Shown one piece after another: positions 1 through 64,000 of a stretch of DNA of 64,000 nt (positions are counted from its first letter, which is position 1; each line of letters starts with the position of its first letter). This DNA is from Halorussus litoreus (GTDB lineage Archaea > Halobacteriota > Halobacteria > Halobacteriales > Haladaptataceae): positions 79,265-143,264 of the forward strand of contig NZ_KZ859504.1 of assembly GCF_003382685.1 (NCBI RefSeq), read 5' to 3'. The notes below the pieces were generated by a model that worked only from the letters and a program-made list of their open reading frames with translations, had not been told where the DNA came from and searched no databases. A program made the translations under genes and the position numbers.

Positions 1-393
1 GACGAACTGGGTGTCGGACTCGCGCGACCAGTCCGAGGCCAGGTCTGGCACGACTTCGGCGTCGGAATTGAGGTTGACGACGTTGTCGTAGATGAGGGTG
101 TACACCTTGTTCGAGTCAAAGTCGGTGTCGCGGGCTGGAATCAGGTCCCAGCCACCGTTCGTGATGCCGATGCTGACGGTCGTCGGGTCGCCGCCGTCCC
201 CGCCGTCGTCGCTGGTCGTGTCCCCGCCGCTGGATTCGGTCGTGTCGTCCCCACCGTCCTCGGTCGTTTCCTGGTCCTCCGAGTCACCGCCGCCCATACA
301 ACCCGCGAGCGATACCGCACCAGCCCCACCGAGTCCGGACAGGACTCGACGCCGGGACGGTGTCAGCCAGTTCGTATTTGTGTCGTCAACCAT
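1..393 (-). CDS. ABC transporter substrate-binding lipoprotein, family 5 (partial)
   Basis: The minus-strand reading starts at ATG 391-393 and runs off the left edge, so only about 130 N-terminal residues are visible. It opens with a twin-arginine signal (SRRRVLSG) and a lipobox (LAGC), followed by a low-complexity Gly/Asp/Thr/Ser linker, which is the usual layout of haloarchaeal surface lipoproteins exported by Tat. The mature part (VYTLIYDNVVNLNSDAEVV, then PDLASDW) matches the N-terminus of dipeptide/oligopeptide/nickel-binding proteins (SBP_bac_5). The substrate cannot be told from this fragment. The permease and ATPase genes, if present, lie outside the window. The plus-strand reading frame over the same bases is a shadow. 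Confidence 0.85.
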   Translation of the reverse strand, partial: MVDDTNTNWLTPSRRRVLSGLGGAGAVSLAGCMGGGDSEDQETTEDGGDDTTESSGGDTTSDDGGDGGDPTTVSIGITNGGWDLIPARDTDFDSNKVYTLIYDNVVNLNSDAEVVPDLASDWSRESDTQFV

Positions 394-426
394 GTGATTC
401 GTGAGCACTATGGTACGACCAGGTAG

Positions 427-439
427 TTAAATCTTTATT
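427..439 (-). promoter_or_regulatory. Probable TATA box for the family-5 binding-protein gene
   Basis: Read on the minus strand this AT-rich box is AATAAAGATTTAA, about 34 bp upstream of the ATG at 393. That spacing fits a leaderless or very short-leader haloarchaeal transcript. The assignment rests on position and composition only. Confidence 0.4.
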
Positions 440-592
440 CAATTGGAACTCTATTTGCCAAAACAAAATTCAATCAGGCAGCGTATTCAAGAAGTAGTTC
501 CGCTCTCACCTTCTCTCCCTCGTAAAATGTTCCAAGCGACTGGGGTGCCGTAGAACGGGCCACGAATCCTCGCCGAGGTCACGAATCCGCTC

Positions 593-635
593 TGGCACGC
601 GTGGCGGCCGCAGATTGCGGCCGCCACGCGTGCCA
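593..635. repeat. Perfect 20-bp inverted repeat (hairpin, 3-base loop)
   Basis: The two 20-base arms (593-612 and 616-635) are perfect reverse complements around the loop GAT. The stem is very GC-rich and contains GCGGCCGC and ACGCGT. It lies between the divergent lipoprotein gene and the beta-CASP gene, 103 bp before the latter's ATG. It could be a bidirectional transcription barrier, a cruciform or a remnant of a small palindromic repeat. No gene is visible in the rest of the 394-738 interval; short direct repeats (AAGGCGTTCGG and CGGACGAAA, each twice) lie at about 660-725. Confidence 0.8.
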
Positions 636-738
636 GCGCATCCGGCAACTGGCAGCGGGAAGGCGTTCGGGAATCGGCGGACGAAAACCACCTCGGAACC
701 GACGGACGAAAGGCGTTCGGCCGACTATCGGCGGCCAA

Positions 739-1661
739 TGGACGTCGAGTTCCTCGGCGGAGCCCGGGAGATCGGCCGGAGCGCCGTCCTCGTGGACGAC
801 TCGCTGTTGCTCGACTACGGGATGGCGACCGGCAACCCGCCGTCGTTCCCGGTCGGCGACCCCGACCCGGACGCCGTGGTCGTGAGCCACGGTCACCTCG
901 ATCACGTCGGCGCGATCCCCTCCCTGCTCTCCGGGGACGCTCGGCCGCCCATCCACTGGACGCCGCCGACGCGCGACCTGACCCGCGTGCTGGCCGAGGA
1001 CACGCTCAAGTTACATGGCGGAAGCTACGACTGCCCGTTCACCGAGGCCGAGATCGCGCGCCTCTCACAGGTCTCGGAGGTCCACGGCTACCGCGAGACC
1101 TTCAGCGCGGCGGGCTACGAGATCACGTTCTTCGACGCGGGCCACATCCCGGGGAGCGCGCACGTGCTCGTCGACGACGGCGAGACGCGCCTGCTCTACA
1201 CGGGTGACTTCCACACCGGCGACCAGCAGTTGCTGTCCGGCACCACGGCGCGACCGGACGCGGACGTGGTGATCACCGAATCGACCTATTCGGACGTGGA
1301 CCACGACCCGCGAGCAACCGTGGAGGAGCGATTCGCCGAGAGTGTGAAGACGACGATCTGGGAAGGTGGGACGGTCGTCGTCCCCGCGTTCGCCATCGGG
1401 CGCACGCAGGAGATACTGCTGGTCTGTGAGGCCCACGACGTCGATTGTTACGTCGACGGGATGGGCCAGCGGGTTACCCGGATCGTGCGACAGTATCCGG
1501 ACTTCGTGCGCGACGCCGACGCGCTCCGGCGCGCGAAGTCCAACGCGCGATTCGTGACGGGGAGAGACGGCCAGCGCAAGCGCATCGCCGACCAGAACAC
1601 GGTGATCGTGACGACCAGCGGGATGCTCGGAAACGAAGATCCGCTAGCAGTTGCGGGTTAA
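739..1661 (+). pseudogene. Beta-CASP MBL-fold ribonuclease, 5' part of split gene
   Basis: The sequence from ATG 739 (MDVEFLGGAREIG) encodes the metallo-beta-lactamase core of an archaeal beta-CASP RNA exonuclease/endonuclease, the mRNA 3'-end processing factor type. Visible are the zinc motif HGHLDHVG, the second metal-ligand stretch HIPGSAH, TGDFH, and beta-CASP motif A (ESTYSD). The host gene is cut after the codons for SGML at 1628; the reading then runs ten residues into foreign DNA and stops at 1661. Beta-CASP motifs B (SAHAD) and C (VNHGD) lie 42 kb away at 43910-44269, so this half should be inactive alone. A start at 615 is also open, but the intact copy in the element begins at the position equivalent to 739. 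Codon use is strongly GC-biased, unlike the element. Confidence 0.9.
1622..1637 (+). other. attL: core GATGCTC plus element arm GGAAACGAA
   Basis: The 7-bp core is at 1622-1628 and the element arm at 1629-1637. The sequence to the left is host gene (codons for TTSGML), that to the right foreign. The inner 16 bases match the reverse complement of the right end at 13 of 16 positions, the first nine without a mismatch. Confidence 0.88.
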
Positions 1662-1708
1662 GGGAATGACGAGCCGTAGTTCTCAGAAGGGGGCTATAGA
1701 TTTTATAG

Positions 1709-3238
1709 CTATGAGGATCCTGGAGAATAGGATGCATTGTACGCTGCTTCGTCTAGATCCTGATTTACTTCTTGTATAGCTAAGCCGTGATCAATATCAT
1801 GATCGATGTATCTGAGAATTATACTAGAGAAAACGACTCGCGCCCGCTCAGTGAGTTGTGGTGCAGAATAGTTGGTGAGTTCATCATTTTCTGAGGCATT
1901 AATCGCTTGCTCTAAGGGTTTATCTTGGTGGACAATTTCCCCGCGGACAGAGTATAGACCCTGCAAGAAGTTCCGTATACGCTCACGGTCCCACGAAATC
2001 CGATTTGAGTTATCAAGAAGGAGACTGCCTCGGAGTCCGATTCGGAAAGTGTATGATGATCTTCGAGTACCCATGAGCAGCGTTCCTTCTAATGCAATTA
2101 AGCAATCAAGAACAGCATCTTCATCACGCCGCTTTGTGAACATTTCTTCAAATCTAACCATCGGCTTATCATAGGGCGACTCCTCTCCGGTGAAATAGGA
2201 TGCATATCGATTCCAAAAGCTTTGGAAATCTCCACTATTCTCACTCTCAAGATCAATTACGCCATGGCCGCCGTCCCGTTCGACATAGAATTCATCGGCT
2301 ATATTCGATGATATGCCGCGGTAATCAAGCCAGTTCGGTGCTAATAAATATCCTGTCCCAAAACCCGGTTCACATCGAGGATTGTAAAGATGGAGCGTTT
2401 GCTCGAGAGTGTTAACTAACTCTCTAACTATATGGCTGTGAAACAACCAAGAAAGGGTATCCGACGCTAAGAGAGATATTGATTCCGCTGATAATTCCTC
2501 TAACTCCTCCTCTCGCTGTCCTTGTAAATAAGATCGTAAGTCTCGTCGACGACGTTCAATTCCTATTCTAATGGCTTTTGAATGAGACTTATCACGGATA
2601 ACTTTCGTTCCTTGAGCGTCCGAAGGGGTTTTAAATGAAATTATCCCATTTTGCTCTTTCCGAGAAATATCTGTGATTTCGATATGGGAAATACTGTATG
2701 GGCCATCAAAGTCTGTGTCTAAACTTAGGTCAGTATCGAGAGATATGTTAGAGCTAGAATGTACGCCTTCAATTGGCACGATGATCTCATACTTCTTTCT
2801 GTCAGTATACTCCGGTTCGAACTGCCGATCGAATGCAGTCTCAAAAGCAGTTTCATCAAAATCAAAATCACCTGCATAGTCCATGACAACGCCTGCGAAC
2901 TCTCGAAAGCATTCTTCTAACTTCTCTTCAAGTTTTGTATGAGCAACACCTGCTATCCCATCTTTATCAATATCGACCTCAGGAACCATATCGAATTCAA
3001 GTTCCAGAGCTAAGTCCTTCGCTACCGTTTCAAATTCCCCATTGTAATGCTCACCCGGATTTCGCCGCAGAGCCAGTGATGGACGAGCTACTTCCTTTGG
3101 TTCACGAAATTTGACCCCTTTCTTTTTAAACTGATAGATTGTTTCAGTCGGAACTTCATCTTCACCCTGCTGTACTGATTCTATGTAAGCTTGGCAAGCG
3201 GCTTTGACCTCATCATGGAATTCGGATTTGAGAGTCAT
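1709..3238 (-). CDS. ApeA-like HEPN-domain protein (candidate defence effector)
   Basis: This 509-aa protein is encoded in AT-rich DNA and is the first gene inside the left end. The C-terminal third (about residues 360-440) contains a helical stretch (LIALEGTLLMG, then YTFRIGLRGSLLL) ending in YSVRGEIVHQ. R432 and H437 form an R-x4-H pair, the catalytic signature of HEPN ribonucleases, and the pattern resembles the ApeA-type HEPN domain. The N-terminal 350 residues are not recognised; they contain charged helices and a beta-rich part around residues 140-230. HEPN proteins of this type act in abortive antiviral defence by cutting RNA; that role here is inferred from the motif and from the location at the edge of a defence island. 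It is convergent with the truncated host gene and has a weak GCTATA/TATAGC hairpin beyond its stop. Confidence 0.6.
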   Translation of the reverse strand: MTLKSEFHDEVKAACQAYIESVQQGEDEVPTETIYQFKKKGVKFREPKEVARPSLALRRNPGEHYNGEFETVAKDLALELEFDMVPEVDIDKDGIAGVAHTKLEEKLEECFREFAGVVMDYAGDFDFDETAFETAFDRQFEPEYTDRKKYEIIVPIEGVHSSSNISLDTDLSLDTDFDGPYSISHIEITDISRKEQNGIISFKTPSDAQGTKVIRDKSHSKAIRIGIERRRRDLRSYLQGQREEELEELSAESISLLASDTLSWLFHSHIVRELVNTLEQTLHLYNPRCEPGFGTGYLLAPNWLDYRGISSNIADEFYVERDGGHGVIDLESENSGDFQSFWNRYASYFTGEESPYDKPMVRFEEMFTKRRDEDAVLDCLIALEGTLLMGTRRSSYTFRIGLRGSLLLDNSNRISWDRERIRNFLQGLYSVRGEIVHQDKPLEQAINASENDELTNYSAPQLTERARVVFSSIILRYIDHDIDHGLAIQEVNQDLDEAAYNASYSPGSS

Positions 3239-3357
3239 TTGGCACTATTTTCATTGATAGGAGGTAATCACTCTACTGATAATAGAACCATTGTATATAT
3301 CTAATAGTGAACAGGATTTTAGGAAAAACCAAGCGAGAAAGTAAGACGCGAGCTATC

Positions 3358-3921
3358 TTATCCCAGTTTCCCGTCTAAATCAAGGTCAACGAAAGCATCT
3401 GTCACAAGATGTCTGTAATCTTTCTTCACGGGGACAGTTGTTCCATGGCTTGCACGGTCTACCATCCGTTGATGAAGGTCTGGAAAATCATTTCGTATAT
3501 CTACAGAAGCAAATTCTTCGAGTTCAAATCCTTTGAAGAAGCGGATTTGGCCATTCGTGTCTTCGAGCTCAAGGAAACGGATGCAAGGTGGTTCAGCACG
3601 CCCAATCACGACATCTTCGTAGCCTACTGTATGGATAACTCCATATCCCCCGTTCTGATTTAGACTTAGGATTGTTTCTAAAGCGGTCTGTGCATTGTCT
3701 ACTCTCTTGTCACTTGCTTCGGAGTATTCCCAAGACAAACCCATTCCCCAGTCAACGATGCCGATGCCTTCTTTGGTCAGTTTAGAGGACGTAGATGATG
3801 GGACTGCTGGGTTGTTCCGATGCAGGAATACACTAGGTTCAGATAGGATTTCTAACTCGGGTGTTTCTGACACACCACTAACAACATCAATAATATAACT
3901 TAAGACCACCGATTTAGACAA
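3358..3921 (-). CDS. Hypothetical protein, 187 aa
   Basis: No family is recognised. The protein has no signal peptide or membrane segment and looks like a soluble alpha/beta protein, with a serine/threonine-rich turn (about residues 40-50) and a beta-rich centre (YGVIHTVGYEDVVIGRA). It lies 119 bp upstream of the HEPN gene on the same strand and has the same AT-rich composition, so the two may have arrived together. It could be the partner or inhibitor of the HEPN protein, but nothing in the sequence proves this. Confidence 0.5.
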   Translation of the reverse strand: MSKSVVLSYIIDVVSGVSETPELEILSEPSVFLHRNNPAVPSSTSSKLTKEGIGIVDWGMGLSWEYSEASDKRVDNAQTALETILSLNQNGGYGVIHTVGYEDVVIGRAEPPCIRFLELEDTNGQIRFFKGFELEEFASVDIRNDFPDLHQRMVDRASHGTTVPVKKDYRHLVTDAFVDLDLDGKLG

Positions 3922-4011
3922 ATGAGTTATATATTCTTGCTCTCAAATGAGCGAGACTTCTTACTGTGAATCGGTTGACTACACTAATGTCAGCAGATAG
4001 TGTTTGAGCGT

Positions 4012-5157
4012 TTAGTATAGCCCAATACCTAACTTGAAAATGTTCTCACGGTAGATGTTCTCTATGTCCTCATAATACGTGTGGAGATACACGTCAATCG
4101 CTTCACCGTAGTCGACTGCTGCGTCGCCGATCGCGTCTCCACGCATGTACTTGACCAGTTCACGGTTGAGATCCTGGTCGATACGCCAGAAGCTGGAGAA
4201 CCAGTGTCGTCCGAAGTGACTCGTCACAGCTTCGTGGTGCTCGGTTTCGGCGTACTTGGGATGAAACCCGGTCTTCCACGCCTCGTTGATCCTTTTCGGC
4301 CACAACTGATCGTGTCGCTGGTCGGAGAGGAACAGCCACGGCTCACCGTTGTCGGGTCGAATGAGCAGCCACTGGACGAGGAGTTGACGCATTTCGTCGT
4401 CCAGCGGCAGGACGCGCCCTCGTTTGGACTTGTTCCCATCCCGCTCGTCTGCCGGCGGGATGTAGATCGCATTTTCGTAGTCACGAATCTGGGGATGAGT
4501 TCCCAGTTCCGGATAGCTCTCCTCGATGTCGGGATGCTGGATGCTCACGTCTTTGAGCTTACTGTTGCAGACCGCTCCTGCTCGCATCCCCAGCTTGAGT
4601 TGCGCGCAGACAAAGCATCTGTCTCTGATGTGCTTGATAGTCCTGACTCCCTCTTGCAGGTCCTCGAGGGGAACATTTGGATGATCTTTGTCGGGTTCTT
4701 CACTCTTCCACTCTCGGAACGGGATCTTTTCGCGAGCGGCCTCGATCGGGTTGAAGTCCTCACCGTGAGGAAACACCGATTCGCGCTGCCAATACTGATA
4801 GGCGCGGTTCAGCGCGCGTAGGTGCGATTTGATAGTTCCGACATCATGGCCTCGATCGGTCCACTGCGCTTCAGCGAAGCTCGTGATGTGACCTGTGTTT
4901 GCGCAGGCGTAGTGCCGACCCTGCTCTTCCATGTGCTCTTTGAACTGCCGGAAGATCCTGCGATAATCGTTCTCTCGACTCGTCGAGAGCCCTCGCGACT
5001 CCAGAACCTCCTTCATGTATACCTCGAGAGGATCGACGTCGAGGGTCTGAAACTGTTCTTCGTACTTCGCGAGCGGATCAGCTTCCAGGTCGAACGCGTC
5101 AGCGAACGCCTGGCGCTGTGCGTCGATACCGTCGTTGTTCCTGTTTTCATTGCTCAT
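4012..5157 (-). CDS. Tyrosine recombinase / integrase
   Basis: This is the likely integrase of the element. The N-terminal half is a SAM-like core-binding domain (SRENDYRRIFRQFKEH). The catalytic half shows the family residues in order: Arg I in KLGMRAGAV, a Lys-containing beta-hairpin (KSKRGRVLPL), HxxR as HFGR followed by HW, and the C-terminal tyrosine region (VDYGEAIDVYLHTYYE). The start at 5157 (MSNENRN) is preferred because it falls five bases after the upstream gene's stop; 5190 is also open. It is the last gene of a four-gene operon and is separated from attL only by two cargo genes. Its reaction would be strand exchange across a 7-bp core, which fits GATGCTC. Confidence 0.9.
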   Translation of the reverse strand: MSNENRNNDGIDAQRQAFADAFDLEADPLAKYEEQFQTLDVDPLEVYMKEVLESRGLSTSRENDYRRIFRQFKEHMEEQGRHYACANTGHITSFAEAQWTDRGHDVGTIKSHLRALNRAYQYWQRESVFPHGEDFNPIEAAREKIPFREWKSEEPDKDHPNVPLEDLQEGVRTIKHIRDRCFVCAQLKLGMRAGAVCNSKLKDVSIQHPDIEESYPELGTHPQIRDYENAIYIPPADERDGNKSKRGRVLPLDDEMRQLLVQWLLIRPDNGEPWLFLSDQRHDQLWPKRINEAWKTGFHPKYAETEHHEAVTSHFGRHWFSSFWRIDQDLNRELVKYMRGDAIGDAAVDYGEAIDVYLHTYYEDIENIYRENIFKLGIGLY

Positions 5158-5162
5158 GGATG

Positions 5163-5624
5163 TTATCTCAAACTGACTTTTGCATCCCAAACCCGGCCAG
5201 CGGTATCGTACTCCACCGCAGCCATCAGGAACGGCTGGTAAACATGTGGATGATCAGTTCGTGCGAGCAGCCAATTGTAGAATCGCTCTAAACGAACCCA
5301 GTAATGGTTGTACACGGTCCTGACGTTTCGTCGGTCCAGCAGTGATTTACACCACTGGTTGACGTCAGCAGGAGTCGCGAGTGCGTGGTGTCGACCACGA
5401 TCGGCCACGTGTTCCTTCCAGAGCTGTCCCGCACGGCGAGTGTCCTGCCGGTACCGATCACTCGAATACTGTGGGAACAGATGGTCCTCGAGGAACGTCT
5501 CCCATACGTCTTTGTCGCGGTACGCAGCAGCGTGCTGGTTCAGGCGGTACCGCGAAGGCACCTCCTCGAGTCGCTTGTAGACGCCGAGGCGGTCTTTCGG
5601 ATCCTTGGAGAGTTCACGCGGCAT
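5163..5624 (-). CDS. Stand-alone SAM-like (integrase N-terminal) domain protein
   Basis: This 153-aa protein resembles only the N-terminal core-binding domain of phage-type integrases (DRYRQDTRRAGQLWKEHVAD, then a helix with NHYWVRLERFYNWLL). It lacks the RHRY catalytic part. It is not a broken integrase, because the next gene starts five bases after its stop and has its own SAM-like domain. It may bind DNA beside the catalytic subunit or control direction of recombination; this is inference from domain and operon position. Its start overlaps the end of the preceding gene by 11 bp. Confidence 0.75.
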   Translation of the reverse strand: MPRELSKDPKDRLGVYKRLEEVPSRYRLNQHAAAYRDKDVWETFLEDHLFPQYSSDRYRQDTRRAGQLWKEHVADRGRHHALATPADVNQWCKSLLDRRNVRTVYNHYWVRLERFYNWLLARTDHPHVYQPFLMAAVEYDTAGRVWDAKVSLR

Positions 5625-6072
5625 CCGCGACCTCCTCCTGTGGTTTCATCGTTGCAGGATAGTACCGATCACCAACAGTTTCTATCGAGTCGCCCTGCAA
5701 CGCATCCAGATGCCCGTTTATCCGATCTGGAGCAGTGTCAATGATATGCTGCGTGACTTCCTCGTATGTTGCTCCAGGGTTTTTCTCGACGTAGGTCTGG
5801 ATCGTCTCGCGTTCCGTCCCATGGAGTCGATCCTCTAGCGTGTCGATGCGGTCTCGGGCACGTTCGAGTTCGTCCTTTATATCGTTACGTTGCTCTCGCA
5901 ATTCACGATGAGATTCGTCCGGTTCAACGCGAGCATCGAACTTCTTTAATCCGGACTCCACCATCGCTTGAATGAATTCGCTGATACTCATCCCGTACTC
6001 TTCTGCACGGTCTGTCCAACGATCGTACTGCTCTTCGGTCGGATATGCAGTAGCAGGTTGCGACTCAGACAT
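5614..6072 (-). CDS. Integrase-operon DNA-binding protein (RHH-like/coiled coil/winged helix)
   Basis: From ATG 6072 (MSESQPATAYPTEEQ) the protein has 152 residues. The N-terminal part (WTDRAEEYGMSISEFIQAMV) looks like a ribbon-helix-helix segment, the middle (REQRNDIKDELERARDRIDT) is a coiled coil, and the C-terminal part (PGATYEEVTQHIIDTAPDRI) looks like a small helix-turn-helix. It overlaps the upstream gene by 8 bp and the downstream gene by 11 bp, so translation is probably coupled. An accessory role in excision or integration is plausible but unproven. Confidence 0.65.
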   Translation of the reverse strand: MSESQPATAYPTEEQYDRWTDRAEEYGMSISEFIQAMVESGLKKFDARVEPDESHRELREQRNDIKDELERARDRIDTLEDRLHGTERETIQTYVEKNPGATYEEVTQHIIDTAPDRINGHLDALQGDSIETVGDRYYPATMKPQEEVADAA

Positions 6073-6418
6073 CCTTCCGAGGTTCTGTACCGACACGTGA
6101 CGATCTCGCTTCGGCAAATCGAAGTTGGCCGTTCTCTACCCAGTAATCGAGGGTGTTGACGCCGTCAAGATCGACTCCAAGCAGACGCAACTCGGCAGCA
6201 CTCAGCATAATCGCGATACCGAGGGGATCGCCGTTCGTGTCTCGATTTACGGTTGCTTGCCGTTGGTCCGAGCCGTTTCCGATGGCCTGCACCTTGGACC
6301 AATCGTCTGGATCGCCGTAGGGACTGTTCGTGCCCTCGTCACTAGGTGACCACTCTGGCCAGGCTACCTGTTCCTCCGTATCGCACCAGGTCCCAGACGA
6401 GCCGATTTTACTTCCCAC
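6065..6418 (-). CDS. Small protein heading the integrase operon
   Basis: This acidic 117-aa protein has a disordered Gly/Ser/Asp-rich first half and a compact second half (IAIMLSAAELRLLGVDLDGV, then LDYWVENGQLRFAEA) that resembles small haloarchaeal swapped-hairpin or AbrB-like regulators. It is the first gene of the operon reading toward the integrase. It may be an excisionase-like or regulatory factor. No closer assignment can be made. Confidence 0.55.
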   Translation of the reverse strand: MGSKIGSSGTWCDTEEQVAWPEWSPSDEGTNSPYGDPDDWSKVQAIGNGSDQRQATVNRDTNGDPLGIAIMLSAAELRLLGVDLDGVNTLDYWVENGQLRFAEARSSRVGTEPRKDV

Positions 6419-6491
6419 AGCCTATTTCACCTCTATTCAGGGCGCATCGATGATCTTCGTGCATCGTTTCCATCCCCAGATTATGGCCGAT

Positions 6492-6515
6492 AGTATATAA
6501 ATGTGGCACACTATT
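6492..6515 (-). promoter_or_regulatory. Integrase-operon promoter with operator-like repeat
   Basis: On the minus strand a TATA-like box (TTTATATACT, 6492-6501) precedes the first integrase-operon gene by about 75 bp. It abuts ATGTGGCACACTATT (6501-6515), one copy of a 15-bp repeat whose second copy is at 6558-6572 (13 of 15 identical). The repeat sits where a bound repressor would block the promoter. Confidence 0.55.
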
Positions 6516-6557
6516 TGGTCACAAGAGGAGAAATATAATAACCATAGATGCGAGTCA

Positions 6558-6578
6558 ATGTGGGACACTAATAAAAAG
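6558..6578 (+). promoter_or_regulatory. Repressor promoter with operator-like repeat
   Basis: The second repeat copy, ATGTGGGACACTAAT (6558-6572), runs into a TATA-like stretch (ACTAATAAAAAG). This lies about 25-30 bp before the repressor ATG at 6602, which implies a leaderless transcript. A repressor binding both copies would control itself and the divergent integrase operon. Confidence 0.55.
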
Positions 6579-6601
6579 GCAGCGCGCGTACGATTGCGAA
6601 A

Positions 6602-7195
6602 ATGCGTCGTATCCAGCCGAGTTGGCTGAATGAAAACGATGATCTAATCCTCGAATTGCTGGGAAAGAGCGGTGTCGCTATCAATAAGCGAGGGATTGAA
6701 CTGAACCTCGAGCTCAACGACAAGTCCGTCTCGTATTCGACGATAAAGAGACGAATCGATAAATTGGCTGAAGCAGGCTTTGTAGAACAAGTTCGCGAGG
6801 AGGGGTCCTATTATCGCATCACGGGAAAAGGGGTCAGCTATCTTACTGGCTCACCATATGGGGCGTCCACAGCGGGAGATGAACCCGTAGAAGTGACAGA
6901 GATTGAGCCACTAGATTATGAAATTCTCGATGCGATTCATAGCAGCGACGAACCCCCAGAGGTTGACGAAATCGTTGCGGTTGTCTCCGCTAATCCCGAG
7001 CGGATACGGGATCGAATAGAGGATCTCATCTCGGATGGAACCGTTACTGAAACTTCAGAGAATCAGCTCAAATTGTCGCTCGGAGGTCAGTATATACTTC
7101 AAATGTTCCGATTGGGTTCGGATGTAGAAGGACAGATCGACCGATACGGCATCGTAGATTTAGACGATGGAACGAACCAACGTCAGAGTGGATAA
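6602..7195 (+). CDS. Winged-helix repressor, phiH1-repressor-like
   Basis: This 197-aa protein starts RRIQPSWLNENDDLILELLG and continues with a winged helix (VSYSTIKRRIDKLAEAGFVE, then YYRITGKGVSYL). That is the pattern of the haloarchaeal phage phiH1 repressor family and related PadR/MarR-like regulators. A second helix-turn-helix-like segment follows (LDYEILDAIHSSDEPPEVDE, then IRDRIEDLISDGTVTE). It is divergent from the integrase operon across a 183-bp gap containing two 15-bp repeats. Its likely job is to keep the integrase operon silent while the element is integrated. Confidence 0.75.
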   Translation: MRRIQPSWLNENDDLILELLGKSGVAINKRGIELNLELNDKSVSYSTIKRRIDKLAEAGFVEQVREEGSYYRITGKGVSYLTGSPYGASTAGDEPVEVTEIEPLDYEILDAIHSSDEPPEVDEIVAVVSANPERIRDRIEDLISDGTVTETSENQLKLSLGGQYILQMFRLGSDVEGQIDRYGIVDLDDGTNQRQSG

Positions 7196-7197
7196 TA

Positions 7198-7851
7198 TTA
7201 GATAACACTAGCAGTTCTTGTTTTTAGGAAAACCCGTCCACTATCAGTTATCTCGACCGTTTTACTTCTTCCATCCTTTCTGGTGTGCACGAACCACTCA
7301 GATTCTAGACTGCTGATATGGCGCGCGATTGTACTCTTCGACTTATCAAGCTCATCTGCTATTTCACTTATTGATAAAACTGTATCCAGGTCGTGGAGGT
7401 CGGCGAGAAGAGTTGCTTCAGCGTCCGAAACTTCCCCGCGAAGATTCAAGCGTGGTAACCGTCGGACACTGCTATCTATATCGCCCACCTGGAGAACTGT
7501 GTCGATATTTTCATCACTAGTGAATGTCGCCACTGTTAGTGGCAACAGTAATTCCCGCGCACCACCACCCAAAATAACGATGGTTTCACCTTCCGATGCC
7601 TGGATGAGATCAGCACAGTACAACGTTGTCTCGACAAAATCGGTGTACGGTAGATGCTCTGTTTCTAAGTCTAGGTCCGGGACTACTTGCGTCAGGACAT
7701 TTTGAACTTCCTGAAAAGCATCCTCTCCTCGATCGGAACTGCTTGCGGGTTGCAGCAACACGACTCGATCTCCTGTTTCTATGCCTTCACTCAAAACGGG
7801 TCTGACTACGCGTCGACTATCGAATCCCAATGGAGCGAGGTATGTACGCAT
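7198..7851 (-). CDS. CARF-HTH transcriptional regulator, Csa3/HFX_2341-like
   Basis: The N-terminal about 130 residues (MRTYLAPLGFDSRRVVRPVL, then GDRVVLLQPAS, later IVILGGGARELLLPL) form the Rossmann-like CARF fold of Csa3 regulators, which sense cyclic oligoadenylates. The C-terminal part is a winged helix (LSISEIADELDKSKSTIARH) with a basic wing. The start at 7851 is chosen because Csa3 proteins characteristically begin MRTY; an upstream start at 7899 is open. There is no CRISPR array or cas gene in the window, so it probably regulates element genes, perhaps the helicase operon that diverges from it about 440 bp away. Csa3 proteins can activate or repress; the direction is unknown. Confidence 0.8.
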   Translation of the reverse strand: MRTYLAPLGFDSRRVVRPVLSEGIETGDRVVLLQPASSSDRGEDAFQEVQNVLTQVVPDLDLETEHLPYTDFVETTLYCADLIQASEGETIVILGGGARELLLPLTVATFTSDENIDTVLQVGDIDSSVRRLPRLNLRGEVSDAEATLLADLHDLDTVLSISEIADELDKSKSTIARHISSLESEWFVHTRKDGRSKTVEITDSGRVFLKTRTASVI

Positions 7852-8288
7852 ATCGATAGCATCTGCTCGAAGCCTCGTTACTGTTCCGGAATAGTGCAAC
7901 AGTACGCACCGTATTCGAACAGGAGCGACGAAAAGGGTCCAGAAATCACTGCCACATCGGATGTCTTGGTTTAGTTCGCGATGTACCGTGTCGCATTATC
8001 GCAACTCACGCCTAACTGTTTCATCGCCGATAATTATATGATGATTCGACAGAGAGTGTGAGGTGTTCGCTCATCTCGCCGACGGGGCGAGTAGAGGCAT
8101 CTATGAAATTATAATCTACCCGACAGTTTTATGTGGGTTCCACTCTGACTGCTATGCGTTCGCATCCTACGTTCACGGCCTGAGAAGGCTGAGAACGACG
8201 TAGCGATAGCTACGGTCAATGGGTGCGTGCAGACGGCGTCCATCCCACACCGACGCCGAAACCAACTCCCAAGCGATCACCCAGAACG
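7852..8288. promoter_or_regulatory. Intergenic control region between CARF regulator and helicase operon
   Basis: There is no convincing gene here. Visible structures are an imperfect palindrome CTCGCC-GACGG-GGCGAG near 8074-8090, an AT-rich box (GACAGTTTTATG) near 8122-8133 that could be the operon's TATA element, and a hairpin CGTAGC-GATA-GCTACG at 8199-8214 inside the presumed leader. A GTG-started extension of the first operon gene from 8223 is open but encodes a Pro/Thr/Lys run unlike a protein N-terminus. The region is a natural target for the CARF regulator. Confidence 0.4.
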
Positions 8289-9155
8289 ATGCACGATCCA
8301 CCCGACTCAGAGACGCCAGCATTAGCGGACTTCATCGGAACACGAGATTCGTTTCTCGTGATTCGGGATCCGCAACTAGCAAAGACTGGTTCGCAAGCAC
8401 GCGCGCAACTCAGGTCGTTGCCGTTCCTCGCCGAATTCGGCCTGGATAGAGTTTCGCATCCAGAGATATACGATAACGGGTTGCGACTCGTTGAGTACGA
8501 ACTGCTTCCAAACGAGAATCTCCGAGAGAATGGGGTGGATGGTGTCGAGTTTCCACTAGTTCACTACGTCAGCCAAGAGATGCTGACGGGAGAACTACGG
8601 GACGAAGACAGCACGTTCGACGATCAAGACGTTATTCGGCGGCTGCTGCGGAAGCGCCCGGAAAGTCTGCCATATGTGCTCGTCACTGATACGAGTACAC
8701 CGAAGATGCCCCGTCATACGAAGAAACCGGGGAAGTCGTTCATCGACGAGTTCGAGTGCACGGTCACCGATTACAAAGGACTGCTGAAGCGGTACATACA
8801 GTACAACCTCGACTCGGATCTACCGCTATCAACAACGCAGAATCTGTTCTTCCATCAGATTTCTGCGCATCACAAACAGGAGGGTCTCGAGGCAGGCTCG
8901 ATTCCGGTCCTCTTCGATTACACGCAGATTCCGGCTGACAGTCCCGCCTGGGCGCCTCTCTACTACCTCATTCGAGAGGACGTAGACCGTGTACTGGAAG
9001 ATTACTCCGAGCGCATCAGAGAGGCGCTCCGTTCGTGGACTGAGCGCGGGCCCACGCAGAAAGTCGCGAACAGCATGCTCGACATGCTCGAACGTGTAGA
9101 ATTCGAGGAAGATCGATTAGACAGTTATCGTTATCGCCACCAGGAGGATATATGA
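8289..9155 (+). CDS. Helicase-operon gene 1, hypothetical 288-aa protein
   Basis: The family is not recognised. The protein looks soluble and alpha/beta, with an N-terminal stretch (ALADFIGTRDSFLVIRDPQL) and a helical C-terminus. There is no catalytic motif, membrane segment or Cys cluster. The start at ATG 8289 is preferred to the GTG at 8223 because the extra residues are low-complexity Pro/Thr/Lys. It is the first of seven genes packed with overlaps or gaps of under 30 bp. Its stop overlaps the next ATG (ATGA), so it is presumably made in fixed ratio with gene 2. Confidence 0.7.
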   Translation: MHDPPDSETPALADFIGTRDSFLVIRDPQLAKTGSQARAQLRSLPFLAEFGLDRVSHPEIYDNGLRLVEYELLPNENLRENGVDGVEFPLVHYVSQEMLTGELRDEDSTFDDQDVIRRLLRKRPESLPYVLVTDTSTPKMPRHTKKPGKSFIDEFECTVTDYKGLLKRYIQYNLDSDLPLSTTQNLFFHQISAHHKQEGLEAGSIPVLFDYTQIPADSPAWAPLYYLIREDVDRVLEDYSERIREALRSWTERGPTQKVANSMLDMLERVEFEEDRLDSYRYRHQEDI

Positions 9156-10081
9156 GTACAACATACACACCGGCGACCAACAAGCCGGACAAACTACTCA
9201 CCGGGTTCATCTCGGTGCGAGCACCGGAGCTAAAACACATCTATAGCTCACTTCAGGGGACCACCAGTGTCTCTGAAGTCACGAGCAAATTCGGTCGACC
9301 AGCTACCGGCGGTGAGGTGAAAACCGATCACGTCGAAGGGTCACTTCGTTTCCTGAATGCGGTCGATCTCGTCGAGAGTCCGACCGGAGACATCAAAGAT
9401 ACGGTCGAACCCATTAACGAACGGCACTTCGAGGGTCTCCCTTTCGAAGCACGGTTGTTATACCACTGCAATCAGCAGGACGGTCGTCAGTCCCACTTTG
9501 GGGATGTTCACCGGGCCCTACTGAGTGAGGGGAGCCGAACGGTGAACGCTGGCCGAGACAACCTTCGAACCATTCTGAAGCGCGAGACTGACTACGACTT
9601 CAGTTGGACCGACGAGAAGATCGACATGTGGGTGACGTTGTGCGAGCAACTGGGTCTCGTGTCGGAGACCGAGGACGGTCTCGTGCTGAGTCCCTGTCGC
9701 GCGGTGATGTACGACGCGCTCGTACTCGCCCCAACTAGTTCAGGAGAGGACGCAGGCTACGACGGAGAGACAGTTGAAGACGGTGAATTCCGACGCGCAC
9801 TCAACTGGATCAACGACAACTTGTTCACCGTCTACAAGGCACGAACTGGAACGCCGCGGCTTCACCCTGCAATCGCTGATGTCCTCCGTAACATGGAGGA
9901 AGATGGGGTCCTGTCCCTGTCTGCACCCGGCGACGCGCAGAACCAGGTAGAAGTGCCACCAGCAGACCTCGACGATGACGTCCGCGGAAACAGACGAAGC
10001 GTGACGCACGTTTCGATTCATTCTCGACCGGACGAAACGGCGTATCAGTACCCTCTCGACCAACTTCTCACTCACCAATGA
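9152..10081 (+). CDS. Helicase-operon gene 2, DpdG-sized adaptor-like protein
   Basis: This 309-aa soluble protein contains repeated short helical units resembling winged helices (HIYSSLQGTTSVSEVTSKFG; SHFGDVHRALLSEG; MWVTLCEQLGLVSETEDGLV). No enzyme motif is visible. It overlaps both neighbours by four bases (ATGA). In bacterial Dpd clusters a protein of about this size, DpdG, precedes the large ATPase DpdH, as here. I could not confirm homology, so the comparison rests on size and gene order only. Confidence 0.65.
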   Translation: MSTTYTPATNKPDKLLTGFISVRAPELKHIYSSLQGTTSVSEVTSKFGRPATGGEVKTDHVEGSLRFLNAVDLVESPTGDIKDTVEPINERHFEGLPFEARLLYHCNQQDGRQSHFGDVHRALLSEGSRTVNAGRDNLRTILKRETDYDFSWTDEKIDMWVTLCEQLGLVSETEDGLVLSPCRAVMYDALVLAPTSSGEDAGYDGETVEDGEFRRALNWINDNLFTVYKARTGTPRLHPAIADVLRNMEEDGVLSLSAPGDAQNQVEVPPADLDDDVRGNRRSVTHVSIHSRPDETAYQYPLDQLLTHQ

Positions 10082-13000
10082 GCCAACAAATCAAAGATTC
10101 ACCGGCCAGCGGAGAGATGCCCCAATACTGGGACGACGAGGAAGTCGACCACTTCATCACGTCGGAAGCCCACACGAAGAAGAAGACGCCCGAACAGTTC
10201 CGAGAGACCCACGTCGACATCGATCGGATTTACGCAGACACGCTGACCCCACTCGGTATCTCGGGCGACTTCGTCACCCAGGAGAACGTACTCGACGCGA
10301 TTACTGCGTCGAATATCGACGACCCGAACCGTATTTTCATCCTCCGTGGTGAACCAGGGTCGGGGAAAAGCCAGCTCTGTGAATGGACGAAGTACCAGAT
10401 CAATGGGTACGGCGAGGATGACGACGGTGTTGAAGACTACGTCGCCCTGCACGTCTCCCGTAGCCAGACCCGAATGGATCAGATCATCGACGTCCTCACT
10501 GAGCCACTCGACGTCGACACCGATGTCAGAAATATCGATGATCTCGACCCTGCCGATGCGGCCAGTGCTATCGTCGAGTACATGCGCGGCATCTGGTCAA
10601 CCGAGCACTTTTCAGACCAAGAAATACAGGAGCTGACCGAGAGCAGAGGCGATAATAGCGACCTGCGAGAAATCTTCGCCAAGAACATCAGGGAGTATCA
10701 GGAAGCTCTCGATTCTCGTGACGAGAATCCCGACTTCAATCTGCTAACCCGCGCAGATTTCCGCACTCTACGCCTGCAACTGAGCTTCAGTACGAAGCTC
10801 ACGGAGAACAAAGACGTTCTGTACTCTGTCCTGAAGAACGAGGCTCACGAGTACCTTTCCCGCAATCTCGTGGGCGACTTCAAGGAACAGCTACAGCAAT
10901 ACTCGGAGATGTATCAGGAGCGCGGTATCCGGCCGGTACTCATCTGTGAGGACCTCACGACGTTCAGCGTCCTGAAAGAGCAACTCCTGGACCACATCTT
11001 CGAACTTAGTAGTAGCAGCTACGACATCGTCCTCGGTTGGACGATCGGCTGGGAGCAGGACAACATCGACGACGCCCTCGCTCGCGAAGATGCAGCGACG
11101 TACATGCAAGGCCGGTCCGAGGGGTACCTAACGATGACCGACGAGAACGGCGAGGCGTACTTCCTCGACGACGATGCTTCGGTAGCCCTCGCCCGATCGT
11201 ATCTAGGTGCCATCAAACGGAATTCTGATGTGGCAGACGCGCCTCAGGACGTTGCAGAAGCTTTCGACGGTTTATACCCGTTTAACGAGCGCTTCATACA
11301 CGTCGCTTATCGACAGCTAAACGACGAGGGAAGCAACCGGAAGACGCCGCGGCTGTTGCTTCTTCGAGTGGTCAAGCACTGTCTCAAGTCGACGTGGGCA
11401 CCTTACGAAGCGATGAAGTCGAACTCGTTCGTCGACACGCCGACCTTCGAGATCGACATGAAATACGACCAAATCTACCAAGACGTCAGCCGCTGGTACG
11501 GAGTACCTGTCGAGGATGGCGTCGGGGTCAAGGTCGGCATCTTCGAAACGTTCGGCATCGAACTACCGGACGACGACACTGCCGCTGTGAAAGGCGATTA
11601 CGTCGTGTTCGACAAGGGCAAGGGGAGTGCGGTACTCGATAAGATCAAGAATCCGCCGGTACCGGATCACGAGGTCGATACCGAGGACGACGGAGACGAT
11701 ACAGAAAGCAACTCTTCTGAGGTCGAAGACGGCGAAGAAGCAGCAGACGACGAGGATCCAGAAGACGAGCAAGTTGAGGTCATCGACGAACCAGAACTGA
11801 GCGAGGAAGAACGCGAGCGACAGCGCAAATTCCAGGAGTTCCAAGACTGGGTCACGAGCGGCGAAGAGTATCCCAGTTCGGACACGCTCCACGACGGCGC
11901 AGTCGCCGTTCTCGAACGGTGGCACAACCCTACGCGCCTGAGTAATCCGAACTCCTCGACGCGGTCGGTCGGTGGGATTTACTACGCTCGCGGCGACAGT
12001 ATTCCGGTCTCCATTCAAGGAGACCAACAACGCCAAGCTAGCGTCGACATCGAACTCGAATGGGGTGCAGAACACGCCGATCTCTACACTCCGATGCTGG
12101 AGTACGGACTGTTCGATATGTTCGACCCGACGACGACGAACTTCGATCAGCTCCGTGCGTGGGCAGACACTAACGTCGCCCAGTTCCAGCATGAAATGCG
12201 CGAAGAGATCGAGGACTGTCTTCCCGAGGAACTCACGATAGAGAAAACGCTGGTCCTCGCACAGTTCTTCCTTATCAACGCTGCCCGTGGAGTTGAGGTC
12301 GACGACGATCAGATCCCCTCAGAAATCGTCTTCGAGGAGTACGACAGCAACCAGTCGTACGGTAAACCGATCGTCGAAAACTTCGATCGAGATAGCGCGT
12401 TTGGACAGGCGTTCACCGACCTCACCGTGTCGTCGGGGGATATTAGTGACCTTATCGAGGGTTTCTTCCTCCTCAAATCGAACGTCGTAGACTACGAGCG
12501 CCTGTCTGAAGCACGTAGGGAGGTTGCCGAAGACCTCGAGGCACACATCGACGCTACGATGGTCATCGATACCGACGAACTCGCTGACGCGTACAAGGTC
12601 GGAACGACGCGAAATAACGCCAATACAAAGGTATCGAGTCTTTTCGATCGGATTTCGGATTACGCCGCAGAACTCCAGCGGCTCACGGTCGACGACGACG
12701 GATCACACATCCAAAAGGCGCTCGAACCCGTTGAACGGTGGTACGACAGCGGCCATACCGTCGATCAGCTCGCAGAGTGGTTCGAGACGTTGTATCAGTG
12801 CGCAGGTGCGATGGACGTTCCGATCAAGTCGAGTTACGAGGGCGCCTACGAACTGCTCACCGAATCGCCGGAGGAAGTGAAGCTCACGGCCTTCCGTGAT
12901 GACGTTGAGCAGTTCCGGAACATGGGTGACGCAACCGGTGTGACGTTTATCGCTCGACTTCACGACTTCGCCCGGAGCCAAGACGAACAGGCAGCGTGGG

Positions 13001-13155
13001 AGATATACGAGGCGTTCGACTCGCTGATCAGCGATCTCCAAGACCAGGAACACGCTACCGGGGCCGATCTCGAACATCGCATCAAGCAACTCAGCGAGTA
13101 CAGTAACTACGAGCAGAAGCGCCAGTCGATCGTCTCTCTGACGGAGGATCTGTAA
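10078..13155 (+). CDS. Large P-loop ATPase of the helicase operon (DpdH-like in size and place)
   Basis: The 1025-aa protein has a Walker A motif GEPGSGKS at residues 91-98 and a Walker B-like strand VLICEDLTTF near residue 290. The N-terminal about 450 residues thus form an AAA/STAND-type NTPase. A highly acidic linker (about 540-590) separates it from a long helical C-terminal region with no recognised motif. Large ATPases accompany helicase and PLD genes in Dpd (DpdH), DISARM-like and BREX-like systems, where they are thought to sense or remodel target DNA. The exact family is not established. It is co-translated with gene 2 (ATGA overlap) and followed after one base by gene 4. Confidence 0.7.
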   Translation: MSQQIKDSPASGEMPQYWDDEEVDHFITSEAHTKKKTPEQFRETHVDIDRIYADTLTPLGISGDFVTQENVLDAITASNIDDPNRIFILRGEPGSGKSQLCEWTKYQINGYGEDDDGVEDYVALHVSRSQTRMDQIIDVLTEPLDVDTDVRNIDDLDPADAASAIVEYMRGIWSTEHFSDQEIQELTESRGDNSDLREIFAKNIREYQEALDSRDENPDFNLLTRADFRTLRLQLSFSTKLTENKDVLYSVLKNEAHEYLSRNLVGDFKEQLQQYSEMYQERGIRPVLICEDLTTFSVLKEQLLDHIFELSSSSYDIVLGWTIGWEQDNIDDALAREDAATYMQGRSEGYLTMTDENGEAYFLDDDASVALARSYLGAIKRNSDVADAPQDVAEAFDGLYPFNERFIHVAYRQLNDEGSNRKTPRLLLLRVVKHCLKSTWAPYEAMKSNSFVDTPTFEIDMKYDQIYQDVSRWYGVPVEDGVGVKVGIFETFGIELPDDDTAAVKGDYVVFDKGKGSAVLDKIKNPPVPDHEVDTEDDGDDTESNSSEVEDGEEAADDEDPEDEQVEVIDEPELSEEERERQRKFQEFQDWVTSGEEYPSSDTLHDGAVAVLERWHNPTRLSNPNSSTRSVGGIYYARGDSIPVSIQGDQQRQASVDIELEWGAEHADLYTPMLEYGLFDMFDPTTTNFDQLRAWADTNVAQFQHEMREEIEDCLPEELTIEKTLVLAQFFLINAARGVEVDDDQIPSEIVFEEYDSNQSYGKPIVENFDRDSAFGQAFTDLTVSSGDISDLIEGFFLLKSNVVDYERLSEARREVAEDLEAHIDATMVIDTDELADAYKVGTTRNNANTKVSSLFDRISDYAAELQRLTVDDDGSHIQKALEPVERWYDSGHTVDQLAEWFETLYQCAGAMDVPIKSSYEGAYELLTESPEEVKLTAFRDDVEQFRNMGDATGVTFIARLHDFARSQDEQAAWEIYEAFDSLISDLQDQEHATGADLEHRIKQLSEYSNYEQKRQSIVSLTEDL

Positions 13156-13156
13156 A

Positions 13157-13993
13157 ATGAGCGAATCGAAATCACTACCGACGGCCGTTGACGCCCTCGA
13201 AGACAAGGCTCGAGAACACAAGCAGGCACAGAACACGCAGTATCACGTCTCGGTCGCGCGGCACAACATCAGCGAGGTGAACGACGAACTCGACGAACTC
13301 GCTAAGCGTCTTCGAGACCTGAAATACTACAAGACAGTGCTTGAGGAGGCTTTCGACGGTTCCGCGCCATCGATGACCAGTAGCGCGGTTCAGGTGGCGG
13401 AGAAAGCGGTCGAGGTGACTCAAGAGGATCTACTCAAGAACGTCCAGAACGACGACATGGGCGAAGGGGACGCGGAACTCGACGATCTTGGCGCAGACGG
13501 TCAGAGCGACCTCGAGGTCCAACTGACATCGGACGTCGAGACCCATATCGAGCAGATTCGGTCGGCGAAGAAGCAGATAAAGAACGTCACGGAAACCATC
13601 GAGGGTCAACTCGACAGCAAGCGCAACGATTGGAGTACAAAGGTTGCGGCAGCGGAAGAACTCCAGAAGATCCTCGGTGGGCAGGACTCGGACTTCGCGC
13701 GTACACTCAACCACATGCACACGTTGCTTACGCGAGAGTTGATGGACTCGAGTGGAAGCGCCACGAGTTTCGTGTCAAAGTGGGATAACGCCACCAACGA
13801 CTGGGAGAAACATCAATCGCTCCAGAGCTTCGACGACTTTCAAGAGAAGCACGACCTCTCAGACTCCACAATCGAGGACGTAAAGACGCTCAGTAAGTCC
13901 CAACAGCTTACGTTGGCGGATGTCTCGCTCGACTCGCTCGAGGAGATGAAGCGCGTGGATGAACTAGAGTCGGCGGTGGAACTCAACCTGTAA
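13157..13993 (+). CDS. Coiled-coil protein of the helicase operon
   Basis: This 278-aa acidic protein is predicted from sequence to be almost entirely helical. Heptad-like stretches run through VNDELDELAKRLRDLKYY, the region ETHIEQIRSAKKQIKNVTET, and TIEDVKTLSKSQQLTLAD. No catalytic motif is visible. It sits between the ATPase (1-base gap) and the first giant helicase (2-base gap), which suggests a structural or bridging subunit. In a Dpd comparison it would occupy the place of DpdI; homology was not tested. Confidence 0.7.
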   Translation: MSESKSLPTAVDALEDKAREHKQAQNTQYHVSVARHNISEVNDELDELAKRLRDLKYYKTVLEEAFDGSAPSMTSSAVQVAEKAVEVTQEDLLKNVQNDDMGEGDAELDDLGADGQSDLEVQLTSDVETHIEQIRSAKKQIKNVTETIEGQLDSKRNDWSTKVAAAEELQKILGGQDSDFARTLNHMHTLLTRELMDSSGSATSFVSKWDNATNDWEKHQSLQSFDDFQEKHDLSDSTIEDVKTLSKSQQLTLADVSLDSLEEMKRVDELESAVELNL

Positions 13994-13995
13994 CG

Positions 13996-16900
13996 ATGAA
14001 GGATCCCGTCGCCAGCGCGGAAGAAATGCAAGCTGCATACCACGACTACTTTATCGGTCGTGGTGGTCGAGCTGCGCGTAGCGTCGCTAATCGCCTGGCA
14101 GACGGCGAGGACGACATCACGGGAATGCGCGGCCCCTACCTTCAGGCACTCGACATCCCGAACTGGAGCGGCCGTTCGTGGGACGCGTTCGCTAGGTCGG
14201 CACGTCTCGAGCCGCACATCCGCCGGGCTTTCTCGAAGATCGGCTTCGAGCGGCTCTACGACTTCCAGGAGCGTAGTATCGAGGCCATTCTCGAGGGAGA
14301 TGATACCGTCATTACTGCCGCGACGGGACGAGGAAAAACTGAAGCGTGGCTCATTCCCATCCTCAACCGCATCCTCGAAGACAAACGGCATGGTGACGGG
14401 GGTGACGATACGAGCGTCAAGGCCACGCTCATCTATCCGACGAAGGCGCTCGCACAGGACCAGTTGAAGCGCCTCCTCCAGTACCTCTACCTCATCAACA
14501 ACCACCTACGGTCGGAACAACAGATCACCGTCGGTATTTACGACGGTGATACCCCGCGGAATGTCGGCGAATCAGGCTCCGAAGGGTACCTCAACGCGAC
14601 CTTCCGTCACTTCGAGTGCCCCGGGTACAATGACGAACTCGATAAATGCCAAGACTGCGGTGGTGGTGTTCGGATCCGAAACACCGGTGCTCGGTTCAAA
14701 CTCATCCCAGAAAAAGCGCACTGTGAAGACGATGATCCGCACGACGTTCCGCTCGATTTCCTGCGGCTAACGAAGAACGACATCCTCGAGAACGGCGTTG
14801 ACATCCTGCTCACGAACCCGGACACGATCAACTACCGACTCATCAACACTAACGCCGAAGACGAGCACGAGCGGTTCGTCTACGAACCCGAATTCCTCGT
14901 CTTCGACGAGGTCCACACCTACGACGGCCTATTCGGGAGCTACACGTCGACGCTGATGAAGCGAATCCAGTCGCTCCGCGAGGAACGCGGCCTCGACGAC
15001 TTACAACTCGTCGCGAGCAGTGCGACCGTCGAGAACGATGTCGAGTTGTTCCAGAAGGTTAGCGGTGCCGTCGACGTCAAACAGGTGAGTGAGTCACCAC
15101 GCGACCTCGATGGGGAGGTTCCGGACAATGTTCCGGAAGAGCTAACGTCGCACAGTCTGTCCGTCGACCGCATTCTGCGTGCGACGGCCGCGCCGGACGA
15201 CGTTGTTCCGGGCCTCGATGCGTTCGACTACACGCTGGAGGATGCATCGAGCTACGACCGTGACCGCCGGGAGACGCTAGCGAGTGACGCTCTCTTCGAT
15301 TACCTCACTGAAGCCAAGGACGACCCCGGCGCACAGGTCGTTCGCTACGTCCACCAGTTGTTGTACGATGAGCCACTCACGCGGTCCCAACTACACAACG
15401 AGTTAGCGACGACGCTGAATCTCGACACCGATGAAGCATCGAAACTGGTGTCGAACGTCCGGACCCTCGGTGAGTTTTCCGGTATGCTGGAGAACCGAAG
15501 TCACGTGTTCTCTTGGCCAATCGACGGCTTCTATACGTGTCCATCGTGTGACGCAACGTACCGCTCCCCACAGGACGACTGTAACGAGTGTGGGTTCGAC
15601 TTCGTCACGCGCTCTACCTACTGCCGACACTGTAGCGACGAACACCTTGTCGGATGGTACTGTCCAGGCTGCGACCAACTAGAGCCGTACACGCCGACCG
15701 AACACGGGACGATCGACCAAGACGAGGAACACGTCTGCCGCCGATGTGAGGTAGCGCGCGACGATGTCGTCCAGATGGTTCGTACGACGTTCCAGCCGTT
15801 CCTCGAGTGCCTCGACTGTGGACTCCGAACCGAGCGAACGACGACCCGTGACTGTCCCGAGTGCGGTTTCAAAACCGTCAGGACCGACGATGAGACGTTC
15901 ACCTGCGTTAATCCGAAGTGTGAGTCAGCTCACGAGATTGAGCGAGTCTGCGACAACTGTGACGGGACCGACTTCGGGCTAGCTACTGTTGCGAGTCGAT
16001 TCGATTGCCCAGAATGTGGCGCGACTTACGAACACCCCGAGCAGGCCCCTGACCAGTGTGTCGACTGTGGTTCCTCACTCACCTCGACGAGGTTCCTTCC
16101 CTGGGTCTGTGGGAGCGACGATTGTAATCGAGTCCTCTTCGATGATTCCCCCGATCAATGCGACTGTGGCTCATCGTCGTTCGTAAAGCGCGGACTCTTC
16201 GAGATTCACGACGACCAACACTGCCGTTCGTGTGAGACAGCATTCCTCGGCGACGAGGGTTGCAACTGTGACGATCCGGACATCCATCCGCGAACCGGTC
16301 ACCATCAGGCCTACAAGACGATCGACACCAGTGGGTGGATTCACACGATGAGTTCGCAGCCGTCGGCCGTCCCGTGCCCGCATACGTATGCCCGGTACGA
16401 GATTGACCGCCGGTTCGACGAACTGATGCGAGGTCCGAGCAACCTCGCGGTGACCACCTCGCAGTACATGTTGCGCCGCGTTGCTGACGAGGAGGGCCAA
16501 CAGGCGGCGAAGCTCCTGTCGTTCGCTGACTCTCATCGTGACATGAAGGAGCTCAGTCGTGACTTCTCGGAACCAGAGGTCGAGACCCTTCTTGATCAAC
16601 TGTTAATCGAAAGTGCGTCGTCGCGCGACGACGGGAACCAGTGGACGCAGTTCAGTCAAATCCTCGAAGATGCCGCAGACATCGTCGACGAGGTTAACGA
16701 TGCGCTGGAACCCCCTCGAGTCACGAGGAGTGTCGAGTTCGACCTGAAGTCGCGGTTGAAGGATCAGCCCCGGAAGCGATGGGATAACGACGACGCGCTT
16801 CGAGACCGCTTGAACCGGCGCGCAATCGAGCACACATACAGTCAACGCTTGGGTGAACGCGATGGATCCCTCGCCGAGGAGGGCTTGATCGACGTTCGCT

Positions 16901-19524
16901 TTGCCCCTGGTCTCGAAGAACTCGACAGCGACGAGCGCGCGATCGTCCGCGAACTCGTCGACGAGGGGAACGACTATCCAGTCGCAAACTTTGACCACTC
17001 GAGTCCCGACCGCTCAGCCGAAGCGGTGGTGGAGGAACTGGTCGATCGCGACATTCTCACGTACGGACACACCGAGGACTACGTCTCGTTTGATCCGTCG
17101 GCGCTCGCTATCACAGTCGCAGGCGACGGGGACAGCATCCGGTTCGATCCCGATACTGAGCGGTACTACACGACGCTCCACCATCAGTTCGGTATAGACA
17201 CGAAGTCTGCTGTCCCATCGGGAACGTCGCTCACGGAACGAGCATCGATCTCTCACCCCCGGTTTACACAGCGTGCGCACCGTGCCGAATACTCAGAGAC
17301 ACGGATTCTCATCTCTGAGGAGTATCTCGGGGCGACGAATAAGCGCAAGCGTCGGGAGTTAGAGTACCTCTTTCGCGAGGAGAACTACCCCCACCACCTC
17401 TCTTCGGGACCGACGATGGAACTCGGGGTTGACATCGGCGACCTCGACGCACTCCTGCTGTATGGGACGCCGCCGAACATGAACGCGTACCTCCAGCGGG
17501 TCGGGCGTGCGGGGCGCAGCTCCCATTCTTCGATGGTTCACTCGGTCAGTCAGCGCAACCCGATCGACTACTACTACTACGATCACCCGGACGAACTCAT
17601 CGACACTGACCCGACTCCAGTACCGCTCAACGAACACAACGAGGAGGTCCTACGCGTTTCGCTGTCGTGGGGGATCTTCGACTACGTGGCGGCTAACTTC
17701 ACCATTCCGTGGGACGTCAGTCGACACGGTCGTGCGCGGTCGATCGATGGTGGAGATACCTATCACCGTCGGAGCATGCTCGACGAGAGCGAACGCGACG
17801 ACGCCAGTAAACTGACCCACGTGATGTCCCTTGGTGCCGACACGCTGTCGCTCGGTAGCGACGACTCAAAACTCGACGTACTCGTCGAAGTCGTCGACGA
17901 CTACGAACGAGACATCGCCGACTACCTCGAGTCTCTCCTCGACTACCGCTACTGCGAAGAATGTGAACGGCGGTATGCTACTGACGACGATCGCGAAACG
18001 TGTACCAACAGTGACTGTGATGGAGAAATCCTGCACGCTCAGAGCGAGTTCGGCCACCTTGTCGACGACGTTCTCGCGAACTTTGACGAGCGCTACATCA
18101 CTGGATACCGCGAGTATAAACGGGGGCTGGAAAGTGAGTTGTCTGATCTGAAACGACGTAACTCTCGGTTGCGTCGTGACCAGCAGCAGGCCGGGTCAGA
18201 CGAACGGGCACGCATCATGCGCGAACGCCGGGGCCTCAAGGACCGCGTCGAGGTTCTCGAGGACTACCTCTCTGATCTGGGTGGCGAGAGCTACTTCGAC
18301 TTCCTCAGAGAGTCCCGTGAAAGCAAATACGACTTCTCGATGCGGAGCGTCGCCACGACGGCCGGCCTGTCCCTGGTCGATGAAGGGTACAACCGCCGGA
18401 ACGTCGGTGATCAGGGGAGCGGACGTGCAATGCAGATGGCGCTCTCAGAACTCCACCCCGGCGCCGCCTACCTTGACGGCGGGGAGACGTACACCGTCTC
18501 GCGCGTCCGACTCGACGACAAGGCTAGCTCGGACCTCCGTGATACCGTGAGCGAAGCTGTCGACGGAGATCATCTGGCCGAGGAACTCGTCTGCCCGGCG
18601 TGCCACACCTCGCACGACCTCGACGCTGACGGGTGTGATTGCGATAATGATGTACCGCTCAAGCGACGCCGACTGGCGGTACTCGATTCGGTCGATGCCT
18701 ACCACGATAACCTCAAACTGACCGCAGAGGGTGACGAAGCGCGCTACCTCCACGACGAACCGAACAAACCGATCCAGAACACGTACGCCGAGCGGGAGAC
18801 ATCGATACTCAAGTTCGACTCCGAACGGACGTTCGAACTCCAGGATGCCGATGGCGATCCACTCGGGACGATCGAGTACGGCGATTACTCGGTTCTGCTG
18901 CACACGAAGAGCTACAAGACGAAGTACAAGTCAGGGGAGGTTGATCCGAGGCCGACATCCTTTGAGGTATGCGGTGAAGAGAACTGTTCAGGCGTCATCT
19001 ATCGTGACGATGACGACGAGTGTCGGTGCAGCGCCGACCCCGACCACTTCCCTAACGGCCGCGGTGCTGACTCCGAGTTCATTCGCCTTGGATACCAGTA
19101 CGACACTCAGGGTGTCCGAGTTGACCTCAACGACCGCGACCTGTCGCACACGTTGGCTCACGGCCTCCGAGTTGCGCTGCAATACCTTGGCGGCGTTAAC
19201 ATTCGTGATCTCGCCGAATATGTCGGTGAGGATCATGTAGACGTCTTCGAGTCTCAAGAGGGCGGGTCCGACGTCGCGCGACTTCTCTTCGAACGGACGG
19301 ACGGAGAGTTCCGGGCGTTCCACCGTGCAGTCGGACTTATGCGCGATCAGTTCGACTGTGACTGCGAGAACGGGTGTCCGTCCTGTCTCTACCAATACGG
19401 CTGTGACGTCAGGAACGACCAGCGGTCGTTCGACCGAGAACGTCTTCGAGACATCCTCGCCAACGGTAGCGTGATCATTCAGCCTATCACGAACCACGAG
19501 ATCGACGAACAGCTCACCGACTGA
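13996..19524 (+). CDS. Giant DEAD/DEAH-box helicase 1 with zinc ribbons and DUF1998-type C-terminus
   Basis: At 1842 aa this is a superfamily-2 helicase. Order: helicase motif I TAATGRGKTEAW (about residues 107-118), DEVH box (about 304-307), SSAT motif III (about 340); then a long insert (about 512-760) with more than a dozen CxxC pairs forming several zinc ribbons; then the second RecA domain with QRVGRAGR (about 1166-1173). The C-terminus has a coiled coil (about 1370-1440) and a Cys cluster CENGCPSCLYQYGC typical of DUF1998/MZB helicases such as MrfA and DrmA/DrmB-type proteins. It is almost twice the usual family length because of the zinc insert. It presumably translocates on DNA to find or process non-self DNA. 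Gene 6 is a paralogue. Confidence 0.85.
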   Translation: MKDPVASAEEMQAAYHDYFIGRGGRAARSVANRLADGEDDITGMRGPYLQALDIPNWSGRSWDAFARSARLEPHIRRAFSKIGFERLYDFQERSIEAILEGDDTVITAATGRGKTEAWLIPILNRILEDKRHGDGGDDTSVKATLIYPTKALAQDQLKRLLQYLYLINNHLRSEQQITVGIYDGDTPRNVGESGSEGYLNATFRHFECPGYNDELDKCQDCGGGVRIRNTGARFKLIPEKAHCEDDDPHDVPLDFLRLTKNDILENGVDILLTNPDTINYRLINTNAEDEHERFVYEPEFLVFDEVHTYDGLFGSYTSTLMKRIQSLREERGLDDLQLVASSATVENDVELFQKVSGAVDVKQVSESPRDLDGEVPDNVPEELTSHSLSVDRILRATAAPDDVVPGLDAFDYTLEDASSYDRDRRETLASDALFDYLTEAKDDPGAQVVRYVHQLLYDEPLTRSQLHNELATTLNLDTDEASKLVSNVRTLGEFSGMLENRSHVFSWPIDGFYTCPSCDATYRSPQDDCNECGFDFVTRSTYCRHCSDEHLVGWYCPGCDQLEPYTPTEHGTIDQDEEHVCRRCEVARDDVVQMVRTTFQPFLECLDCGLRTERTTTRDCPECGFKTVRTDDETFTCVNPKCESAHEIERVCDNCDGTDFGLATVASRFDCPECGATYEHPEQAPDQCVDCGSSLTSTRFLPWVCGSDDCNRVLFDDSPDQCDCGSSSFVKRGLFEIHDDQHCRSCETAFLGDEGCNCDDPDIHPRTGHHQAYKTIDTSGWIHTMSSQPSAVPCPHTYARYEIDRRFDELMRGPSNLAVTTSQYMLRRVADEEGQQAAKLLSFADSHRDMKELSRDFSEPEVETLLDQLLIESASSRDDGNQWTQFSQILEDAADIVDEVNDALEPPRVTRSVEFDLKSRLKDQPRKRWDNDDALRDRLNRRAIEHTYSQRLGERDGSLAEEGLIDVRFAPGLEELDSDERAIVRELVDEGNDYPVANFDHSSPDRSAEAVVEELVDRDILTYGHTEDYVSFDPSALAITVAGDGDSIRFDPDTERYYTTLHHQFGIDTKSAVPSGTSLTERASISHPRFTQRAHRAEYSETRILISEEYLGATNKRKRRELEYLFREENYPHHLSSGPTMELGVDIGDLDALLLYGTPPNMNAYLQRVGRAGRSSHSSMVHSVSQRNPIDYYYYDHPDELIDTDPTPVPLNEHNEEVLRVSLSWGIFDYVAANFTIPWDVSRHGRARSIDGGDTYHRRSMLDESERDDASKLTHVMSLGADTLSLGSDDSKLDVLVEVVDDYERDIADYLESLLDYRYCEECERRYATDDDRETCTNSDCDGEILHAQSEFGHLVDDVLANFDERYITGYREYKRGLESELSDLKRRNSRLRRDQQQAGSDERARIMRERRGLKDRVEVLEDYLSDLGGESYFDFLRESRESKYDFSMRSVATTAGLSLVDEGYNRRNVGDQGSGRAMQMALSELHPGAAYLDGGETYTVSRVRLDDKASSDLRDTVSEAVDGDHLAEELVCPACHTSHDLDADGCDCDNDVPLKRRRLAVLDSVDAYHDNLKLTAEGDEARYLHDEPNKPIQNTYAERETSILKFDSERTFELQDADGDPLGTIEYGDYSVLLHTKSYKTKYKSGEVDPRPTSFEVCGEENCSGVIYRDDDDECRCSADPDHFPNGRGADSEFIRLGYQYDTQGVRVDLNDRDLSHTLAHGLRVALQYLGGVNIRDLAEYVGEDHVDVFESQEGGSDVARLLFERTDGEFRAFHRAVGLMRDQFDCDCENGCPSCLYQYGCDVRNDQRSFDRERLRDILANGSVIIQPITNHEIDEQLTD

Positions 19525-19550
19525 CCAACATCCCACACAAATTGCCACCG

Positions 19551-22500
19551 ATGGATTTCGACCCACTCGAACTCGCGAACTCGATGCGCGAATCGTACGC
19601 TGAACATTACGCCGGTTCTCAGCCACAGCGAGCCGTCAAGAACCTCGTCTCGCGGTATCACGACGGGTCTGGCGAGTCACTGGAGGAGGACCTTCCTGAG
19701 TTCATCCGGACGAAGGGGCCCTACCTCCAAGTGCTCGATCTCCCCCGGATGAGCGATACTTCCTGGGAGAGGTTCGCCGACAACCATGGCCTCCACGATG
19801 ATGTCACCAAGACGTTCTCTGAGGCGGGGTTCCGTTCACTGTACGAGTTCCAGGAGTCAGCGGTCGAATCGGTTCTCGAGGACAACCACACGCTCCTGAC
19901 CGCAAGTACGGGTCGGGGGAAGACCGAGGGATGGCTCATCCCCATCCTCCAGTTCATTACTGAGGCAAAAGCCGGCCAGCACGACGACCATCCACCAGAC
20001 AGTGTCAAGTGCGTCCTCACATACCCGACAAAAGCACTCGCACAGGACCAGTTGAAGCGATTGATCGACTACCTCTTCACGCTCAACCGGGATCGATCGC
20101 CAAACGAGCAAGTGACTGTCGGTATCTACGACGGTGACACCAAGCGTCGCGACCCCGATGAGCTCGCGTACCTCCAAACCACGTTCCAATACTTCGACTG
20201 TCCGTGCGACGAGTGTGACTCGTCGCTGACGGTCCGCCAGCGTGACGACGATTCGTTCGTCGTCGAGCCGATGGTGGAACACGAAGACGATCTCACCTTT
20301 GACTTCATCAAGGTCACCCGTGATGCCATCGTCGAATCACCAGCGGACATCCTGTTGACGAACCCGGACACGATCAATTACCGACTCTTCAACGTCAACG
20401 GCGACGAAGAACAGCAACGCTTCGTCGCCGAGCCGAAATACTTCGTGTTCGATGAGATCCACGAGTATTCCGAACTCTTCGGTTCGTTCACGTCGACGCT
20501 CATGCGCCGGTATATTCGTGAGCGACAGGAACTCAACGGGTACGAGAGTGAGGCAGACGACGACCTCACCATCGTCGGTGCGTCGGCGACCGTAGAGAAC
20601 AAGCGGACGGTTTTCCAGCGCATCAATCCGTTCGTCGACCCTGACGTCGAAGTTGTCGAAGAAGACGAACGTACTCTCGACGCACCGTTCCCTGTCGACA
20701 TTCCCGACGGCTTTGTTTCGGCAGAGATGGACGAAGAGGAGTTACGTGCCGGCGACAGCGATGCCTCGAGGCAGGCACTTGACGCCGCTGATGTAGAGGG
20801 CGGTAGTGAGGGTGTTGATGATGCGCTCTACGAACACCTAGTCGAAGACGAAGGAGGACCCCTTGAGTTCGTCCGCGGGATCTACGCGGCGCTCCGTGAG
20901 ACCCCACTTCGACCAGTCGGCCTTCGAGACCGTCTGATCGACGAGGCAGGGCTCTCCGAGTCCCAGGCAGAGACGGTCGTAGCGAACTTCATGACTATCG
21001 GCGAGGTGTCGGGTATTCTCGAGCGCCGCGCCCACTTGTTCAGTTGGCCGCTCGACGGTTACTATACGTGTATCAACTGTGGGACAGTCTACGACACCCC
21101 GCAGTCGTCCTGTACTGAGTGCGGCCACCACTTCGTGACGAAACTCTCGCTGTGTAACGAGTGTGGTGAAGAGTCGCTTGAATCGTGGTTCTGCCCGAAC
21201 TGTGAGCGCCTTGCGCCTCATACTGTCACGTCGGAAGAGGGCCGCTTCGAGTATTTCCAACGGAGAGAATGTCAATGTGAGACTATCGACGGCGAAACAC
21301 CGGAGATGGTTCGGGTTTACTGGCGACCGTACTACGAGTGTACGGACTGTGGCGATCGTCAGAAGGTTGACCACCAGCATGACTGTCCCGACTGCGACGC
21401 TGCGATGGTCCTCGACGACTCGATGGAGAAGCACGTCTGCACCAACCCAGACTGTGACGGCGAACTCACGGTCGAGGAAGCACGGGAACCCGAATGTCAT
21501 TCCTGCCATTCCACTGCGTTAGAGCCGCTTGCAGACGAGGATGTTCAGTATTGCACTGAGTGTGGAGAGGTCTATGAAGATCCAGAAGGCCAGGAGTGTA
21601 CTACTGACGACTGTGACGGCGAACTCACGCCCAAACGGTTCCTCGGATGGACGTGCAGCGACCCCGGGTGCGACGAAGTGTATTTCGGTAATCCGCCGGC
21701 GTCGTGCAGCTGCAATAAACGGAAACTCGTTCGATCCGCGCTGTTCGACATCAACATGGTCGACGAGTGTCAGTCCTGCGGGCACGAGTTCCTTCCTAAC
21801 GGTCCACACAACTGCAACTGCGACGATCCCGAGATTAGACGCCGAGCGAAGGGCTACGGGAACTTTCGGATAGTAGACGATAACGGACGAATCAGGGAAG
21901 CGAGCAACTTCCCCGGCGGACTGCCGTGTTACCACGAGGATCGGCGAGAGACCTACGCGAAGAACCGGCGATACGACTCGATGCTCCGTGGTCCGGCCAA
22001 TGCTGCTGTGACGAGCGGGCGCTATTTGTTGCGTTCACTGGCAGATCGCGACGATCCCAGTACCTTCGGAGAATCGAAGATGCTCTCGTTCGCGGACAGC
22101 CAGTCCGACATGAAGGAACTCGAGCGGAACTTCCGCGAACCCGAAGAGTCGTTCTTCTTCGACCAGTTGTTCGTAGATAGCGTCAGCTCGGAGGCCGACG
22201 AATCGGGTTGGGCAACACTGTCCGACGTCGTGGAGTGCGGAGTAGACGATGCTCACCAGTACGAAGGGCAATTAGTCGGTAAGGACGGTAACGCCCCGCG
22301 GATGTACGAACATCTGACCGGCTACGACCAGTCGGTCGACGAATACCTGACGGAAGAATTGCTGTCTCGCGTCTTTGAAGGGAAGTACAGTCAGCGTTAC
22401 CGCAGTAACCAACTTAGCGACGAGGGACTGGTCGACGTTCGACTGGACGCCGAACTTGACGAACTCAGCGAGGGCGAGCGTGATTTGCTCGTAGAGGCAA

Positions 22501-25001
22501 TCGGTCAAAACCACCATTATGAGCCAAATCTGGTGGACGAGATCGAGGACGGACACGATCATCTCGATTCCCTCGTCGATCGCGGTATTCTACGTCGCGT
22601 CGAAGAGGAGGGGAGTCGGTACGTCATGGTCGACGAAGATGCGGTCGAATGTGCTGTCGTCGACAACGTGACGCCGACAAACTACAGTCCGAGCGGAGAG
22701 GAATATGCGACCTCGCTCGAGGTCACTCTAGGGCTCGCACCGGATGATGTCATCGAGTTCGGAACGACGATAGAGGACCGGTCGGAGTTCTCTCACTCCC
22801 ATTACTCCCTGACTGCTCAACAGGTTTCGACATCCGACCCGATGATGTTGCTCGCGCGGGCTTACTACGGTGAGACCGATCGCGACGAGCGGCGAAAACT
22901 GGAGTATCAGTTCCGACAGGGGCGGTACCCACACTTCCTCTCGTCCGGGCCGGCAATGGAGTTAGGTGTCGACATCGGCGATCTCAACACGCTCCTCCTG
23001 TACGGGACCCCGCCGAACGCTAACTCGTATCTTCAGCGAATCGGACGTGCGGGTCGGGCTTCGGGCAATTCCCTCATTCACTCGGTCAGCCAGCGGAACC
23101 CCATCGATTACTACTACCACGAACACCCAGAGGAACTCATCGCGGCCGATCCCCAGCAAGTTCCGCTCAACGAGGTGAACCACGAAGTGCTCCACCAGTC
23201 GCTTTCGTGGGCCGTCCTCGACTGGGCTGCGACGACCCAATGGATCCCATGGCGCCGCGAACAGAGCGGTCTCGAAGACCTCATCGTCTGTGACAGCGAG
23301 CCAGTACCGCGAACGGAGCCCCGACCGAACGACGTGATGACGTTCACCGGGGTGCTTTCGTCCACGAACTTCCAAGTCCAGAGTTGGAACGATGATGCTC
23401 CGCTCGAAGCACTTCGGAGGCTTCTCGACGAGAACCGAGACGAAATCGAGCAGTGGTTGGAGGACCTCCTGTCGTTCAGCGTTTGTTCAGCGTGTGGCCG
23501 AAAGCACGCCGCTGGCTACGGCGGGGAGTGTCAGCGTAACGACTGTGACGGTGTCGTCGAGTCGGTTCTCGATAAGCATGGAGACATCGTCGAAGGGATT
23601 CTCGCCGGGACCGAGGACAAACAGAGCTTCGAGGAGACTATCGTCGATCTCTATCGCGACCAGCAAGACGACATCTACGACGACATCGATGAACTTGACG
23701 AGGAAGTGAGTGATTTACGAAGAGAAGAACGGAACACTCGCGACCGCGACGAAAAGCGCCGCCTTCGGGAACAGCGAGAGCAGGTCGAACGTCAACTCGA
23801 CCAACTGAACGACTATCTCGACCGGCTCGAGGACATGGACTTCGGTAGCTATCTGAACCGGGAGAGTCCTGCTGCGTTCGGATTGCGGTCGGTTGGTAGT
23901 TCGGTCGATTACCAACTCGTCGGTGAAGACTTCGAGCACGTCAGCGACGGTTCACGCGAGCGCCGCATCGCTCTCTCTGAACTCCATCCTGGCGCTGCGT
24001 ATCTCTACGACAGCGAGACCTACGTCGTGACACAGGTGTATTGGGAGCCGCTGGAATCTGCACGCATCACTGACGACCTCGAAGATGCGGCTATCTGTCC
24101 AACGTGTGCTTCCGAGTACGATAGCGACACCTCCAACTGCGAGTCGTGCGGGACGCGACTAAAGCCGCTCGTCACTCAGGTCCCGGAACGAGTGATCGCG
24201 TATCAGCACGATCTCCCGCTCAGTTCGACGCCAAGTACCCAGCAACTTCAACCCTCGACGGTCTATCAGAACGATACGGAACCCCAGAGCACGTACGCTC
24301 CTGTCGAAACCGATGCCGGCGATTCGTTCGAGGCGACGTTCTCCCGGGACATCGTCGACGAAAACGGGACCGTCCACGGACAGTTCGAGTACGGTGACGT
24401 CACGCTACTCGCCTCGACGAGTAAATACTGGGCGACCTACAAGGACGGTGGAGCAGACCCATTACCGAACGTGTTTGAGATGTGCGGTGTCGACGGATGT
24501 AACGGAGCAATCGCGAAAACTGGAGACTCGGCATACTGTACGAACAACGTCGAACATCCTGTCGATGAGAGCGAGGCTGTCCGGCCCGCAACGAAGTTCT
24601 CTACGAAGGCGGCCCGGGTACGCTTCGACAGCGAAGAACTCGAACACGGCTTCGCTCACGGCCTCCGAGTCGCACTTCAGTACATCGGCGGCGTTAGTGT
24701 CAGGCAGGTTCCAGAATCCATCGAGGACGAAGGAACACTAGTCTACGATTCCGACGAAGGTGGAAGCGGCATCACCGTGCTGCTGACCCAAGATGACGGA
24801 GAAAAATTCGAACGCGCCGTCGAACTCATGCGTGAGGCGTTTTCACCGGACGAGTCGAAGTGCAACTGCGAGAACGGATGTCCGTTCTGCCTCTACCAGT
24901 ATGGGTGTGTAGAGCAGAACGACCCCGAATCGTTTGCGAAGGACGAACTGCTAGACCTGCTGTCTCACGACCTTCACCTCGAACCGAGGAACGATGAGTG
25001 A
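19551..25001 (+). CDS. Giant DEAD/DEAH-box helicase 2, paralogue of the preceding gene
   Basis: The architecture is the same as the upstream helicase: motif I TASTGRGKTEGW (about residue 117), DEIH box (about 301), SAT motif, zinc-ribbon insert (about 505-760), QRIGRAGR (about 1161-1168), C-terminal coiled coil and CENGCPFCLYQYGC. Colinear identities (KGPYLQVLD, LLTNPDTINYRL, ELGVDIGDL, HSVSQRNPIDYYY) run from end to end, so the pair arose by gene duplication. Both copies keep all helicase motifs, which argues for distinct roles or a heteromeric complex rather than decay. ATG 19551 is preferred over TTG 19542. Its end overlaps the PLD gene by 8 bp. Confidence 0.85.
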   Translation: MDFDPLELANSMRESYAEHYAGSQPQRAVKNLVSRYHDGSGESLEEDLPEFIRTKGPYLQVLDLPRMSDTSWERFADNHGLHDDVTKTFSEAGFRSLYEFQESAVESVLEDNHTLLTASTGRGKTEGWLIPILQFITEAKAGQHDDHPPDSVKCVLTYPTKALAQDQLKRLIDYLFTLNRDRSPNEQVTVGIYDGDTKRRDPDELAYLQTTFQYFDCPCDECDSSLTVRQRDDDSFVVEPMVEHEDDLTFDFIKVTRDAIVESPADILLTNPDTINYRLFNVNGDEEQQRFVAEPKYFVFDEIHEYSELFGSFTSTLMRRYIRERQELNGYESEADDDLTIVGASATVENKRTVFQRINPFVDPDVEVVEEDERTLDAPFPVDIPDGFVSAEMDEEELRAGDSDASRQALDAADVEGGSEGVDDALYEHLVEDEGGPLEFVRGIYAALRETPLRPVGLRDRLIDEAGLSESQAETVVANFMTIGEVSGILERRAHLFSWPLDGYYTCINCGTVYDTPQSSCTECGHHFVTKLSLCNECGEESLESWFCPNCERLAPHTVTSEEGRFEYFQRRECQCETIDGETPEMVRVYWRPYYECTDCGDRQKVDHQHDCPDCDAAMVLDDSMEKHVCTNPDCDGELTVEEAREPECHSCHSTALEPLADEDVQYCTECGEVYEDPEGQECTTDDCDGELTPKRFLGWTCSDPGCDEVYFGNPPASCSCNKRKLVRSALFDINMVDECQSCGHEFLPNGPHNCNCDDPEIRRRAKGYGNFRIVDDNGRIREASNFPGGLPCYHEDRRETYAKNRRYDSMLRGPANAAVTSGRYLLRSLADRDDPSTFGESKMLSFADSQSDMKELERNFREPEESFFFDQLFVDSVSSEADESGWATLSDVVECGVDDAHQYEGQLVGKDGNAPRMYEHLTGYDQSVDEYLTEELLSRVFEGKYSQRYRSNQLSDEGLVDVRLDAELDELSEGERDLLVEAIGQNHHYEPNLVDEIEDGHDHLDSLVDRGILRRVEEEGSRYVMVDEDAVECAVVDNVTPTNYSPSGEEYATSLEVTLGLAPDDVIEFGTTIEDRSEFSHSHYSLTAQQVSTSDPMMLLARAYYGETDRDERRKLEYQFRQGRYPHFLSSGPAMELGVDIGDLNTLLLYGTPPNANSYLQRIGRAGRASGNSLIHSVSQRNPIDYYYHEHPEELIAADPQQVPLNEVNHEVLHQSLSWAVLDWAATTQWIPWRREQSGLEDLIVCDSEPVPRTEPRPNDVMTFTGVLSSTNFQVQSWNDDAPLEALRRLLDENRDEIEQWLEDLLSFSVCSACGRKHAAGYGGECQRNDCDGVVESVLDKHGDIVEGILAGTEDKQSFEETIVDLYRDQQDDIYDDIDELDEEVSDLRREERNTRDRDEKRRLREQREQVERQLDQLNDYLDRLEDMDFGSYLNRESPAAFGLRSVGSSVDYQLVGEDFEHVSDGSRERRIALSELHPGAAYLYDSETYVVTQVYWEPLESARITDDLEDAAICPTCASEYDSDTSNCESCGTRLKPLVTQVPERVIAYQHDLPLSSTPSTQQLQPSTVYQNDTEPQSTYAPVETDAGDSFEATFSRDIVDENGTVHGQFEYGDVTLLASTSKYWATYKDGGADPLPNVFEMCGVDGCNGAIAKTGDSAYCTNNVEHPVDESEAVRPATKFSTKAARVRFDSEELEHGFAHGLRVALQYIGGVSVRQVPESIEDEGTLVYDSDEGGSGITVLLTQDDGEKFERAVELMREAFSPDESKCNCENGCPFCLYQYGCVEQNDPESFAKDELLDLLSHDLHLEPRNDE

Positions 25002-26970
25002 TCCACTCAACGCCGCGAACGAACTCCGGACGCAGTCACCTGAGCGCCTCTGGGCGCTTTCAGCGGAGAGCGTGTACTCTGCGCTCGCCGCAAAAGCAAC
25101 TGGGGAGCCGATACAGGAACGGCTCGAACCGCACGTTCGGACTGAAATAATCAGAACGAATGACGAACGAGGCCGCGATCCCGTCGTCTCGATACACGAG
25201 TGGCTACTCGACGAACTCGGTCTCGTCCACAACGGCACCATTTCGCTACTGGGAATGGTAGTGCTAATCTCGGACGAGCCACAACCGTTCATCCGAACAG
25301 CTACTGTCGCTCGGCTTCAGCCAGCTGAGATGGTGCTTCGCTCGTGCAACGAGATCGAGGAGGATAACGTCCCGAGACGCGAACTCGACAGCCTACTCGC
25401 CGACGAGTGGGATGAAACCGTTCTCGCTCCCCTCTTAGGGTCGCTCGGATTCATGACGATCTATCCCGACAGCGTCGACCTCAATCGGGAACGGATCGAC
25501 AGTTCGCTGTCGGCCCAGCAGACAATGTCTACCGAGACAGTTGTTGCAGAAGCCTATCGCGACATCCTCTCTCGCGTCATCGAATCTGCGGACGCAGTCT
25601 GTCTAGAAGACCTCGTGCAGCGATTAATTGGAACAACTCCGACGAAGGGAGAACTGGAGATGGCCGAGGTAGCAAACCTCGCCAGTACGCAAGCGATCAC
25701 AGTCGATGAAACGGAAATCGAAGACGCAGTCCGTAACCAGCGGCAGGAATACGAGGACGAATTCGACCAAGTGCGGTCACTGCTGGTGCCATCAACTGAG
25801 GCCGACTTAGAGAGAGTCAACACAGACCAGTCGGTCGGACTCGACGATGTATCGGAAGATGCGGATCTTAGCGCTGATGAACGGGAGGCAGCTCTCAAAG
25901 TCGTCGCCACTGTTGCGGCATACCCCGTCCTGGCGACGTTCGACATGCACTTCGTTACTGAGCGGTGGCCGAGCGTAACGCCGTACTCTCTCTACCAAGC
26001 ACTTTCATCAGTTCCGGGAGTCGAGTGTGAGGTCAGCGATGGCCTCGTCGAATTTGAGACCGTGCCAGAAGCTGTCGATGTCGAGGCTGTACGAGATGAA
26101 TATACGAAACACCTCGTGGAACGCTGTTCGGACATTCAGAGTCGCATCGACACCCTCTCTCAAGAGACGGTGTCACTCCCACCAACCCCCGTTGCGACCG
26201 AGTCGATGGTGGTTCAGGACTACGAATCGATCGACAGCGGGGCGATCGCGCCGACCTACTTCACCTACACGCTCGTCGATCCGGACGCTCTCGGAGAGCA
26301 AAAGATGGACGGCTACGCCGGAGATTCACGTGGACTCGGTAGAGAACGGGCACGTCTCCGCCGCTGGCATGAGAGGCGCTCGTCGGGACTGAAACCGTAC
26401 ACTGCAATGACCGACCGCTTGTTCAGCCTCGGCCTCGAGCGCAACATTGAGGACAAGGTTTTGCGCATCATGACACCGTTCGACGACGATACGTTCAATG
26501 AGTACGTGGCCCAGATTCGTCGTCTTCTCGAACACGGCTTCGAGTTGCGTTTGCTCACTCGCCATACGAAGGAACCCTGGGAGTGGCGGCGGCTTCAACG
26601 AAACCTGCTGAGCGAAATCAAAGAACATCGTGATCGAGTGACGGTGCGTACCTATTCGCGGTTCAAGGAACACCAGCGTGTGACGCCCGATATGGACTTC
26701 CGTGATCTCAATGAAATCGGGATTCATGGCAAACTCCAGACGGTCGGTGCACCGGAGGAAGGGGCCGCACTCCTCGGGTCTGCGAACTTCATGGAGAACA
26801 GTTACGACTGGAACCCCGAATGTGGGATCTACACCGAACGAACGCAGTTTGTCGATGCCGCGATCGAATTCTTCGACATCGTATGGGACATCTCGGCGGC
26901 TGACGAATTATCGATTGAGCGGTTGCAAGAGATTCCCGATCACCAGCTAATACCAACGTACTATAGCTAG
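24994..26970 (+). CDS. PLD-type nuclease of the helicase operon (DrmC/DpdK-like)
   Basis: The C-terminal third of this 658-aa protein has one phospholipase-D motif: IHGKLQTV with H577 and K579, followed by LLGSANFMENS, the usual GSAN strand. The Asp of the canonical HxKx4D is replaced by Gly. A second, degenerate half may be around residues 490-540 (RIMTPFDDDTFNEYVAQIRR), or the protein may dimerise. The N-terminal 450 residues are helical and unrecognised; they make the protein much longer than DrmC or DpdK (about 250 aa). As the last gene of the operon and the only nuclease-like gene in it, it is the best candidate for the DNA-cleaving component. Confidence 0.75.
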   Translation: MSDPLNAANELRTQSPERLWALSAESVYSALAAKATGEPIQERLEPHVRTEIIRTNDERGRDPVVSIHEWLLDELGLVHNGTISLLGMVVLISDEPQPFIRTATVARLQPAEMVLRSCNEIEEDNVPRRELDSLLADEWDETVLAPLLGSLGFMTIYPDSVDLNRERIDSSLSAQQTMSTETVVAEAYRDILSRVIESADAVCLEDLVQRLIGTTPTKGELEMAEVANLASTQAITVDETEIEDAVRNQRQEYEDEFDQVRSLLVPSTEADLERVNTDQSVGLDDVSEDADLSADEREAALKVVATVAAYPVLATFDMHFVTERWPSVTPYSLYQALSSVPGVECEVSDGLVEFETVPEAVDVEAVRDEYTKHLVERCSDIQSRIDTLSQETVSLPPTPVATESMVVQDYESIDSGAIAPTYFTYTLVDPDALGEQKMDGYAGDSRGLGRERARLRRWHERRSSGLKPYTAMTDRLFSLGLERNIEDKVLRIMTPFDDDTFNEYVAQIRRLLEHGFELRLLTRHTKEPWEWRRLQRNLLSEIKEHRDRVTVRTYSRFKEHQRVTPDMDFRDLNEIGIHGKLQTVGAPEEGAALLGSANFMENSYDWNPECGIYTERTQFVDAAIEFFDIVWDISAADELSIERLQEIPDHQLIPTYYS

Positions 26971-27366
26971 GCTTGTTCTGCCTAACAAGCGCATTCGGAT
27001 CCCTGCCTAAGAAACATACGTTAGTATACAAGTGGTGCAAATATGTAGATAGCCCAACTGGCGGCTGAAGTTCTTCGCAAGTTGGCTCACTCGGTTCGTC
27101 GCCTTAATGGCTCATAGGCATGGGTTCTTACGGACTCAAAACCACCCTCACGACTCCATTTTTTGCTACATCGGCTCGTTAGACCCGATAATATCCTCTC
27201 TAATGGCGAGAGAAAGCGTGAGAGTTTTCGCCGACTCTCGCCATTGCTGGCCTCGCACTTTCTAAGAAGATTATAGGTTTCAAAGTGGAATCTAGAAGTT
27301 TGTTTCTCGACGAAGAGTCCGAATAAACTGTGCTGGCGGTAAATATAGCTTCTCGGGATGACACAA

Positions 27367-27387
27367 ATGTGTGCAACCTGCCCACAC
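27367..27387 (-). repeat. Phased palindrome, copy 1
   Basis: In reverse complement, 20 of the 21 bases equal copy 3 (TGTGGGCAGGTTGCACACAT). It is thus in inverted orientation relative to copy 3. Confidence 0.85.
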
Positions 27388-27523
27388 CGATCTAAAAATC
27401 GCAGGCCAACGATACGACTCTGAAATCATCCAAATGATATTCTGTGTATCACCATTCTTACTATAAATAATATTACCATTATGGAGTGCGTCTGAGGTAC
27501 ATTATGAAAGACTATTTACTATA

Positions 27524-27544
27524 ATGTGGGCAGATTGCCCACAT
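27524..27544. repeat. Phased palindrome, copy 2 (perfect dyad)
   Basis: The sequence ATGTGGGCA, spacer GAT, TGCCCACAT is a perfect dyad with 9-bp arms. It starts 157 bp from copy 1 and 157 bp from copy 3. Confidence 0.88.
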
Positions 27545-27680
27545 GGTTTCAGAAACCGCAAGAAGAAATCCGAAACCCCATATTCTAAATCAGATATGTG
27601 CTAGGTAACTCACCAAATATAAGACGAATTTTATAACTCAAATTAAATACGCTCTCGAAATAGTTTGATTGATTATCTTA

Positions 27681-27701
27681 ATGTGGGCAGGTTGCACACA
27701 T
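27681..27701 (+). repeat. Phased palindrome, copy 3
   Basis: The sequence ATGTGGGCA, spacer GGT, TGCACACAT differs from copy 2 at two positions. The 157-bp period equals about 15 helical turns, so all three sites would face the same side of the DNA. Confidence 0.87.
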
Positions 27702-28057
27702 TCCTTGAGAATTGGGGGACGTGGCAAGAGGTATTGTGTGAAAGTTCTGATATTAGGATGTTTGCCAGATTTATATAAATACACATGTGCTAATGCCTAC
27801 TAAATTGAGCTCTATCTATCATTTCTGCGTTTTCAGTCCCCACTGCTATTAGTAACTCGTAGGTTCAGGAGGGTCGCCATACCGTATCAGGTTCTAGTGT
27901 CTTGGAGTCTTTGTGAACCCGTCCAATTAGCACGCTAACACGGATCCTTCGAAGTTGCATTAAAGAGCGTTCCAGCGTGACGCCTTGCGCGATGGGATTT
28001 TCTACCGAAAGTCGCCGCTGCTCAGTGGTTCACCAGAGTCAACTCGTACAAAACCGG

Positions 28058-28324
28058 TCATTCGCACCAGCAGCGAACTCGACTCTTATCCTCTTCGGTT
28101 TCGATCTCACACGTGAATGAATCTCCTTCAGGAAACATGATGAATCGATCTTCTTCAACGTTTTTGACGCAGTCAACGTCCTCTATCTTCCAATTCGCAT
28201 CTTCACCATCCTCCCACGTGTAGTAGTCATTCTCTCCCTCAACTGCAAAATCAAGGATCCCAGATCCACTCCCGAGAATGTGTTCAACTTGTTCCAGCGT
28301 GGTTGACTGAGATATTCTTGGCAT
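28058..28324 (-). CDS. Small acidic protein, 88 aa
   Basis: ATG 28324 (MPRISQS) gives 88 residues rich in Asp and Glu, with a short beta-rich middle (YYTWEDGEDANWKIEDVDCV) and a C-terminal CWC. The family is not recognised. The acidic composition is typical of a real haloarchaeal protein, and the length and codon usage support coding. It is a single gene, convergent with the PLD gene across the palindrome region. An upstream ATG at 28345 is also open. Confidence 0.5.
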   Translation of the reverse strand: MPRISQSTTLEQVEHILGSGSGILDFAVEGENDYYTWEDGEDANWKIEDVDCVKNVEEDRFIMFPEGDSFTCEIETEEDKSRVRCWCE

Positions 28325-28578
28325 GGTCGAGTGTTCTGCGTTCACACAAATTAATACCGGCTACTTTGGCGGCGCTGTGTCACTATTTCAAAAGGGAAGT
28401 TCGTGCCACCGATGGAGGATGGCAACTCCCAAGCTTCCCAGGTGGGGACGACGTAATTCCAGAGCATACCACGCATCCCACTACGCGGTAGGCCGTCGTC
28501 CACTGAACCAAACGCGGTCAAGAAATAAAGATATTGGCCGCATAGACTGGTGACTGACTTTATTCTGAAGAGGTGACC

Positions 28579-28932
28579 TTAGACCGAGATGGCGAGTTGA
28601 GCGAGCACAGAGATCGATGCGTACCTCTGGAGACGGGGGGTTACCACTATCTCTTTCGCGGATTCATCGTACTCAATCAAGCCCCTCGCGCTGAGTTTCG
28701 GAAGGTGCGTTTGGATCAGTCCGTTGTAGGCTGATTCGTAATCGCCTGTACTAACCTGCGTAGGCGGCGTGCCGGTCTCTATCCCTCGAATGACCCTCGC
28801 GATATGACGGACTGTTACGGAGGCGTTCTCCTCGAACAGAGAGAGGTACCGAATGAGCAGATTACGCCGTTCGTTGCCGAGGAGTTCGTGAACCTGAGCC
28901 GATCTGGTGTCGACGTCACTCGTAGCTGCCAT
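28579..28932 (-). CDS. DUF7344-like winged-helix protein
   Basis: This 117-aa protein contains LLGNERRNLLIRYLSLFEEN followed by VTVRHIARVI and a segment with YNGLIQTHLPKLSARGLIEY. That is the standard layout of the haloarchaeal DUF7344 winged-helix domain: recognition of a short helix, Q-T-HLPKL, then a wing. Members are presumed DNA-binding regulators. Two more members occur in the element (36795 and 39152). The target is unknown. Confidence 0.7.
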   Translation of the reverse strand: MAATSDVDTRSAQVHELLGNERRNLLIRYLSLFEENASVTVRHIARVIRGIETGTPPTQVSTGDYESAYNGLIQTHLPKLSARGLIEYDESAKEIVVTPRLQRYASISVLAQLAISV

Positions 28933-29020
28933 TCTTTTCCACCTCCGTTGAGGGCAATGCGATAGTTGCGTCTACTATTCCATCGTCGGACTTTTGCGAA
29001 TCGTCCTCGACTATGTACAT
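28916..29020 (-). CDS. Possible 34-aa acidic leader protein
   Basis: ATG 29018-29020 opens 34 codons (MYIVEDDSQKSDDGIVDATI and further) ending in a TGA that overlaps the start of the DUF7344-like gene by 17 bases. The composition is acidic, as in other haloarchaeal proteins, and the overlap would allow coupled translation. It may instead be chance. A perfect 8-bp hairpin lies immediately upstream. Confidence 0.3.
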   Translation of the reverse strand: MYIVEDDSQKSDDGIVDATIALPSTEVEKNGSYE

Positions 29021-29039
29021 GCTGTCTGCTCCAGACAGC
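29021..29039. repeat. Small hairpin upstream of the 34-codon frame
   Basis: The arms GCTGTCTG and CAGACAGC flank the loop CTC and are perfectly complementary. It lies directly ahead of the possible leader peptide start, where it could be an operator or RNA structure. In the rest of 28933-29317 I see only a 10-bp palindrome CTGCATGCAG (29226-29235). Confidence 0.5.
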
Positions 29040-29317
29040 GCGGGTTCGGTGTCTCAGCACCGGGCCCACTTCTGTGGACCACCGCGCGTCAAGAACGGGT
29101 AGGGCGAGAACCGTCTTAACCGTGGGTAAATCGGCTCAGTGGGCAACAAAACAAGCTTCGAGATTCGCCTCTCTCGGAGAAACCTGATTCTGTCGAAACC
29201 CACCTCAGTTGAGAGAAATAGTATGCTGCATGCAGAGGAAAGATCGCTTAGCGTATCTGATACCTGCGAATAACGGCGTACAAGATAGAGAGGCTATCCT
29301 CACTATGGTTTCCAGTC

Positions 29318-30223
29318 TCAGGTGGAGAAGTCAGGCGAGAATCGGGCAATAAGCGGAGCGTGATCACTGTATTCGAGCCCATCACCGTCGTAATAGCAGT
29401 CCCCAGGATTCAGGCTCTCTGATGCGATTACATGATCGAATCGTTTCCCAGTCAGAGTATCACGGTCACCCGTGGGATGACTAATGTCCAGTGTATCGAG
29501 ATCGCTGTAGCCGTGGATCGTTCGAAAGACATCTACCATCCCAACATCCTCTAATCCTGTCAGGATGTTGCACTCTGCGGCCTGCCATCGCTCCGATAGT
29601 GCATCGTCCTTCTCGCTTCGCCACGGAATCACCTCACCGTCCTCGGTCTCAGCCTTGGGAGCGTTGAAGTCCCCTGCGAGTATTCGGGGCCCGGTCTCTT
29701 TCGCAAGAATGCGATTGTATACGTTCTCCAGAATTTTGATCTTCTCCTCTCCGAACATATTCCCAGGCACAGTCCGTACGTTCCAGAGGTCAATCGTTGT
29801 GTCTCCGAAATTAGCCTCTGCGTTGAGAATCTTCTCAGGGAAATTTGTATCCCAGTGCTTGCGGGTAGCGTCACCAAACGGTGGGTCACTGATACTTGGC
29901 GTCTGTCTACTGAGGTCTTCCAGAGCACTGTCCTCATGTATCGCAATGAGATTCCCGTTTACTCCGTTGAAATCTTGGAAGGGGGGCACGTCAAGCTCTC
30001 CAAGTTTACGACTCCAATCCAAGGTATCTACAATTTCCGTATACCCGGCAATGCTCTCCAGTTTGTTATACCAGAGTTCGCGCCGGTTAGTCGTCACCTC
30101 GTTGAGCATCAGAAGATCGGGACAGTCGGCACTCTCCACGATGAACTGAATCTGATTGTCAATTCGGTCAGGTGATCCGGCCGGCGGAAATGCACCCTGT
30201 ACGTTCCACGAAAAAACCTCCAT
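29318..30223 (-). CDS. Endonuclease/exonuclease/phosphatase (EEP) family protein
   Basis: This 301-aa protein starts MEVFSWNVQG and shows the EEP motifs in order: WNVQG, the catalytic Glu in LLMLNEVTT, LAGDFNAPK, and the C-terminal SDHAPLIARF. These are the metal-binding and catalytic residues of DNase I/exonuclease III-type phosphodiesterases. It is therefore likely an active Mg2+-dependent nuclease or phosphatase; the substrate is unknown. It is divergent from the DpdA-like gene with 240 bp between them, and a TATA-like box 25 bp upstream suggests a leaderless transcript. It could be a nuclease arm of the modification system or an independent effector. Confidence 0.8.
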   Translation of the reverse strand: MEVFSWNVQGAFPPAGSPDRIDNQIQFIVESADCPDLLMLNEVTTNRRELWYNKLESIAGYTEIVDTLDWSRKLGELDVPPFQDFNGVNGNLIAIHEDSALEDLSRQTPSISDPPFGDATRKHWDTNFPEKILNAEANFGDTTIDLWNVRTVPGNMFGEEKIKILENVYNRILAKETGPRILAGDFNAPKAETEDGEVIPWRSEKDDALSERWQAAECNILTGLEDVGMVDVFRTIHGYSDLDTLDISHPTGDRDTLTGKRFDHVIASESLNPGDCYYDGDGLEYSDHAPLIARFSPDFST

Positions 30224-30244
30224 ATCGTCTATGTCTGGTTCCAG

Positions 30245-30256
30245 AATTATAATCTA
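30245..30256 (-). promoter_or_regulatory. TATA-like box of the EEP gene
   Basis: On the minus strand the sequence GATTATAATTC lies about 25 bp ahead of the ATG at 30223, the usual place for a leaderless haloarchaeal transcript. Confidence 0.45.
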
Positions 30257-30463
30257 ACCCCAGCGCGTGAGATACGTGCGCTGTATTCCAGCACAACCGC
30301 TATCACCTGTTGAAATTCCAACTGTACCAGGAAAAGCCACCTTGGACTCGAGTACGTCCTATCGTGATAATATTTTCATTCGTTCCGGAACTACACTTCG
30401 ACGAAGCGGAAAGGGAGATTCATAAGGAGGTACCAACTTAGCGTAAGACGGTGAATAGAATCT

Positions 30464-33367
30464 GTGAGGTTTTACGTTCCTGAGTGGGACGACGCGGTCG
30501 ATTCCCATTACGATTTCCGACACGACGAACTCTCTACTCTCGACCGTCAGGAGCGGGATTTAGATTACATCTGGGATATTTTTGAGCGCGACACAACCCC
30601 GATTGACGGCGTGCTAATTTCGCGTGAGCAGGTTGAAGAGACGACTCGCAAGGCGGATCGTCTCGCCGAGTACGGGGTCTACGATGATCCGGTGTTGTCC
30701 GTTCCAGAATGGCTTCCGACGATCAGCGACTGCGGCGCTTGGGGCTACAAGTCTCTCCCGTTCCCTCCGTACGGGAACGCCGAGATGCTCGACTTCTACG
30801 AAACGCTGGAAGTCACAGTCGGCGTTACTATCGATCACCTCGTTTTGGGTTCGGGGAAAGACAAGGGTCGACTGTACCTCGACGAACGCGCCTTCCATGC
30901 CGATTTCAAGAAGAGTGACATCCCAGACGCACTGACTGACGTCGTCGATTTGATGGTCGACGAGTGGCCCAACGAATGGCCTACTTACGTTGAGGAGTAC
31001 GAACCGTCCATCTGTACTCAATCGAAGAAGGAGGTTGAGGCCTTTGCTCCAGAAGACTTCGAGGGTGACGTCGATACGGTACTTGCGCGATTGGCTCGTG
31101 ATCCCAGAGCGGTGTACCGAGAGGATGACGCGGCATTCCGCTACGAGCTTACTCTCCGGAACGCTCAGGAGATGTACGACCTGTACCACCGAGGTAACTA
31201 CCCATTCCGGCTAATGGTAGCGATCCAGGGCTGGAACCCCGAGACGTATATCGAGGCCACGGAAGAAGTGCTCGACATTGGATACAATTATCTCGGTATC
31301 GGTGGCGTCGCTGGCAGTCCCATCCACGACGTCAGGCAAATCGTGAAGGGCGTCGGAAAGACTGTAAAGGAGTTTGAACGCGAGAATAACACTCGCATTG
31401 ACTCGCACGTCTTCGGGTTTGCGAAGAGTGAAGGATTCGAGACGGTCGGTCGATCGGGGATGACCAGTTTCGATAGTGCGAGTATGCTCCGTTCGGCATG
31501 GACCGGAGGGCAGAACTATCGGCTTGACAATGACGAGCGATACGACGCGATTCGAGTCCGTTACCCATCTAACCGTGATTCTCTTGCCGAGGCCGTAGAA
31601 AAGTCCCTTCGCGGCCGCGAGACGTTAGTAGCCTTGAGAGCCTACGATTCTGGAGAATCTATCGTTGATGCCCTCTACGAGTGGCAGAAGAAAGCAGAAA
31701 AGGTCCTTCCGGCCACTCGAGAATATCTGCGTGAACACCGTCACGACGAGCAATACGACGCGTCGCTACTCCAAGAAGTTGAAACCGCTTTTAGAGACGA
31801 TTTCGAGTACGCCCGAGAGCTCCAGGCGAGTTTCAGCGACAATCTTCGAGGAAAGCTGGTCAAGCTTCTTCGGAAAGACGATCCCGAGGACCCGGTTAGC
31901 TTCGAAGAGTATTCTGATCTACTAACCGTCGCACAGCAGGAGTTCGAGCCTTTCCCGCGTATGACTACCATCCTTGAAAACGACGATCCTGAAACTACTT
32001 ATGACGCGATTTGGACCGTCGTTCGCGATTACGCGACGTGGATCGGCGACGAAGACCTCTTAGAAGAGTACCAGCGTACACTGCAAAACCGACCTTGGGA
32101 GAAGTGCGATTGCTCGATCTGTACCGAGAACAGTATCGAGGTCTGTATCTTCCGTGGTAACGACCGCAACCGTCGACGTGGATTCCATAACACCCGACGG
32201 TTCTACGACGAGTTCACCGACGAGCTACCGAAAATCCTCATCGGAACTCGAGGAACGGCATCTCTGAACGGCTACGAAACCATCGAGGACTACCTGCGAG
32301 CCGAGCATCCTGACTTCTGGCAGCAGGTGCATGATCTCCCAGTTGCCGAAGTTGGCGTTTTGGATGCCGGCGGTGTACGAGAGTGGTGGGACGAAACCCC
32401 CACCGGTGTTTCGCTTGCCCGGAGTCGCATGGCTGAAAACCTTGGTCAGCAAGCAGAGCGATACCAGAAGGTGTTCCTTCACACACCTGACGGAGAAATC
32501 GACGAGCACATCGTAGATGCCGTGGAGGAAAGCAACTGCACAATCCAGACGTTCCAAGATCCATCGAAACTGCGCCAGAATGCTTTGGAAGCGTGCGGAG
32601 AGAATTACATAGCTGGGGATGACTTCCTGCCTCACCCACCCGAAATCAACGTCAAGGATGGACTCGACATTCTGGTCATCGACCAATGCTCTGGTTCAAA
32701 GGACTTCCCGGAAGGTGCACCTGTCTTCGATGATGAAGAGACGCTCCAATTCTCGAGAGAAGAGCTCTTGGAGCGCGATAATGTTCCCGCAATCAACGCC
32801 AAGGATCTCTACACGGGCCGACAGCAGGAGTTCGTGAAGGAAGCGGTTAGACGGCTCAAAGGAGAAGGTCACGATGTCAAGCGGTACTTCATAAGTGCAG
32901 GCTTCGGCCTCGTTTCCGAGGACGAACCGTTGCCGCCATACGAAGTGACGTTCAGCTCGATGGGCGTTGCCGACATCAGGGAGCGATCTAAACAACTCAG
33001 CATTCAGGCCGACTTAGAGCAGGTGCTGAACGAGTCAGACTACGATGTAGTCTTCTTCACTCTCGGGAAGGATTACTACACCAGCATTGACATCGATAAT
33101 ATGGTCCAGAACGTTCGTTCTGACCGTATTGGAGTCGTCTTCAACCGGGAACTCGTCGACGACCAGTTCGATAATATCGTGTCAGTGCCTGCCCGCACAG
33201 AAGACGCGAAAAACCACGGCACAATCGTAGTAGGGTTGAAAGGACACTATATGAAGAATTTCGCACACCGTATAGACAGTGTCGAATCACTGGAACCTGA
33301 AGCGATTGAGGGCCTCTGTCGTCGTGTAGAAGAGGAACCTACTCAGATGGCCTTCGAGAAGTATTAG
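30464..33367 (+). CDS. dpdA: DpdA-like DNA-guanine transglycosylase fused to a YaaA/DUF6884-like domain
   Basis: This is a 967-aa protein (GTG start at 30464). Residues about 1-580 have the TGT fold used by DpdA to exchange guanine in DNA for preQ0: SDCGAWGY contains D89 at the place of TGT's DSGGF Asp, HVFGF matches the H-x-M/F-G strand, SFDSASM carries D337 at the place of the nucleophile, and C548, C550, C553 and H575 form the TGT zinc site. Residues about 730-960 (VIDQCSGSKDF, AKDLYTGRQ, FISAGFGLVSEDEPLPPYE) look like DUF6884, a relative of the YaaA/DUF328 domain of DpdC, which hydrolyses DNA preQ0 to the amide ADG. The protein may thus do both steps. It heads an operon with a second TGT gene 97 bp downstream. 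Confidence 0.82.
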   Translation: MRFYVPEWDDAVDSHYDFRHDELSTLDRQERDLDYIWDIFERDTTPIDGVLISREQVEETTRKADRLAEYGVYDDPVLSVPEWLPTISDCGAWGYKSLPFPPYGNAEMLDFYETLEVTVGVTIDHLVLGSGKDKGRLYLDERAFHADFKKSDIPDALTDVVDLMVDEWPNEWPTYVEEYEPSICTQSKKEVEAFAPEDFEGDVDTVLARLARDPRAVYREDDAAFRYELTLRNAQEMYDLYHRGNYPFRLMVAIQGWNPETYIEATEEVLDIGYNYLGIGGVAGSPIHDVRQIVKGVGKTVKEFERENNTRIDSHVFGFAKSEGFETVGRSGMTSFDSASMLRSAWTGGQNYRLDNDERYDAIRVRYPSNRDSLAEAVEKSLRGRETLVALRAYDSGESIVDALYEWQKKAEKVLPATREYLREHRHDEQYDASLLQEVETAFRDDFEYARELQASFSDNLRGKLVKLLRKDDPEDPVSFEEYSDLLTVAQQEFEPFPRMTTILENDDPETTYDAIWTVVRDYATWIGDEDLLEEYQRTLQNRPWEKCDCSICTENSIEVCIFRGNDRNRRRGFHNTRRFYDEFTDELPKILIGTRGTASLNGYETIEDYLRAEHPDFWQQVHDLPVAEVGVLDAGGVREWWDETPTGVSLARSRMAENLGQQAERYQKVFLHTPDGEIDEHIVDAVEESNCTIQTFQDPSKLRQNALEACGENYIAGDDFLPHPPEINVKDGLDILVIDQCSGSKDFPEGAPVFDDEETLQFSREELLERDNVPAINAKDLYTGRQQEFVKEAVRRLKGEGHDVKRYFISAGFGLVSEDEPLPPYEVTFSSMGVADIRERSKQLSIQADLEQVLNESDYDVVFFTLGKDYYTSIDIDNMVQNVRSDRIGVVFNRELVDDQFDNIVSVPARTEDAKNHGTIVVGLKGHYMKNFAHRIDSVESLEPEAIEGLCRRVEEEPTQMAFEKY

Positions 33368-33464
33368 ACGAGAAATTACTAAGGCGGACCTCTATACTTC
33401 ACCTCTTCTGATCCTCTATCGCCCCATTATCTAAGTAAGATAACAGCATATCCGAGCGGGAGGG

Positions 33465-34499
33465 ATGCTGTACAGACAACGGAAACTCGATCTTCCCCAC
33501 GGAGAACTGGATACACCAGTTCTCTTCCCGGTTCGGAACGTGGGAAAACGGTCGAGTGACAACACTCCCAAGTACGTCGGCACTATCCCGGAGTTTTCCG
33601 CGGCGATGATTAACGCTCGATCGATACGGAACCGGGACCCGATGTGGAATCGGCTAACGAATGGTGTGACTCTCCGCGAAGAGATGGACGTTCCAGAAGA
33701 CACCATCATCTTCGCTGATAGCGGTGGATTCGATTTTTCGGAACAGGAGATCGACACTACGCCGGAAAAGACGATCAAAACTCAACGGAAATTGGACAGC
33801 GACATACACGGGACAATTGACATCCCTTTGTCCAGAGAAAACCGTGCAGCAGAGAATCAACGGCGTATCGATCGAAGCATCGAGTTTGCTCTCGATGCGA
33901 GTGATCTCCATACTGGCGATGCTCTACTCTTTGCGAGCGTTCATGGGTACGATCCAGAAACGATTCGGAACAATATCCAGTACCTGGAGAACCGCGGAGA
34001 TTTTGATGGATATGCACTCGGGAGCATGGTGCCGATCCGGACAGATTACAAAAAGGTAACAAAGTTGGTACTTGCTGCAAGAAATGCGACGGAGAAACAT
34101 CTACACGTCTATGGTCTCGGCGGATTAGTGTATCAACCACTTTTACTTTATCTCGGTGTCGATAGTTTCGACTCGTCGGCGTTCATCAGAAGTGCCGGCA
34201 ATCGTAACTACCTGATACCTGGTTTTGGAGGGGAAGAGCTCCACAACATCGAGGACTTAGATCGGTTGCCTTGCCCTTGTCCGATCTGTGGGCAACGGAG
34301 CTTAGAAGACATCCGGGAAGATCGAACCGCGCTCACTCAGCATAATCTCTGGGCGCTTGCAACGGAGCTTCGGCGATTCAAATACATAGCTGAGTCTGAT
34401 CGGGACGTCGAGAATTATCTCGATCTTCGCTTTCAGGGCAACGAAGTTACTAGGCGGGCCTATGAGACCGCAAAACAGCAAGTGAGGAGGCTCACATGA
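33465..34499 (+). CDS. Second TGT-family protein, compact
   Basis: This 344-aa protein keeps the essential TGT features. FADSGGF holds D85, the base-handling Asp. HVYGLGGL is followed by GVDSFDSSAF with D236 at the nucleophile position. The zinc motif is CPCPIC (C270, C272, C275) with H293 as the probable fourth ligand. It lacks the PUA domain of archaeosine TGT and is shorter than bacterial Tgt. Its companions are DNA-modification and ATPase genes rather than tRNA genes, so I infer that it acts on DNA with, or regulates, the DpdA-like protein. It overlaps the downstream gene by four bases (ATGA). Confidence 0.8.
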   Translation: MLYRQRKLDLPHGELDTPVLFPVRNVGKRSSDNTPKYVGTIPEFSAAMINARSIRNRDPMWNRLTNGVTLREEMDVPEDTIIFADSGGFDFSEQEIDTTPEKTIKTQRKLDSDIHGTIDIPLSRENRAAENQRRIDRSIEFALDASDLHTGDALLFASVHGYDPETIRNNIQYLENRGDFDGYALGSMVPIRTDYKKVTKLVLAARNATEKHLHVYGLGGLVYQPLLLYLGVDSFDSSAFIRSAGNRNYLIPGFGGEELHNIEDLDRLPCPCPICGQRSLEDIREDRTALTQHNLWALATELRRFKYIAESDRDVENYLDLRFQGNEVTRRAYETAKQQVRRLT

Positions 34500-35392
34500 G
34501 TGACGAACGAGCGACGATCCGTCCAGTCACACTGAGTCGTTTGGTCGAACTCACACATGCCTGTGAAGACGACGAGAAAACGACAGAGGATCTCGAGACC
34601 GCCCTCGATGTAAGTCATCGACGAGCACGAGAAACGGTTCTGGAAGCGAAACGAATCGATCTGCTGGACGAACGCGAATCAGATGACGATTCCTATTACG
34701 GGACCACCGCTATCGGCGAAGCCTTCTTAGAGGCGATTCGGGATGAGAACTGGCAGCAAGTGAGTTCAATCCTCGCGACTCGTAGCCCTCACTACGGAAC
34801 ATTTCTCGAGGTTCTGGAGCAGCTCGAACCGACAGACCTCGATACCCTTCTGGAGAGCCTGGAAGAAGACCAGAAGTATACACCCTATTCCTTCAATCAG
34901 ACCGGCATAGAGGTCGTCGGTGACTGGGCCGAACGATTAGGCCGCGTTCAGCGGAATGCCTTCACTGGGAGCTACTATTTGACCAGCCAATCCAGCATTC
35001 CGGACAACTTCCCTTTCGTGGTGCTTGACGCTTATGACCACCTCGAACAGACAGCAGGCGTAGATTTGCGACAGCGCTATCTGTCGATACCGCAACTTCG
35101 GGAGGAAGTCTGTGAACGAATTGGATGTTCACGTGCGGGTTTCGACGAGGCACTAGTCGCTCTCTGCCAGCAAAACGTCGGCAAACTCGAGCTTTCGGGG
35201 GCTCCGATGGATACGGAGGCTAAAGATTCTACTCTCGGGATCAAGCGGATTTCCGTGGCAGATGAGGGAACGTTGGTCTCCACATCGCAATCAACACAGC
35301 AGGTGATGTCTGGCGTCGAATTGTACGACAAACAATACTACTACCTCGCGGTCCACGACCGCGACGTCACGTTCCACCAGGAGAATACATAA
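34496..35392 (+). CDS. Winged-helix protein of the TGT operon
   Basis: This 298-aa acidic protein begins with a helix-turn-helix (TTEDLETALDVSHRRARETV) and has a wing-like strand (SYYGTTAIGEAFLEAI). A second HTH-like segment appears at LSIPQLREEVCERIGCSRAG. The remainder is not recognised. It is translationally coupled to the TGT paralogue upstream and to the ATPase downstream (TAATG overlap), so it is more likely a subunit acting with the ATPase than a separate regulator. Many defence ATPases of the BrxC or Cdc6-like kind have such a small winged-helix partner. Confidence 0.65.
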   Translation: MSDERATIRPVTLSRLVELTHACEDDEKTTEDLETALDVSHRRARETVLEAKRIDLLDERESDDDSYYGTTAIGEAFLEAIRDENWQQVSSILATRSPHYGTFLEVLEQLEPTDLDTLLESLEEDQKYTPYSFNQTGIEVVGDWAERLGRVQRNAFTGSYYLTSQSSIPDNFPFVVLDAYDHLEQTAGVDLRQRYLSIPQLREEVCERIGCSRAGFDEALVALCQQNVGKLELSGAPMDTEAKDSTLGIKRISVADEGTLVSTSQSTQQVMSGVELYDKQYYYLAVHDRDVTFHQENT

Positions 35393-36549
35393 TGTCCGAC
35401 GCATTCGAAATTTCAGACGAACAGCAAGATTACTCACAGTACGGTCTCGAGGCCAATCCGTTTCCGTACAGCCCGGTTCCCGCAGAAGACCCCGAAATAT
35501 ACTGTGGTCAACAACACGTCTCCGAAAAGATTAGCTCCACAGTCTCCACGATGCTTTCGACTGGAAAGTCCAAGCATCTCGTTATCACTGGGAAATACGG
35601 CAACGGAAAGTCGCATACACTCAAATATACCCGCTCACTGTTACGGGACCGGGACGATGTCGTCGTTGGGTACGTTGCTCAACCGGGAGAGGGCTTTCTC
35701 GACATCTATCATGAGTTCGTGTACGACCTAGGTTTCAATCGAGTCCAAGAATTGGCCTACGAGTACCTCGCCTCGGTTGCTCGTGACGTCACGGATGCAA
35801 ATCCAATTAGCGCGAGCGCAATGAAATCGCTCATCGATGAAGGAGATGTCCTTCTCTCTGAGATCGTCCCGGAGGCAGTTCGACGGTTAAGCGATGTGAC
35901 CCATTTTGCCGACTTTGCTCGTGCGATCGTACATATGGTGTACGAAGACACCAATCTCTATGCTTGGCAGTGGTTGACCGCAGAGGGCATCCGGTATGAG
36001 CAGCGCAAGGAGATGGAGATCCACAGCGCACTTGATGACGATACGATGGGCGTCCGGGCGTTTACCGCTTTCAAGAATATGCTACTCGAACTCGGTTACA
36101 CTGGCGTATTTGTTTTCGTCGATGAGTTCGAGAGCATCGCACGTCTCAGCCCAAAAAACGAGCAGGCTACGCTCAACAGTATTCGACACCTGATGGACCA
36201 GAATAGTTCCGGGCTGTGTATGTTGTTTGGCTGTGCCCCCGAAGTCTGGCAAGACGTCATGAGTGAGTATCATGCCTTCAGTGAGAGAATCGGAGAGGAG
36301 GTTGCCCTGAAACCGCTCACGAACGAGCATCTGAACGAGCTGGTAGCAGACTACCTCAGCCGAGAACGCAATGGGGCGAACGAAGATTCTTCGATAGACC
36401 CGTTTACTGATGAAGCGTTGGACGTGATTCTACAACGTTCACAGGGTAACGTTCGTCAGGCCTTGGCTATCTGTAGCCGCGTGCTGGATTCTGCTATTGA
36501 GGAAAACCGAGAGTTAGTCACACCCGAGTTCGTCCAAGAATCGATGTGA
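35392..36549 (+). CDS. AAA ATPase of the TGT operon (Cdc6/BrxC-like)
   Basis: The 385-aa protein begins YGLEANPFPYSPVPAEDPEI and contains Walker A TGKYGNGKSHTL (about residues 65-76), Walker B VFVFVDEFESI, and a C-terminal helical lid (LDVILQRSQGNVRQALAICS) characteristic of Orc1/Cdc6-type and BREX BrxC-type ATPases. There is no recognisable DNA-binding winged helix at its end; the preceding gene may supply one. It is the last gene of the DpdA-like operon and its start overlaps the previous stop by one base. I infer an ATP-driven role in modification-site loading or target discrimination. Confidence 0.72.
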   Translation: MSDAFEISDEQQDYSQYGLEANPFPYSPVPAEDPEIYCGQQHVSEKISSTVSTMLSTGKSKHLVITGKYGNGKSHTLKYTRSLLRDRDDVVVGYVAQPGEGFLDIYHEFVYDLGFNRVQELAYEYLASVARDVTDANPISASAMKSLIDEGDVLLSEIVPEAVRRLSDVTHFADFARAIVHMVYEDTNLYAWQWLTAEGIRYEQRKEMEIHSALDDDTMGVRAFTAFKNMLLELGYTGVFVFVDEFESIARLSPKNEQATLNSIRHLMDQNSSGLCMLFGCAPEVWQDVMSEYHAFSERIGEEVALKPLTNEHLNELVADYLSRERNGANEDSSIDPFTDEALDVILQRSQGNVRQALAICSRVLDSAIEENRELVTPEFVQESM

Positions 36550-36762
36550 AATGTGGTCTACTGAACGAACATCCCACTAGTTATGGGGTTTCTGTCCCTC
36601 AAGCCATCTTGAACCGCGTCGAGGAACACTCGTCTCGAAAGAGGCGAGCGGCCCACGCTGACTCGTGGGTGCTCCAACCTCGGTGCGGTCAGACCAGTTC
36701 GACCGCATGACTCGATACGTAAGCACCAAACCTGAATCCTACGCTCGAAGTCGGACGTACCG

Positions 36763-36773
36763 TTATCAAAAGA
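36763..36773 (+). promoter_or_regulatory. TATA-like box before the second DUF7344-like gene
   Basis: The stretch TTATCAAAAGA lies about 25 bp ahead of ATG 36795, consistent with a leaderless transcript. Confidence 0.35.
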
Positions 36774-36794
36774 ACTCCAAGCAGGAGGGGTCCT

Positions 36795-37178
36795 ATGACC
36801 TCTGATGGCGAAAATGAACAAAACAGGACCGGTCCGCTTGGCAAGGACCAACGGTATATCGATAACAGTGCCGCGGTCATCGCTGAAAAAGCCAAGCTGT
36901 GGACTAATTCCCGCCGTCAACATGTCGTACGGCAGGTTCTAGCTGCACCGAACAGAGAGATGTCACTCCGACAACTTGCGCTGAATCTTCGGGATCATAT
37001 CGATGAACAAACTGAACAGGATCCTGATTACGATGATGTCCGACAGACTCTCCGTCGACGTCATCTTCCCCGCCTCTCTGAGCATGACGTTGTCGACTTC
37101 GAAGACAACATGATTCGCCCCGGACCAGAATTTGGCGCAGCAGTAGAACTGTTAGTTCGCAACGACCCTCGAGTATAG
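36795..37178 (+). CDS. DUF7344-like winged-helix protein 2
   Basis: The 127-aa protein has a disordered N-terminus and a winged helix with the DUF7344 pattern (LWTNSRRQHVVRQVLAAPNR, then a segment with LRRRHLPRLSEHDVVDFEDN). It lies 245 bp after the TGT operon and is transcribed separately. It is a probable DNA-binding regulator of unknown target, paralogous in layout to the genes at 28579 and 39152. Confidence 0.65.
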   Translation: MTSDGENEQNRTGPLGKDQRYIDNSAAVIAEKAKLWTNSRRQHVVRQVLAAPNREMSLRQLALNLRDHIDEQTEQDPDYDDVRQTLRRRHLPRLSEHDVVDFEDNMIRPGPEFGAAVELLVRNDPRV

Positions 37179-37311
37179 TAGCAGAATTGAAAACTGCTTC
37201 CTTTGTTTTAGAAGGCCTCGAAATTCGTGGTAAGTGTAGACGGATGACATAAATTGGAGTTGTGTCATTTTGGCCGGAACTTTCATATCAGAATGTCCCC
37301 TCCCGAGTAGT

Positions 37312-38790
37312 GTGTCTGATTTACAGTCAGAACGATGTAAATACACTTGGCCCGAGGATTTCGACGGGCAAAAATACAACCCAACTATTGGGCAAAATTG
37401 TTGCTTTAGAAGAACGCTTCCAGATACTAACCGATGTCCTTGGCATGCAGATCCTCGAAATACTACGCATAAAAACATAGAAACACTAAGCAGATCACGT
37501 TCTCCGGATGACATTCGGCGTCTGAATTCTAACTGTAGTGAACGTCTTGATGGCGCTATTGTTCGAGGTATGGATTTAGCTATTGGTCAACTTGATAATG
37601 CGCTTGAGGTCTATGGCCCTAACATAGATGCGTTTTCATTCGCTGATTGCTCCCTTCGCGACTCTGATTTTAAAAGCACAAACTTAGGGGCGAGAAATTT
37701 CGAAGATGCCGATCTATTTAGGGCAGAATTTGAGGGTGCAAAATTTGAACACTCCGATTTCACCTCAGCGAGAATGACGAAAGCAAACTTTCAAGAGTCT
37801 GAATTCTGGTATACTAAATTTGATGTCTCTACTGGCTCAGAGAGTGACTTTTCTGACGCGAGTATGAATGAATGCACATTTAGCAAGGGTGATTTTAGTG
37901 AATCTGATTTTGAAGGAGTCGCATTTAAGAAAGCAGATTTTTCCGAGGCTAACGTCTCAGGTGCTGATTTCACAGATGCATCTCTTCGAGAAGCTGATTT
38001 CTCTCATGCAAATGCAGAATTAGCCATCTTCAACCGAGCGAACTTGTTTGATGTTGAGTTTGAACTATCTAGGCTATATGGGGCCATATTCGGCGATTCC
38101 CAAGTAAATGAAGGTACTTTTGAGAATGTTTCTCTTTCGGAGGTAGAGCCTGACGGTAGTTGGAGAAAAAAGCTACACACGTATATTTGGGGTCCTGTAG
38201 GCAATGACTCTTATCGATGCGTATACGATCCGAACATTATCATTGATCGACCAACCGACTTTGATCAGACAGATAGTATCTCAACCGAAGCCCGAGCAGG
38301 GGCAGTGTACCGCCAATTTGAACAACTCGCCACAGCAAATGCCCTGCCCAATTGGCAACGACGGTTCTACATCCTAAGGCAAAGTGTCTATCGACACCGC
38401 CTTAAAAAAGAAGGAGACAGACTAGGTTATTGGTTTCAGTCTCTCCAACGAATGTTGTTCGGCTACGGAGAACACTTTTCGCGGATAGTTGGCTGGTCTG
38501 GGGCAATAATATTGCTGTTTTCTATCATATATTTGATGGGAGGTTGGATTCATCCCGTAGAATCACAGGGAACACTTGGGCAGCCAATCTTTTGGAAAAA
38601 TGCTCTCAGTAACCCCAGAGTGATTTGGGATAGTATCTATTATAGCACACTCACATTTACTGCACTAGGATTTGGTGATTTTCGGCCTATGGGTACGTTA
38701 GGTCAATTGTTTACGATTGCCGAAACATCGGCTGGAGCCATTCTACTGGCGCTCCTTGTTTTTGTATTTGGCCGTAGGACGGCCCGATAG
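37312..38790 (+). CDS. Pentapeptide-repeat protein fused to a two-helix K+ channel
   Basis: Three parts are visible. The N-terminus has a Cys/His cluster (CKYTWPE, NCCFRRTLP, CPWHADP) that may bind zinc. Pentapeptide repeats of the A(D/N)LXX type follow (NLGARNFEDADLFRAEFEGA and about 30 more units), forming a right-handed beta-helix. The C-terminal 130 residues hold two membrane helices around a pore loop TLTFTALGFGDF, the K+-channel selectivity signature. The GTG at 37312 is preferred, giving about 492 aa; a TTG at 37270 is also open. The gene is AT-rich and sits alone between regulators. A channel gated by a sensor domain would suit an abortive-infection effector, but a housekeeping ion-channel role is equally possible. 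Confidence 0.75.
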   Translation: MSDLQSERCKYTWPEDFDGQKYNPTIGQNCCFRRTLPDTNRCPWHADPRNTTHKNIETLSRSRSPDDIRRLNSNCSERLDGAIVRGMDLAIGQLDNALEVYGPNIDAFSFADCSLRDSDFKSTNLGARNFEDADLFRAEFEGAKFEHSDFTSARMTKANFQESEFWYTKFDVSTGSESDFSDASMNECTFSKGDFSESDFEGVAFKKADFSEANVSGADFTDASLREADFSHANAELAIFNRANLFDVEFELSRLYGAIFGDSQVNEGTFENVSLSEVEPDGSWRKKLHTYIWGPVGNDSYRCVYDPNIIIDRPTDFDQTDSISTEARAGAVYRQFEQLATANALPNWQRRFYILRQSVYRHRLKKEGDRLGYWFQSLQRMLFGYGEHFSRIVGWSGAIILLFSIIYLMGGWIHPVESQGTLGQPIFWKNALSNPRVIWDSIYYSTLTFTALGFGDFRPMGTLGQLFTIAETSAGAILLALLVFVFGRRTAR

Positions 38791-39151
38791 AATCAATTTC
38801 AGCATAATACTTTACTGTATGGACTGCAATTATAACTCTTATTAATTCTAATTATTGTGGGTAGGGCTGTACGATCACCTGTTGGGGTTAAATCTGATGA
38901 CCTGCACAGGTTCCACTCTGAGAAACCCGACGGTTTCGGCACAGTTGGTTGGTTTCCATGGTACATTTCTCTACGCACCCTGTGGGCGGGACCAGTTTTT
39001 GAATTATTGTATTTTGTGTCGTGTTGCAGACAGAGGCTCTAATACGCCGAGTAAGGACTGTGGGAGTCGCTGTTAATGCTACTCCGTTTCACTAACGACC
39101 TGAAGCAGCAGTGGATTTTCGAAATTCGACATCCACTGCAACCGCCAGACT
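38791..39151. other. Intergenic stretch without a convincing gene
   Basis: The first 70 bases are AT-rich. A short plus-strand frame from 38857 (61 codons) has hydrophobic residues (GPVFELLYFVSC) but an unconvincing composition and no neighbour support; it may be a gene remnant. No repeat or RNA gene is seen. Confidence 0.4.
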
Positions 39152-39523
39152 ATGACACAAACTACACAATCGGCTTCACTCGACGATCGACAGCACAAAC
39201 CTCGAAAGACGAAAATTCACTCCATACTAGGGGACCCTGAACATCGTATCATTCTCCGGGTTCTTGCAGACGCTGATGGATCAGTATCTCTCAAAGAACT
39301 CACTCGTGCAACGCTCCGTGACCAAGAGTATGACGCGGATGTTAGCGTGTCGATCCTGGAAGGTCTGATGCTGGATATTTACTTGCCGGTTCTGGACTCA
39401 ACGGGAGCCATCGAGACCGATGCAGGGTACAACAGGATTGGTCCGGGCGAACATCACGAAGCGTATCTCCAAATGGCTGAAGCCGTCGACGAGGTCTACG
39501 AACAGCATTTCGGAGGTATCTAA
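39152..39523 (+). CDS. DUF7344-like winged-helix protein 3
   Basis: The protein has 123 aa. The segment ILGDPEHRIILRVLADADGS, then VSLKELTRATL, is the usual first helix pair of the DUF7344 fold; SILEGLMLDIYLPVLDSTGA replaces the common Q-T-HLPKL segment. Its stop overlaps the next ATG by one base (TAATG), so it is made together with the 114-aa protein at 39523. It is a likely DNA-binding partner. Confidence 0.6.
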   Translation: MTQTTQSASLDDRQHKPRKTKIHSILGDPEHRIILRVLADADGSVSLKELTRATLRDQEYDADVSVSILEGLMLDIYLPVLDSTGAIETDAGYNRIGPGEHHEAYLQMAEAVDEVYEQHFGGI

Positions 39524-39867
39524 TGCTCGGAACGCCCGTCGGACTCTACGAACTTTCCGACATTCATCTTGATGTTGATGAGTTTGGAGTCCACATCGAC
39601 AATCCGGTCGTTCTCCTCGGAACGCGGCATGGCAGTGCAAGTCGTCACAAACAGGGGTCGAAATCGGTGATCAAGCTCGGTCCTGTCCATTATCCCGAAT
39701 CTATTTTCCGGAATGACGGCTGTGACGCTCTCGACAATGCAAATGACATGCTGTACGGCGCTATTGTCGTATCAGAGGCTGATCTGACAGACGATGCGAT
39801 CACCGCTCTCCGGCAGAGTGGGGGTTCAGTATTCTCAGACGTTTCTGAACCAGATGTGCTCTACTGA
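39523..39867 (+). CDS. Hypothetical protein, 114 aa
   Basis: The protein is small, soluble and alpha/beta. It starts MLGTPVGLYELSDIHLDVDE and has VVLLGTRHGSA and YGAIVVSEADLTDDAITALR. The family is not recognised. It is coupled to the DUF7344-like gene upstream and followed 38 bp later by another small gene, forming a three-gene unit just ahead of the replacement ribonuclease gene. Confidence 0.55.
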   Translation: MLGTPVGLYELSDIHLDVDEFGVHIDNPVVLLGTRHGSASRHKQGSKSVIKLGPVHYPESIFRNDGCDALDNANDMLYGAIVVSEADLTDDAITALRQSGGSVFSDVSEPDVLY

Positions 39868-39905
39868 CCCCAGTGAACTTCTCTGCCACTAGAATACGAC
39901 CCAGC

Positions 39906-40205
39906 ATGAGTTTCAAGGATTTTGCTTCCACCATCGATAACGTATTTGACCGATTCGAAGTGGTCGGGAACCCTCTGTCAGATTACGAGCGACCACTTGA
40001 CGAACTGTTTGAAGATCCAACTGTAGTCATTCGCTGGTCTGCTGATCCCCGCGAACAGATACCAGACATCTCTCCGGTGCTAAAGCTTGCTGCACAGGAA
40101 GATATGCTCCTCGTCGATCGTACTCTCGAGTATGACGAGGGCGATGAAAACCAAAGTGAAACGCCACAGCTGGGCGAGTCCTTAGAGTTCGAACACCGCC
40201 CTTGA
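39906..40205 (+). CDS. Hypothetical protein, 99 aa
   Basis: From ATG 39906 (MSFKDFASTIDNVFDRFEVV) it encodes an acidic protein with no recognised motif; the C-terminal 25 residues look disordered. An earlier start at 39873 is open but adds residues rich in Arg/Pro. It is the last gene of the small three-gene unit and ends 113 bp before the replacement beta-CASP gene. Confidence 0.5.
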   Translation: MSFKDFASTIDNVFDRFEVVGNPLSDYERPLDELFEDPTVVIRWSADPREQIPDISPVLKLAAQEDMLLVDRTLEYDEGDENQSETPQLGESLEFEHRP

Positions 40206-40317
40206 TTACTGCTACCTGAGAAGCTTCTGTAAATCCGTTTTACTGATGTTGGCTACCTCTACAGATAGCTTCGGGTAAATCGACGAAGAAAAGCGGTTGG
40301 CGAGTATAAATCCGATA

Positions 40318-41550
40318 ATGGATATTCAGTTTCTTGGCGGAGCACGCGAGATCGGCCGAAGCGCCATTCTCGTGGACGATTCTCTTCTGCTCGATTTTGG
40401 GATGTTGACGGACAATCCTCCTCAGTTTCCGGTGCAAACACCGAATCCGGATGCAGTCGTTGTTTCGCACGGGCATCTCGATCATGTTGGTACGATACCG
40501 TCCCTGCTTTCCGGTGACGAACGGCCGCTGATTCATTGGACACCCCCGACGTACGAGCTGACGCTGACGCTCGCGCGGGATACACTCAAGCTACACGGGG
40601 GATCATACAACTGCCCGTTCACTGAGAACGATCTCAAGCGAGTTACGCAGGTGTCGAAAACGCACGGGTATCAGGAAACCTTCGAAGCGGCTGGCTATGA
40701 CGTAACATTCTACAATGCAGGACACATCCCAGGGAGCGCTCACGTGCTCGTTGACGATGGGGATACACGGCTACTCTACACGGGAGATTTCCATACTGAT
40801 GATCAACGCTTGGTTTCAGGGACGACCGCACGACCCGAAGCTGACGTCGTCATTTGCGAGAGCACCTACTCCGATGTCGAGCATGAGGACCGATCCGTGG
40901 TGGAGGAGCGATTCGCTGAGAGCGTCGAGACGACGCTATGGGAGGGTGGCACGGTCGTCGTCCCCGCTTTTGCGATCGGACGAACGCAAGAGATAATGCT
41001 CATCTGTGATGCCTACGACATCCCTTGTTACGTCGACGGGATGGGGAAGCGGGTAACCGAGATGCTTCAGCAGTATCCCGAGTTCCTTTGCGACGCAGAT
41101 GCATTTCGACGAGCAAAATCCCACGCACGGTTCGTCACCGGACGTAACGGTCAGCGAAAGCGGATAACTGAACAGAAGGCAGCGATCATCACCACCAGTG
41201 GAATGCTGTCTGGTGGCCCCGCCATGACCTATATCCCGGAAATCCGGGCGAATCCAATGAACAAAATCACTATGACAGGCTATCAGGTCGAAGGGACACC
41301 CGGTCGCGATTTACTTGAAACCGGGAGTGCCGAGCTTGACGGCCGGGTGATGCCTGTTAGTGCTCAAGTCGAACAATATGACTTCTCTGCACACGCTGAT
41401 CGAAATGGCCTTTTGAATTTCCTGGGATCGTATCTAGATAGCTCGGTTCTAGTGAATCACGGAGACAAGTGTGAGACATTTGCCTCTGAACTTAGAGCAG
41501 ATGGGTTTGAAGCCTCGGCTCCTAAGCTTGGGTCTTTGCATAGTATTTAA
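40318..41550 (+). CDS. Complete beta-CASP MBL ribonuclease, element-borne copy of the interrupted host gene
   Basis: The 410-aa protein (MDIQFLGGAREIGRSAILVD) aligns without gaps to both halves of the split host gene; by eye about three quarters of residues agree. All motifs are present: HGHLDHVG, HIPGSAH, TGDFH, ESTYSD, SGMLSGGPAM, FSAHAD (motif B) and VNHGD (motif C). It should be an active RNA 3'-end-processing or decay enzyme acting in the cytoplasm. Base composition is that of the element, not the host. The sequence matching the integration core reads AATGCTG (41202-41208) instead of GATGCTC, with the same amino acids. It sits 2.4 kb from the right end and most likely supplies the function lost on insertion. 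Confidence 0.92.
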   Translation: MDIQFLGGAREIGRSAILVDDSLLLDFGMLTDNPPQFPVQTPNPDAVVVSHGHLDHVGTIPSLLSGDERPLIHWTPPTYELTLTLARDTLKLHGGSYNCPFTENDLKRVTQVSKTHGYQETFEAAGYDVTFYNAGHIPGSAHVLVDDGDTRLLYTGDFHTDDQRLVSGTTARPEADVVICESTYSDVEHEDRSVVEERFAESVETTLWEGGTVVVPAFAIGRTQEIMLICDAYDIPCYVDGMGKRVTEMLQQYPEFLCDADAFRRAKSHARFVTGRNGQRKRITEQKAAIITTSGMLSGGPAMTYIPEIRANPMNKITMTGYQVEGTPGRDLLETGSAELDGRVMPVSAQVEQYDFSAHADRNGLLNFLGSYLDSSVLVNHGDKCETFASELRADGFEASAPKLGSLHSI

Positions 41551-41630
41551 TTGAGTCGAAATTGCCAATACTGATTCATATGGGCGTCTCTATTGGTCAG
41601 AGCCACAAATTCTAGTGGCCACTTCAGAAT

Positions 41631-42467
41631 CTACGCGTCATTCCAATCAACACAACTCACACAAACTGGGATAAGATTTGACCGCACATATGCACCTTTT
41701 GGGTTAATACGACGAATAGTCAACTCAGCATCGCTTGACCCACATATTTGGCACGTTCTTGAGTGTCGCTTTACTACTTGGTAGAATATCCTTGCTCGGT
41801 GTTTCCATGAGACTTCCTTGACAGATTTTCCAGCATTATCAATTTCAGAACTGACATCAACGCCAAGACCATCACCCTTTCCATGATTACAAAGGCGACA
41901 AAGAACCTGTAAGTTATCCATTTTGTTAGTTCCAAACGTCGATACAGGCTCAATGTGATCAACTTCTGGGGTATGTCGGAGTTCTGTTTTTGGATGATAT
42001 GGCTTATACATATCTCTTTCATCAGATGTTCGTGGCTCAGATGAAAAGTCTACGTGGCAGTGTGCACATTGGTTATTCTGCTTCTTTAGGAGTCGATTTT
42101 TAAAGCTAGTTACCGATTTCCGTCCTTCCTCCCACACGTCAAGTGTTTTTGATAATTCCCTACTTAATTCATCAGCATCATCTTCTTCGAAGCTAAATGA
42201 ATCCTCCAAGTATTCTTTTATGATACGGTGGCGAGATTTCCTACTCTGTGGGTCGTGATTGAAAGCCTCTCTTGGGCACAGATGTCCTGCTAACCGAAGT
42301 CGAACCTCGTATTTCTGAATGGACTTAAGATCATTATGAGCATCAATCAATTCAGCTGCTCTTTTCACCGCATATTCTTGGTACTCTTCATTAAAATCGT
42401 CTCCTAGATCAGGGTCACCGAGCAAAACCCGATACAGCAAGGCATCGAGAGAAGATTTCATAGACAC
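41631..42467 (-). CDS. HNH endonuclease
   Basis: The 278-aa protein has a central HNH/McrA-like unit: CAHCHVDF, then VDHIEPVSTFGTNKMDNLQV ending in LCRLCNHGKG, giving two CxxC pairs around DHI and N. A further CQICG...CVSCV pair near the C-terminus forms another zinc-binding finger. The N-terminal 120 residues are helical and may recognise DNA. Its start is contiguous with the stop of the DGQHR gene upstream, so the two form one operon. Such pairs occur in modification-dependent or phosphorothioate-type defence; here it could cut unmodified DNA. It is AT-rich compared with its neighbours. Confidence 0.8.
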   Translation of the reverse strand: MSMKSSLDALLYRVLLGDPDLGDDFNEEYQEYAVKRAAELIDAHNDLKSIQKYEVRLRLAGHLCPREAFNHDPQSRKSRHRIIKEYLEDSFSFEEDDADELSRELSKTLDVWEEGRKSVTSFKNRLLKKQNNQCAHCHVDFSSEPRTSDERDMYKPYHPKTELRHTPEVDHIEPVSTFGTNKMDNLQVLCRLCNHGKGDGLGVDVSSEIDNAGKSVKEVSWKHRARIFYQVVKRHSRTCQICGSSDAELTIRRINPKGAYVRSNLIPVCVSCVDWNDA

Positions 42468-43853
42468 CTAATTAGTATCTCTGAAAAGTTTCAGTTTCCC
42501 GATTTGAGCACCAGACATTGCTTTTTCCATCTGTTCTTTAAATAGGTCATGACCATCACTCGTATCTAATCCACTCATCTGCCACTCTCTCGTGAAGAAC
42601 TCCTCTGGCAGGTCTTCAAGGGTGTTCTCTACTGCACCTTCCAAATTCTCATGATTGGCGAATAGTTGATCCTTCCCAAGCTCATCAGTGTACAATCTAT
42701 TCAGGGGCTTTAGGCGCTCAAGCACCAATTCTTGTAGTTGTAGTAGAGTGACTTTTTGCAAAATCTGTCCTTCACCCTCTTCAACTGCTTCTTCCCATGC
42801 ATCTTGATAGACTTCTTTAATAGCCCGCCAGAAGGCATAGAAGGTTTTCAATCTATAGTCGAATTCTGGGTCGGGGTCCCAATCGTCTACGTCAGCATAT
42901 AATGGACGGAACTTTGATCCCATTTTCACAAAGTCCATAACGACTTGATGAGCAACATTCTCATCAATTACACCTTGACTGTCTTCAAGCCCAAAGTCGA
43001 TGAGATTTGCAAAAGGAGAGTCTGGATTTCTGTGCATTCTAAACGTCAATTGGGCTTCTTCGGCACGCACACCGGCATCCCGGAATCGCTCATACAAATC
43101 CTCAATTTCCGCATTTGTAAGTGAGGTGCTTACTGTCGCCCGGAGTTCAGTCTTTTTTAACGGTCTAGCCTTATTATTGACTACATAAAAGTGGAAAACT
43201 TGTTCGCTCTCACTCATTCCCGGCATCAAGACAACGGGGAATTTGACATCGAAATCAGCAATCTCTTTTGCTCCGAATACACGGTGCTGACCGTCAAGAA
43301 TTCGGCCAGGGCGTGAAACCCCTGTTACATAGTCTCGAACTGCTTCCTGCCTTTCTTCTGGTAATTCTTCAAAATTCTCATTAGCTCGTTTCAACTCTTT
43401 TGTTAGTTCTGCTAGATATGAGGATGGGATAGAACGGTCCTCTTCTTCAGGGTCGTCCCCGTCACTCTCGTCTTGATCGACGAATTCCTGTTCATCTTCA
43501 TCAAGACGCGAATAAAATGACTGGTAGGTATCTTCAATAAGTGTGTCTAGATCACGCTCTTCATACGAAATTTCAACATCAACTATGTTCCCGTCTTCAT
43601 CTACTGTGATAGCGTCATCACCGACTGCAACAAGAAGTGCACCCGGAATGACGTTATTTTCATCCAATTCAAGGAAATCTTTGATCTTCTTATGGCGACT
43701 GCTTAATTCTCGCTGGTATCCAGCCATGAAATCTGCCTTTTTTCTGGGTACATCAGCCCAATCTAGCAATTCTTCAGCAGGAACCTGTAGCATATATAAC
43801 GATGGAGCGTCCGGTTTCTGCTGAACTTTCATTCCTTGGTACTGAAATTCCAT
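42468..43853 (-). CDS. DGQHR-domain protein (DndB/DpdB-type)
   Basis: The 461-aa protein contains ILDGQHRVFGAKE near residue 190, followed by FPVVLMPGMSESEQVFHFYV and the conserved VNNKARPLKKTELRA. This is the DGQHR family shared by DndB, the regulator of DNA phosphorothioation, and DpdB, an ATPase needed with DpdA for inserting preQ0 into DNA. It is operonic with the HNH gene. With a DpdA-like protein in the same element, a DpdB role is attractive, but the gene lies 10 kb from it and DGQHR proteins also occur elsewhere. Its ATG is only 55 bp from the right end of the element, so its promoter lies at or across the junction. Confidence 0.78.
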   Translation of the reverse strand: MEFQYQGMKVQQKPDAPSLYMLQVPAEELLDWADVPRKKADFMAGYQRELSSRHKKIKDFLELDENNVIPGALLVAVGDDAITVDEDGNIVDVEISYEERDLDTLIEDTYQSFYSRLDEDEQEFVDQDESDGDDPEEEDRSIPSSYLAELTKELKRANENFEELPEERQEAVRDYVTGVSRPGRILDGQHRVFGAKEIADFDVKFPVVLMPGMSESEQVFHFYVVNNKARPLKKTELRATVSTSLTNAEIEDLYERFRDAGVRAEEAQLTFRMHRNPDSPFANLIDFGLEDSQGVIDENVAHQVVMDFVKMGSKFRPLYADVDDWDPDPEFDYRLKTFYAFWRAIKEVYQDAWEEAVEEGEGQILQKVTLLQLQELVLERLKPLNRLYTDELGKDQLFANHENLEGAVENTLEDLPEEFFTREWQMSGLDTSDGHDLFKEQMEKAMSGAQIGKLKLFRDTN

Positions 43854-43899
43854 ACCCGATGGTGATGTGCCACTCCCATAACAATGTTACTAGCACATT

Positions 43900-43915
43900 T
43901 TCGTTTCCGATGCTC
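43900..43915 (+). other. attR: element arm TTCGTTTCC plus core GATGCTC
   Basis: The arm is at 43900-43908 and the core at 43909-43915; host sequence (TCGGGCGGG) follows. Joined to the left end in a circle, the arms and single core make a perfectly symmetric site. The uninterrupted host site would be the core flanked by GACCAGCGG and TCGGGCGGG. Confidence 0.88.
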
Positions 43916-44269
43916 TCGGGCGGGCCGGCGATGACCTACGTGCCGGAGATCCGCGGGAGCCCGACGAACAAGATCGCCTTCACGGGGTATCAGGTCGAGG
44001 GGACGCCCGGCCGGGAACTGCTCGACACCGGGCGGGCCGAGATCGACGGGCGGGTGATGCCCGTGAGCGCGCAGGTCGAGCAGTACGACTTCTCGGCGCA
44101 CGCCGACCGCGAGGGTCTGCTGGCGTTCCTGAACGACTACCGCGACGCCCGAGTCCTGGTGAACCACGGCGACAGGTGCGAGGCGTTCGCAGAGGAGCTA
44201 CGCGACGATGGATTCGATGCGAGCGCGCCGGGACTCGGTGACACCGCCGAGTTCGCGGGTGAAAAGTGA
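43910..44269 (+). pseudogene. Beta-CASP MBL-fold ribonuclease, 3' part of split gene
   Basis: The reading resumes the interrupted protein at SGML/SGGPAMTYVPEIRG and runs to the stop, containing beta-CASP motifs B (FSAHADREG) and C (VNHGD). It continues in the same frame and composition as the 5' part at 739. An ATG inside the attachment core (43910) is in frame, so a 119-residue fragment could be translated, but it lacks the metal-binding half and should be inactive. The open frame extending upstream to 43802 is element DNA read by chance. Confidence 0.9.
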
Positions 44270-44304
44270 GGAGTTCGACGTGAGGAGTCCAGTTCAGTAG
44301 CGTT

Positions 44305-44958
44305 TCACAGCACCCGAAACACGCGAACCGTGTCGCGCTTGCCGGGCTCGCAGAGCAGTTGCGCGAGTCCGAGCGACGAGAACACCTCCTTCCAGTTGCG
44401 GTGATACAGCGGGAAGTCGTCGTGGACGCAGCTCACCTCCCGGCCCTCGCGGCCCCGGCGGGGGCTGTTGCCCTCGTTCTCGGCGGTGATGAGCAGGTCG
44501 CTGCTGACGCGAGCGAGTTCCTCGAACGCCCACGCGTTGTCGGGGTGGACGTGCTGGAGCGTCTCGACCGAGTACACCACGTCGAACTCGTCGTCGGGCA
44601 TCTCCGGGACGAGGTCCTCTATCGCGCCGGTGTGGAACCGTCCGGTCTCTGCGAGTCGGGGGTAGTGGTCGGCCATCACGTCGAACGACTCGTCGTTGAT
44701 GTCGATGCCGGTGAGGTTCTCGTACCGCTCGTCCAGCAGTCCGGCGAGGTGGCGGCCGGAGCTACAGCCGACTTCGAGGATGGCGGCGTCGCGGTCGACG
44801 TAGTGGTCGAAGATGGCCGTAAGGCGCTCGGTCACCTCGTTCGGCCCGATGTCGGCGTAGTAGGCGGGCGAGAACTCCTCGGAGCGGTCGGCCCAGTACC
44901 GGTGATTGTCCTCCGGCGAGTGGTCGTCCCCTGGTCGATGCTCGTCCTCGGGTTCCAT
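44305..44958 (-). CDS. Class I SAM-dependent methyltransferase
   Basis: From ATG 44958 (MEPEDEHRPGD) the protein has 217 residues. AILEVGCSSGRHL is methyltransferase motif I; LTGIDINDESFDVMADHYPR and FDVVYSVETLQHVHPDNAWA are the acidic-loop and post-motif regions of UbiE-type small-molecule methyltransferases. The substrate is unknown. The start is chosen because upstream sequence in the same frame is Arg/His-rich shadow of the divergent region. Confidence 0.8.
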   Translation of the reverse strand: MEPEDEHRPGDDHSPEDNHRYWADRSEEFSPAYYADIGPNEVTERLTAIFDHYVDRDAAILEVGCSSGRHLAGLLDERYENLTGIDINDESFDVMADHYPRLAETGRFHTGAIEDLVPEMPDDEFDVVYSVETLQHVHPDNAWAFEELARVSSDLLITAENEGNSPRRGREGREVSCVHDDFPLYHRNWKEVFSSLGLAQLLCEPGKRDTVRVFRVL

Positions 44959-45032
44959 ACGTGATGGGCAAGAGCGCGCCGGATAAAGAGTTCGCGGAGT
45001 CGGTCCGGAAAACCAGCAGCGCCGCAGCCGCC

Positions 45033-46268
45033 TCAGGCCTCGTCGAGCAGTGTCTCCGCGAGCTTGGGAACGAAGGTCCCCACGTCGGTCACCATCCCGA
45101 TGGCCTGCGCGCTCCCGCGGTCGAGCAGTTGGGTCACCGTCGCGGGGTTGATGTCCACGCAGACGACCGGCGTCGTCGACGGTAGGCAGTTGCCCACCGC
45201 GACCGAGTGGAGCAGCGTCGAGAGCATCACCACCATGTCGGCCTCGTGGGCCTGCTCGCGGATGGCGTTCTGGGCCTCGACCGCGTCGGTGACGGTGTCC
45301 GGGAGCGGGCCGTCGTCCCGGATGGAGCCCGCGAGGACGTACGGTACGTCGTTCGTGACGCACTCGTACATCACGCCCTCCTCGACGATGCCCTGCTCGA
45401 CCGCCGGCTCGATGCCCCCGGCGCGGATGATCCTGCTGATGGTATAGATGTGGTGCTTGTGGCCCTTCCGCGGGCTCTCCAGGGTCTCGACGTCCATGCC
45501 GAGCGAGGTGCCGTACTGACCGCGTTCGAGGTCGTGGACCGCGAAGCCGTTGCCCGCCGACAGCGCGTCGACGTACCCCTCGCGCACGAGGCGGGCCAGC
45601 GCGTCGCCCGCGCCCGAGTGGACGACCGCGGGACCCGCGACCGCCAGCACCGACCCGCCGTCGGCCTTCGTCTCGGCGATGGCCTCGGCGATCTGTCGGA
45701 TGAGTGATTCCGAGGGGCGCTCGGGCGAGACGCCGCCCTGCATGAACCCGAACGGCCCCGAGGACCCCCGCGGGCGCTCGGGCGGGTCCACGCGGACGCC
45801 GGCCTCGTCGGTCACCACGAGGTCGCCCTCCTCGATGGCGTTCAGGACCTTCGTGTACGCGCGCGGCCCGGTTTCACCGTCCGCTTCGACCACGATAGCA
45901 CAGTCCATCTCGATGCGCTCGACGGGGAGCCACTCGCCCTCGTAGCGGACCTTCGTCGGGTGATTGGTCGTCGAGTAGAACCCCTGCGGGACCACCATGT
46001 CCGCGGGCGCGGGCTTCAGCGTCGCGTCCGGCGGGTCCGAGAGGTGCGCGCCGCTCTGGTGGAGTTCGTGGAGGATCTCCCGAAGCGACTCCTCGTCGTC
46101 GGCCGTCACCGTCATCCGGCAGTACGACTCGGCGTCCTTGTGCTCGCCCACATCGAACTCCTCGACGTCGAAGTTGCCGCCCAGATCCATCACCACGCCG
46201 AAGCACCGCTGCATCATCCCCGAGTCGATGATGTGGCCCTCGAGTTCGACCGTGCGTGCGACAGTCAT
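45033..46268 (-). CDS. TIGR00300-type ornithine cyclodeaminase-like protein
   Basis: The 411-aa protein starts MTVARTVELEGHIIDSGMMQ. The sequence pattern (VEEFDVGEHKDAESYCRMTV, later GGSVLAVAGPAVVHSGAG and VCVDINPATVTQLLDRGSAQ) is that of the archaeal/actinobacterial family with an N-terminal LOR/SDH domain and a C-terminal deoxyhypusine synthase-like fold. Members make proline from ornithine. ATG 46268 is preferred; the frame is open to 46298. It is a single gene of normal host composition. Confidence 0.75.
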   Translation of the reverse strand: MTVARTVELEGHIIDSGMMQRCFGVVMDLGGNFDVEEFDVGEHKDAESYCRMTVTADDEESLREILHELHQSGAHLSDPPDATLKPAPADMVVPQGFYSTTNHPTKVRYEGEWLPVERIEMDCAIVVEADGETGPRAYTKVLNAIEEGDLVVTDEAGVRVDPPERPRGSSGPFGFMQGGVSPERPSESLIRQIAEAIAETKADGGSVLAVAGPAVVHSGAGDALARLVREGYVDALSAGNGFAVHDLERGQYGTSLGMDVETLESPRKGHKHHIYTISRIIRAGGIEPAVEQGIVEEGVMYECVTNDVPYVLAGSIRDDGPLPDTVTDAVEAQNAIREQAHEADMVVMLSTLLHSVAVGNCLPSTTPVVCVDINPATVTQLLDRGSAQAIGMVTDVGTFVPKLAETLLDEA

Positions 46269-46381
46269 CGTCCGATGGACGGGCGAGCGAGCAATCAAGG
46301 TTGTGCTGGCGGCCGTTCTTCGCGGACGGGTTCCTCGGTTGGATCGGAACCAGTTCGGTCGAAGCGACTCGGGACGACGTG

Positions 46382-49300
46382 CTACCGACCGACGGCCCCT
46401 GCGACCTTCTCGATTGGATGGGGCGGCTCGTCGCTGGCCCCCTCGCGGTCACCCAGCTGCGTCCGGCAGGACGCGCCGGGCGCGACCACGAGGTCCCCGT
46501 CGCTGTCGTCGACCTGCTCGAACAGGATCTCGCCGATGGCCCGGCTCATCGAGAAGTGCTCGGCCTCGTAGCCGAAGCTGCCGGCCATCCCGCAACAGCC
46601 CGAGTCGAGCGGGTCCACGTCGTAGCCCGCCGCGTCGAGGACCGCCGCGGCGTGGTGGTCCTTCTTGGTCGCCTTCTGGTGGCAGTGGCCGTGGTAGGTC
46701 AGCGACTCGTCGGGCGCGTCGAAGTCGAGGTCGGCGGTGAGCTCGAAGCGGTCGAGATATTCCAGTACGCCGTAGGTGTTGGCCGCCACGCGCTCGACCT
46801 CGGGACCGGACAGCAGATCGAGGTAGTCCGACTGGAACATCACCGCGTCGGAGGGTTCGACCAGCACCACGTCCCAGCCGTCCCGGACCTTCGGCGTGAG
46901 GGCGTCGACGTTCTGCGCGGCGCGCTCGCGGGACTTGTCGAGAAAGCCCTTCGAGTGAGCGGGACGTCCCGTCGAGGTGACGCCCGCGGGAATCCGGACC
47001 CGGACGCCCGCGGCTTCGAGGACCCGGACCGCGGCCTTGCCCGCTTCCGGATGGTTGTAGTTGGTGTAGGCGTCGGGGAACAGCGCGACCTTCCGGGCCG
47101 CGTCGGCCTCCGAGACTCGCGGCCCGCCGCGCGCCTCGAACCAGTCGGTGAAGCTCTCGCGGTGGAACGTCGGGAGGCTCCGCTCGCTGGCGATGCCGAC
47201 CGTCTTCTCCAGCACGGTGCGGGCTCCCGGCAGTTCGCTCGCCCAGTTCGAGAGCGGCGCGAGGGCCGACCCGACCGCGTTGAGCCGGCCGATCTCCGAG
47301 AAGAGGCGTTCGCGGAGGCTCGCGCCGTGCTCGTCGTGGTGGGCGTGCTCGACCTCGGCCTTGAGCTTGGCCATGTCGACCTCGCTCGGGCAGTCGCGCT
47401 TGCAGCCCTTGCAGCCGATGCAGAGGTCCATCACCTCGGCCATGAACTCCGTATCGGTCGCCGCCGTCGTCTCCGCGGGTGAGGCTCGCTCCGAAGCGGC
47501 GGCGTTCGCCGCCTCCAAATCCCCGCTCATCGCCTGCCGGAGCAGGTTCGCGCGACCCCGCGTGGCGGTGCTCTCCTCGTCGGCGGCCCGATAGGTCGGA
47601 CACATCACGCCGCCGGTGGTGTCCTGCTGGCCGCGACAGCCCGCGCAGCCGTGACAGAGTTCGACCATCCCCTGGAAGCCGTTCTCGTTCTCCCAGTTCA
47701 GCGCGGGGTCCAACCCCGCGTCGAACTCGTAGTCGGGGCTGAACCGCAGGTTCTCGGTCATGTCCACGTCGCCGCAGACGTTGCCGGGGTTGAGCAGCCA
47801 GTCGGGGTCGAACGCGGTCTTGAGGTCGCAGAAGAGGGTCCAGACGTGCTCGCCGTACAGCTTCCGGTTCCACTGAGTCCGAGCCCGGCCGTCGCCGTGC
47901 TCGCCCGACACCGACCCGCCGTACTCGACCACCAGGTCGGTGACGGCGTCGGAGACCGACTCCATCTGGTCGACGCCCGCCGGACTCTTGGTGTCGACGA
48001 GCGGGCGCATGTGCATGCAGCCGGGACCCGCGTGGGCGTAGAAGCTCGCGAACGTGTCGTTGTCTTCGAGCACCTGCTGGAAGTCGGCCACGTAGTCGGC
48101 GAGGTTCTCGGTCGGCACCGCGGTGTCCTCGATGAACGAGATGTGCTTCGCGTCGGAGGTCCGCGAGAGCAGAATCGGCAGTCCCGACTTCCGGAGCTTC
48201 CAGAGCTGGGCGCGCTCGTCGGCGTCGTACGCCTCCAGCGCGTCGAACGCGCGCTTTCCCTCGCGCGGTTCGTCGCTTTCGGACCGCTCGCCGGTCCCGC
48301 CGACCCGGTCGGCGAGCAGATCGGCGACCTGCTCGCGGCCGTGAGCCTCGTCGTCGGCGTAGAACTCCACGAGCAGAGCGGTCCCGGTCCCCTCGGGGAG
48401 CCGTGCGACCACGTCCGAGAACTCCTCGGTGTCCCGCGCGAGGTCGATGAGCACGTCGTCGATGGCCTCGACGGCCGCGGGGTCGTGGTTCCGGACGATG
48501 TCGTCCACGTCTGCCATCGCGTCGAGCAGGTCGGGATACGTCAGCAGCGCGACCGACTTCGTCTCGGGCACGGGTTCGAGCGAGACGGTCGCCTCGGTGA
48601 CGACACCGAGGGTGCCCTCGCTCCCCGCGAGCAGGCGCGCGAGGTTGACAGTGCCGGACTTTGCTTCCGATACCAGCCTGTCGAGGTTGTACCCCGAGAC
48701 GTTCCGCTTGAGCTGCGGGTACACGTCGCGGACCGTCTCGGCCTCCTCGTCGACGATGCGGGCGACCGCAGCGTAGATTCGGGATTCGAGGTCGGCGTCC
48801 GCGTCGTCCTCGCCGTCGGCCGCGTCGGCGCGCTCGCGGAGTTCGTCGAGGCCCACCTCGCCGAAGGTCGTGACCGTGCCGTCCGCGAGGACGACCTCGC
48901 ACTCCTCGACGTAGGCGTCGGTCTTGCCGTACTTCAGCGAGTGGGCTCCGGTGGAGTTGTTGCCGATAGCGCCGCCGACGGTGCTGCGGTCGCCGGCCGC
49001 GGGGTCGGGCGCGAACTTCAGCCCGTGGGGTTCGAGTTCGGCGTTCAGGTCGGCGAGCACGGCCCCGGCCTCCATTCGGGCGAGTCGGTCGTCGGGCCGC
49101 ACGTCGAGCAGGTCGCTCATGTAGTTCGTCAGGTCGAGGACGACCGCCTCGTTGACGGTCTGCCCGGCGAGGCTGGTCCCGCCGCCGCGGGGGAGGACTG
49201 GAATCTCGCGTTCCGCGCAGTACTCGACGACCGCGGCCACGTCGTCGGTCGAGGTCGGCAGGACGACCCCGACCGGCGTCACCTCGTAGGCGCTGGCGTC

Positions 49301-49507
49301 GGTCGCGTACAGTTCGCGCGTGTACTCGTCGAAGCGGACGTCGCCGTCGACGCGTGCGACGAGGTTGGCCACGAAGTCGGCGCGTGCTTCCTCGCCGCCG
49401 AGGTGCTCCTCGCCGCCGACGTAGTCGTAGTCCGCACGGGGGTCCGCGGCGGGGTCGTCGGCCCCATCCGACCCGGGAGAGTCGGCCGGCGTGTCGTGTG
49501 TAGCCAT
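46382..49507 (-). CDS. FAD-linked oxidase/Fe-S oxidoreductase fusion (D-lactate dehydrogenase type)
   Basis: The 1041-aa protein combines three parts. Residues about 40-560 are an FAD_binding_4/FAD-oxidase C unit (VLPRGGGTSLAG, GAIGNNSTGAHSLKYGKT, LAGSEGTLGVV, SGEHGDGRARTQW) as in GlcD and Dld. Two 4Fe-4S motifs follow (CHGCAGC, CIGCKGCKRDCP). Two CCG domains close the protein (HCHQKATKK, GCCGMAGSFGYE), as in GlpC/GlcF. It should oxidise D-lactate, glycolate or a related 2-hydroxy acid and pass electrons to the membrane chain. The 2-hydroxyacid dehydrogenase gene 9 bp upstream supports a hydroxy-acid role. The long Arg-rich frames on both strands here are shadows. Confidence 0.9.
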   Translation of the reverse strand: MATHDTPADSPGSDGADDPAADPRADYDYVGGEEHLGGEEARADFVANLVARVDGDVRFDEYTRELYATDASAYEVTPVGVVLPTSTDDVAAVVEYCAEREIPVLPRGGGTSLAGQTVNEAVVLDLTNYMSDLLDVRPDDRLARMEAGAVLADLNAELEPHGLKFAPDPAAGDRSTVGGAIGNNSTGAHSLKYGKTDAYVEECEVVLADGTVTTFGEVGLDELRERADAADGEDDADADLESRIYAAVARIVDEEAETVRDVYPQLKRNVSGYNLDRLVSEAKSGTVNLARLLAGSEGTLGVVTEATVSLEPVPETKSVALLTYPDLLDAMADVDDIVRNHDPAAVEAIDDVLIDLARDTEEFSDVVARLPEGTGTALLVEFYADDEAHGREQVADLLADRVGGTGERSESDEPREGKRAFDALEAYDADERAQLWKLRKSGLPILLSRTSDAKHISFIEDTAVPTENLADYVADFQQVLEDNDTFASFYAHAGPGCMHMRPLVDTKSPAGVDQMESVSDAVTDLVVEYGGSVSGEHGDGRARTQWNRKLYGEHVWTLFCDLKTAFDPDWLLNPGNVCGDVDMTENLRFSPDYEFDAGLDPALNWENENGFQGMVELCHGCAGCRGQQDTTGGVMCPTYRAADEESTATRGRANLLRQAMSGDLEAANAAASERASPAETTAATDTEFMAEVMDLCIGCKGCKRDCPSEVDMAKLKAEVEHAHHDEHGASLRERLFSEIGRLNAVGSALAPLSNWASELPGARTVLEKTVGIASERSLPTFHRESFTDWFEARGGPRVSEADAARKVALFPDAYTNYNHPEAGKAAVRVLEAAGVRVRIPAGVTSTGRPAHSKGFLDKSRERAAQNVDALTPKVRDGWDVVLVEPSDAVMFQSDYLDLLSGPEVERVAANTYGVLEYLDRFELTADLDFDAPDESLTYHGHCHQKATKKDHHAAAVLDAAGYDVDPLDSGCCGMAGSFGYEAEHFSMSRAIGEILFEQVDDSDGDLVVAPGASCRTQLGDREGASDEPPHPIEKVAGAVGR

Positions 49508-49516
49508 CTGTGCGAG

Positions 49517-50488
49517 TTATTGTGCCTCGGGGGCAAGTACTTGATTCTCGAACGCCTCGCCCGAGTCGAGTCGGTCGACGTTTTCCGCGACGATGTCGGC
49601 GAGTCGGTCCCAGTGGCGCGGGGTGTGACCGCCGGTGTGTGGCGTGACGAGGCAGTTCTCCAGATTCCAGAGCGGGTGGTCCTCGGGCAGCGGCTCGGGG
49701 TCGGTCACGTCGAGTGCCGCGCCCCGGATCTTGTTCGACCGGAGCGCCGACACCAGCGCGTCGGTGTCCACGATGGGGCCGCGGGCAGTGTTGACGACCA
49801 CCGCGTCCGGCGGCATCGTCGCCAGTTCGGCCTCGCTGACGAGCCCGCGAGTCGTGTCGTTGAGCGGGCACGCGATCACGACGTACTCGCTCCGGGCGAG
49901 TGCGTCGTGGATGGCGTCGTCGTCGAACCCGACGACCTCGTCGGTCGGCCCGCCCTTCGACGGCGTGTACCGGACGCCGACGGTGTCGACCTCGAACCCC
50001 TGGAGGCGCTGGACGACCGCCTGTCCGATGGAGCCGAGGCCGATCACGGTGACCGTGCTGTCGGTCAGTTCGCTCGACTGGAAGTGACGCCACTCGCGGT
50101 TCGACTTGCGTCGCCACCCCTCGTGGAGGCGCCGGGCGAACGTCAGCATATTGCCGATGGCCTGCTCGGCGATGCCCGGCGCGTGGATGCCGCCGGCGTT
50201 CGTCACCGCGACCCCGAGCTCGGCGAACGCGTCCATCGGCACGTGGTCGGTGCCGGCGAACGTACAGGCGAACAGTTCGAGCCGGTCGGCCGCGGCGAGC
50301 AACTCCTCGTCGAGATTTATTCCCGTGACCGCGCGGGCGTCGGCGACGAGTTCGCGCTCCTGTTTCGGAGTCCGGGCATGCGCGACCGTCCGGTCGGGGA
50401 GGCGCTCGCGCAGTCGCTCGGCGTACGTTTCCATCGACAGTCCTTCGGTCCCCTCTCGGAGGACGACGACGTCTGGGGTTTCCTGCAT
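49517..50488 (-). CDS. D-2-hydroxyacid dehydrogenase (NAD-dependent)
   Basis: The 323-aa protein has the Rossmann motif VIGLGSIGQAVVQRL and the family signature blocks VIACPLNDTTRGLVSEAELA, VVNTARGPIVDTDALVSALR and the catalytic His region VTPHTGGHTPRHW. Arg in NTARG and the following Glu (DPEPLPEDHPLW) are in place. It reduces 2-keto acids or oxidises D-2-hydroxy acids using NAD(H); the exact substrate is not visible. It is in one operon with the downstream FAD/Fe-S oxidase. Confidence 0.88.
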   Translation of the reverse strand: MQETPDVVVLREGTEGLSMETYAERLRERLPDRTVAHARTPKQERELVADARAVTGINLDEELLAAADRLELFACTFAGTDHVPMDAFAELGVAVTNAGGIHAPGIAEQAIGNMLTFARRLHEGWRRKSNREWRHFQSSELTDSTVTVIGLGSIGQAVVQRLQGFEVDTVGVRYTPSKGGPTDEVVGFDDDAIHDALARSEYVVIACPLNDTTRGLVSEAELATMPPDAVVVNTARGPIVDTDALVSALRSNKIRGAALDVTDPEPLPEDHPLWNLENCLVTPHTGGHTPRHWDRLADIVAENVDRLDSGEAFENQVLAPEAQ

Positions 50489-50637
50489 GGGTGGGCTCTT
50501 GCGTCTACGAAACGCTTGTAACTACGCGATGGATTGTCAAGGCGTGACTTAATCCTTCGCCTAACTGACGGTGACGGATAGCGGTTACAAGTGGTCGCAG
50601 GAGCGGGTCAGTCCGATTTTGGGTGGTTCCGCGGCGC

Positions 50638-51939
50638 TCACTCGACCGCGACCGGAAGTTCGTACTCGCTGGCCCGCCGGCGGATCTCGTCGGCGTCGCC
50701 GGTCCGCAGTTCGCCGTCGTCGTACGCCACCTCGCCGTCGACCATCGTGAACGTCACGTCGTCACCGTGGGCCGAGAACACGAGATGCGAGAACACGTCG
50801 TGGAGCGGCGTCGCGCGGGTGATGTCGGTCGTCAGCCCCACGACGTCGGCCTTCCAGCCGGGGTGGAGTTTCCCGACCTTCTCGAAGCCCGCCGCCTTCG
50901 CGCCGTTCCGGGTCGCCATCTCGAAGACGAGTCGGGCTGGCGTCGTGGTCGGGTCGAGGTGCTCGACCTTCTGGAGCAGGCTGGCCTGTCGCATCTCGGT
51001 GAAGGGGTCGAGCGTGTTGTTGCAGGGCGGGCCGTCGTTGCCCAGCGCGACGTTGATGCCCCGGTCGAGGTAGTCGACGATCGGCGCGATGCCCGAGGCG
51101 AGCTTCATGTTCGAGGAGGGGCAGTAGGTGACGTGAGTTCCCGTCTCGGCCAGCACCTCGCGCTCGGAGTCGTCGGTCCAGATGCAGTGGGCCAGCACCA
51201 CGTCCTCACCGGTCAGCCCCACCTCGTCGAGCCAGTGGATGTTCCGACGACCAGTCCGTTCCTCGACGGTCGAGACCTCGTCGCGGTTCTCGCTCGCGTG
51301 GGTGTGGATGCGGACGCCCTCGTACGCGTCTGCGAGGTCGCGCGCGCCGCGAAGACACGCCTCGGTACAGCTCACTGCGAACCGGGGCGTGACCGCGTAC
51401 TGGATGCGCCCGCCATGGGTGTCGTGATACTTCCGAATCAGACGCTCGGTCTCGTCCAGCGCGGCGTCGGTGTCCTCCAGCAGCCCGTCGGGCGAGTCGG
51501 TGTCCATCAGCACCTTCCCCATCCGTGCTCTGATGCCGAGTTCGCCCGCGGCCTCGAACGCCTCGTCGGCGTGGCGGACCGATAGATGGTCGATGGCGGT
51601 CGTGACGCCGGACTCCAGCAGTTCGAGGTAGCCCAGTTCCGCGGCGACGCGCATCCCCTCGGCGTCGAGTTCGGCCTCCATCGGTAGCACGTAGTCGAAC
51701 AGCCAGTCGAGCAGCGCGGTGTCGTCGGCGATGCCCCGGCCCAGCGACTGGACCGAGTGGACGTGCCCGCCGACAACGCCCGGCGCAAGCAGGTCGAACT
51801 CGCGGACCTCGTGGTCGGGGTACGCGTCGGTCACCTCCTCGCGCTCGCCGACCGCAACTATGGCGTCGCCCTCCACGACGACCGCTCCGTCCTCGACGAC
51901 AGTCTCGGCGTCGGCGACGACCGTTCCCTGTAGTAGCAT
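50638..51939 (-). CDS. Amidohydrolase, SAH/MTA or 5'-deoxyadenosine deaminase type
   Basis: The protein has 433 aa. Metal and catalytic residues are visible in GGHVHSVQSLGRG (HxH), IHTHASEN, VLAHCIWTD and LGNDGPPCNNTLDPF. This is the layout of the TrzN/SsnA/MtaD cluster of zinc amidohydrolases that deaminate adenosine-type or guanine-type substrates. By analogy with archaeal homologues it may remove the amino group from 5'-deoxyadenosine, MTA or SAH; the precise substrate is inferred. It is a single gene with normal host composition. Confidence 0.82.
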   Translation of the reverse strand: MLLQGTVVADAETVVEDGAVVVEGDAIVAVGEREEVTDAYPDHEVREFDLLAPGVVGGHVHSVQSLGRGIADDTALLDWLFDYVLPMEAELDAEGMRVAAELGYLELLESGVTTAIDHLSVRHADEAFEAAGELGIRARMGKVLMDTDSPDGLLEDTDAALDETERLIRKYHDTHGGRIQYAVTPRFAVSCTEACLRGARDLADAYEGVRIHTHASENRDEVSTVEERTGRRNIHWLDEVGLTGEDVVLAHCIWTDDSEREVLAETGTHVTYCPSSNMKLASGIAPIVDYLDRGINVALGNDGPPCNNTLDPFTEMRQASLLQKVEHLDPTTTPARLVFEMATRNGAKAAGFEKVGKLHPGWKADVVGLTTDITRATPLHDVFSHLVFSAHGDDVTFTMVDGEVAYDDGELRTGDADEIRRRASEYELPVAVE

Positions 51940-52032
51940 CCCGAAACGTGTAGGGGCCGAATTCGAGAAATAGTTGTTGATTTCCGAGCGGTCGAGGAGG
52001 TCCGGTGTGTCCTGTCGGCGTCCGACGAACGC

Positions 52033-53055
52033 CTACCGGATCTTCGGCGGCGATTCGGGACTGGGCGGATCGGGTCTGTTGACCTCCGCGGCGAGCAGCG
52101 TCGTGGCCTCGGCGAGCAGCGCGACCACCAGCGGCCCGGCGATGAACCCCACGGGACCGATGCTCAGCAGGCCGCCCGTGAACCCGATGAAGTAGAGGCT
52201 GCCCGGCAGGTCGGCCGTCTTCCGGGCGAGTCGCGGCCGGACGACCGCGTCGGGGAGCCAGCCGATGAGCACCCCACCGACGACGAGCAGCACCACTGCG
52301 GGCACCATCTCGCCCGCGGTCGCGCGGCCGACGGCGAGCAGCGCGAGCAGAAACGAGGGACCGACGACCGGGATGAACTGGAGGAAGCCCGCGACGAGCG
52401 CGAACGTGACGAACAGGTCGTAGCCCAGCGCGTAGAACACCGGGAGCGCGACGAGGAAGGTCGCCGCGGCGGTCGCGGCCTGCAGCACGTAGATGGCCGA
52501 GAGCGTCGACCGCGTACGCTCGTGGAACGCTGCGACCACGTCGCGGTACGCGGGCGGCACCGGCGCGAGCAGGGCGGTCCGGACCCGGCGGCGCTGGATC
52601 AGCAGTGCGAACACCAACAGCGCGAACAGCGTCCCCTTGATCGCGAGTATCGGGAGGACGCTGGCCATCGAGATCGCCACGTCGGTGAGGTACTCGCGCG
52701 CGACCCCGACGACGGTACTCGCGTCGACCGCGTAGACGACGCCGAACAGTTCGACCGACACGCTGTCGGGCAGCGCCGAGAGGTTGCCCAACAGCGCGGT
52801 GCGCCGCCGGTAGAGCAGGAATCCGAGCGACCCGAACACCGCGACGACGCCCGAGAACGCCACCGTCGACGCGACGGCGCTGGCCCACCACGGCGGGAGG
52901 CCGCGCTCGACGAGTCGCTTGTGGAGCGGGACCAGCACGTACGCCACCGTGATGGCGAAGAAGACCGTGCTGAGCACGTTGAACAGTACCGCAGTCGTGA
53001 GCACACCGACGACTGCCAGCAGCCCTGCCAGCACCCATTGGCGCGACGCGGCCAT
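52033..53055 (-). CDS. AI-2E family membrane protein
   Basis: The protein is about 340 aa with eight or so hydrophobic segments. The N-terminal helices (WVLAGLLAVVGVLTTAVLFN) and the conserved C-terminal block FLQFIPVVGPSFLLALLAVG followed by a re-entrant segment (LYFIGFTGGLLSIGPVGFIA) are the family hallmarks of AI-2E/TqsA/YdiK-type exporters. The cargo in archaea is unknown; some family members are Na+/H+ antiporters. The start is taken at ATG 53055 (MAASRQW), just ahead of the first helix. Confidence 0.85.
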   Translation of the reverse strand: MAASRQWVLAGLLAVVGVLTTAVLFNVLSTVFFAITVAYVLVPLHKRLVERGLPPWWASAVASTVAFSGVVAVFGSLGFLLYRRRTALLGNLSALPDSVSVELFGVVYAVDASTVVGVAREYLTDVAISMASVLPILAIKGTLFALLVFALLIQRRRVRTALLAPVPPAYRDVVAAFHERTRSTLSAIYVLQAATAAATFLVALPVFYALGYDLFVTFALVAGFLQFIPVVGPSFLLALLAVGRATAGEMVPAVVLLVVGGVLIGWLPDAVVRPRLARKTADLPGSLYFIGFTGGLLSIGPVGFIAGPLVVALLAEATTLLAAEVNRPDPPSPESPPKIR

Positions 53056-53156
53056 GCCCGGCCTATCGAAGCCCCCCGTCAAAGCCTTTCGGCTGTCGGC
53101 GGCTGGAAGTTGTCCACCGCGCGACCTGCCCGCGAATCACGGCCAGCCAACATCAC

Positions 53157-53167
53157 GAAAACTAAGT
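53157..53167 (+). promoter_or_regulatory. TATA-like box of the thiamine-type ABC operon
   Basis: The stretch AAAACTAAGTA lies about 25-30 bp ahead of ATG 53192. I see no thi-box (TPP riboswitch) in the 130-bp upstream gap. Confidence 0.4.
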
Positions 53168-53191
53168 ACCACTGCATGTAACCACCGGGTA

Positions 53192-54370
53192 ATGGAACGA
53201 CGCACCTTCCTGAAACACGGCACGGCGGCGACGCTCGTCGGACTCGCCGGCTGTACCGGCGGCGACGAACAGGGGACGACGACCGGGAGCGACACCACGA
53301 CGGCGGACGAAACCACGACAGAGGGGAGCGAAACGACCACGGAAGCGACCGACGAGACGACGACCGACGAGACGACGACCGAGCAGGACCTCAGCGGAAC
53401 TCTGACGGTCGCGACGTACAGCTCGTTCGTGGACGCGCCGAGCTCCTCGCCCGGCCCGTGGCTCAAGGAGGCGTTCGAGGAGCGTCACCCCGACGTGACC
53501 GTCGAGTGGGCGACGCCCGACAACGAGATGAACTACTACCTCCAGCGCGCCCAGCAGGGCGTGGACATCGAGGCCGACATGTTCGTCGGCGTGAACGTCG
53601 ACCACCTCATCCGCATCGACGACGAGCTGGGCGACCGCCAGCTGTTCGAGCCGGGCGCGTCGCCGCTCGACAACTACGGCCACGTCAAGGAAGATCTGAA
53701 GTTCGACCCCCAGCAGCGCGCGATCCCGTACGACACGGGGTACATCAGCCTCGTCTACGACGGCAACGAGGCCGACGACCCCGAGACGTTCGACGCGCTG
53801 ACGACCGACGAGTACGCGGGCGACCTCATCGTCCAGAACGCTCGGACCGCCGCGACCGGCCGGGCGTTCCTGCTGTGGACCATCCACAACCAGGGCGAAG
53901 AGAACTATCTCGACTACTGGGAGCAGCTCGTCGACAACGACGTCACGATACTCGGCTCGTGGGACGACGCCTACACCGCGTGGGAGAACGGCGAGGCCCC
54001 GATGGTCGTGTCGTACTCGACCGACCAGGTGTACGCCAACCGCTACGACCAGGACCTGAGCAAGCATCAGGTCGGCTTCCTCGACGGCGAGGGGTACGCC
54101 AACCCCGAGGGGATGGCGAAGTTCGCGGACAGCGACAACGACGACCTCGTGGCGGCGTTCATGGACTTCGTGCTCTCGGCGGAGGCGCAGGGCGAGATCG
54201 CAGTGCGGAACGTCCAATTCCCCGCGACCGACTGGGCCGACCTGCCCGCGGAGTTCGAGGAGTACGCCCAGGTCCCCGACCAGCCCGTGACGTTCACGTA
54301 CGAAGAGTTGAAGGGCAACGTGGACGAGTGGGTCGACCAGTGGGCGCGACAGATAGTCGGCGGCAGCTAA
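53192..54370 (+). CDS. thiB: Thiamine-type ABC transporter substrate-binding lipoprotein
   Basis: The 392-aa protein starts MERRTFLKHGTAATLVGLAGC: Tat-type RRTFLK motif and lipobox. A Thr/Glu-rich linker follows, then a family-1 binding protein of the ThiB kind (LTVATYSSFVDAPSSSPGPW, IPYDTGYISLVYDG, WENGEAPMVVSYSTDQVYAN). The WxxxxxxYxxGEAP segment and the final VQFPATDWADLP are typical of thiamine/thiamine-phosphate binders. It should sit on the outer face of the membrane. The permease follows after 7 bp and the ATPase after that, making a complete importer operon. Confidence 0.82.
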   Translation: MERRTFLKHGTAATLVGLAGCTGGDEQGTTTGSDTTTADETTTEGSETTTEATDETTTDETTTEQDLSGTLTVATYSSFVDAPSSSPGPWLKEAFEERHPDVTVEWATPDNEMNYYLQRAQQGVDIEADMFVGVNVDHLIRIDDELGDRQLFEPGASPLDNYGHVKEDLKFDPQQRAIPYDTGYISLVYDGNEADDPETFDALTTDEYAGDLIVQNARTAATGRAFLLWTIHNQGEENYLDYWEQLVDNDVTILGSWDDAYTAWENGEAPMVVSYSTDQVYANRYDQDLSKHQVGFLDGEGYANPEGMAKFADSDNDDLVAAFMDFVLSAEAQGEIAVRNVQFPATDWADLPAEFEEYAQVPDQPVTFTYEELKGNVDEWVDQWARQIVGGS

Positions 54371-54377
54371 CCGACGC

Positions 54378-56162
54378 GTGACCCGAGGCGAGGGGCTCGC
54401 TCGGTGGTTCGAACGCCGGGCCATCGCGGTCCTCGGAGTCGCGACTGCGCTCGTCCTCGCGGTCCTGTTCTACTACCCGGTGCTGACGGTGTTCGCCGAC
54501 GCAGTGCGACTCGGCGGCGCGTGGAACTTCGAGGTCGCCCGCGAGGTGCTGACCGACCCGTTCTACTTCGGCGTGTTCGCGCCGCTGTTCGACGGCGATC
54601 TGACCGCCGTCTCCGAAATCGCGGCCGACCAGCCGCTCGGGCTCGTCGGCTTCACGGCGTATCAGGCGCTGCTCTCGACTATCGCCAGCGTCGCGCTCGG
54701 GCTCCCCGGCGCGTACGTCCTCGCTCGCTACGAGTTCCCGGGTCGGCGGACGATCCGCTCGCTGACCATCCTGCCGTTCGTCCTGCCCTCCATCATGGTC
54801 GCCATCGGCTTCTACGCCTTCTTCGGCGCGAACGGCCCGGTGAACGACCTGCTCGCCGCGCTCGGCGTGGGCCGGCTCTCCATGCTCGGCACGCTCGAAG
54901 CCATCGTGGTCGCCCACGCGTTCTACAACGCGCCGCTGGTCACGCGGGTCACGACCGCGGCGTGGGAGAGCGTCGACGCCCGGATGGTCGAGACCGCGCG
55001 CTCGCTCGGCGCGAACCCGTGGCGGGCGTTCCGCGACGTGCTGGTGCCACAGCTCCTCCCGGCGGTCCTGACGGGCGCGCTGCTCACCTTCGTCTTCACG
55101 TTCATGTCGTTCCCCATCGTGCTCGCGCTCGGGGGATTCCAGCTCGCAACGGTCGAGGTGTGGGTGTTCTCGCTGGTCCAGCAGCTCGACTACGCCGAGG
55201 CCGCCACCCTCGCGGTGGTCGAGACGGTGGTCTCGCTCGCGCTGACCTACGCCTACCTCACGTACGAGTCCCGCCAGTCGGCCAACAGCCGCGCCGCGAA
55301 CCCGCCGCCGCGAAAGCGGTTCTTCCCGTCAGTCTCCGCCGACGCCGGTTCCCTGATCGCCGGGCTCGAACGCGCCGCCATCCTCGCCTACGCGACGGTG
55401 GCCGCCGTGGTGTTCGTCGGCCCCATCGCCAGCATGGTGGTCGAGAGCGTGACCGGTCCCAACGGACTCACTCTCCAGTACTACCGATTCCTCGTCCAGC
55501 GGCAGGTCGAGGGTGCCTCCTTCCAGACCCTGCCCGGCGTCGCGGTCCGCAACTCGCTGCTGTTCGGCGCGGCCACCCTGCTCGTCGCGCTCCCGATGGG
55601 CGTCACCGTCTCGGTGCTCACCGCGCGGGGCGGCCGCTGGGAGCGCCTCGCCGACACCGCCGCGATGGCACCGCTCGCGGTGAGCGGCGTGGTCGTCGGC
55701 CTCGGGATGTTGCGGGGGCTGGTGTTCGGCGTGGAGCTGTTCGGTCACCGCGTGCAGGTCGACGGCCCGGTCGCCATCGTGGCCGCCCACGCGGTCGCGG
55801 CCTACCCGTTCGTGGTCCGGAACGTCTCGCCGCTGCTCGGCGGCGTGGACCGCTCGGTCGTCGAGTCGGCGCGCGCGCTCGGCGCGACCCGGGTCCGCGC
55901 GCTGCTCGACGTGGAACTCCCGCTGGTCGCCGCAGGGGTCGCCGCCGGGGCCGCGTTCGCGTTCGCCATCAGCATCGGCGAGTTCGATTCGACGGTGATT
56001 TTGGCCACCGGCAGCAGTAGCTACACGATGCCAGTCGCCGTCGAGCGCTACATCGGCAACCGCACCCTCGGCCCGGCCACCGCGATGGGGACGGTCCTGC
56101 TGGCGGTGACCAGCCTCAGCTTCGTGGTCATCGACCGACTCGGCGGGAGGTGGGAGGTGTGA
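54378..56162 (+). CDS. thiP: Thiamine-type ABC transporter permease, double-domain
   Basis: The 594-aa integral membrane protein (GTG start) holds two tandem permease domains of about six helices each. Each has an EAA-type loop for contact with the ATPase: ETARSLGANPWRAFRDVLVP and ESARALGATRVRALLDVELP. This fused arrangement is standard for ThiP/FbpB-type importers. Its stop overlaps the ATPase start by four bases (GTGA). Confidence 0.85.
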   Translation: MTRGEGLARWFERRAIAVLGVATALVLAVLFYYPVLTVFADAVRLGGAWNFEVAREVLTDPFYFGVFAPLFDGDLTAVSEIAADQPLGLVGFTAYQALLSTIASVALGLPGAYVLARYEFPGRRTIRSLTILPFVLPSIMVAIGFYAFFGANGPVNDLLAALGVGRLSMLGTLEAIVVAHAFYNAPLVTRVTTAAWESVDARMVETARSLGANPWRAFRDVLVPQLLPAVLTGALLTFVFTFMSFPIVLALGGFQLATVEVWVFSLVQQLDYAEAATLAVVETVVSLALTYAYLTYESRQSANSRAANPPPRKRFFPSVSADAGSLIAGLERAAILAYATVAAVVFVGPIASMVVESVTGPNGLTLQYYRFLVQRQVEGASFQTLPGVAVRNSLLFGAATLLVALPMGVTVSVLTARGGRWERLADTAAMAPLAVSGVVVGLGMLRGLVFGVELFGHRVQVDGPVAIVAAHAVAAYPFVVRNVSPLLGGVDRSVVESARALGATRVRALLDVELPLVAAGVAAGAAFAFAISIGEFDSTVILATGSSSYTMPVAVERYIGNRTLGPATAMGTVLLAVTSLSFVVIDRLGGRWEV

Positions 56163-57247
56163 CGGGGCTTCGACTGAAGGACGTTTCCAAGTCCTTCGGC
56201 GAGGTGACCGCGCTCCGTGGCGTGAGCCTCGACGTGGCGGACGGCGAGTTCTTCACGCTGGTCGGCCCGTCGGGCTGCGGCAAGACGACCACCCTGCGGG
56301 CAATCGCGGGCTTCGAGTCGCTGGACTCTGGCGAGGTGTGGTTCGGCGAGCGCGAGATGGCCGGCGTGGCCCCGGAGGACCGCGACGTGGGCGTCGTCTT
56401 TCAGAACTACGCGCTGTTCGCGCACATGACCGTGGGCGAGAACGTCGCCTACGGCCTCCGATTCCGCGACACGCCCGGCGGTCAGTCGAAAGACGCGCGC
56501 GTGGCCGAACTCCTCGATCTCGTGGACCTCGCGGGGTTCGAGGACCGTGACCCCGACGCGCTGTCGGGCGGCCAGCGCCAGCGGGTCGCACTGGCCCGCG
56601 CGCTCGCGCCCGGGCCGGACGTACTCCTGCTCGACGAGCCCATGAGTGCGCTGGACGCCCGACTCCGCAAGACGCTCCGGAAGCAGGTCAAGCGCATTCA
56701 GTCCGAGTTGGGAATCACGACCGTCTACGTCACTCACGATCAGGAGGAGGCGCTCGCCGTCTCGGACCGCGTCGCGGTGATGAACGACGGCGGCGTCGAG
56801 CAGGTCGGCAGGCCCGAGGCCGTCTACCGCCGGCCCGAGACGCGCTTCGTCGCGGAGTTCCTCGGCGAGAACAACGTCTTCGCGGGCGAGGTAGCGGAGC
56901 GCGGCGGCGGCGCGGGACGGACGGTCCGCGTCGGCGGACAGTCGTTCCGCGTCGCTGATTTCGACGCGGCTGACGCTGCTCGCGGGAGCCACGTCACCTT
57001 CTGCGTCCGCCCGGAGAAGCTGGTCGCTGGCGGCCGGGAGAACGCCGTCGAGGCCGCGGTCGAAGCGGTCGAGTTCCTCGGCGAGTCGTTTCGAGCGCAT
57101 CTGGACTGGGAAGGCCGCGAGCTTGTCGTCCGCCTCTCCGAGCGCCCCGAGGACGACCGCCTCCGGGTCGGATTCGCTCCCGAGGACGCGCACGTGGTCT
57201 CGGTCGGTGACCGAGCGCGGGAGCCAGAAGCCGTCGAGGAGCCGTGA
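56159..57247 (+). CDS. ABC transporter ATP-binding protein of the thiamine-type importer
   Basis: The 362-aa protein shows Walker A GPSGCGKTTT, Q-loop VFQNYALFAH, signature LSGGQRQRVALARAL, Walker B VLLLDEPMSALDA and H-loop THDQEEALAVS. It has a C-terminal TOBE/OB regulatory domain, as in PotA/FbpC/ThiQ relatives of this length. The start is taken at GTG 56159, which overlaps the permease stop; GTG 56150 is also possible. It energises the ThiB/ThiP-type importer. Confidence 0.88.
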   Translation: MTGLRLKDVSKSFGEVTALRGVSLDVADGEFFTLVGPSGCGKTTTLRAIAGFESLDSGEVWFGEREMAGVAPEDRDVGVVFQNYALFAHMTVGENVAYGLRFRDTPGGQSKDARVAELLDLVDLAGFEDRDPDALSGGQRQRVALARALAPGPDVLLLDEPMSALDARLRKTLRKQVKRIQSELGITTVYVTHDQEEALAVSDRVAVMNDGGVEQVGRPEAVYRRPETRFVAEFLGENNVFAGEVAERGGGAGRTVRVGGQSFRVADFDAADAARGSHVTFCVRPEKLVAGGRENAVEAAVEAVEFLGESFRAHLDWEGRELVVRLSERPEDDRLRVGFAPEDAHVVSVGDRAREPEAVEEP

Positions 57248-57254
57248 GACGTTC

Positions 57255-57467
57255 CTACTCGCTCGGGAAGCAGTTCTTGCAGTCGTCGTAGAGGACGGTC
57301 TGCCGATTCGAGAGTTTGCGCCACCCGGCGTCCTCGCGCTGGAGGAAGGCGCGGCACGCGGGCTCCTCGCCCGTCTCGTCCGGCCGGTGGCGCTTCTTCG
57401 TCGTCGGCGTCGGGCTGACGAGGTAGTACTCCTCGCCGTTCTCGGATGCGATGCGTTTCGTGCTCAT
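57255..57467 (-). CDS. Small Cys-containing protein, 70 aa
   Basis: The protein starts MSTKRIASENGEEYYLVSPT and ends with LYDDCKNCFPSE. A CxxC near the end and one more Cys (EPACRAF) could bind zinc. The family is not recognised, but small proteins of this kind are common in haloarchaea. It lies 22 bp downstream of another small gene on the same strand and is convergent with the ABC operon. Confidence 0.55.
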   Translation of the reverse strand: MSTKRIASENGEEYYLVSPTPTTKKRHRPDETGEEPACRAFLQREDAGWRKLSNRQTVLYDDCKNCFPSE

Positions 57468-57489
57468 CGCTGGCCCTCCAGTTCGACGG

Positions 57490-57660
57490 TCATCGCTGGT
57501 TCTCCGGCTCGACGGCGCTCGACTGCGCGGCGAGGAGCCACGCCTGCGGTTCGTCGCGGTCGTAGAGGATCAGCTGTGGCCGGCCGTCGCTGTCGGTGCG
57601 CTGGTACGTCTCGACCCGATTCCGGGCGTCGTCTGCGGTCGGGGTGGCTGGTGTGTTCAT
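57490..57660 (-). CDS. Small DUF7331-like protein, 56 aa
   Basis: ATG 57658-57660 opens 56 codons: MNTPATPTADDARNRVETYQ, then RTDSDGRPQLILYDRDEPQA and WLLAAQSSAVEPENQR. The core VETYxRTDxDGRPQLILYDRDxPxAW is the pattern of the conserved haloarchaeal DUF7331 family, of unknown function. It probably shares a transcript with the 70-aa gene downstream. Confidence 0.65.
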   Translation of the reverse strand: MNTPATPTADDARNRVETYQRTDSDGRPQLILYDRDEPQAWLLAAQSSAVEPENQR

Positions 57661-57763
57661 GTCGGGTGCCTCCCGTGGGCGAGAGACGGTAGGCGTCTCG
57701 CGGAGTTAAACGCGAGCCAAGGGCGGGGCGAAAGTGAAAATGAAATCAGGGGCGGCGGGCCGT

Positions 57764-60130
57764 CTACTCCCGACCGCGCCAGAACCGCTCCAGCCCCAGC
57801 GAGAGCATGTCCGGGCTCACTGGCTGGAACTCCTCGCGCTCGGTCTCGGGGAAGTACTTGCGGACGCTGTCCCACGAGTTGCGGGCGTACCGCGAGTCGA
57901 CCAGCACGCGCACGCCGACCTCCTCCGGCCCGCGGATGACCCGGCCGAGCGCCTGTCGTGCCTTCCTGACAGCGGGGACGGTGAGCGCGTACTGGAAGCC
58001 GTCGCCGAACGCGCGGTCGTAGGCGGTCCGGACCGCCTTCGTCCGCGGGCTGGCGGTGTTGATGATCGGGACGCCACACACCACCGCGGCGCTGAGCTTG
58101 TCGCCCTCGTAGTCGACGCCCTCCGTGAGGGTGCCCCGGAGGCTCGTGACGAGCACCTTCCCCTCGCCGCCGAAGAACTCGGCTTTCAGGTCCTCGGTCA
58201 CGTCGTCGGCGCTGCTCTCGTCGAGCAGCACGGGCTTGTCGACTCGCGAGTCCTCGCGCAGGCTCCCGGCCGCCCACTCGGCCTCGGCGTAGTTTGGCAT
58301 CCCCACGAGCACGTTCCCGGGCGTCTCCGAGGCCACGTCCGCGAGCGCGTCGCCGTGCATCCGGCGGGTCTGGGTGTCGTCTCCGGGGCTACCCCGGTTG
58401 TCGTAGGTGAACTTCGGCGCGTCGACCGCGAAGCTCTCGCGGTTGGCCTCGGGGAAGTTGAGGCCGTAGGTTCGCTCGACGACCGGGCGGCCCTTCTCCT
58501 CGTGGAGGTGTTCCAGCCCGGTCACCTCCTCGAACACGTCGATGGGTTCGAGGGTCGCGCTCATCAGTACGCCGCCGCCGAAGTCGTCGAGGCGCTCGCC
58601 GATGGCGTCGCTGGGCACGCAGTTCTGCATCGCGAGGCTGGCGTTGTACGCGCGCCGCCACGAGGAGTCGGGCTCGCGGTCGTTCCACGTGCGCTCGAGT
58701 TCGATCTCCCTGAAGTAGTGCTCGTGGTCGTTGCGGTACCACGCGCCGAGTACTCTCCCTGCGGCGGGGGCTGCCCGCTCTTTCTCCTCGTCCTCGGCCT
58801 CGTTCAGGATGCGCGCGACGAGCGAGCCCACCGCCTCGGCGCGGGCCCACACGCCGTCGTGGTAGTCCGCCTCCTCGGCCCACTCGCTGATCTCGTCGCG
58901 CTGGGGTTCGGTCGGCGGCCGGAGCGGGATCTCGTCGTCGGGTAGGTCGTGGAGGTTCGACTTCCAGCCGCGGTGCTCGCGTTCGAGGTGCGCGGTGACT
59001 CTGCGGTCCAGTTCCTCGCGCAGGTCTCGGACGAAGTCCCGGACCTCCTCGATCTCCGAGAGGCTCACGTCGCTGTCCGAGAGTTCCCCGCGGACGAGGT
59101 CGGCGTCCGTGGTGGTGTGGGTCCGGTCGTCCCGCGTCCCCCGGTCGTCGAACTTGACGGGCTGGATGACCCGCGTGAGTTCCGACTCGGCGTCCTGGAG
59201 CGTCTTGTCGCCCACCGCGTCGCTCACGAGGCCCCGCACGCGGGGTTCGAGCATGTGGGCCTCGTCGCAGACCACGAAGGTCGAGCGGTCGAGCAGCGCG
59301 CCGGTGAACCCGCCGGTCGTCACGGGGTCGAACGCGTGGTAGTAATTTCCGACGACGACCTCGGCGTGGCCCAGCATCGCACCCATCATCGAGTGCGGGC
59401 AGGTGCCGTGCTGGACCGACAGCGCGACGAGTTCCTCGGGGTCGATGAGGCCCATGTCGTCGAAGTCGAACGGGACCGCCTCGACGGCCTCGCCGTCTTC
59501 CGGCATATCTTCGAGGAACTGGGCGTAGAACGGGCAGTACTCCACGTCGTCGTACTCGGGCATGTCGGGCGAGTACGGGGTCGGCTCGCCCGCGGTTTCG
59601 AGGTAGTTCGCAGCGCTGGCTCCCGCGCCCGAATCGGCGAGCCCGGTTTGCTGGCTCCGGGCGCGCGAGACGAGGTTCTGCGCGGTGGTCGAGCCGGCTT
59701 CCCCCGTGATGGCCCGGGTGTCCTCCCGCAGGGACTCGCAGCGCTCGTACACGTTGTCGTCGTTAATCGCGCCCGCGTTCTCGCGGTTGTACGGGCAGAC
59801 GTCGGCCTTCCCGACCAGCGTGAGGCCGGTCACGGGGCTCCAGTCGTCGGGCAGGTTGGCGTTTATAGTCCGCAGGTCCGCCTCGAACTGCTTGAGCTGC
59901 TGCTTGACGCTGGTGAGGACGACCACGCGCTCGAAGTGGCTGTCGGGGTCCCGGACGAGGTGGATGCCCGCGGTCAGCGCGAGCATGGTCTTGCCGGTCC
60001 CGCAGGCCCCCTCCACGACCGCGAACCCGCCGTCCTCGGCGGTGTCGATGGCGCTCTCGATGCCGTCGACCTGCTCGTCGTAGGGGTCGGCGTGGCCGAA
60101 CACCTCGCGCCACGATTCGCGTTCCGTCAC
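57764..60130 (-). CDS. XPD/DinG-family ATP-dependent DNA helicase
   Basis: The protein has 788 aa from GTG 60130 (TERESWREVFGHADPYDEQV). Walker A is EGACGTGKTMLAL (residues 40-52); the DEAH box is in FVVCDEAHMLEP. Cys residues between these (DVCPYNRE, YERCESL, YCPFYAQ, CPHSMMG) match the 4Fe-4S cluster of XPD-like helicases, and the C-terminal half has motif VI-like RQALGRVIRG. It unwinds DNA 5' to 3' in repair. The frame is open upstream to 60373, but those residues are Arg-rich and absent from the family; a short U-rich start region supports 60130. Confidence 0.87.
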   Translation of the reverse strand: MTERESWREVFGHADPYDEQVDGIESAIDTAEDGGFAVVEGACGTGKTMLALTAGIHLVRDPDSHFERVVVLTSVKQQLKQFEADLRTINANLPDDWSPVTGLTLVGKADVCPYNRENAGAINDDNVYERCESLREDTRAITGEAGSTTAQNLVSRARSQQTGLADSGAGASAANYLETAGEPTPYSPDMPEYDDVEYCPFYAQFLEDMPEDGEAVEAVPFDFDDMGLIDPEELVALSVQHGTCPHSMMGAMLGHAEVVVGNYYHAFDPVTTGGFTGALLDRSTFVVCDEAHMLEPRVRGLVSDAVGDKTLQDAESELTRVIQPVKFDDRGTRDDRTHTTTDADLVRGELSDSDVSLSEIEEVRDFVRDLREELDRRVTAHLEREHRGWKSNLHDLPDDEIPLRPPTEPQRDEISEWAEEADYHDGVWARAEAVGSLVARILNEAEDEEKERAAPAAGRVLGAWYRNDHEHYFREIELERTWNDREPDSSWRRAYNASLAMQNCVPSDAIGERLDDFGGGVLMSATLEPIDVFEEVTGLEHLHEEKGRPVVERTYGLNFPEANRESFAVDAPKFTYDNRGSPGDDTQTRRMHGDALADVASETPGNVLVGMPNYAEAEWAAGSLREDSRVDKPVLLDESSADDVTEDLKAEFFGGEGKVLVTSLRGTLTEGVDYEGDKLSAAVVCGVPIINTASPRTKAVRTAYDRAFGDGFQYALTVPAVRKARQALGRVIRGPEEVGVRVLVDSRYARNSWDSVRKYFPETEREEFQPVSPDMLSLGLERFWRGRE

Positions 60131-60350
60131 TGGCCCGAACTTAGCCCGCCATCGGGTTTGAACGTTTGGAATCGCAACATTCGAAGGCGTCCTGCGGAAT
60201 CGGAGGCCGTCCCGCGATTGGAGACGTGTCGGTACGGCCTGAATCCGGCTCCCGTAAACCGTCCCTATGCGACGGAACGAGCGCCCTATCGCTCTTCCAC
60301 CTCGGGTTTGCCGGCCCATACTAAAGCGAGTCGGGGGCGGACGCACCGAC

Positions 60351-61550
60351 ATGTCCACGGCCACAGAAGACACACCGTCCGTCGTGATCCCGACGGGCGT
60401 CGCGCCGTACAGCTACCCCTGTCTGCGGTCGCTGAGCCGGCGCGGCATCCACACCGTCGCGGCGTCCGAGCACGACCACGTCCCCGCGTTCGCCTCGCGG
60501 TTCTGCGACGAGACCGTCTCGCTCCCCGACCCCGAGGAGAACTTGCTGGCCTACAAGGACGCGCTCCTGCGGCTCGCCGAGCGCCGGGACGTCGGGACAG
60601 TGATCCCGATCCGGGAGTACGACGCCTACGTGCTGTCGCGGTACCGCGAGGAGTTCGCCGACCGCCTCGCGGTCGAGGTGCCCGAGATCGACACGTTGGC
60701 GCGGGTCCACGACCGGGTGAAGCTGGCGGAAGCCGCCGAGGCGGCAGGCGTGCCGGTGCCCGAGACGCGAACGCTCGACGAAATCGCGGACTGGGACGGC
60801 GAGTACATCGTCAAGTCCCGATACAACCTGCTGGCCGACGAGTACGTCGACACCCACTCGCCGAGTCAGGCCGAGGAGGTCAACGACGTGACCCACAACC
60901 GGCCGGGCGAGATCCCCGACCGCGACCAACTCGTCGCCGAGATGCGCCACGTCCCCATCGTCCAGGAGTTCGTGCCCTACGACGAGGAGTACATGTTCGC
61001 CGCGCTGTACGACCGCGGCGAGGCGGTCGCGACGTTCCAACACCACCAGATCCGCGGCAACTCCTACACCGGCGGGGGCGGCGTCTACCGCGAATCGATG
61101 TACGACCCGGAGCTCGAACGGGTCGCCACCGACCTGCTCGACGAACTCGACTGGCACGGGCTGGCCTGCATCGAGTACATGGAGCACGCCGACACCGGCG
61201 AGTACGTCCTGACCGAGATCAACCCCCGGATGTGGCAGTCCCTGCCCTCGACGGTGTGGGCGGGCGCGGACTTCCCCCACTACTACTGGCTCCAGTCGCA
61301 GGGTCGGACCGACGAGATCGACCCCGACTTCGACCTCGGCGTCGGGAGCCACCTGCTGTACGGCGAACTCGGCTACCTCGCGAGCGTGCTCAGCGACGAG
61401 TCGCCGTTCGTCGAGCGCCCGAGCCTCGCCTGGACCGCGTTGGAGATCTGCGAGTCGGTGTGTCGACAGCCACGGTTCGACTTCCTCCGGCTCGACGACC
61501 CGCGGCCGTTCGTCCACGGCGTGCTCCGGACGCTCCCCATCGGTCGCTGA
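60351..61550 (+). CDS. ATP-grasp family ligase
   Basis: The 399-aa protein starts MSTATEDTPSVVIPTGVAPY. The pre-ATP-grasp domain is followed by the ATP-grasp fold: DGEYIVKSRYNLLA (ATP-lysine loop), VPIVQEFVPYDEEYMF, a glycine-rich loop (SYTGGGGVY) and metal-binding LTEINPRMWQSLP. This family joins a carboxylate to an amine or thiol (carbamoyl-phosphate-synthase-like); haloarchaea have several of unknown substrate. A TATA-like CATACTAAAG lies about 30 bp before ATG 60351. It is divergent from the helicase gene. Confidence 0.8.
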   Translation: MSTATEDTPSVVIPTGVAPYSYPCLRSLSRRGIHTVAASEHDHVPAFASRFCDETVSLPDPEENLLAYKDALLRLAERRDVGTVIPIREYDAYVLSRYREEFADRLAVEVPEIDTLARVHDRVKLAEAAEAAGVPVPETRTLDEIADWDGEYIVKSRYNLLADEYVDTHSPSQAEEVNDVTHNRPGEIPDRDQLVAEMRHVPIVQEFVPYDEEYMFAALYDRGEAVATFQHHQIRGNSYTGGGGVYRESMYDPELERVATDLLDELDWHGLACIEYMEHADTGEYVLTEINPRMWQSLPSTVWAGADFPHYYWLQSQGRTDEIDPDFDLGVGSHLLYGELGYLASVLSDESPFVERPSLAWTALEICESVCRQPRFDFLRLDDPRPFVHGVLRTLPIGR

Positions 61551-61578
61551 GCTGCGGTTTTCGCGACGACTGATTAGC

Positions 61579-62190
61579 TTACGGAAGCAGATCGTCCGAG
61601 AGGTATTCTGAGCAGTCGACGGGTATCGCTTCCCACGCCGCCTGAACAGCTTGGTGCCCAGTCCAGCCTTCGCCATGGAGTAGGTCGCCGCAAGCCCGAC
61701 AGAACTCCGCGACAGTACACTCTCCTTCATCCAGTAGCAGATACAGCAAAAACGTGGGGGCGACGGCCTTCCCGGGTGTACCGTCTGCCCTGTCGAACAC
61801 TCGATTGATGGAACGACGGCCGTGTTTGTCCATCAGAATCGCGAACCGGTACAGTTCGGTGTCCTGTTCGATCTCGGTCCGAACCGACTTCTCGCCAGCG
61901 TCCTCCCCGTGTGGTCGAGGAACGCAGGGAACCGTCGTGAACGATTCGTTCTCGTCATCTTCGAACGGTTCGAGTGCGATTTTGCTCCCATGTTGAAGCC
62001 ATCTCTCCCTCGTCCCATCTGGCGCGTACTCCGAGTTCTCTCGAATGTGTCGTTCGAGTTCGTGATAACAGACGTTGGTCGTCGTCAACTGTAGCTTATC
62101 AGTAATTCGAGGCCAGAGTTCGGTGTTCGCGACGCTGATCAACGCGTCTGTGTCGACGATAACCGGGTGACGTACGTCGTCGTCCACCAT
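61579..62190 (-). CDS. PIN-domain toxin-like ribonuclease
   Basis: The 203-aa protein begins HPVIVDTDALISVANTELWP, giving the first PIN Asp in a hydrophobic strand. Further acidic residues (CYHELERHIRE, FAILMDKHGRRS, LLYLLLDEGE) sit where the metal-binding quartet is expected. PIN toxins cleave RNA. Its start lies two bases after the stop of the small protein encoded upstream, the standard antitoxin-toxin order, so the two form a VapBC-like module. Confidence 0.7.
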   Translation of the reverse strand: MVDDDVRHPVIVDTDALISVANTELWPRITDKLQLTTTNVCYHELERHIRENSEYAPDGTRERWLQHGSKIALEPFEDDENESFTTVPCVPRPHGEDAGEKSVRTEIEQDTELYRFAILMDKHGRRSINRVFDRADGTPGKAVAPTFLLYLLLDEGECTVAEFCRACGDLLHGEGWTGHQAVQAAWEAIPVDCSEYLSDDLLP

Positions 62191-62192
62191 CT

Positions 62193-62531
62193 CTACTGCT
62201 GGAAGACCCCGCTCCTATCGAGTTCCGCAGCCTCTTCGAAGGCCTCCCGCTCGCGGGCGATCTCCTCCAAGGCATCGCCGATCAGGATCTCCGCGACCTC
62301 TTCGGAGAGCTCTCCCTGCTCGTACTGCCGGTGTAGGGTGATCTTTTCTTCCTCCGAGAGGGTTTCTCTGAGCTTCTCCTGTAGGCCTCGCCGGGCGAGT
62401 TCACTGGTGTTGATACCTCCGAGACGCAACTGATCGACGACCTGTGTCGCCTCCTTTTCGACCTTCCCCCGGAACTGGATCTTGTCGTTGTTGGTCGTCA
62501 TCTTGTTGCCAGATTCGTTCTCTACGACCAT
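62193..62531 (-). CDS. Antitoxin partner of the PIN protein
   Basis: The protein has 112 aa. The N-terminal part (IQFRGKVEKEATQVVDQLRL, then GGINTSELARRGLQEKL) resembles a ribbon-helix-helix DNA-binding unit; the C-terminal part is an acidic helix expected to cover the toxin. It is directly upstream of the PIN gene in one operon. ATG 62501 (MTTNNDK) is an alternative start. It would repress its own promoter, as other VapB-type proteins do. Confidence 0.68.
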   Translation of the reverse strand: MVVENESGNKMTTNNDKIQFRGKVEKEATQVVDQLRLGGINTSELARRGLQEKLRETLSEEEKITLHRQYEQGELSEEVAEILIGDALEEIAREREAFEEAAELDRSGVFQQ

Positions 62532-62637
62532 AGATGTTGTGACGAGCCATCCGTGTCATCACAACTTTCGAATCGGAGATACAACACTTGAATCCGAGAC
62601 ACCAACCATCGAATCGCCGACTCGTCTGATAATTCCT

Positions 62638-62699
62638 GCGCGGGTGAGTTGGCGCGCAGTTCTGCGCGCCAACTCACCCGCGCACGTAGCTCGAAAAAA
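62638..62699 (-). terminator. U-run and 22-bp perfect hairpin downstream of the DapA-family gene
   Basis: Reading out of the gene on the minus strand there is a run of six T (62694-62699), then a hairpin with perfect 22-base arms (62638-62659 and 62662-62683) and loop TT. Oligo-U is the archaeal termination signal; the hairpin may add a barrier. The hairpin is unusually long, like that at 593-635. Confidence 0.6.
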
Positions 62700-62713
62700 C
62701 GTCAGCGACCGCG

Positions 62714-63580
62714 CTACGGCGCGGCCTCGGCGACCAGCTCCGCGATTTCGGCTCGAACGTCCTCGTTCACTGGTCGGTGCGGTTTCCGGGCGTAGCCCGC
62801 CGGCACGCCGCGCTCGCGCATCGCGGCCTTCGCTCCCGGCACGCCGTACCGCGCGGTCACCGCGCGGTTCAGCTCCACCAGTTCGGCGTTCAGCCGTCGC
62901 GCCTGCTCGTCCTTGCCCGCCCGGTGGAGCGCGAGGATTTCGCTGGCGCGCTCGGGCGCGACGTTCGCCAGTCCCAGAATCCCGCCGTCCGCGCCCGCAG
63001 CCAGCGCGTGGGCGTAGACGCTCCCGCTGCCGACGAGCAGGTCGAAGTCCGCGTCGGCTGTGCGGGCGCGCTCGCGCTGGAACGCTTCGAGGTCGCCGCT
63101 CGAATCCTTCATCCCGGCGACGTTGTCGTGGCTCGCGAGCCGACCGACGACCTCGGGCGAGAGCGTCACGTGGGTGTAGGCGGGCACGCTGTAGAGGTAT
63201 ATCGGAATCGGGCTCTCGTCGGCCACCTCGCGGTAGTAGGCTTCGAGCGCGTCGTCGTCGTGGCCGTAGTAGAACGGCGTCACCACCAGCGCGGCGTCCG
63301 CGCCCGCCTCGGCCGCGAGGTCGGTCTGGCGGAGCGTCTCCCGGAGTCCCGGATGTCCGGTGCCGGCCATCACGGGGACGTCGGCCTCGTCGGCCACGAT
63401 CTCGACGACTCGGGCGCGCTCCTCGACGCCCATGAGCTCGGCCTCGCTGTTCGACCCGCAGGGGACGATGAAGTCGACGCCGCCGTCCTCGATCCACGCG
63501 ACCAGTTCGCGGAGCGAGTCGGCGTCGAGATCCCCGTCCTCGTCGAAGGGCGTGATCAGCGGCACGCCGGTTCCGTTCAT
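62714..63580 (-). CDS. Dihydrodipicolinate synthase/KDG aldolase family protein
   Basis: The 288-aa protein begins MNGTGVPLITPFDEDGDLDA and has the DapA/N-acetylneuraminate lyase pattern: PCGSNSEAELMGVEER, the Tyr in IPIYLYSVPAYTHVTLS, and the Schiff-base Lys in NVAGMKDSSGD. It is a class I aldolase. The family includes lysine-biosynthetic DapA and sugar-acid aldolases; the residues seen do not decide between them. ATG 63580 is chosen over 63610 as it starts exactly at the family N-terminus. Confidence 0.85.
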   Translation of the reverse strand: MNGTGVPLITPFDEDGDLDADSLRELVAWIEDGGVDFIVPCGSNSEAELMGVEERARVVEIVADEADVPVMAGTGHPGLRETLRQTDLAAEAGADAALVVTPFYYGHDDDALEAYYREVADESPIPIYLYSVPAYTHVTLSPEVVGRLASHDNVAGMKDSSGDLEAFQRERARTADADFDLLVGSGSVYAHALAAGADGGILGLANVAPERASEILALHRAGKDEQARRLNAELVELNRAVTARYGVPGAKAAMRERGVPAGYARKPHRPVNEDVRAEIAELVAEAAP

Positions 63581-64000
63581 GTCCACCTCGTCGGTTCGCT
63601 CGGCCTTCAATGTAGGCGACCCGGCAAGCGGGAGTTCGCGGGGAATCCGCGTGCGGTGGCGGCAGGTCCGTCAGCACGCAGTGGCCGACTTTCGTCTGAC
63701 GTACTTTTAAGTCGCTCCCGTTCACATCGCCGACTGGGCGCGCATCCACGGGCTCTCTCCCCATCCTCCCACACCGCGCGCCCGGCACACCACCCTCTCC
63801 CCACTCCCACCCTTCCGGGGCCGAACTCCCGGTCGGCTCCCGGTGGCTGGACTCCCGCGTTCGGGTTCGCGTTCCTCGTCCGTCCGACCGCCCGGCGGTC
63901 CCCGCCTCGGGCATTTCGCCCGTCAGCCCTCCCGTTCCGCCTCTCCCCTGTTCGTCCCGGATTCTTGCACAAACCCTCGCAGTAGGTCCCGATTACTCGG
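63581..64000. other. Upstream region and C/T-rich stretch at the right edge
   Basis: A TATA-like stretch (TACTTTTAAG, about 63702-63711) could serve the DapA-family gene on the minus strand or a gene beyond the window. From about 63735 to 63960 the plus strand is very rich in C and T with few G. Open frames across it (Arg/Gly-rich) are not credible proteins. I see no RNA gene. Confidence 0.4.

What the first reader, a model, noticed from the sequence alone, without database searches (positions are those of the whole stretch)
8289..26970. Seven-gene operon with a large ATPase, twin giant zinc-ribbon helicases and a PLD nuclease: probable new defence system
Seen: seven same-strand genes, overlapping or nearly contiguous, encoding two small proteins, a 1025-aa P-loop ATPase, a coiled-coil protein, two helicases of 1842 and about 1816 aa with DUF1998-type ends, and a 658-aa PLD protein. 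Known: helicase/DUF1998/PLD sets occur in DISARM (drmABC) and in the restriction arm of Dpd (DpdG-K). The fused architecture, duplicated helicase, much longer PLD protein and absence of a DNA methyltransferase in the element match neither cleanly.
Basis: partly seen in the sequence, partly recalled or inferred. Interest (0 to 1): 0.9.

Follow-up and report, generated by a model that had tools for sequence, protein, structure and literature searches.

The report
Haloarchaeal BRIGADE base-swap defence island
This stretch of a salt-loving archaeon's genome carries what is very likely an antiviral system that replaces some guanines in its own DNA with a modified base and attacks DNA lacking the mark; it fits a kind named in a 2025 preprint but not yet tested, and its role can now be tested in named laboratory archaea.

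Summary
The seven genes are real: g1-g7 recur together in 20 of 42 mapped regions, window included, and g1, g2 and g4 in all 26 regions with a g5-type helicase. In 391 genomes of the class, 38 of the 39 with the operon's ATPase have DpdA. Profile comparison: g2 DpdG-like, g3 DpdH-like, g5 and g6 DpdJ-related, g7 weakly DpdK-like; g1 and g4 nothing. The whole fits BRIGADE Type II, named in a September 2025 preprint (PMC12458937) and left uncharacterised. So: a defence system, very probably; a new one, no. I add component-level anatomy (two TGTs with intact active sites, g1, DpdG/DpdH relation), one modification arm beside several restriction arms, and a sharp test: Haloarcula vallismortis, host of the dPreQ1-rich, DpdA-less virus HVTV-1, carries a complete BRIGADE II on the contig whose DpdA was suggested in 2019 to modify that virus.

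The parts
8289..9155 (+). g1, 288 aa, no recognisable family; conserved first gene of the restriction operon
   Evidence: no family hit; 17-row alignment, 40 invariant columns; model pLDDT 69.8, no PDB match at E<=0.001; present in 26 of 26 Type II and g1-g5 regions
9152..10081 (+). g2, 309 aa, DpdG-like
   Evidence: hhalign to bacterial DpdG 94.6% (E 6.6e-8); bacterial DpdG HMM hits 7 haloarchaeal g2 relatives at E<=1e-3, not the window copy itself
10078..13155 (+). g3, 1025 aa, DpdH-like P-loop ATPase
   Evidence: NF041065 8.8e-11 (N-terminal part only, 41 bits against a cut-off of 450), 99.8% over 555 columns, Walker A Lys kept 31 of 31
13157..13993 (+). g4, 278 aa, in the DpdI slot; homology to DpdI not shown
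   Evidence: no hit above cut-off; hhalign to DpdI 17.8%; same place between DpdH and DpdJ as an unnamed gene of 234-282 aa in L135, L141, L142
13996..19524 (+). g5, 1842 aa YprA/MrfA-family zinc-rich helicase (BRIGADE helicase 1)
   Evidence: DpdJ 99.6%; clade with g6 and relatives 100/100
19542..25001 (+). g6, 1819 aa YprA-family helicase, paralogue of g5 (BRIGADE helicase 2)
   Evidence: DpdJ 99.5%; 40.1% identical to g5
24994..26970 (+). g7, 658 aa, C-terminal PLD-like domain (HxK...GSxN, canonical Asp missing), N-terminal half of unknown fold; DpdK-like position
   Evidence: PLDc_2 1.5e-5 (sub-threshold), DpdK 41.5%, C-terminal part against DpdK 64.4%, H/K/S/N kept 22 of 22; model residues about 20-400 mostly above pLDDT 70
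30464..33367 (+). DpdA fused to a C-terminal DUF6884/DpdC-like domain, 967 aa
   Evidence: NF041059 273 bits, cut-off 200; PADLOC DpdA 3.8e-73 and DpdC 3.6e-8; both catalytic Asp kept 40 of 40
33465..34499 (+). second TGT paralogue (archaeal tRNA-TGT-like catalytic domain), 344 aa
   Evidence: TIGR00432 2.4e-41, under cut-off; two catalytic Asp and Zn Cys/His kept 36 of 36; the genome has a separate housekeeping ArcTGT
34496..35392 (+). 298-aa protein (wh298), no family; winged helix suggested by eye only
   Evidence: no hit; 36 of 40 DpdA regions hold it together with TGT2 and the BrxD-like gene
35392..36549 (+). BrxD/SngB-like AAA ATPase, 385 aa
   Evidence: PF10923 3.2e-17; BrxD 4.6e-12, SngB 2.1e-10
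42468..43853 (-). DpdB-like (DGQHR) protein, 461 aa; accessory, rare
   Evidence: DpdB 1.1e-22; 99.1%; in 2 of 42 mapped regions
41631..42467 (-). CxxC-rich protein beside the DpdB-like gene, 278 aa; HNH type by similarity to an annotated HNH protein only
   Evidence: hhalign 95.5% (2-row profile) to an Agrobacterium vitis protein annotated HNH endonuclease that sits near a DGQHR gene in a dpd island

Best explanation
A BRIGADE Type II system: a restriction-modification system whose mark is a replaced base. Modification arm (30464-36549): preQ0 made by the cell's archaeosine pathway is swapped for guanine in DNA by DpdA, perhaps together with the second TGT; the DpdC-like domain converts the nitrile to the amide; the 298-aa protein and the BrxD-like ATPase take the place of the DpdB ATPase. 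Restriction arm (8289-26970): the DpdG-like and DpdH-like proteins with g1 and g4 recognise DNA lacking the mark and load the paired zinc-rich YprA helicases g5 and g6, which translocate and expose the DNA to the PLD protein g7. Shown here: gene content, homologies, conserved catalytic residues, co-occurrence. Inferred: the base, the order of steps, the sensing, and defence itself.
For: DpdA over the curated cut-off and a DpdC-like domain in the same island. DpdA (E<1e-100) in 38 of 39 genomes with g3 (E<=1e-40) against 17 of the other 352; Fisher p 2.7e-38, not corrected for kinship; 36 of 38 pairs on one contig, 32 of 38 within 35 kb. Profile matches g2-DpdG 94.6%, g3-DpdH 99.8%, g5/g6-DpdJ 99.6/99.5%, DpdA-DpdA 100%, DpdC 94.5%. 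Gene order matches dpdG-dpdH-282 aa-dpdJ-dpdK of an Enterobacter cloacae plasmid. preQ0 supply: QueC and ArcTGT in the own genome; preQ0 genes or a transporter near the module on Halobaculum, Natronorubrum and Haloferax plasmids. Helicase tree: g5, g6 and relatives one clade 100/100, apart from DpdJ. BRIGADE description in PMC12458937.
Against: The preprint's own BRIGADE sequence (WP_226013624.1) could not be fetched, so the family label rests on its description. In one search some off-diagonal pairs also score: g5/g6 with DpdF 86-87% (both helicases), BrxD-like with DpdH 57%, TGT2 with DpdA 95.2%, DpdC-like with the DpdA profile 99.4% (its first 246 columns, probably a DpdC-like N-terminus in the Paenibacillus row). 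No DpdD homologue in the mapped regions; DpdF HMM hits are weak; DpdE HMM hits 9 ORFs in 6 of 42 regions (best 4.3e-51), none in the window, not followed up. g1 matches nothing; g4-DpdI (17.8%) and g7-DpdK (41.5-64.4%) are not significant; bacterial DpdI and DpdK HMMs hit no haloarchaeal ORF. 17 of 55 DpdA genomes lack g3. G003 keeps part of the restriction arm without DpdA (g5-g7 also gone). The preprint calls the Type II helicases nearly identical; here they are 40.1% identical. My tree does not resolve a link to ARMADA/Druantia (supports 53/50 and 46/7). g7 lacks the canonical PLD aspartate. No experiment on any BRIGADE was found.
Confidence: 0.81

Rival explanations
1. The modification arm is not the self-mark of g1-g7 but an independent anti-restriction device of the mobile element: it coats the element's DNA against host restriction, while g1-g7 act as a modification-blind helicase-nuclease defence.
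For: 17 of 55 DpdA genomes lack g3; the modification arm is beside other gene sets in G341, G110, G170 and G026; the best PADLOC name for g5 is DruE; the arms are 44-145 kb apart in G121, G040, G304 and G030 and on different contigs in G111 and G195.
Against: The reverse case, g3 without DpdA, is 1 of 39 and looks decayed, as expected if restriction without modification is harmful; g2 and g3 are related to the Dpd restriction genes dpdG and dpdH.
Confidence: 0.12
2. A defence system unrelated to Dpd and BRIGADE that sits by chance next to a dpdA module in a defence island.
For: No PADLOC or NCBIfam hit for g1, g2, g4 or g7 at E<=0.01.
Against: Co-occurrence in 38 of 39 genomes and profile matches of g2, g3, g5 and g6.
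Confidence: 0.03
3. Housekeeping DNA repair of the MrfA/YprA kind.
For: TIGR03817 and MZB similarity of the helicases.
Against: Patchy: g3 in 43 of 391 class genomes at E<=0.001, absent from 6 of the 8 listed genomes of the own genus; low-GC integrated island with an integrase-like gene; plasmid copies; 98-99% identical g3 in four genomes of two other families.
Confidence: 0.02

Closest known systems
BRIGADE Type II (Bell et al. 2025 preprint, PMC12458937)
   Same: Haloarchaea; two YprA-family helicases of one clade; PLD protein in the neighbourhood; predicted 7-deazaguanine cluster; Zn motif inside RecA1, Zn array between the RecA halves, CxxC after RecA2, Zn-rich C-terminus.
   Different: Nothing that excludes membership. 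The helicases are 40% identical here, not 'nearly identical'. The parts of the main text that I saw do not list the remaining genes (g1-g4, second TGT, 298-aa protein, BrxD-like ATPase); the supplement was not read.
Dpd (7-deazapurine in DNA, dpdA-K of bacteria)
   Same: DpdA, DpdC-like domain, DpdG-, DpdH- and DpdJ-related proteins in the same order, PLD protein at the end, preQ0 genes or transporter nearby in some relatives. A second TGT also occurs in the Paenibacillus island.
   Different: No DpdD found; no DpdE in the window; DpdB only as a rare accessory; DpdA-C fusion (25 of 40 regions) or adjacent genes (15 of 40); second TGT; two helicases outside the DpdJ branch; PLD protein of 658 instead of 171-179 aa in four bacterial DpdK; extra g1.
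BRIGADE Type I (same preprint)
   Same: Our g1-g2-g3-g4-g5 loci with the same modification arm (6 of 42 regions); in three of the six a separate 903-915 aa helicase falls in the DpdJ branch of the tree.
   Different: The window has g6 and g7 instead of the DpdJ-branch helicase.
DISARM (drmABC)
   Same: SF2 helicase with a DUF1998 module and a PLD protein.
   Different: Helicase and DUF1998 in one protein here, no methyltransferase seen, weaker scores (g5: DrmA 1.8e-23 against DruE 6.1e-37 and DpdJ 3.2e-34).
ARMADA / Druantia (DruE)
   Same: Long zinc-rich YprA helicases; best PADLOC score of g5 is DruE1.
   Different: No PglX-like methyltransferase or BrxHII-like helicase in the operon, PLD protein as a separate gene; separate clades in the tree.

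Membership tests
BRIGADE Type II | two YprA-family helicases that both belong to the BRIGADE lineage | tested here: met
BRIGADE Type II | helicases 'ARMADA-like' (same larger clade as ARMADA and Druantia) | tested here: inconclusive
   deep branch supports 53/50 and 46/7; best PADLOC match is DruE, ahead of DpdJ
BRIGADE Type II | the two helicases nearly identical (a remark in the preprint; may mean architecture) | tested here: not met
   40.1% identity over 1762 aligned residues (40.3% in Natronorubrum)
BRIGADE Type II | predicted 7-deazaguanine modification cluster in the locus | tested here: met
   DpdA over cut-off, DpdC-like domain, second TGT
BRIGADE Type II | PLD or PD-(D/E)xK nuclease in the neighbourhood | tested here: met
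   PLDc_2 (sub-threshold); HxK and GSxN in 22 of 22, canonical Asp absent
BRIGADE Type II | only in halophilic archaea | tested here: met
   17 of 17 confirmed genome-contig loci are haloarchaea (a limited pattern scan: 56 stretches matched a pattern)
Dpd (canonical) | DpdA | tested here: met
   NF041059 273 bits, cut-off 200
Dpd (canonical) | DpdB ATPase with the synthesis genes | tested here: not met
   a DpdB-like gene exists at 42468-43853, 6 kb from the synthesis genes, but only 2 of 42 regions have one
Dpd (canonical) | DpdC | tested here: met
   PADLOC DpdC 3.6e-8; 94.5%; as a C-terminal fusion
Dpd (canonical) | DpdG and DpdH | tested here: met
   94.6% and 99.8%; but far below NCBI's equivalog cut-off for DpdH (41 against 450 bits)
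Dpd (canonical) | DpdJ of the Dpd helicase branch | tested here: not met
   g5 and g6 outside the clade of DpdJ and the 900-aa helicases
Dpd (canonical) | DpdD, DpdE, DpdF | tested here: not met
   DpdD HMM hits no haloarchaeal ORF; DpdE HMM hits 9 ORFs in 6 of 42 regions, none in the window; of the 37 DpdF hits 30 were printed, mostly g5- and g6-type helicases (window: g6, 2.4e-4)
Dpd (canonical) | 7-deazaguanine base in DNA | not testable with these tools
   needs LC-MS
DISARM | helicase DrmA and separate DUF1998 protein DrmB, with a methyltransferase | tested here: not met
   one-piece helicases, DISARM_DrmAL only 17.3 bits against 999; no methyltransferase among 17 window proteins scanned with Pfam

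The most novel reading that the evidence does not exclude
The archaeal modification arm is a two-transglycosylase writer (DpdA plus an archaeosine-type TGT that no longer serves tRNA) driven by the 298-aa/BrxD-like pair instead of DpdB, and haloarchaeal tailed viruses have learnt to use it: HVTV-1, which has preQ0 genes and a QueF-like gene but no DpdA, gets its dPreQ1-rich genome by letting the host's BRIGADE writer mark it, so that the host's own self-mark becomes the virus's camouflage against g1-g7. The host-DpdA step was suggested in 2019 (PMC6884629); that this DpdA is half of a restriction system is the new part.
Probability: 0.2. Interest if true: 0.75.

Novelty: new member of a known kind. 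Interest (0 to 1): 0.42.

Why it matters
The restriction side of 7-deazaguanine systems is little explored even in bacteria (a 2025 review, PMC12707154, says so in a passage seen), and BRIGADE 'remains to be characterized in detail' (PMC12458937). The haloarchaeal loci sit in culturable named strains with both arms present (Haloferax gibbonsii ATCC 33959, Haloferax marisrubri, Natrialba hulunbeirensis, Haloarcula vallismortis ATCC 29715), and haloarchaeal viruses are known to carry 7-deazaguanines. That makes an open question directly testable: why these viruses replace guanine, and whether host base-replacement restriction is what they evade or exploit.

Tried and rejected
Dead ends: the viral-contig scan with DpdA found no relative. 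The AlphaFold model of g1 (pLDDT 69.8) gave no PDB match at E<=0.001; that of g7 had a poor PLD half and gave none. PADLOC and NCBIfam say nothing for g1, g2, g4, g7 and wh298 at E<=0.01. wh298 against g1, g2, g7 and DpdG, and g7's N-terminal half against g2 and DpdG, gave no significant hhalign match. Three key Dpd papers are not held, so what I say of Dpd biochemistry beyond the passages read is recalled.

Considered and rejected: canonical archaeal Dpd (several defining genes not met); DISARM; Druantia; housekeeping repair; a new system (my own leaning until brought up the BRIGADE preprint).

Rows dropped before counts: four weak g3 genomes (G094, G136, G151, G193) and 36 weak DpdA genomes, most matching only the DUF6884 part, one (G131, 1.2e-21) a more distant DpdA; the cut-offs (1e-40, 1e-100) are mine and fall in gaps of the lists. 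Gene maps cover 41 genomes, the window's included, of the 56 with a strong g3 or DpdA match; G005, G254 and G320, near copies of the window, were among those not fetched. Bacterial profiles have 1-7 sequences each. In the tree the ARMADA label is mine, from operon order; PADLOC calls the Klebsiella protein DruE.


Full report
What was checked. They sit in a stretch of 53.0% G+C (1629-43908) against 68.4% to its right and 65.1% in the 1.6 kb to its left (profile), with an integrase-like gene at 4012-5190. Pfam, NCBIfam and PADLOC give: nothing over a cut-off for g1, g2, g4; g3, a weak N-terminal DpdH match (NCBIfam 8.8e-11, 41 bits against a cut-off of 450); g5 and g6, SF2 helicases related to DruE, DpdJ, DrmA and TIGR03817; g7, PLDc_2 just under Pfam's cut-off.

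Scanning the neighbours showed a DNA-modification arm 3.5 kb downstream of g7: 30464-33367, DpdA over NCBI's curated cut-off (273 against 200 bits) fused to a C-terminal DUF6884 domain that PADLOC calls DpdC (3.6e-8); 33465-34499, a second tRNA-guanine transglycosylase like archaeal TgtA but shorter and under its cut-off; 34496-35392, a 298-aa protein of no family; 35392-36549, a BrxD/SngB-like ATPase. At 42468-43853 (- strand) lies a DpdB-like gene with a CxxC-rich neighbour. GATOR-GC (PMC11888242, passages) also names DUF6884 as dpdC and divides bacterial dpd islands into dpdA-C (synthesis) and dpdD-K (restriction); it covers eight bacterial phyla, and the word archaea does not occur in its main text.

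The two arms belong together. In 391 genomes of the window's class (Halobacteria, by the named relatives) g3 matches in 43, in 39 of them at E<=1e-40. DpdA-C matches in 91, in 55 with E<1e-100; the rest match mostly in the DUF6884 part. 38 of the 39 g3 genomes have DpdA, against 17 of the other 352 (Fisher 2.7e-38, not corrected for kinship); 36 of 38 pairs share a contig and 32 of 38 lie within 35 kb. The exception, G003, keeps g1-g3 and part of g4 but has no g5-g7 in the fetched stretch and no DpdA in the genome search. I fetched and mapped 42 regions of 41 genomes (window included) out of the 56 with either strong match. DpdA is in 40 regions; 36 of 40 also hold the second TGT, wh298 and the BrxD-like gene. 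Of the four others, two are cut by what I fetched (G121, G195) and two lack parts (G087, G061). 20 of 42 regions carry g1-g7 (Type II), 6 carry g1-g5 without g6 and g7, 3 (group D) a more distant ATPase-helicase set, 4 g3 with no full-length helicase of these kinds, and 9 no g3 (one of them the second contig of G195). g1, g2 and g4 are present in all 26 Type II and g1-g5 regions. DpdA and DpdC are fused in 25 of 40 regions and separate neighbours in 15 of 40.

Comparison with bacterial Dpd. Reference proteins came from plasmid records of Enterobacter cloacae, Agrobacterium vitis, Nostoc, Deinococcus, Paenibacillus, Skermanella and Methylobacterium. Enterobacter has dpdG-dpdH-282 aa-dpdJ-dpdK in the order of g2-g3-g4-g5/g6-g7. 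hhalign of 14 haloarchaeal against 21 bacterial profiles (up to six pairs of 20% or more printed per row): g2-DpdG 94.6%, g3-DpdH 99.8% over 555 columns, g5 and g6-DpdJ 99.6 and 99.5%, g7-DpdK 41.5% (64.4% with the C-terminal part alone), DpdA-DpdA 100%, DpdC 94.5%, DpdB 99.1%, the CxxC-rich neighbour 95.5% to an Agrobacterium HNH protein; g1, g4 and wh298 nothing at 20% or more. Cross-matches: g5 and g6 with DpdF 86-87%, BrxD-like with DpdH 57%, TGT2 with DpdA 95.2%, DpdA with the Paenibacillus TGT2 93.1%, DpdC-like with the first 246 columns of the DpdA profile 99.4%. Bacterial DpdK, like g7, has HxK and GSxN without the canonical aspartate (alignment printed; the canonical motif is recalled). 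The Paenibacillus dpd island also has a second TGT, which matches TGT2 at 96.6%, so two TGTs are not unique to archaea. Single-profile HMM searches of the mapped regions find DpdG-, DpdH- and DpdJ-type hits, no DpdD, DpdI or DpdK, and DpdE hits in 6 of 42 regions but not in the window.

Catalytic state. Both catalytic aspartates are kept in 36 of 36 TGT2 rows and 40 of 40 DpdA rows, the Zn cysteines in 36 of 36 and 39 of 40 (one gap) (that these are the catalytic residues is recalled from TGT biochemistry). The own genome separately has a housekeeping ArcTGT (622 bits, over cut-off), a further match 3.6 kb on that I take to be ArcS, and QueC. So preQ0 should be available and TGT2 is an extra paralogue.

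What it is called. PMC12458937 (Bell et al., preprint of September 2025; I saw the abstract and outline, passages, and sections 7, 8 and 26) describes BRIGADE: haloarchaeal systems with a predicted 7-deazaguanine cluster, typically a PLD or sometimes a PD-(D/E)xK nuclease, and either an ARMADA-like plus a Dpd-branch YprA helicase (Type I) or two ARMADA-like ones (Type II). My tree of 31 helicases puts g5, g6, the g1-g5 helicases and group D in one 100/100 clade; the separate 903-915 aa helicases found near three of six g1-g5 loci fall with DpdJ (95/92). That is the Type I / Type II split of the preprint. The Zn motif inside RecA1 (C218/C221 in g5), the Cys array at 515-746, the CxxC at 1320 and the C-terminal Cys cluster fit its description of the Type II helicase. 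Three points do not fit or are open: g5 and g6 are 40.1% identical, not nearly identical; the deep link to ARMADA is unresolved in my tree; and the preprint's reference sequence WP_226013624.1 could not be fetched. The words DpdA and TGT do not occur in its main text; its supplement was not read. Ten searches of the held library listed no other paper that I could recognise as describing these loci as a system; one search listed 20 of 237 papers, and listings show titles and abstract beginnings. Most subscription papers are not held.

Link to viruses. Hutinet et al. 2019 (PMC6884629, passages) found about 30% of guanines in Halovirus HVTV-1 as dPreQ1, though the virus has preQ0 genes and a QueF-like gene but no DpdA, and suggested the host DpdA EMA11768 on AOLQ01000002. 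That contig is NZ_AOLQ01000002.1, Haloarcula vallismortis ATCC 29715 (L156); L156 is letter for letter part of G051, which holds a complete BRIGADE II with both arms. All viruses of the Druskaviridae encode the preQ0/G+ pathway according to PMC8651126 (passages). None of this shows defence; it makes it testable.

Mechanism, shown and inferred. Shown: genes, homology, conserved active sites, co-occurrence, mobility (98-99% identical g3 in four genomes of two other families; plasmid copies). Inferred: guanine replacement in host DNA, restriction of unmarked DNA, roles of the single proteins. Scores: a BRIGADE II / Dpd-type restriction-modification system 0.81; interest 0.42, because the kind is already named, though uncharacterised.

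Noticed in passing
615-1661, 40297-41550, 43802-44269: The island is inserted in a beta-CASP RNase gene: the N-terminal part breaks off at about 1622 and the C-terminal part resumes at about 43909, with the 7 bases GATGCTC at both joints; the island carries a complete separate copy of the gene (417 aa). An integration site in a protein gene with a spare copy.
   Followed up: partly
L099 (G110), L097 (G341), L101 (G170), L103 (G026): The same dpdA-tgt2-wh298-brxD arm occurs without g3, next to other sets: a 1136-aa ATPase with a 929-aa DpdJ-branch helicase (G110, G341; in G170 the stretch is cut), or a PglZ-like protein with a 1282-aa DruE/DpdJ-like helicase (G026). The modification arm seems to be shared by several restriction arms.
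   Followed up: partly
L171 2336-19930: Haladaptatus sp. YSMS36 plasmid: another haloarchaeal Dpd-like set with a 352-aa TGT, a 153-aa DUF6884 protein, a 149-aa PLD protein and two helicases.
   Followed up: no
41631-43853; L141 13570-16582: A DpdB-like (DGQHR) gene near an HNH-type gene, in the window, in G273 and in an Agrobacterium vitis dpd island: a possible recurring accessory pair.
   Followed up: partly
L140 27206-34872: Deinococcus taeanensis plasmid carries, beside a dpdE-F-H set, a second locus with a DUF6884 protein, a DpdG-like and a DpdH-like protein that match the haloarchaeal profiles better (hhalign 97.5% and 100%).
   Followed up: no
G040, G304, G348 (regions of L130-L133, L070-L074, L080-L082): ORFs of 594-623 aa that match the bacterial DpdE profile at 3.6e-49 to 4.3e-51 lie in the same mapped regions as BRIGADE loci; linked or not is open.
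   Followed up: no
39152-40205: A three-gene cassette of 110-123 aa proteins, also present beside the DpdA arm of G356; function unknown.
   Followed up: no
37270-38790: Pentapeptide-repeat protein with a C-terminal ion-channel domain, between the modification arm and the right end of the island; might be a second defence gene.
   Followed up: no
29318-30223: Exo/endonuclease/phosphatase-family gene (Exo_endo_phos 3.3e-9) on the opposite strand just before dpdA; 94% identical counterpart at the same place in G178.
   Followed up: no
G159 (L017, L049) and G323 (L127, L128): g3 is broken into two ORFs in G159 and g2 in G323, so some loci are decaying or misassembled.
   Followed up: no
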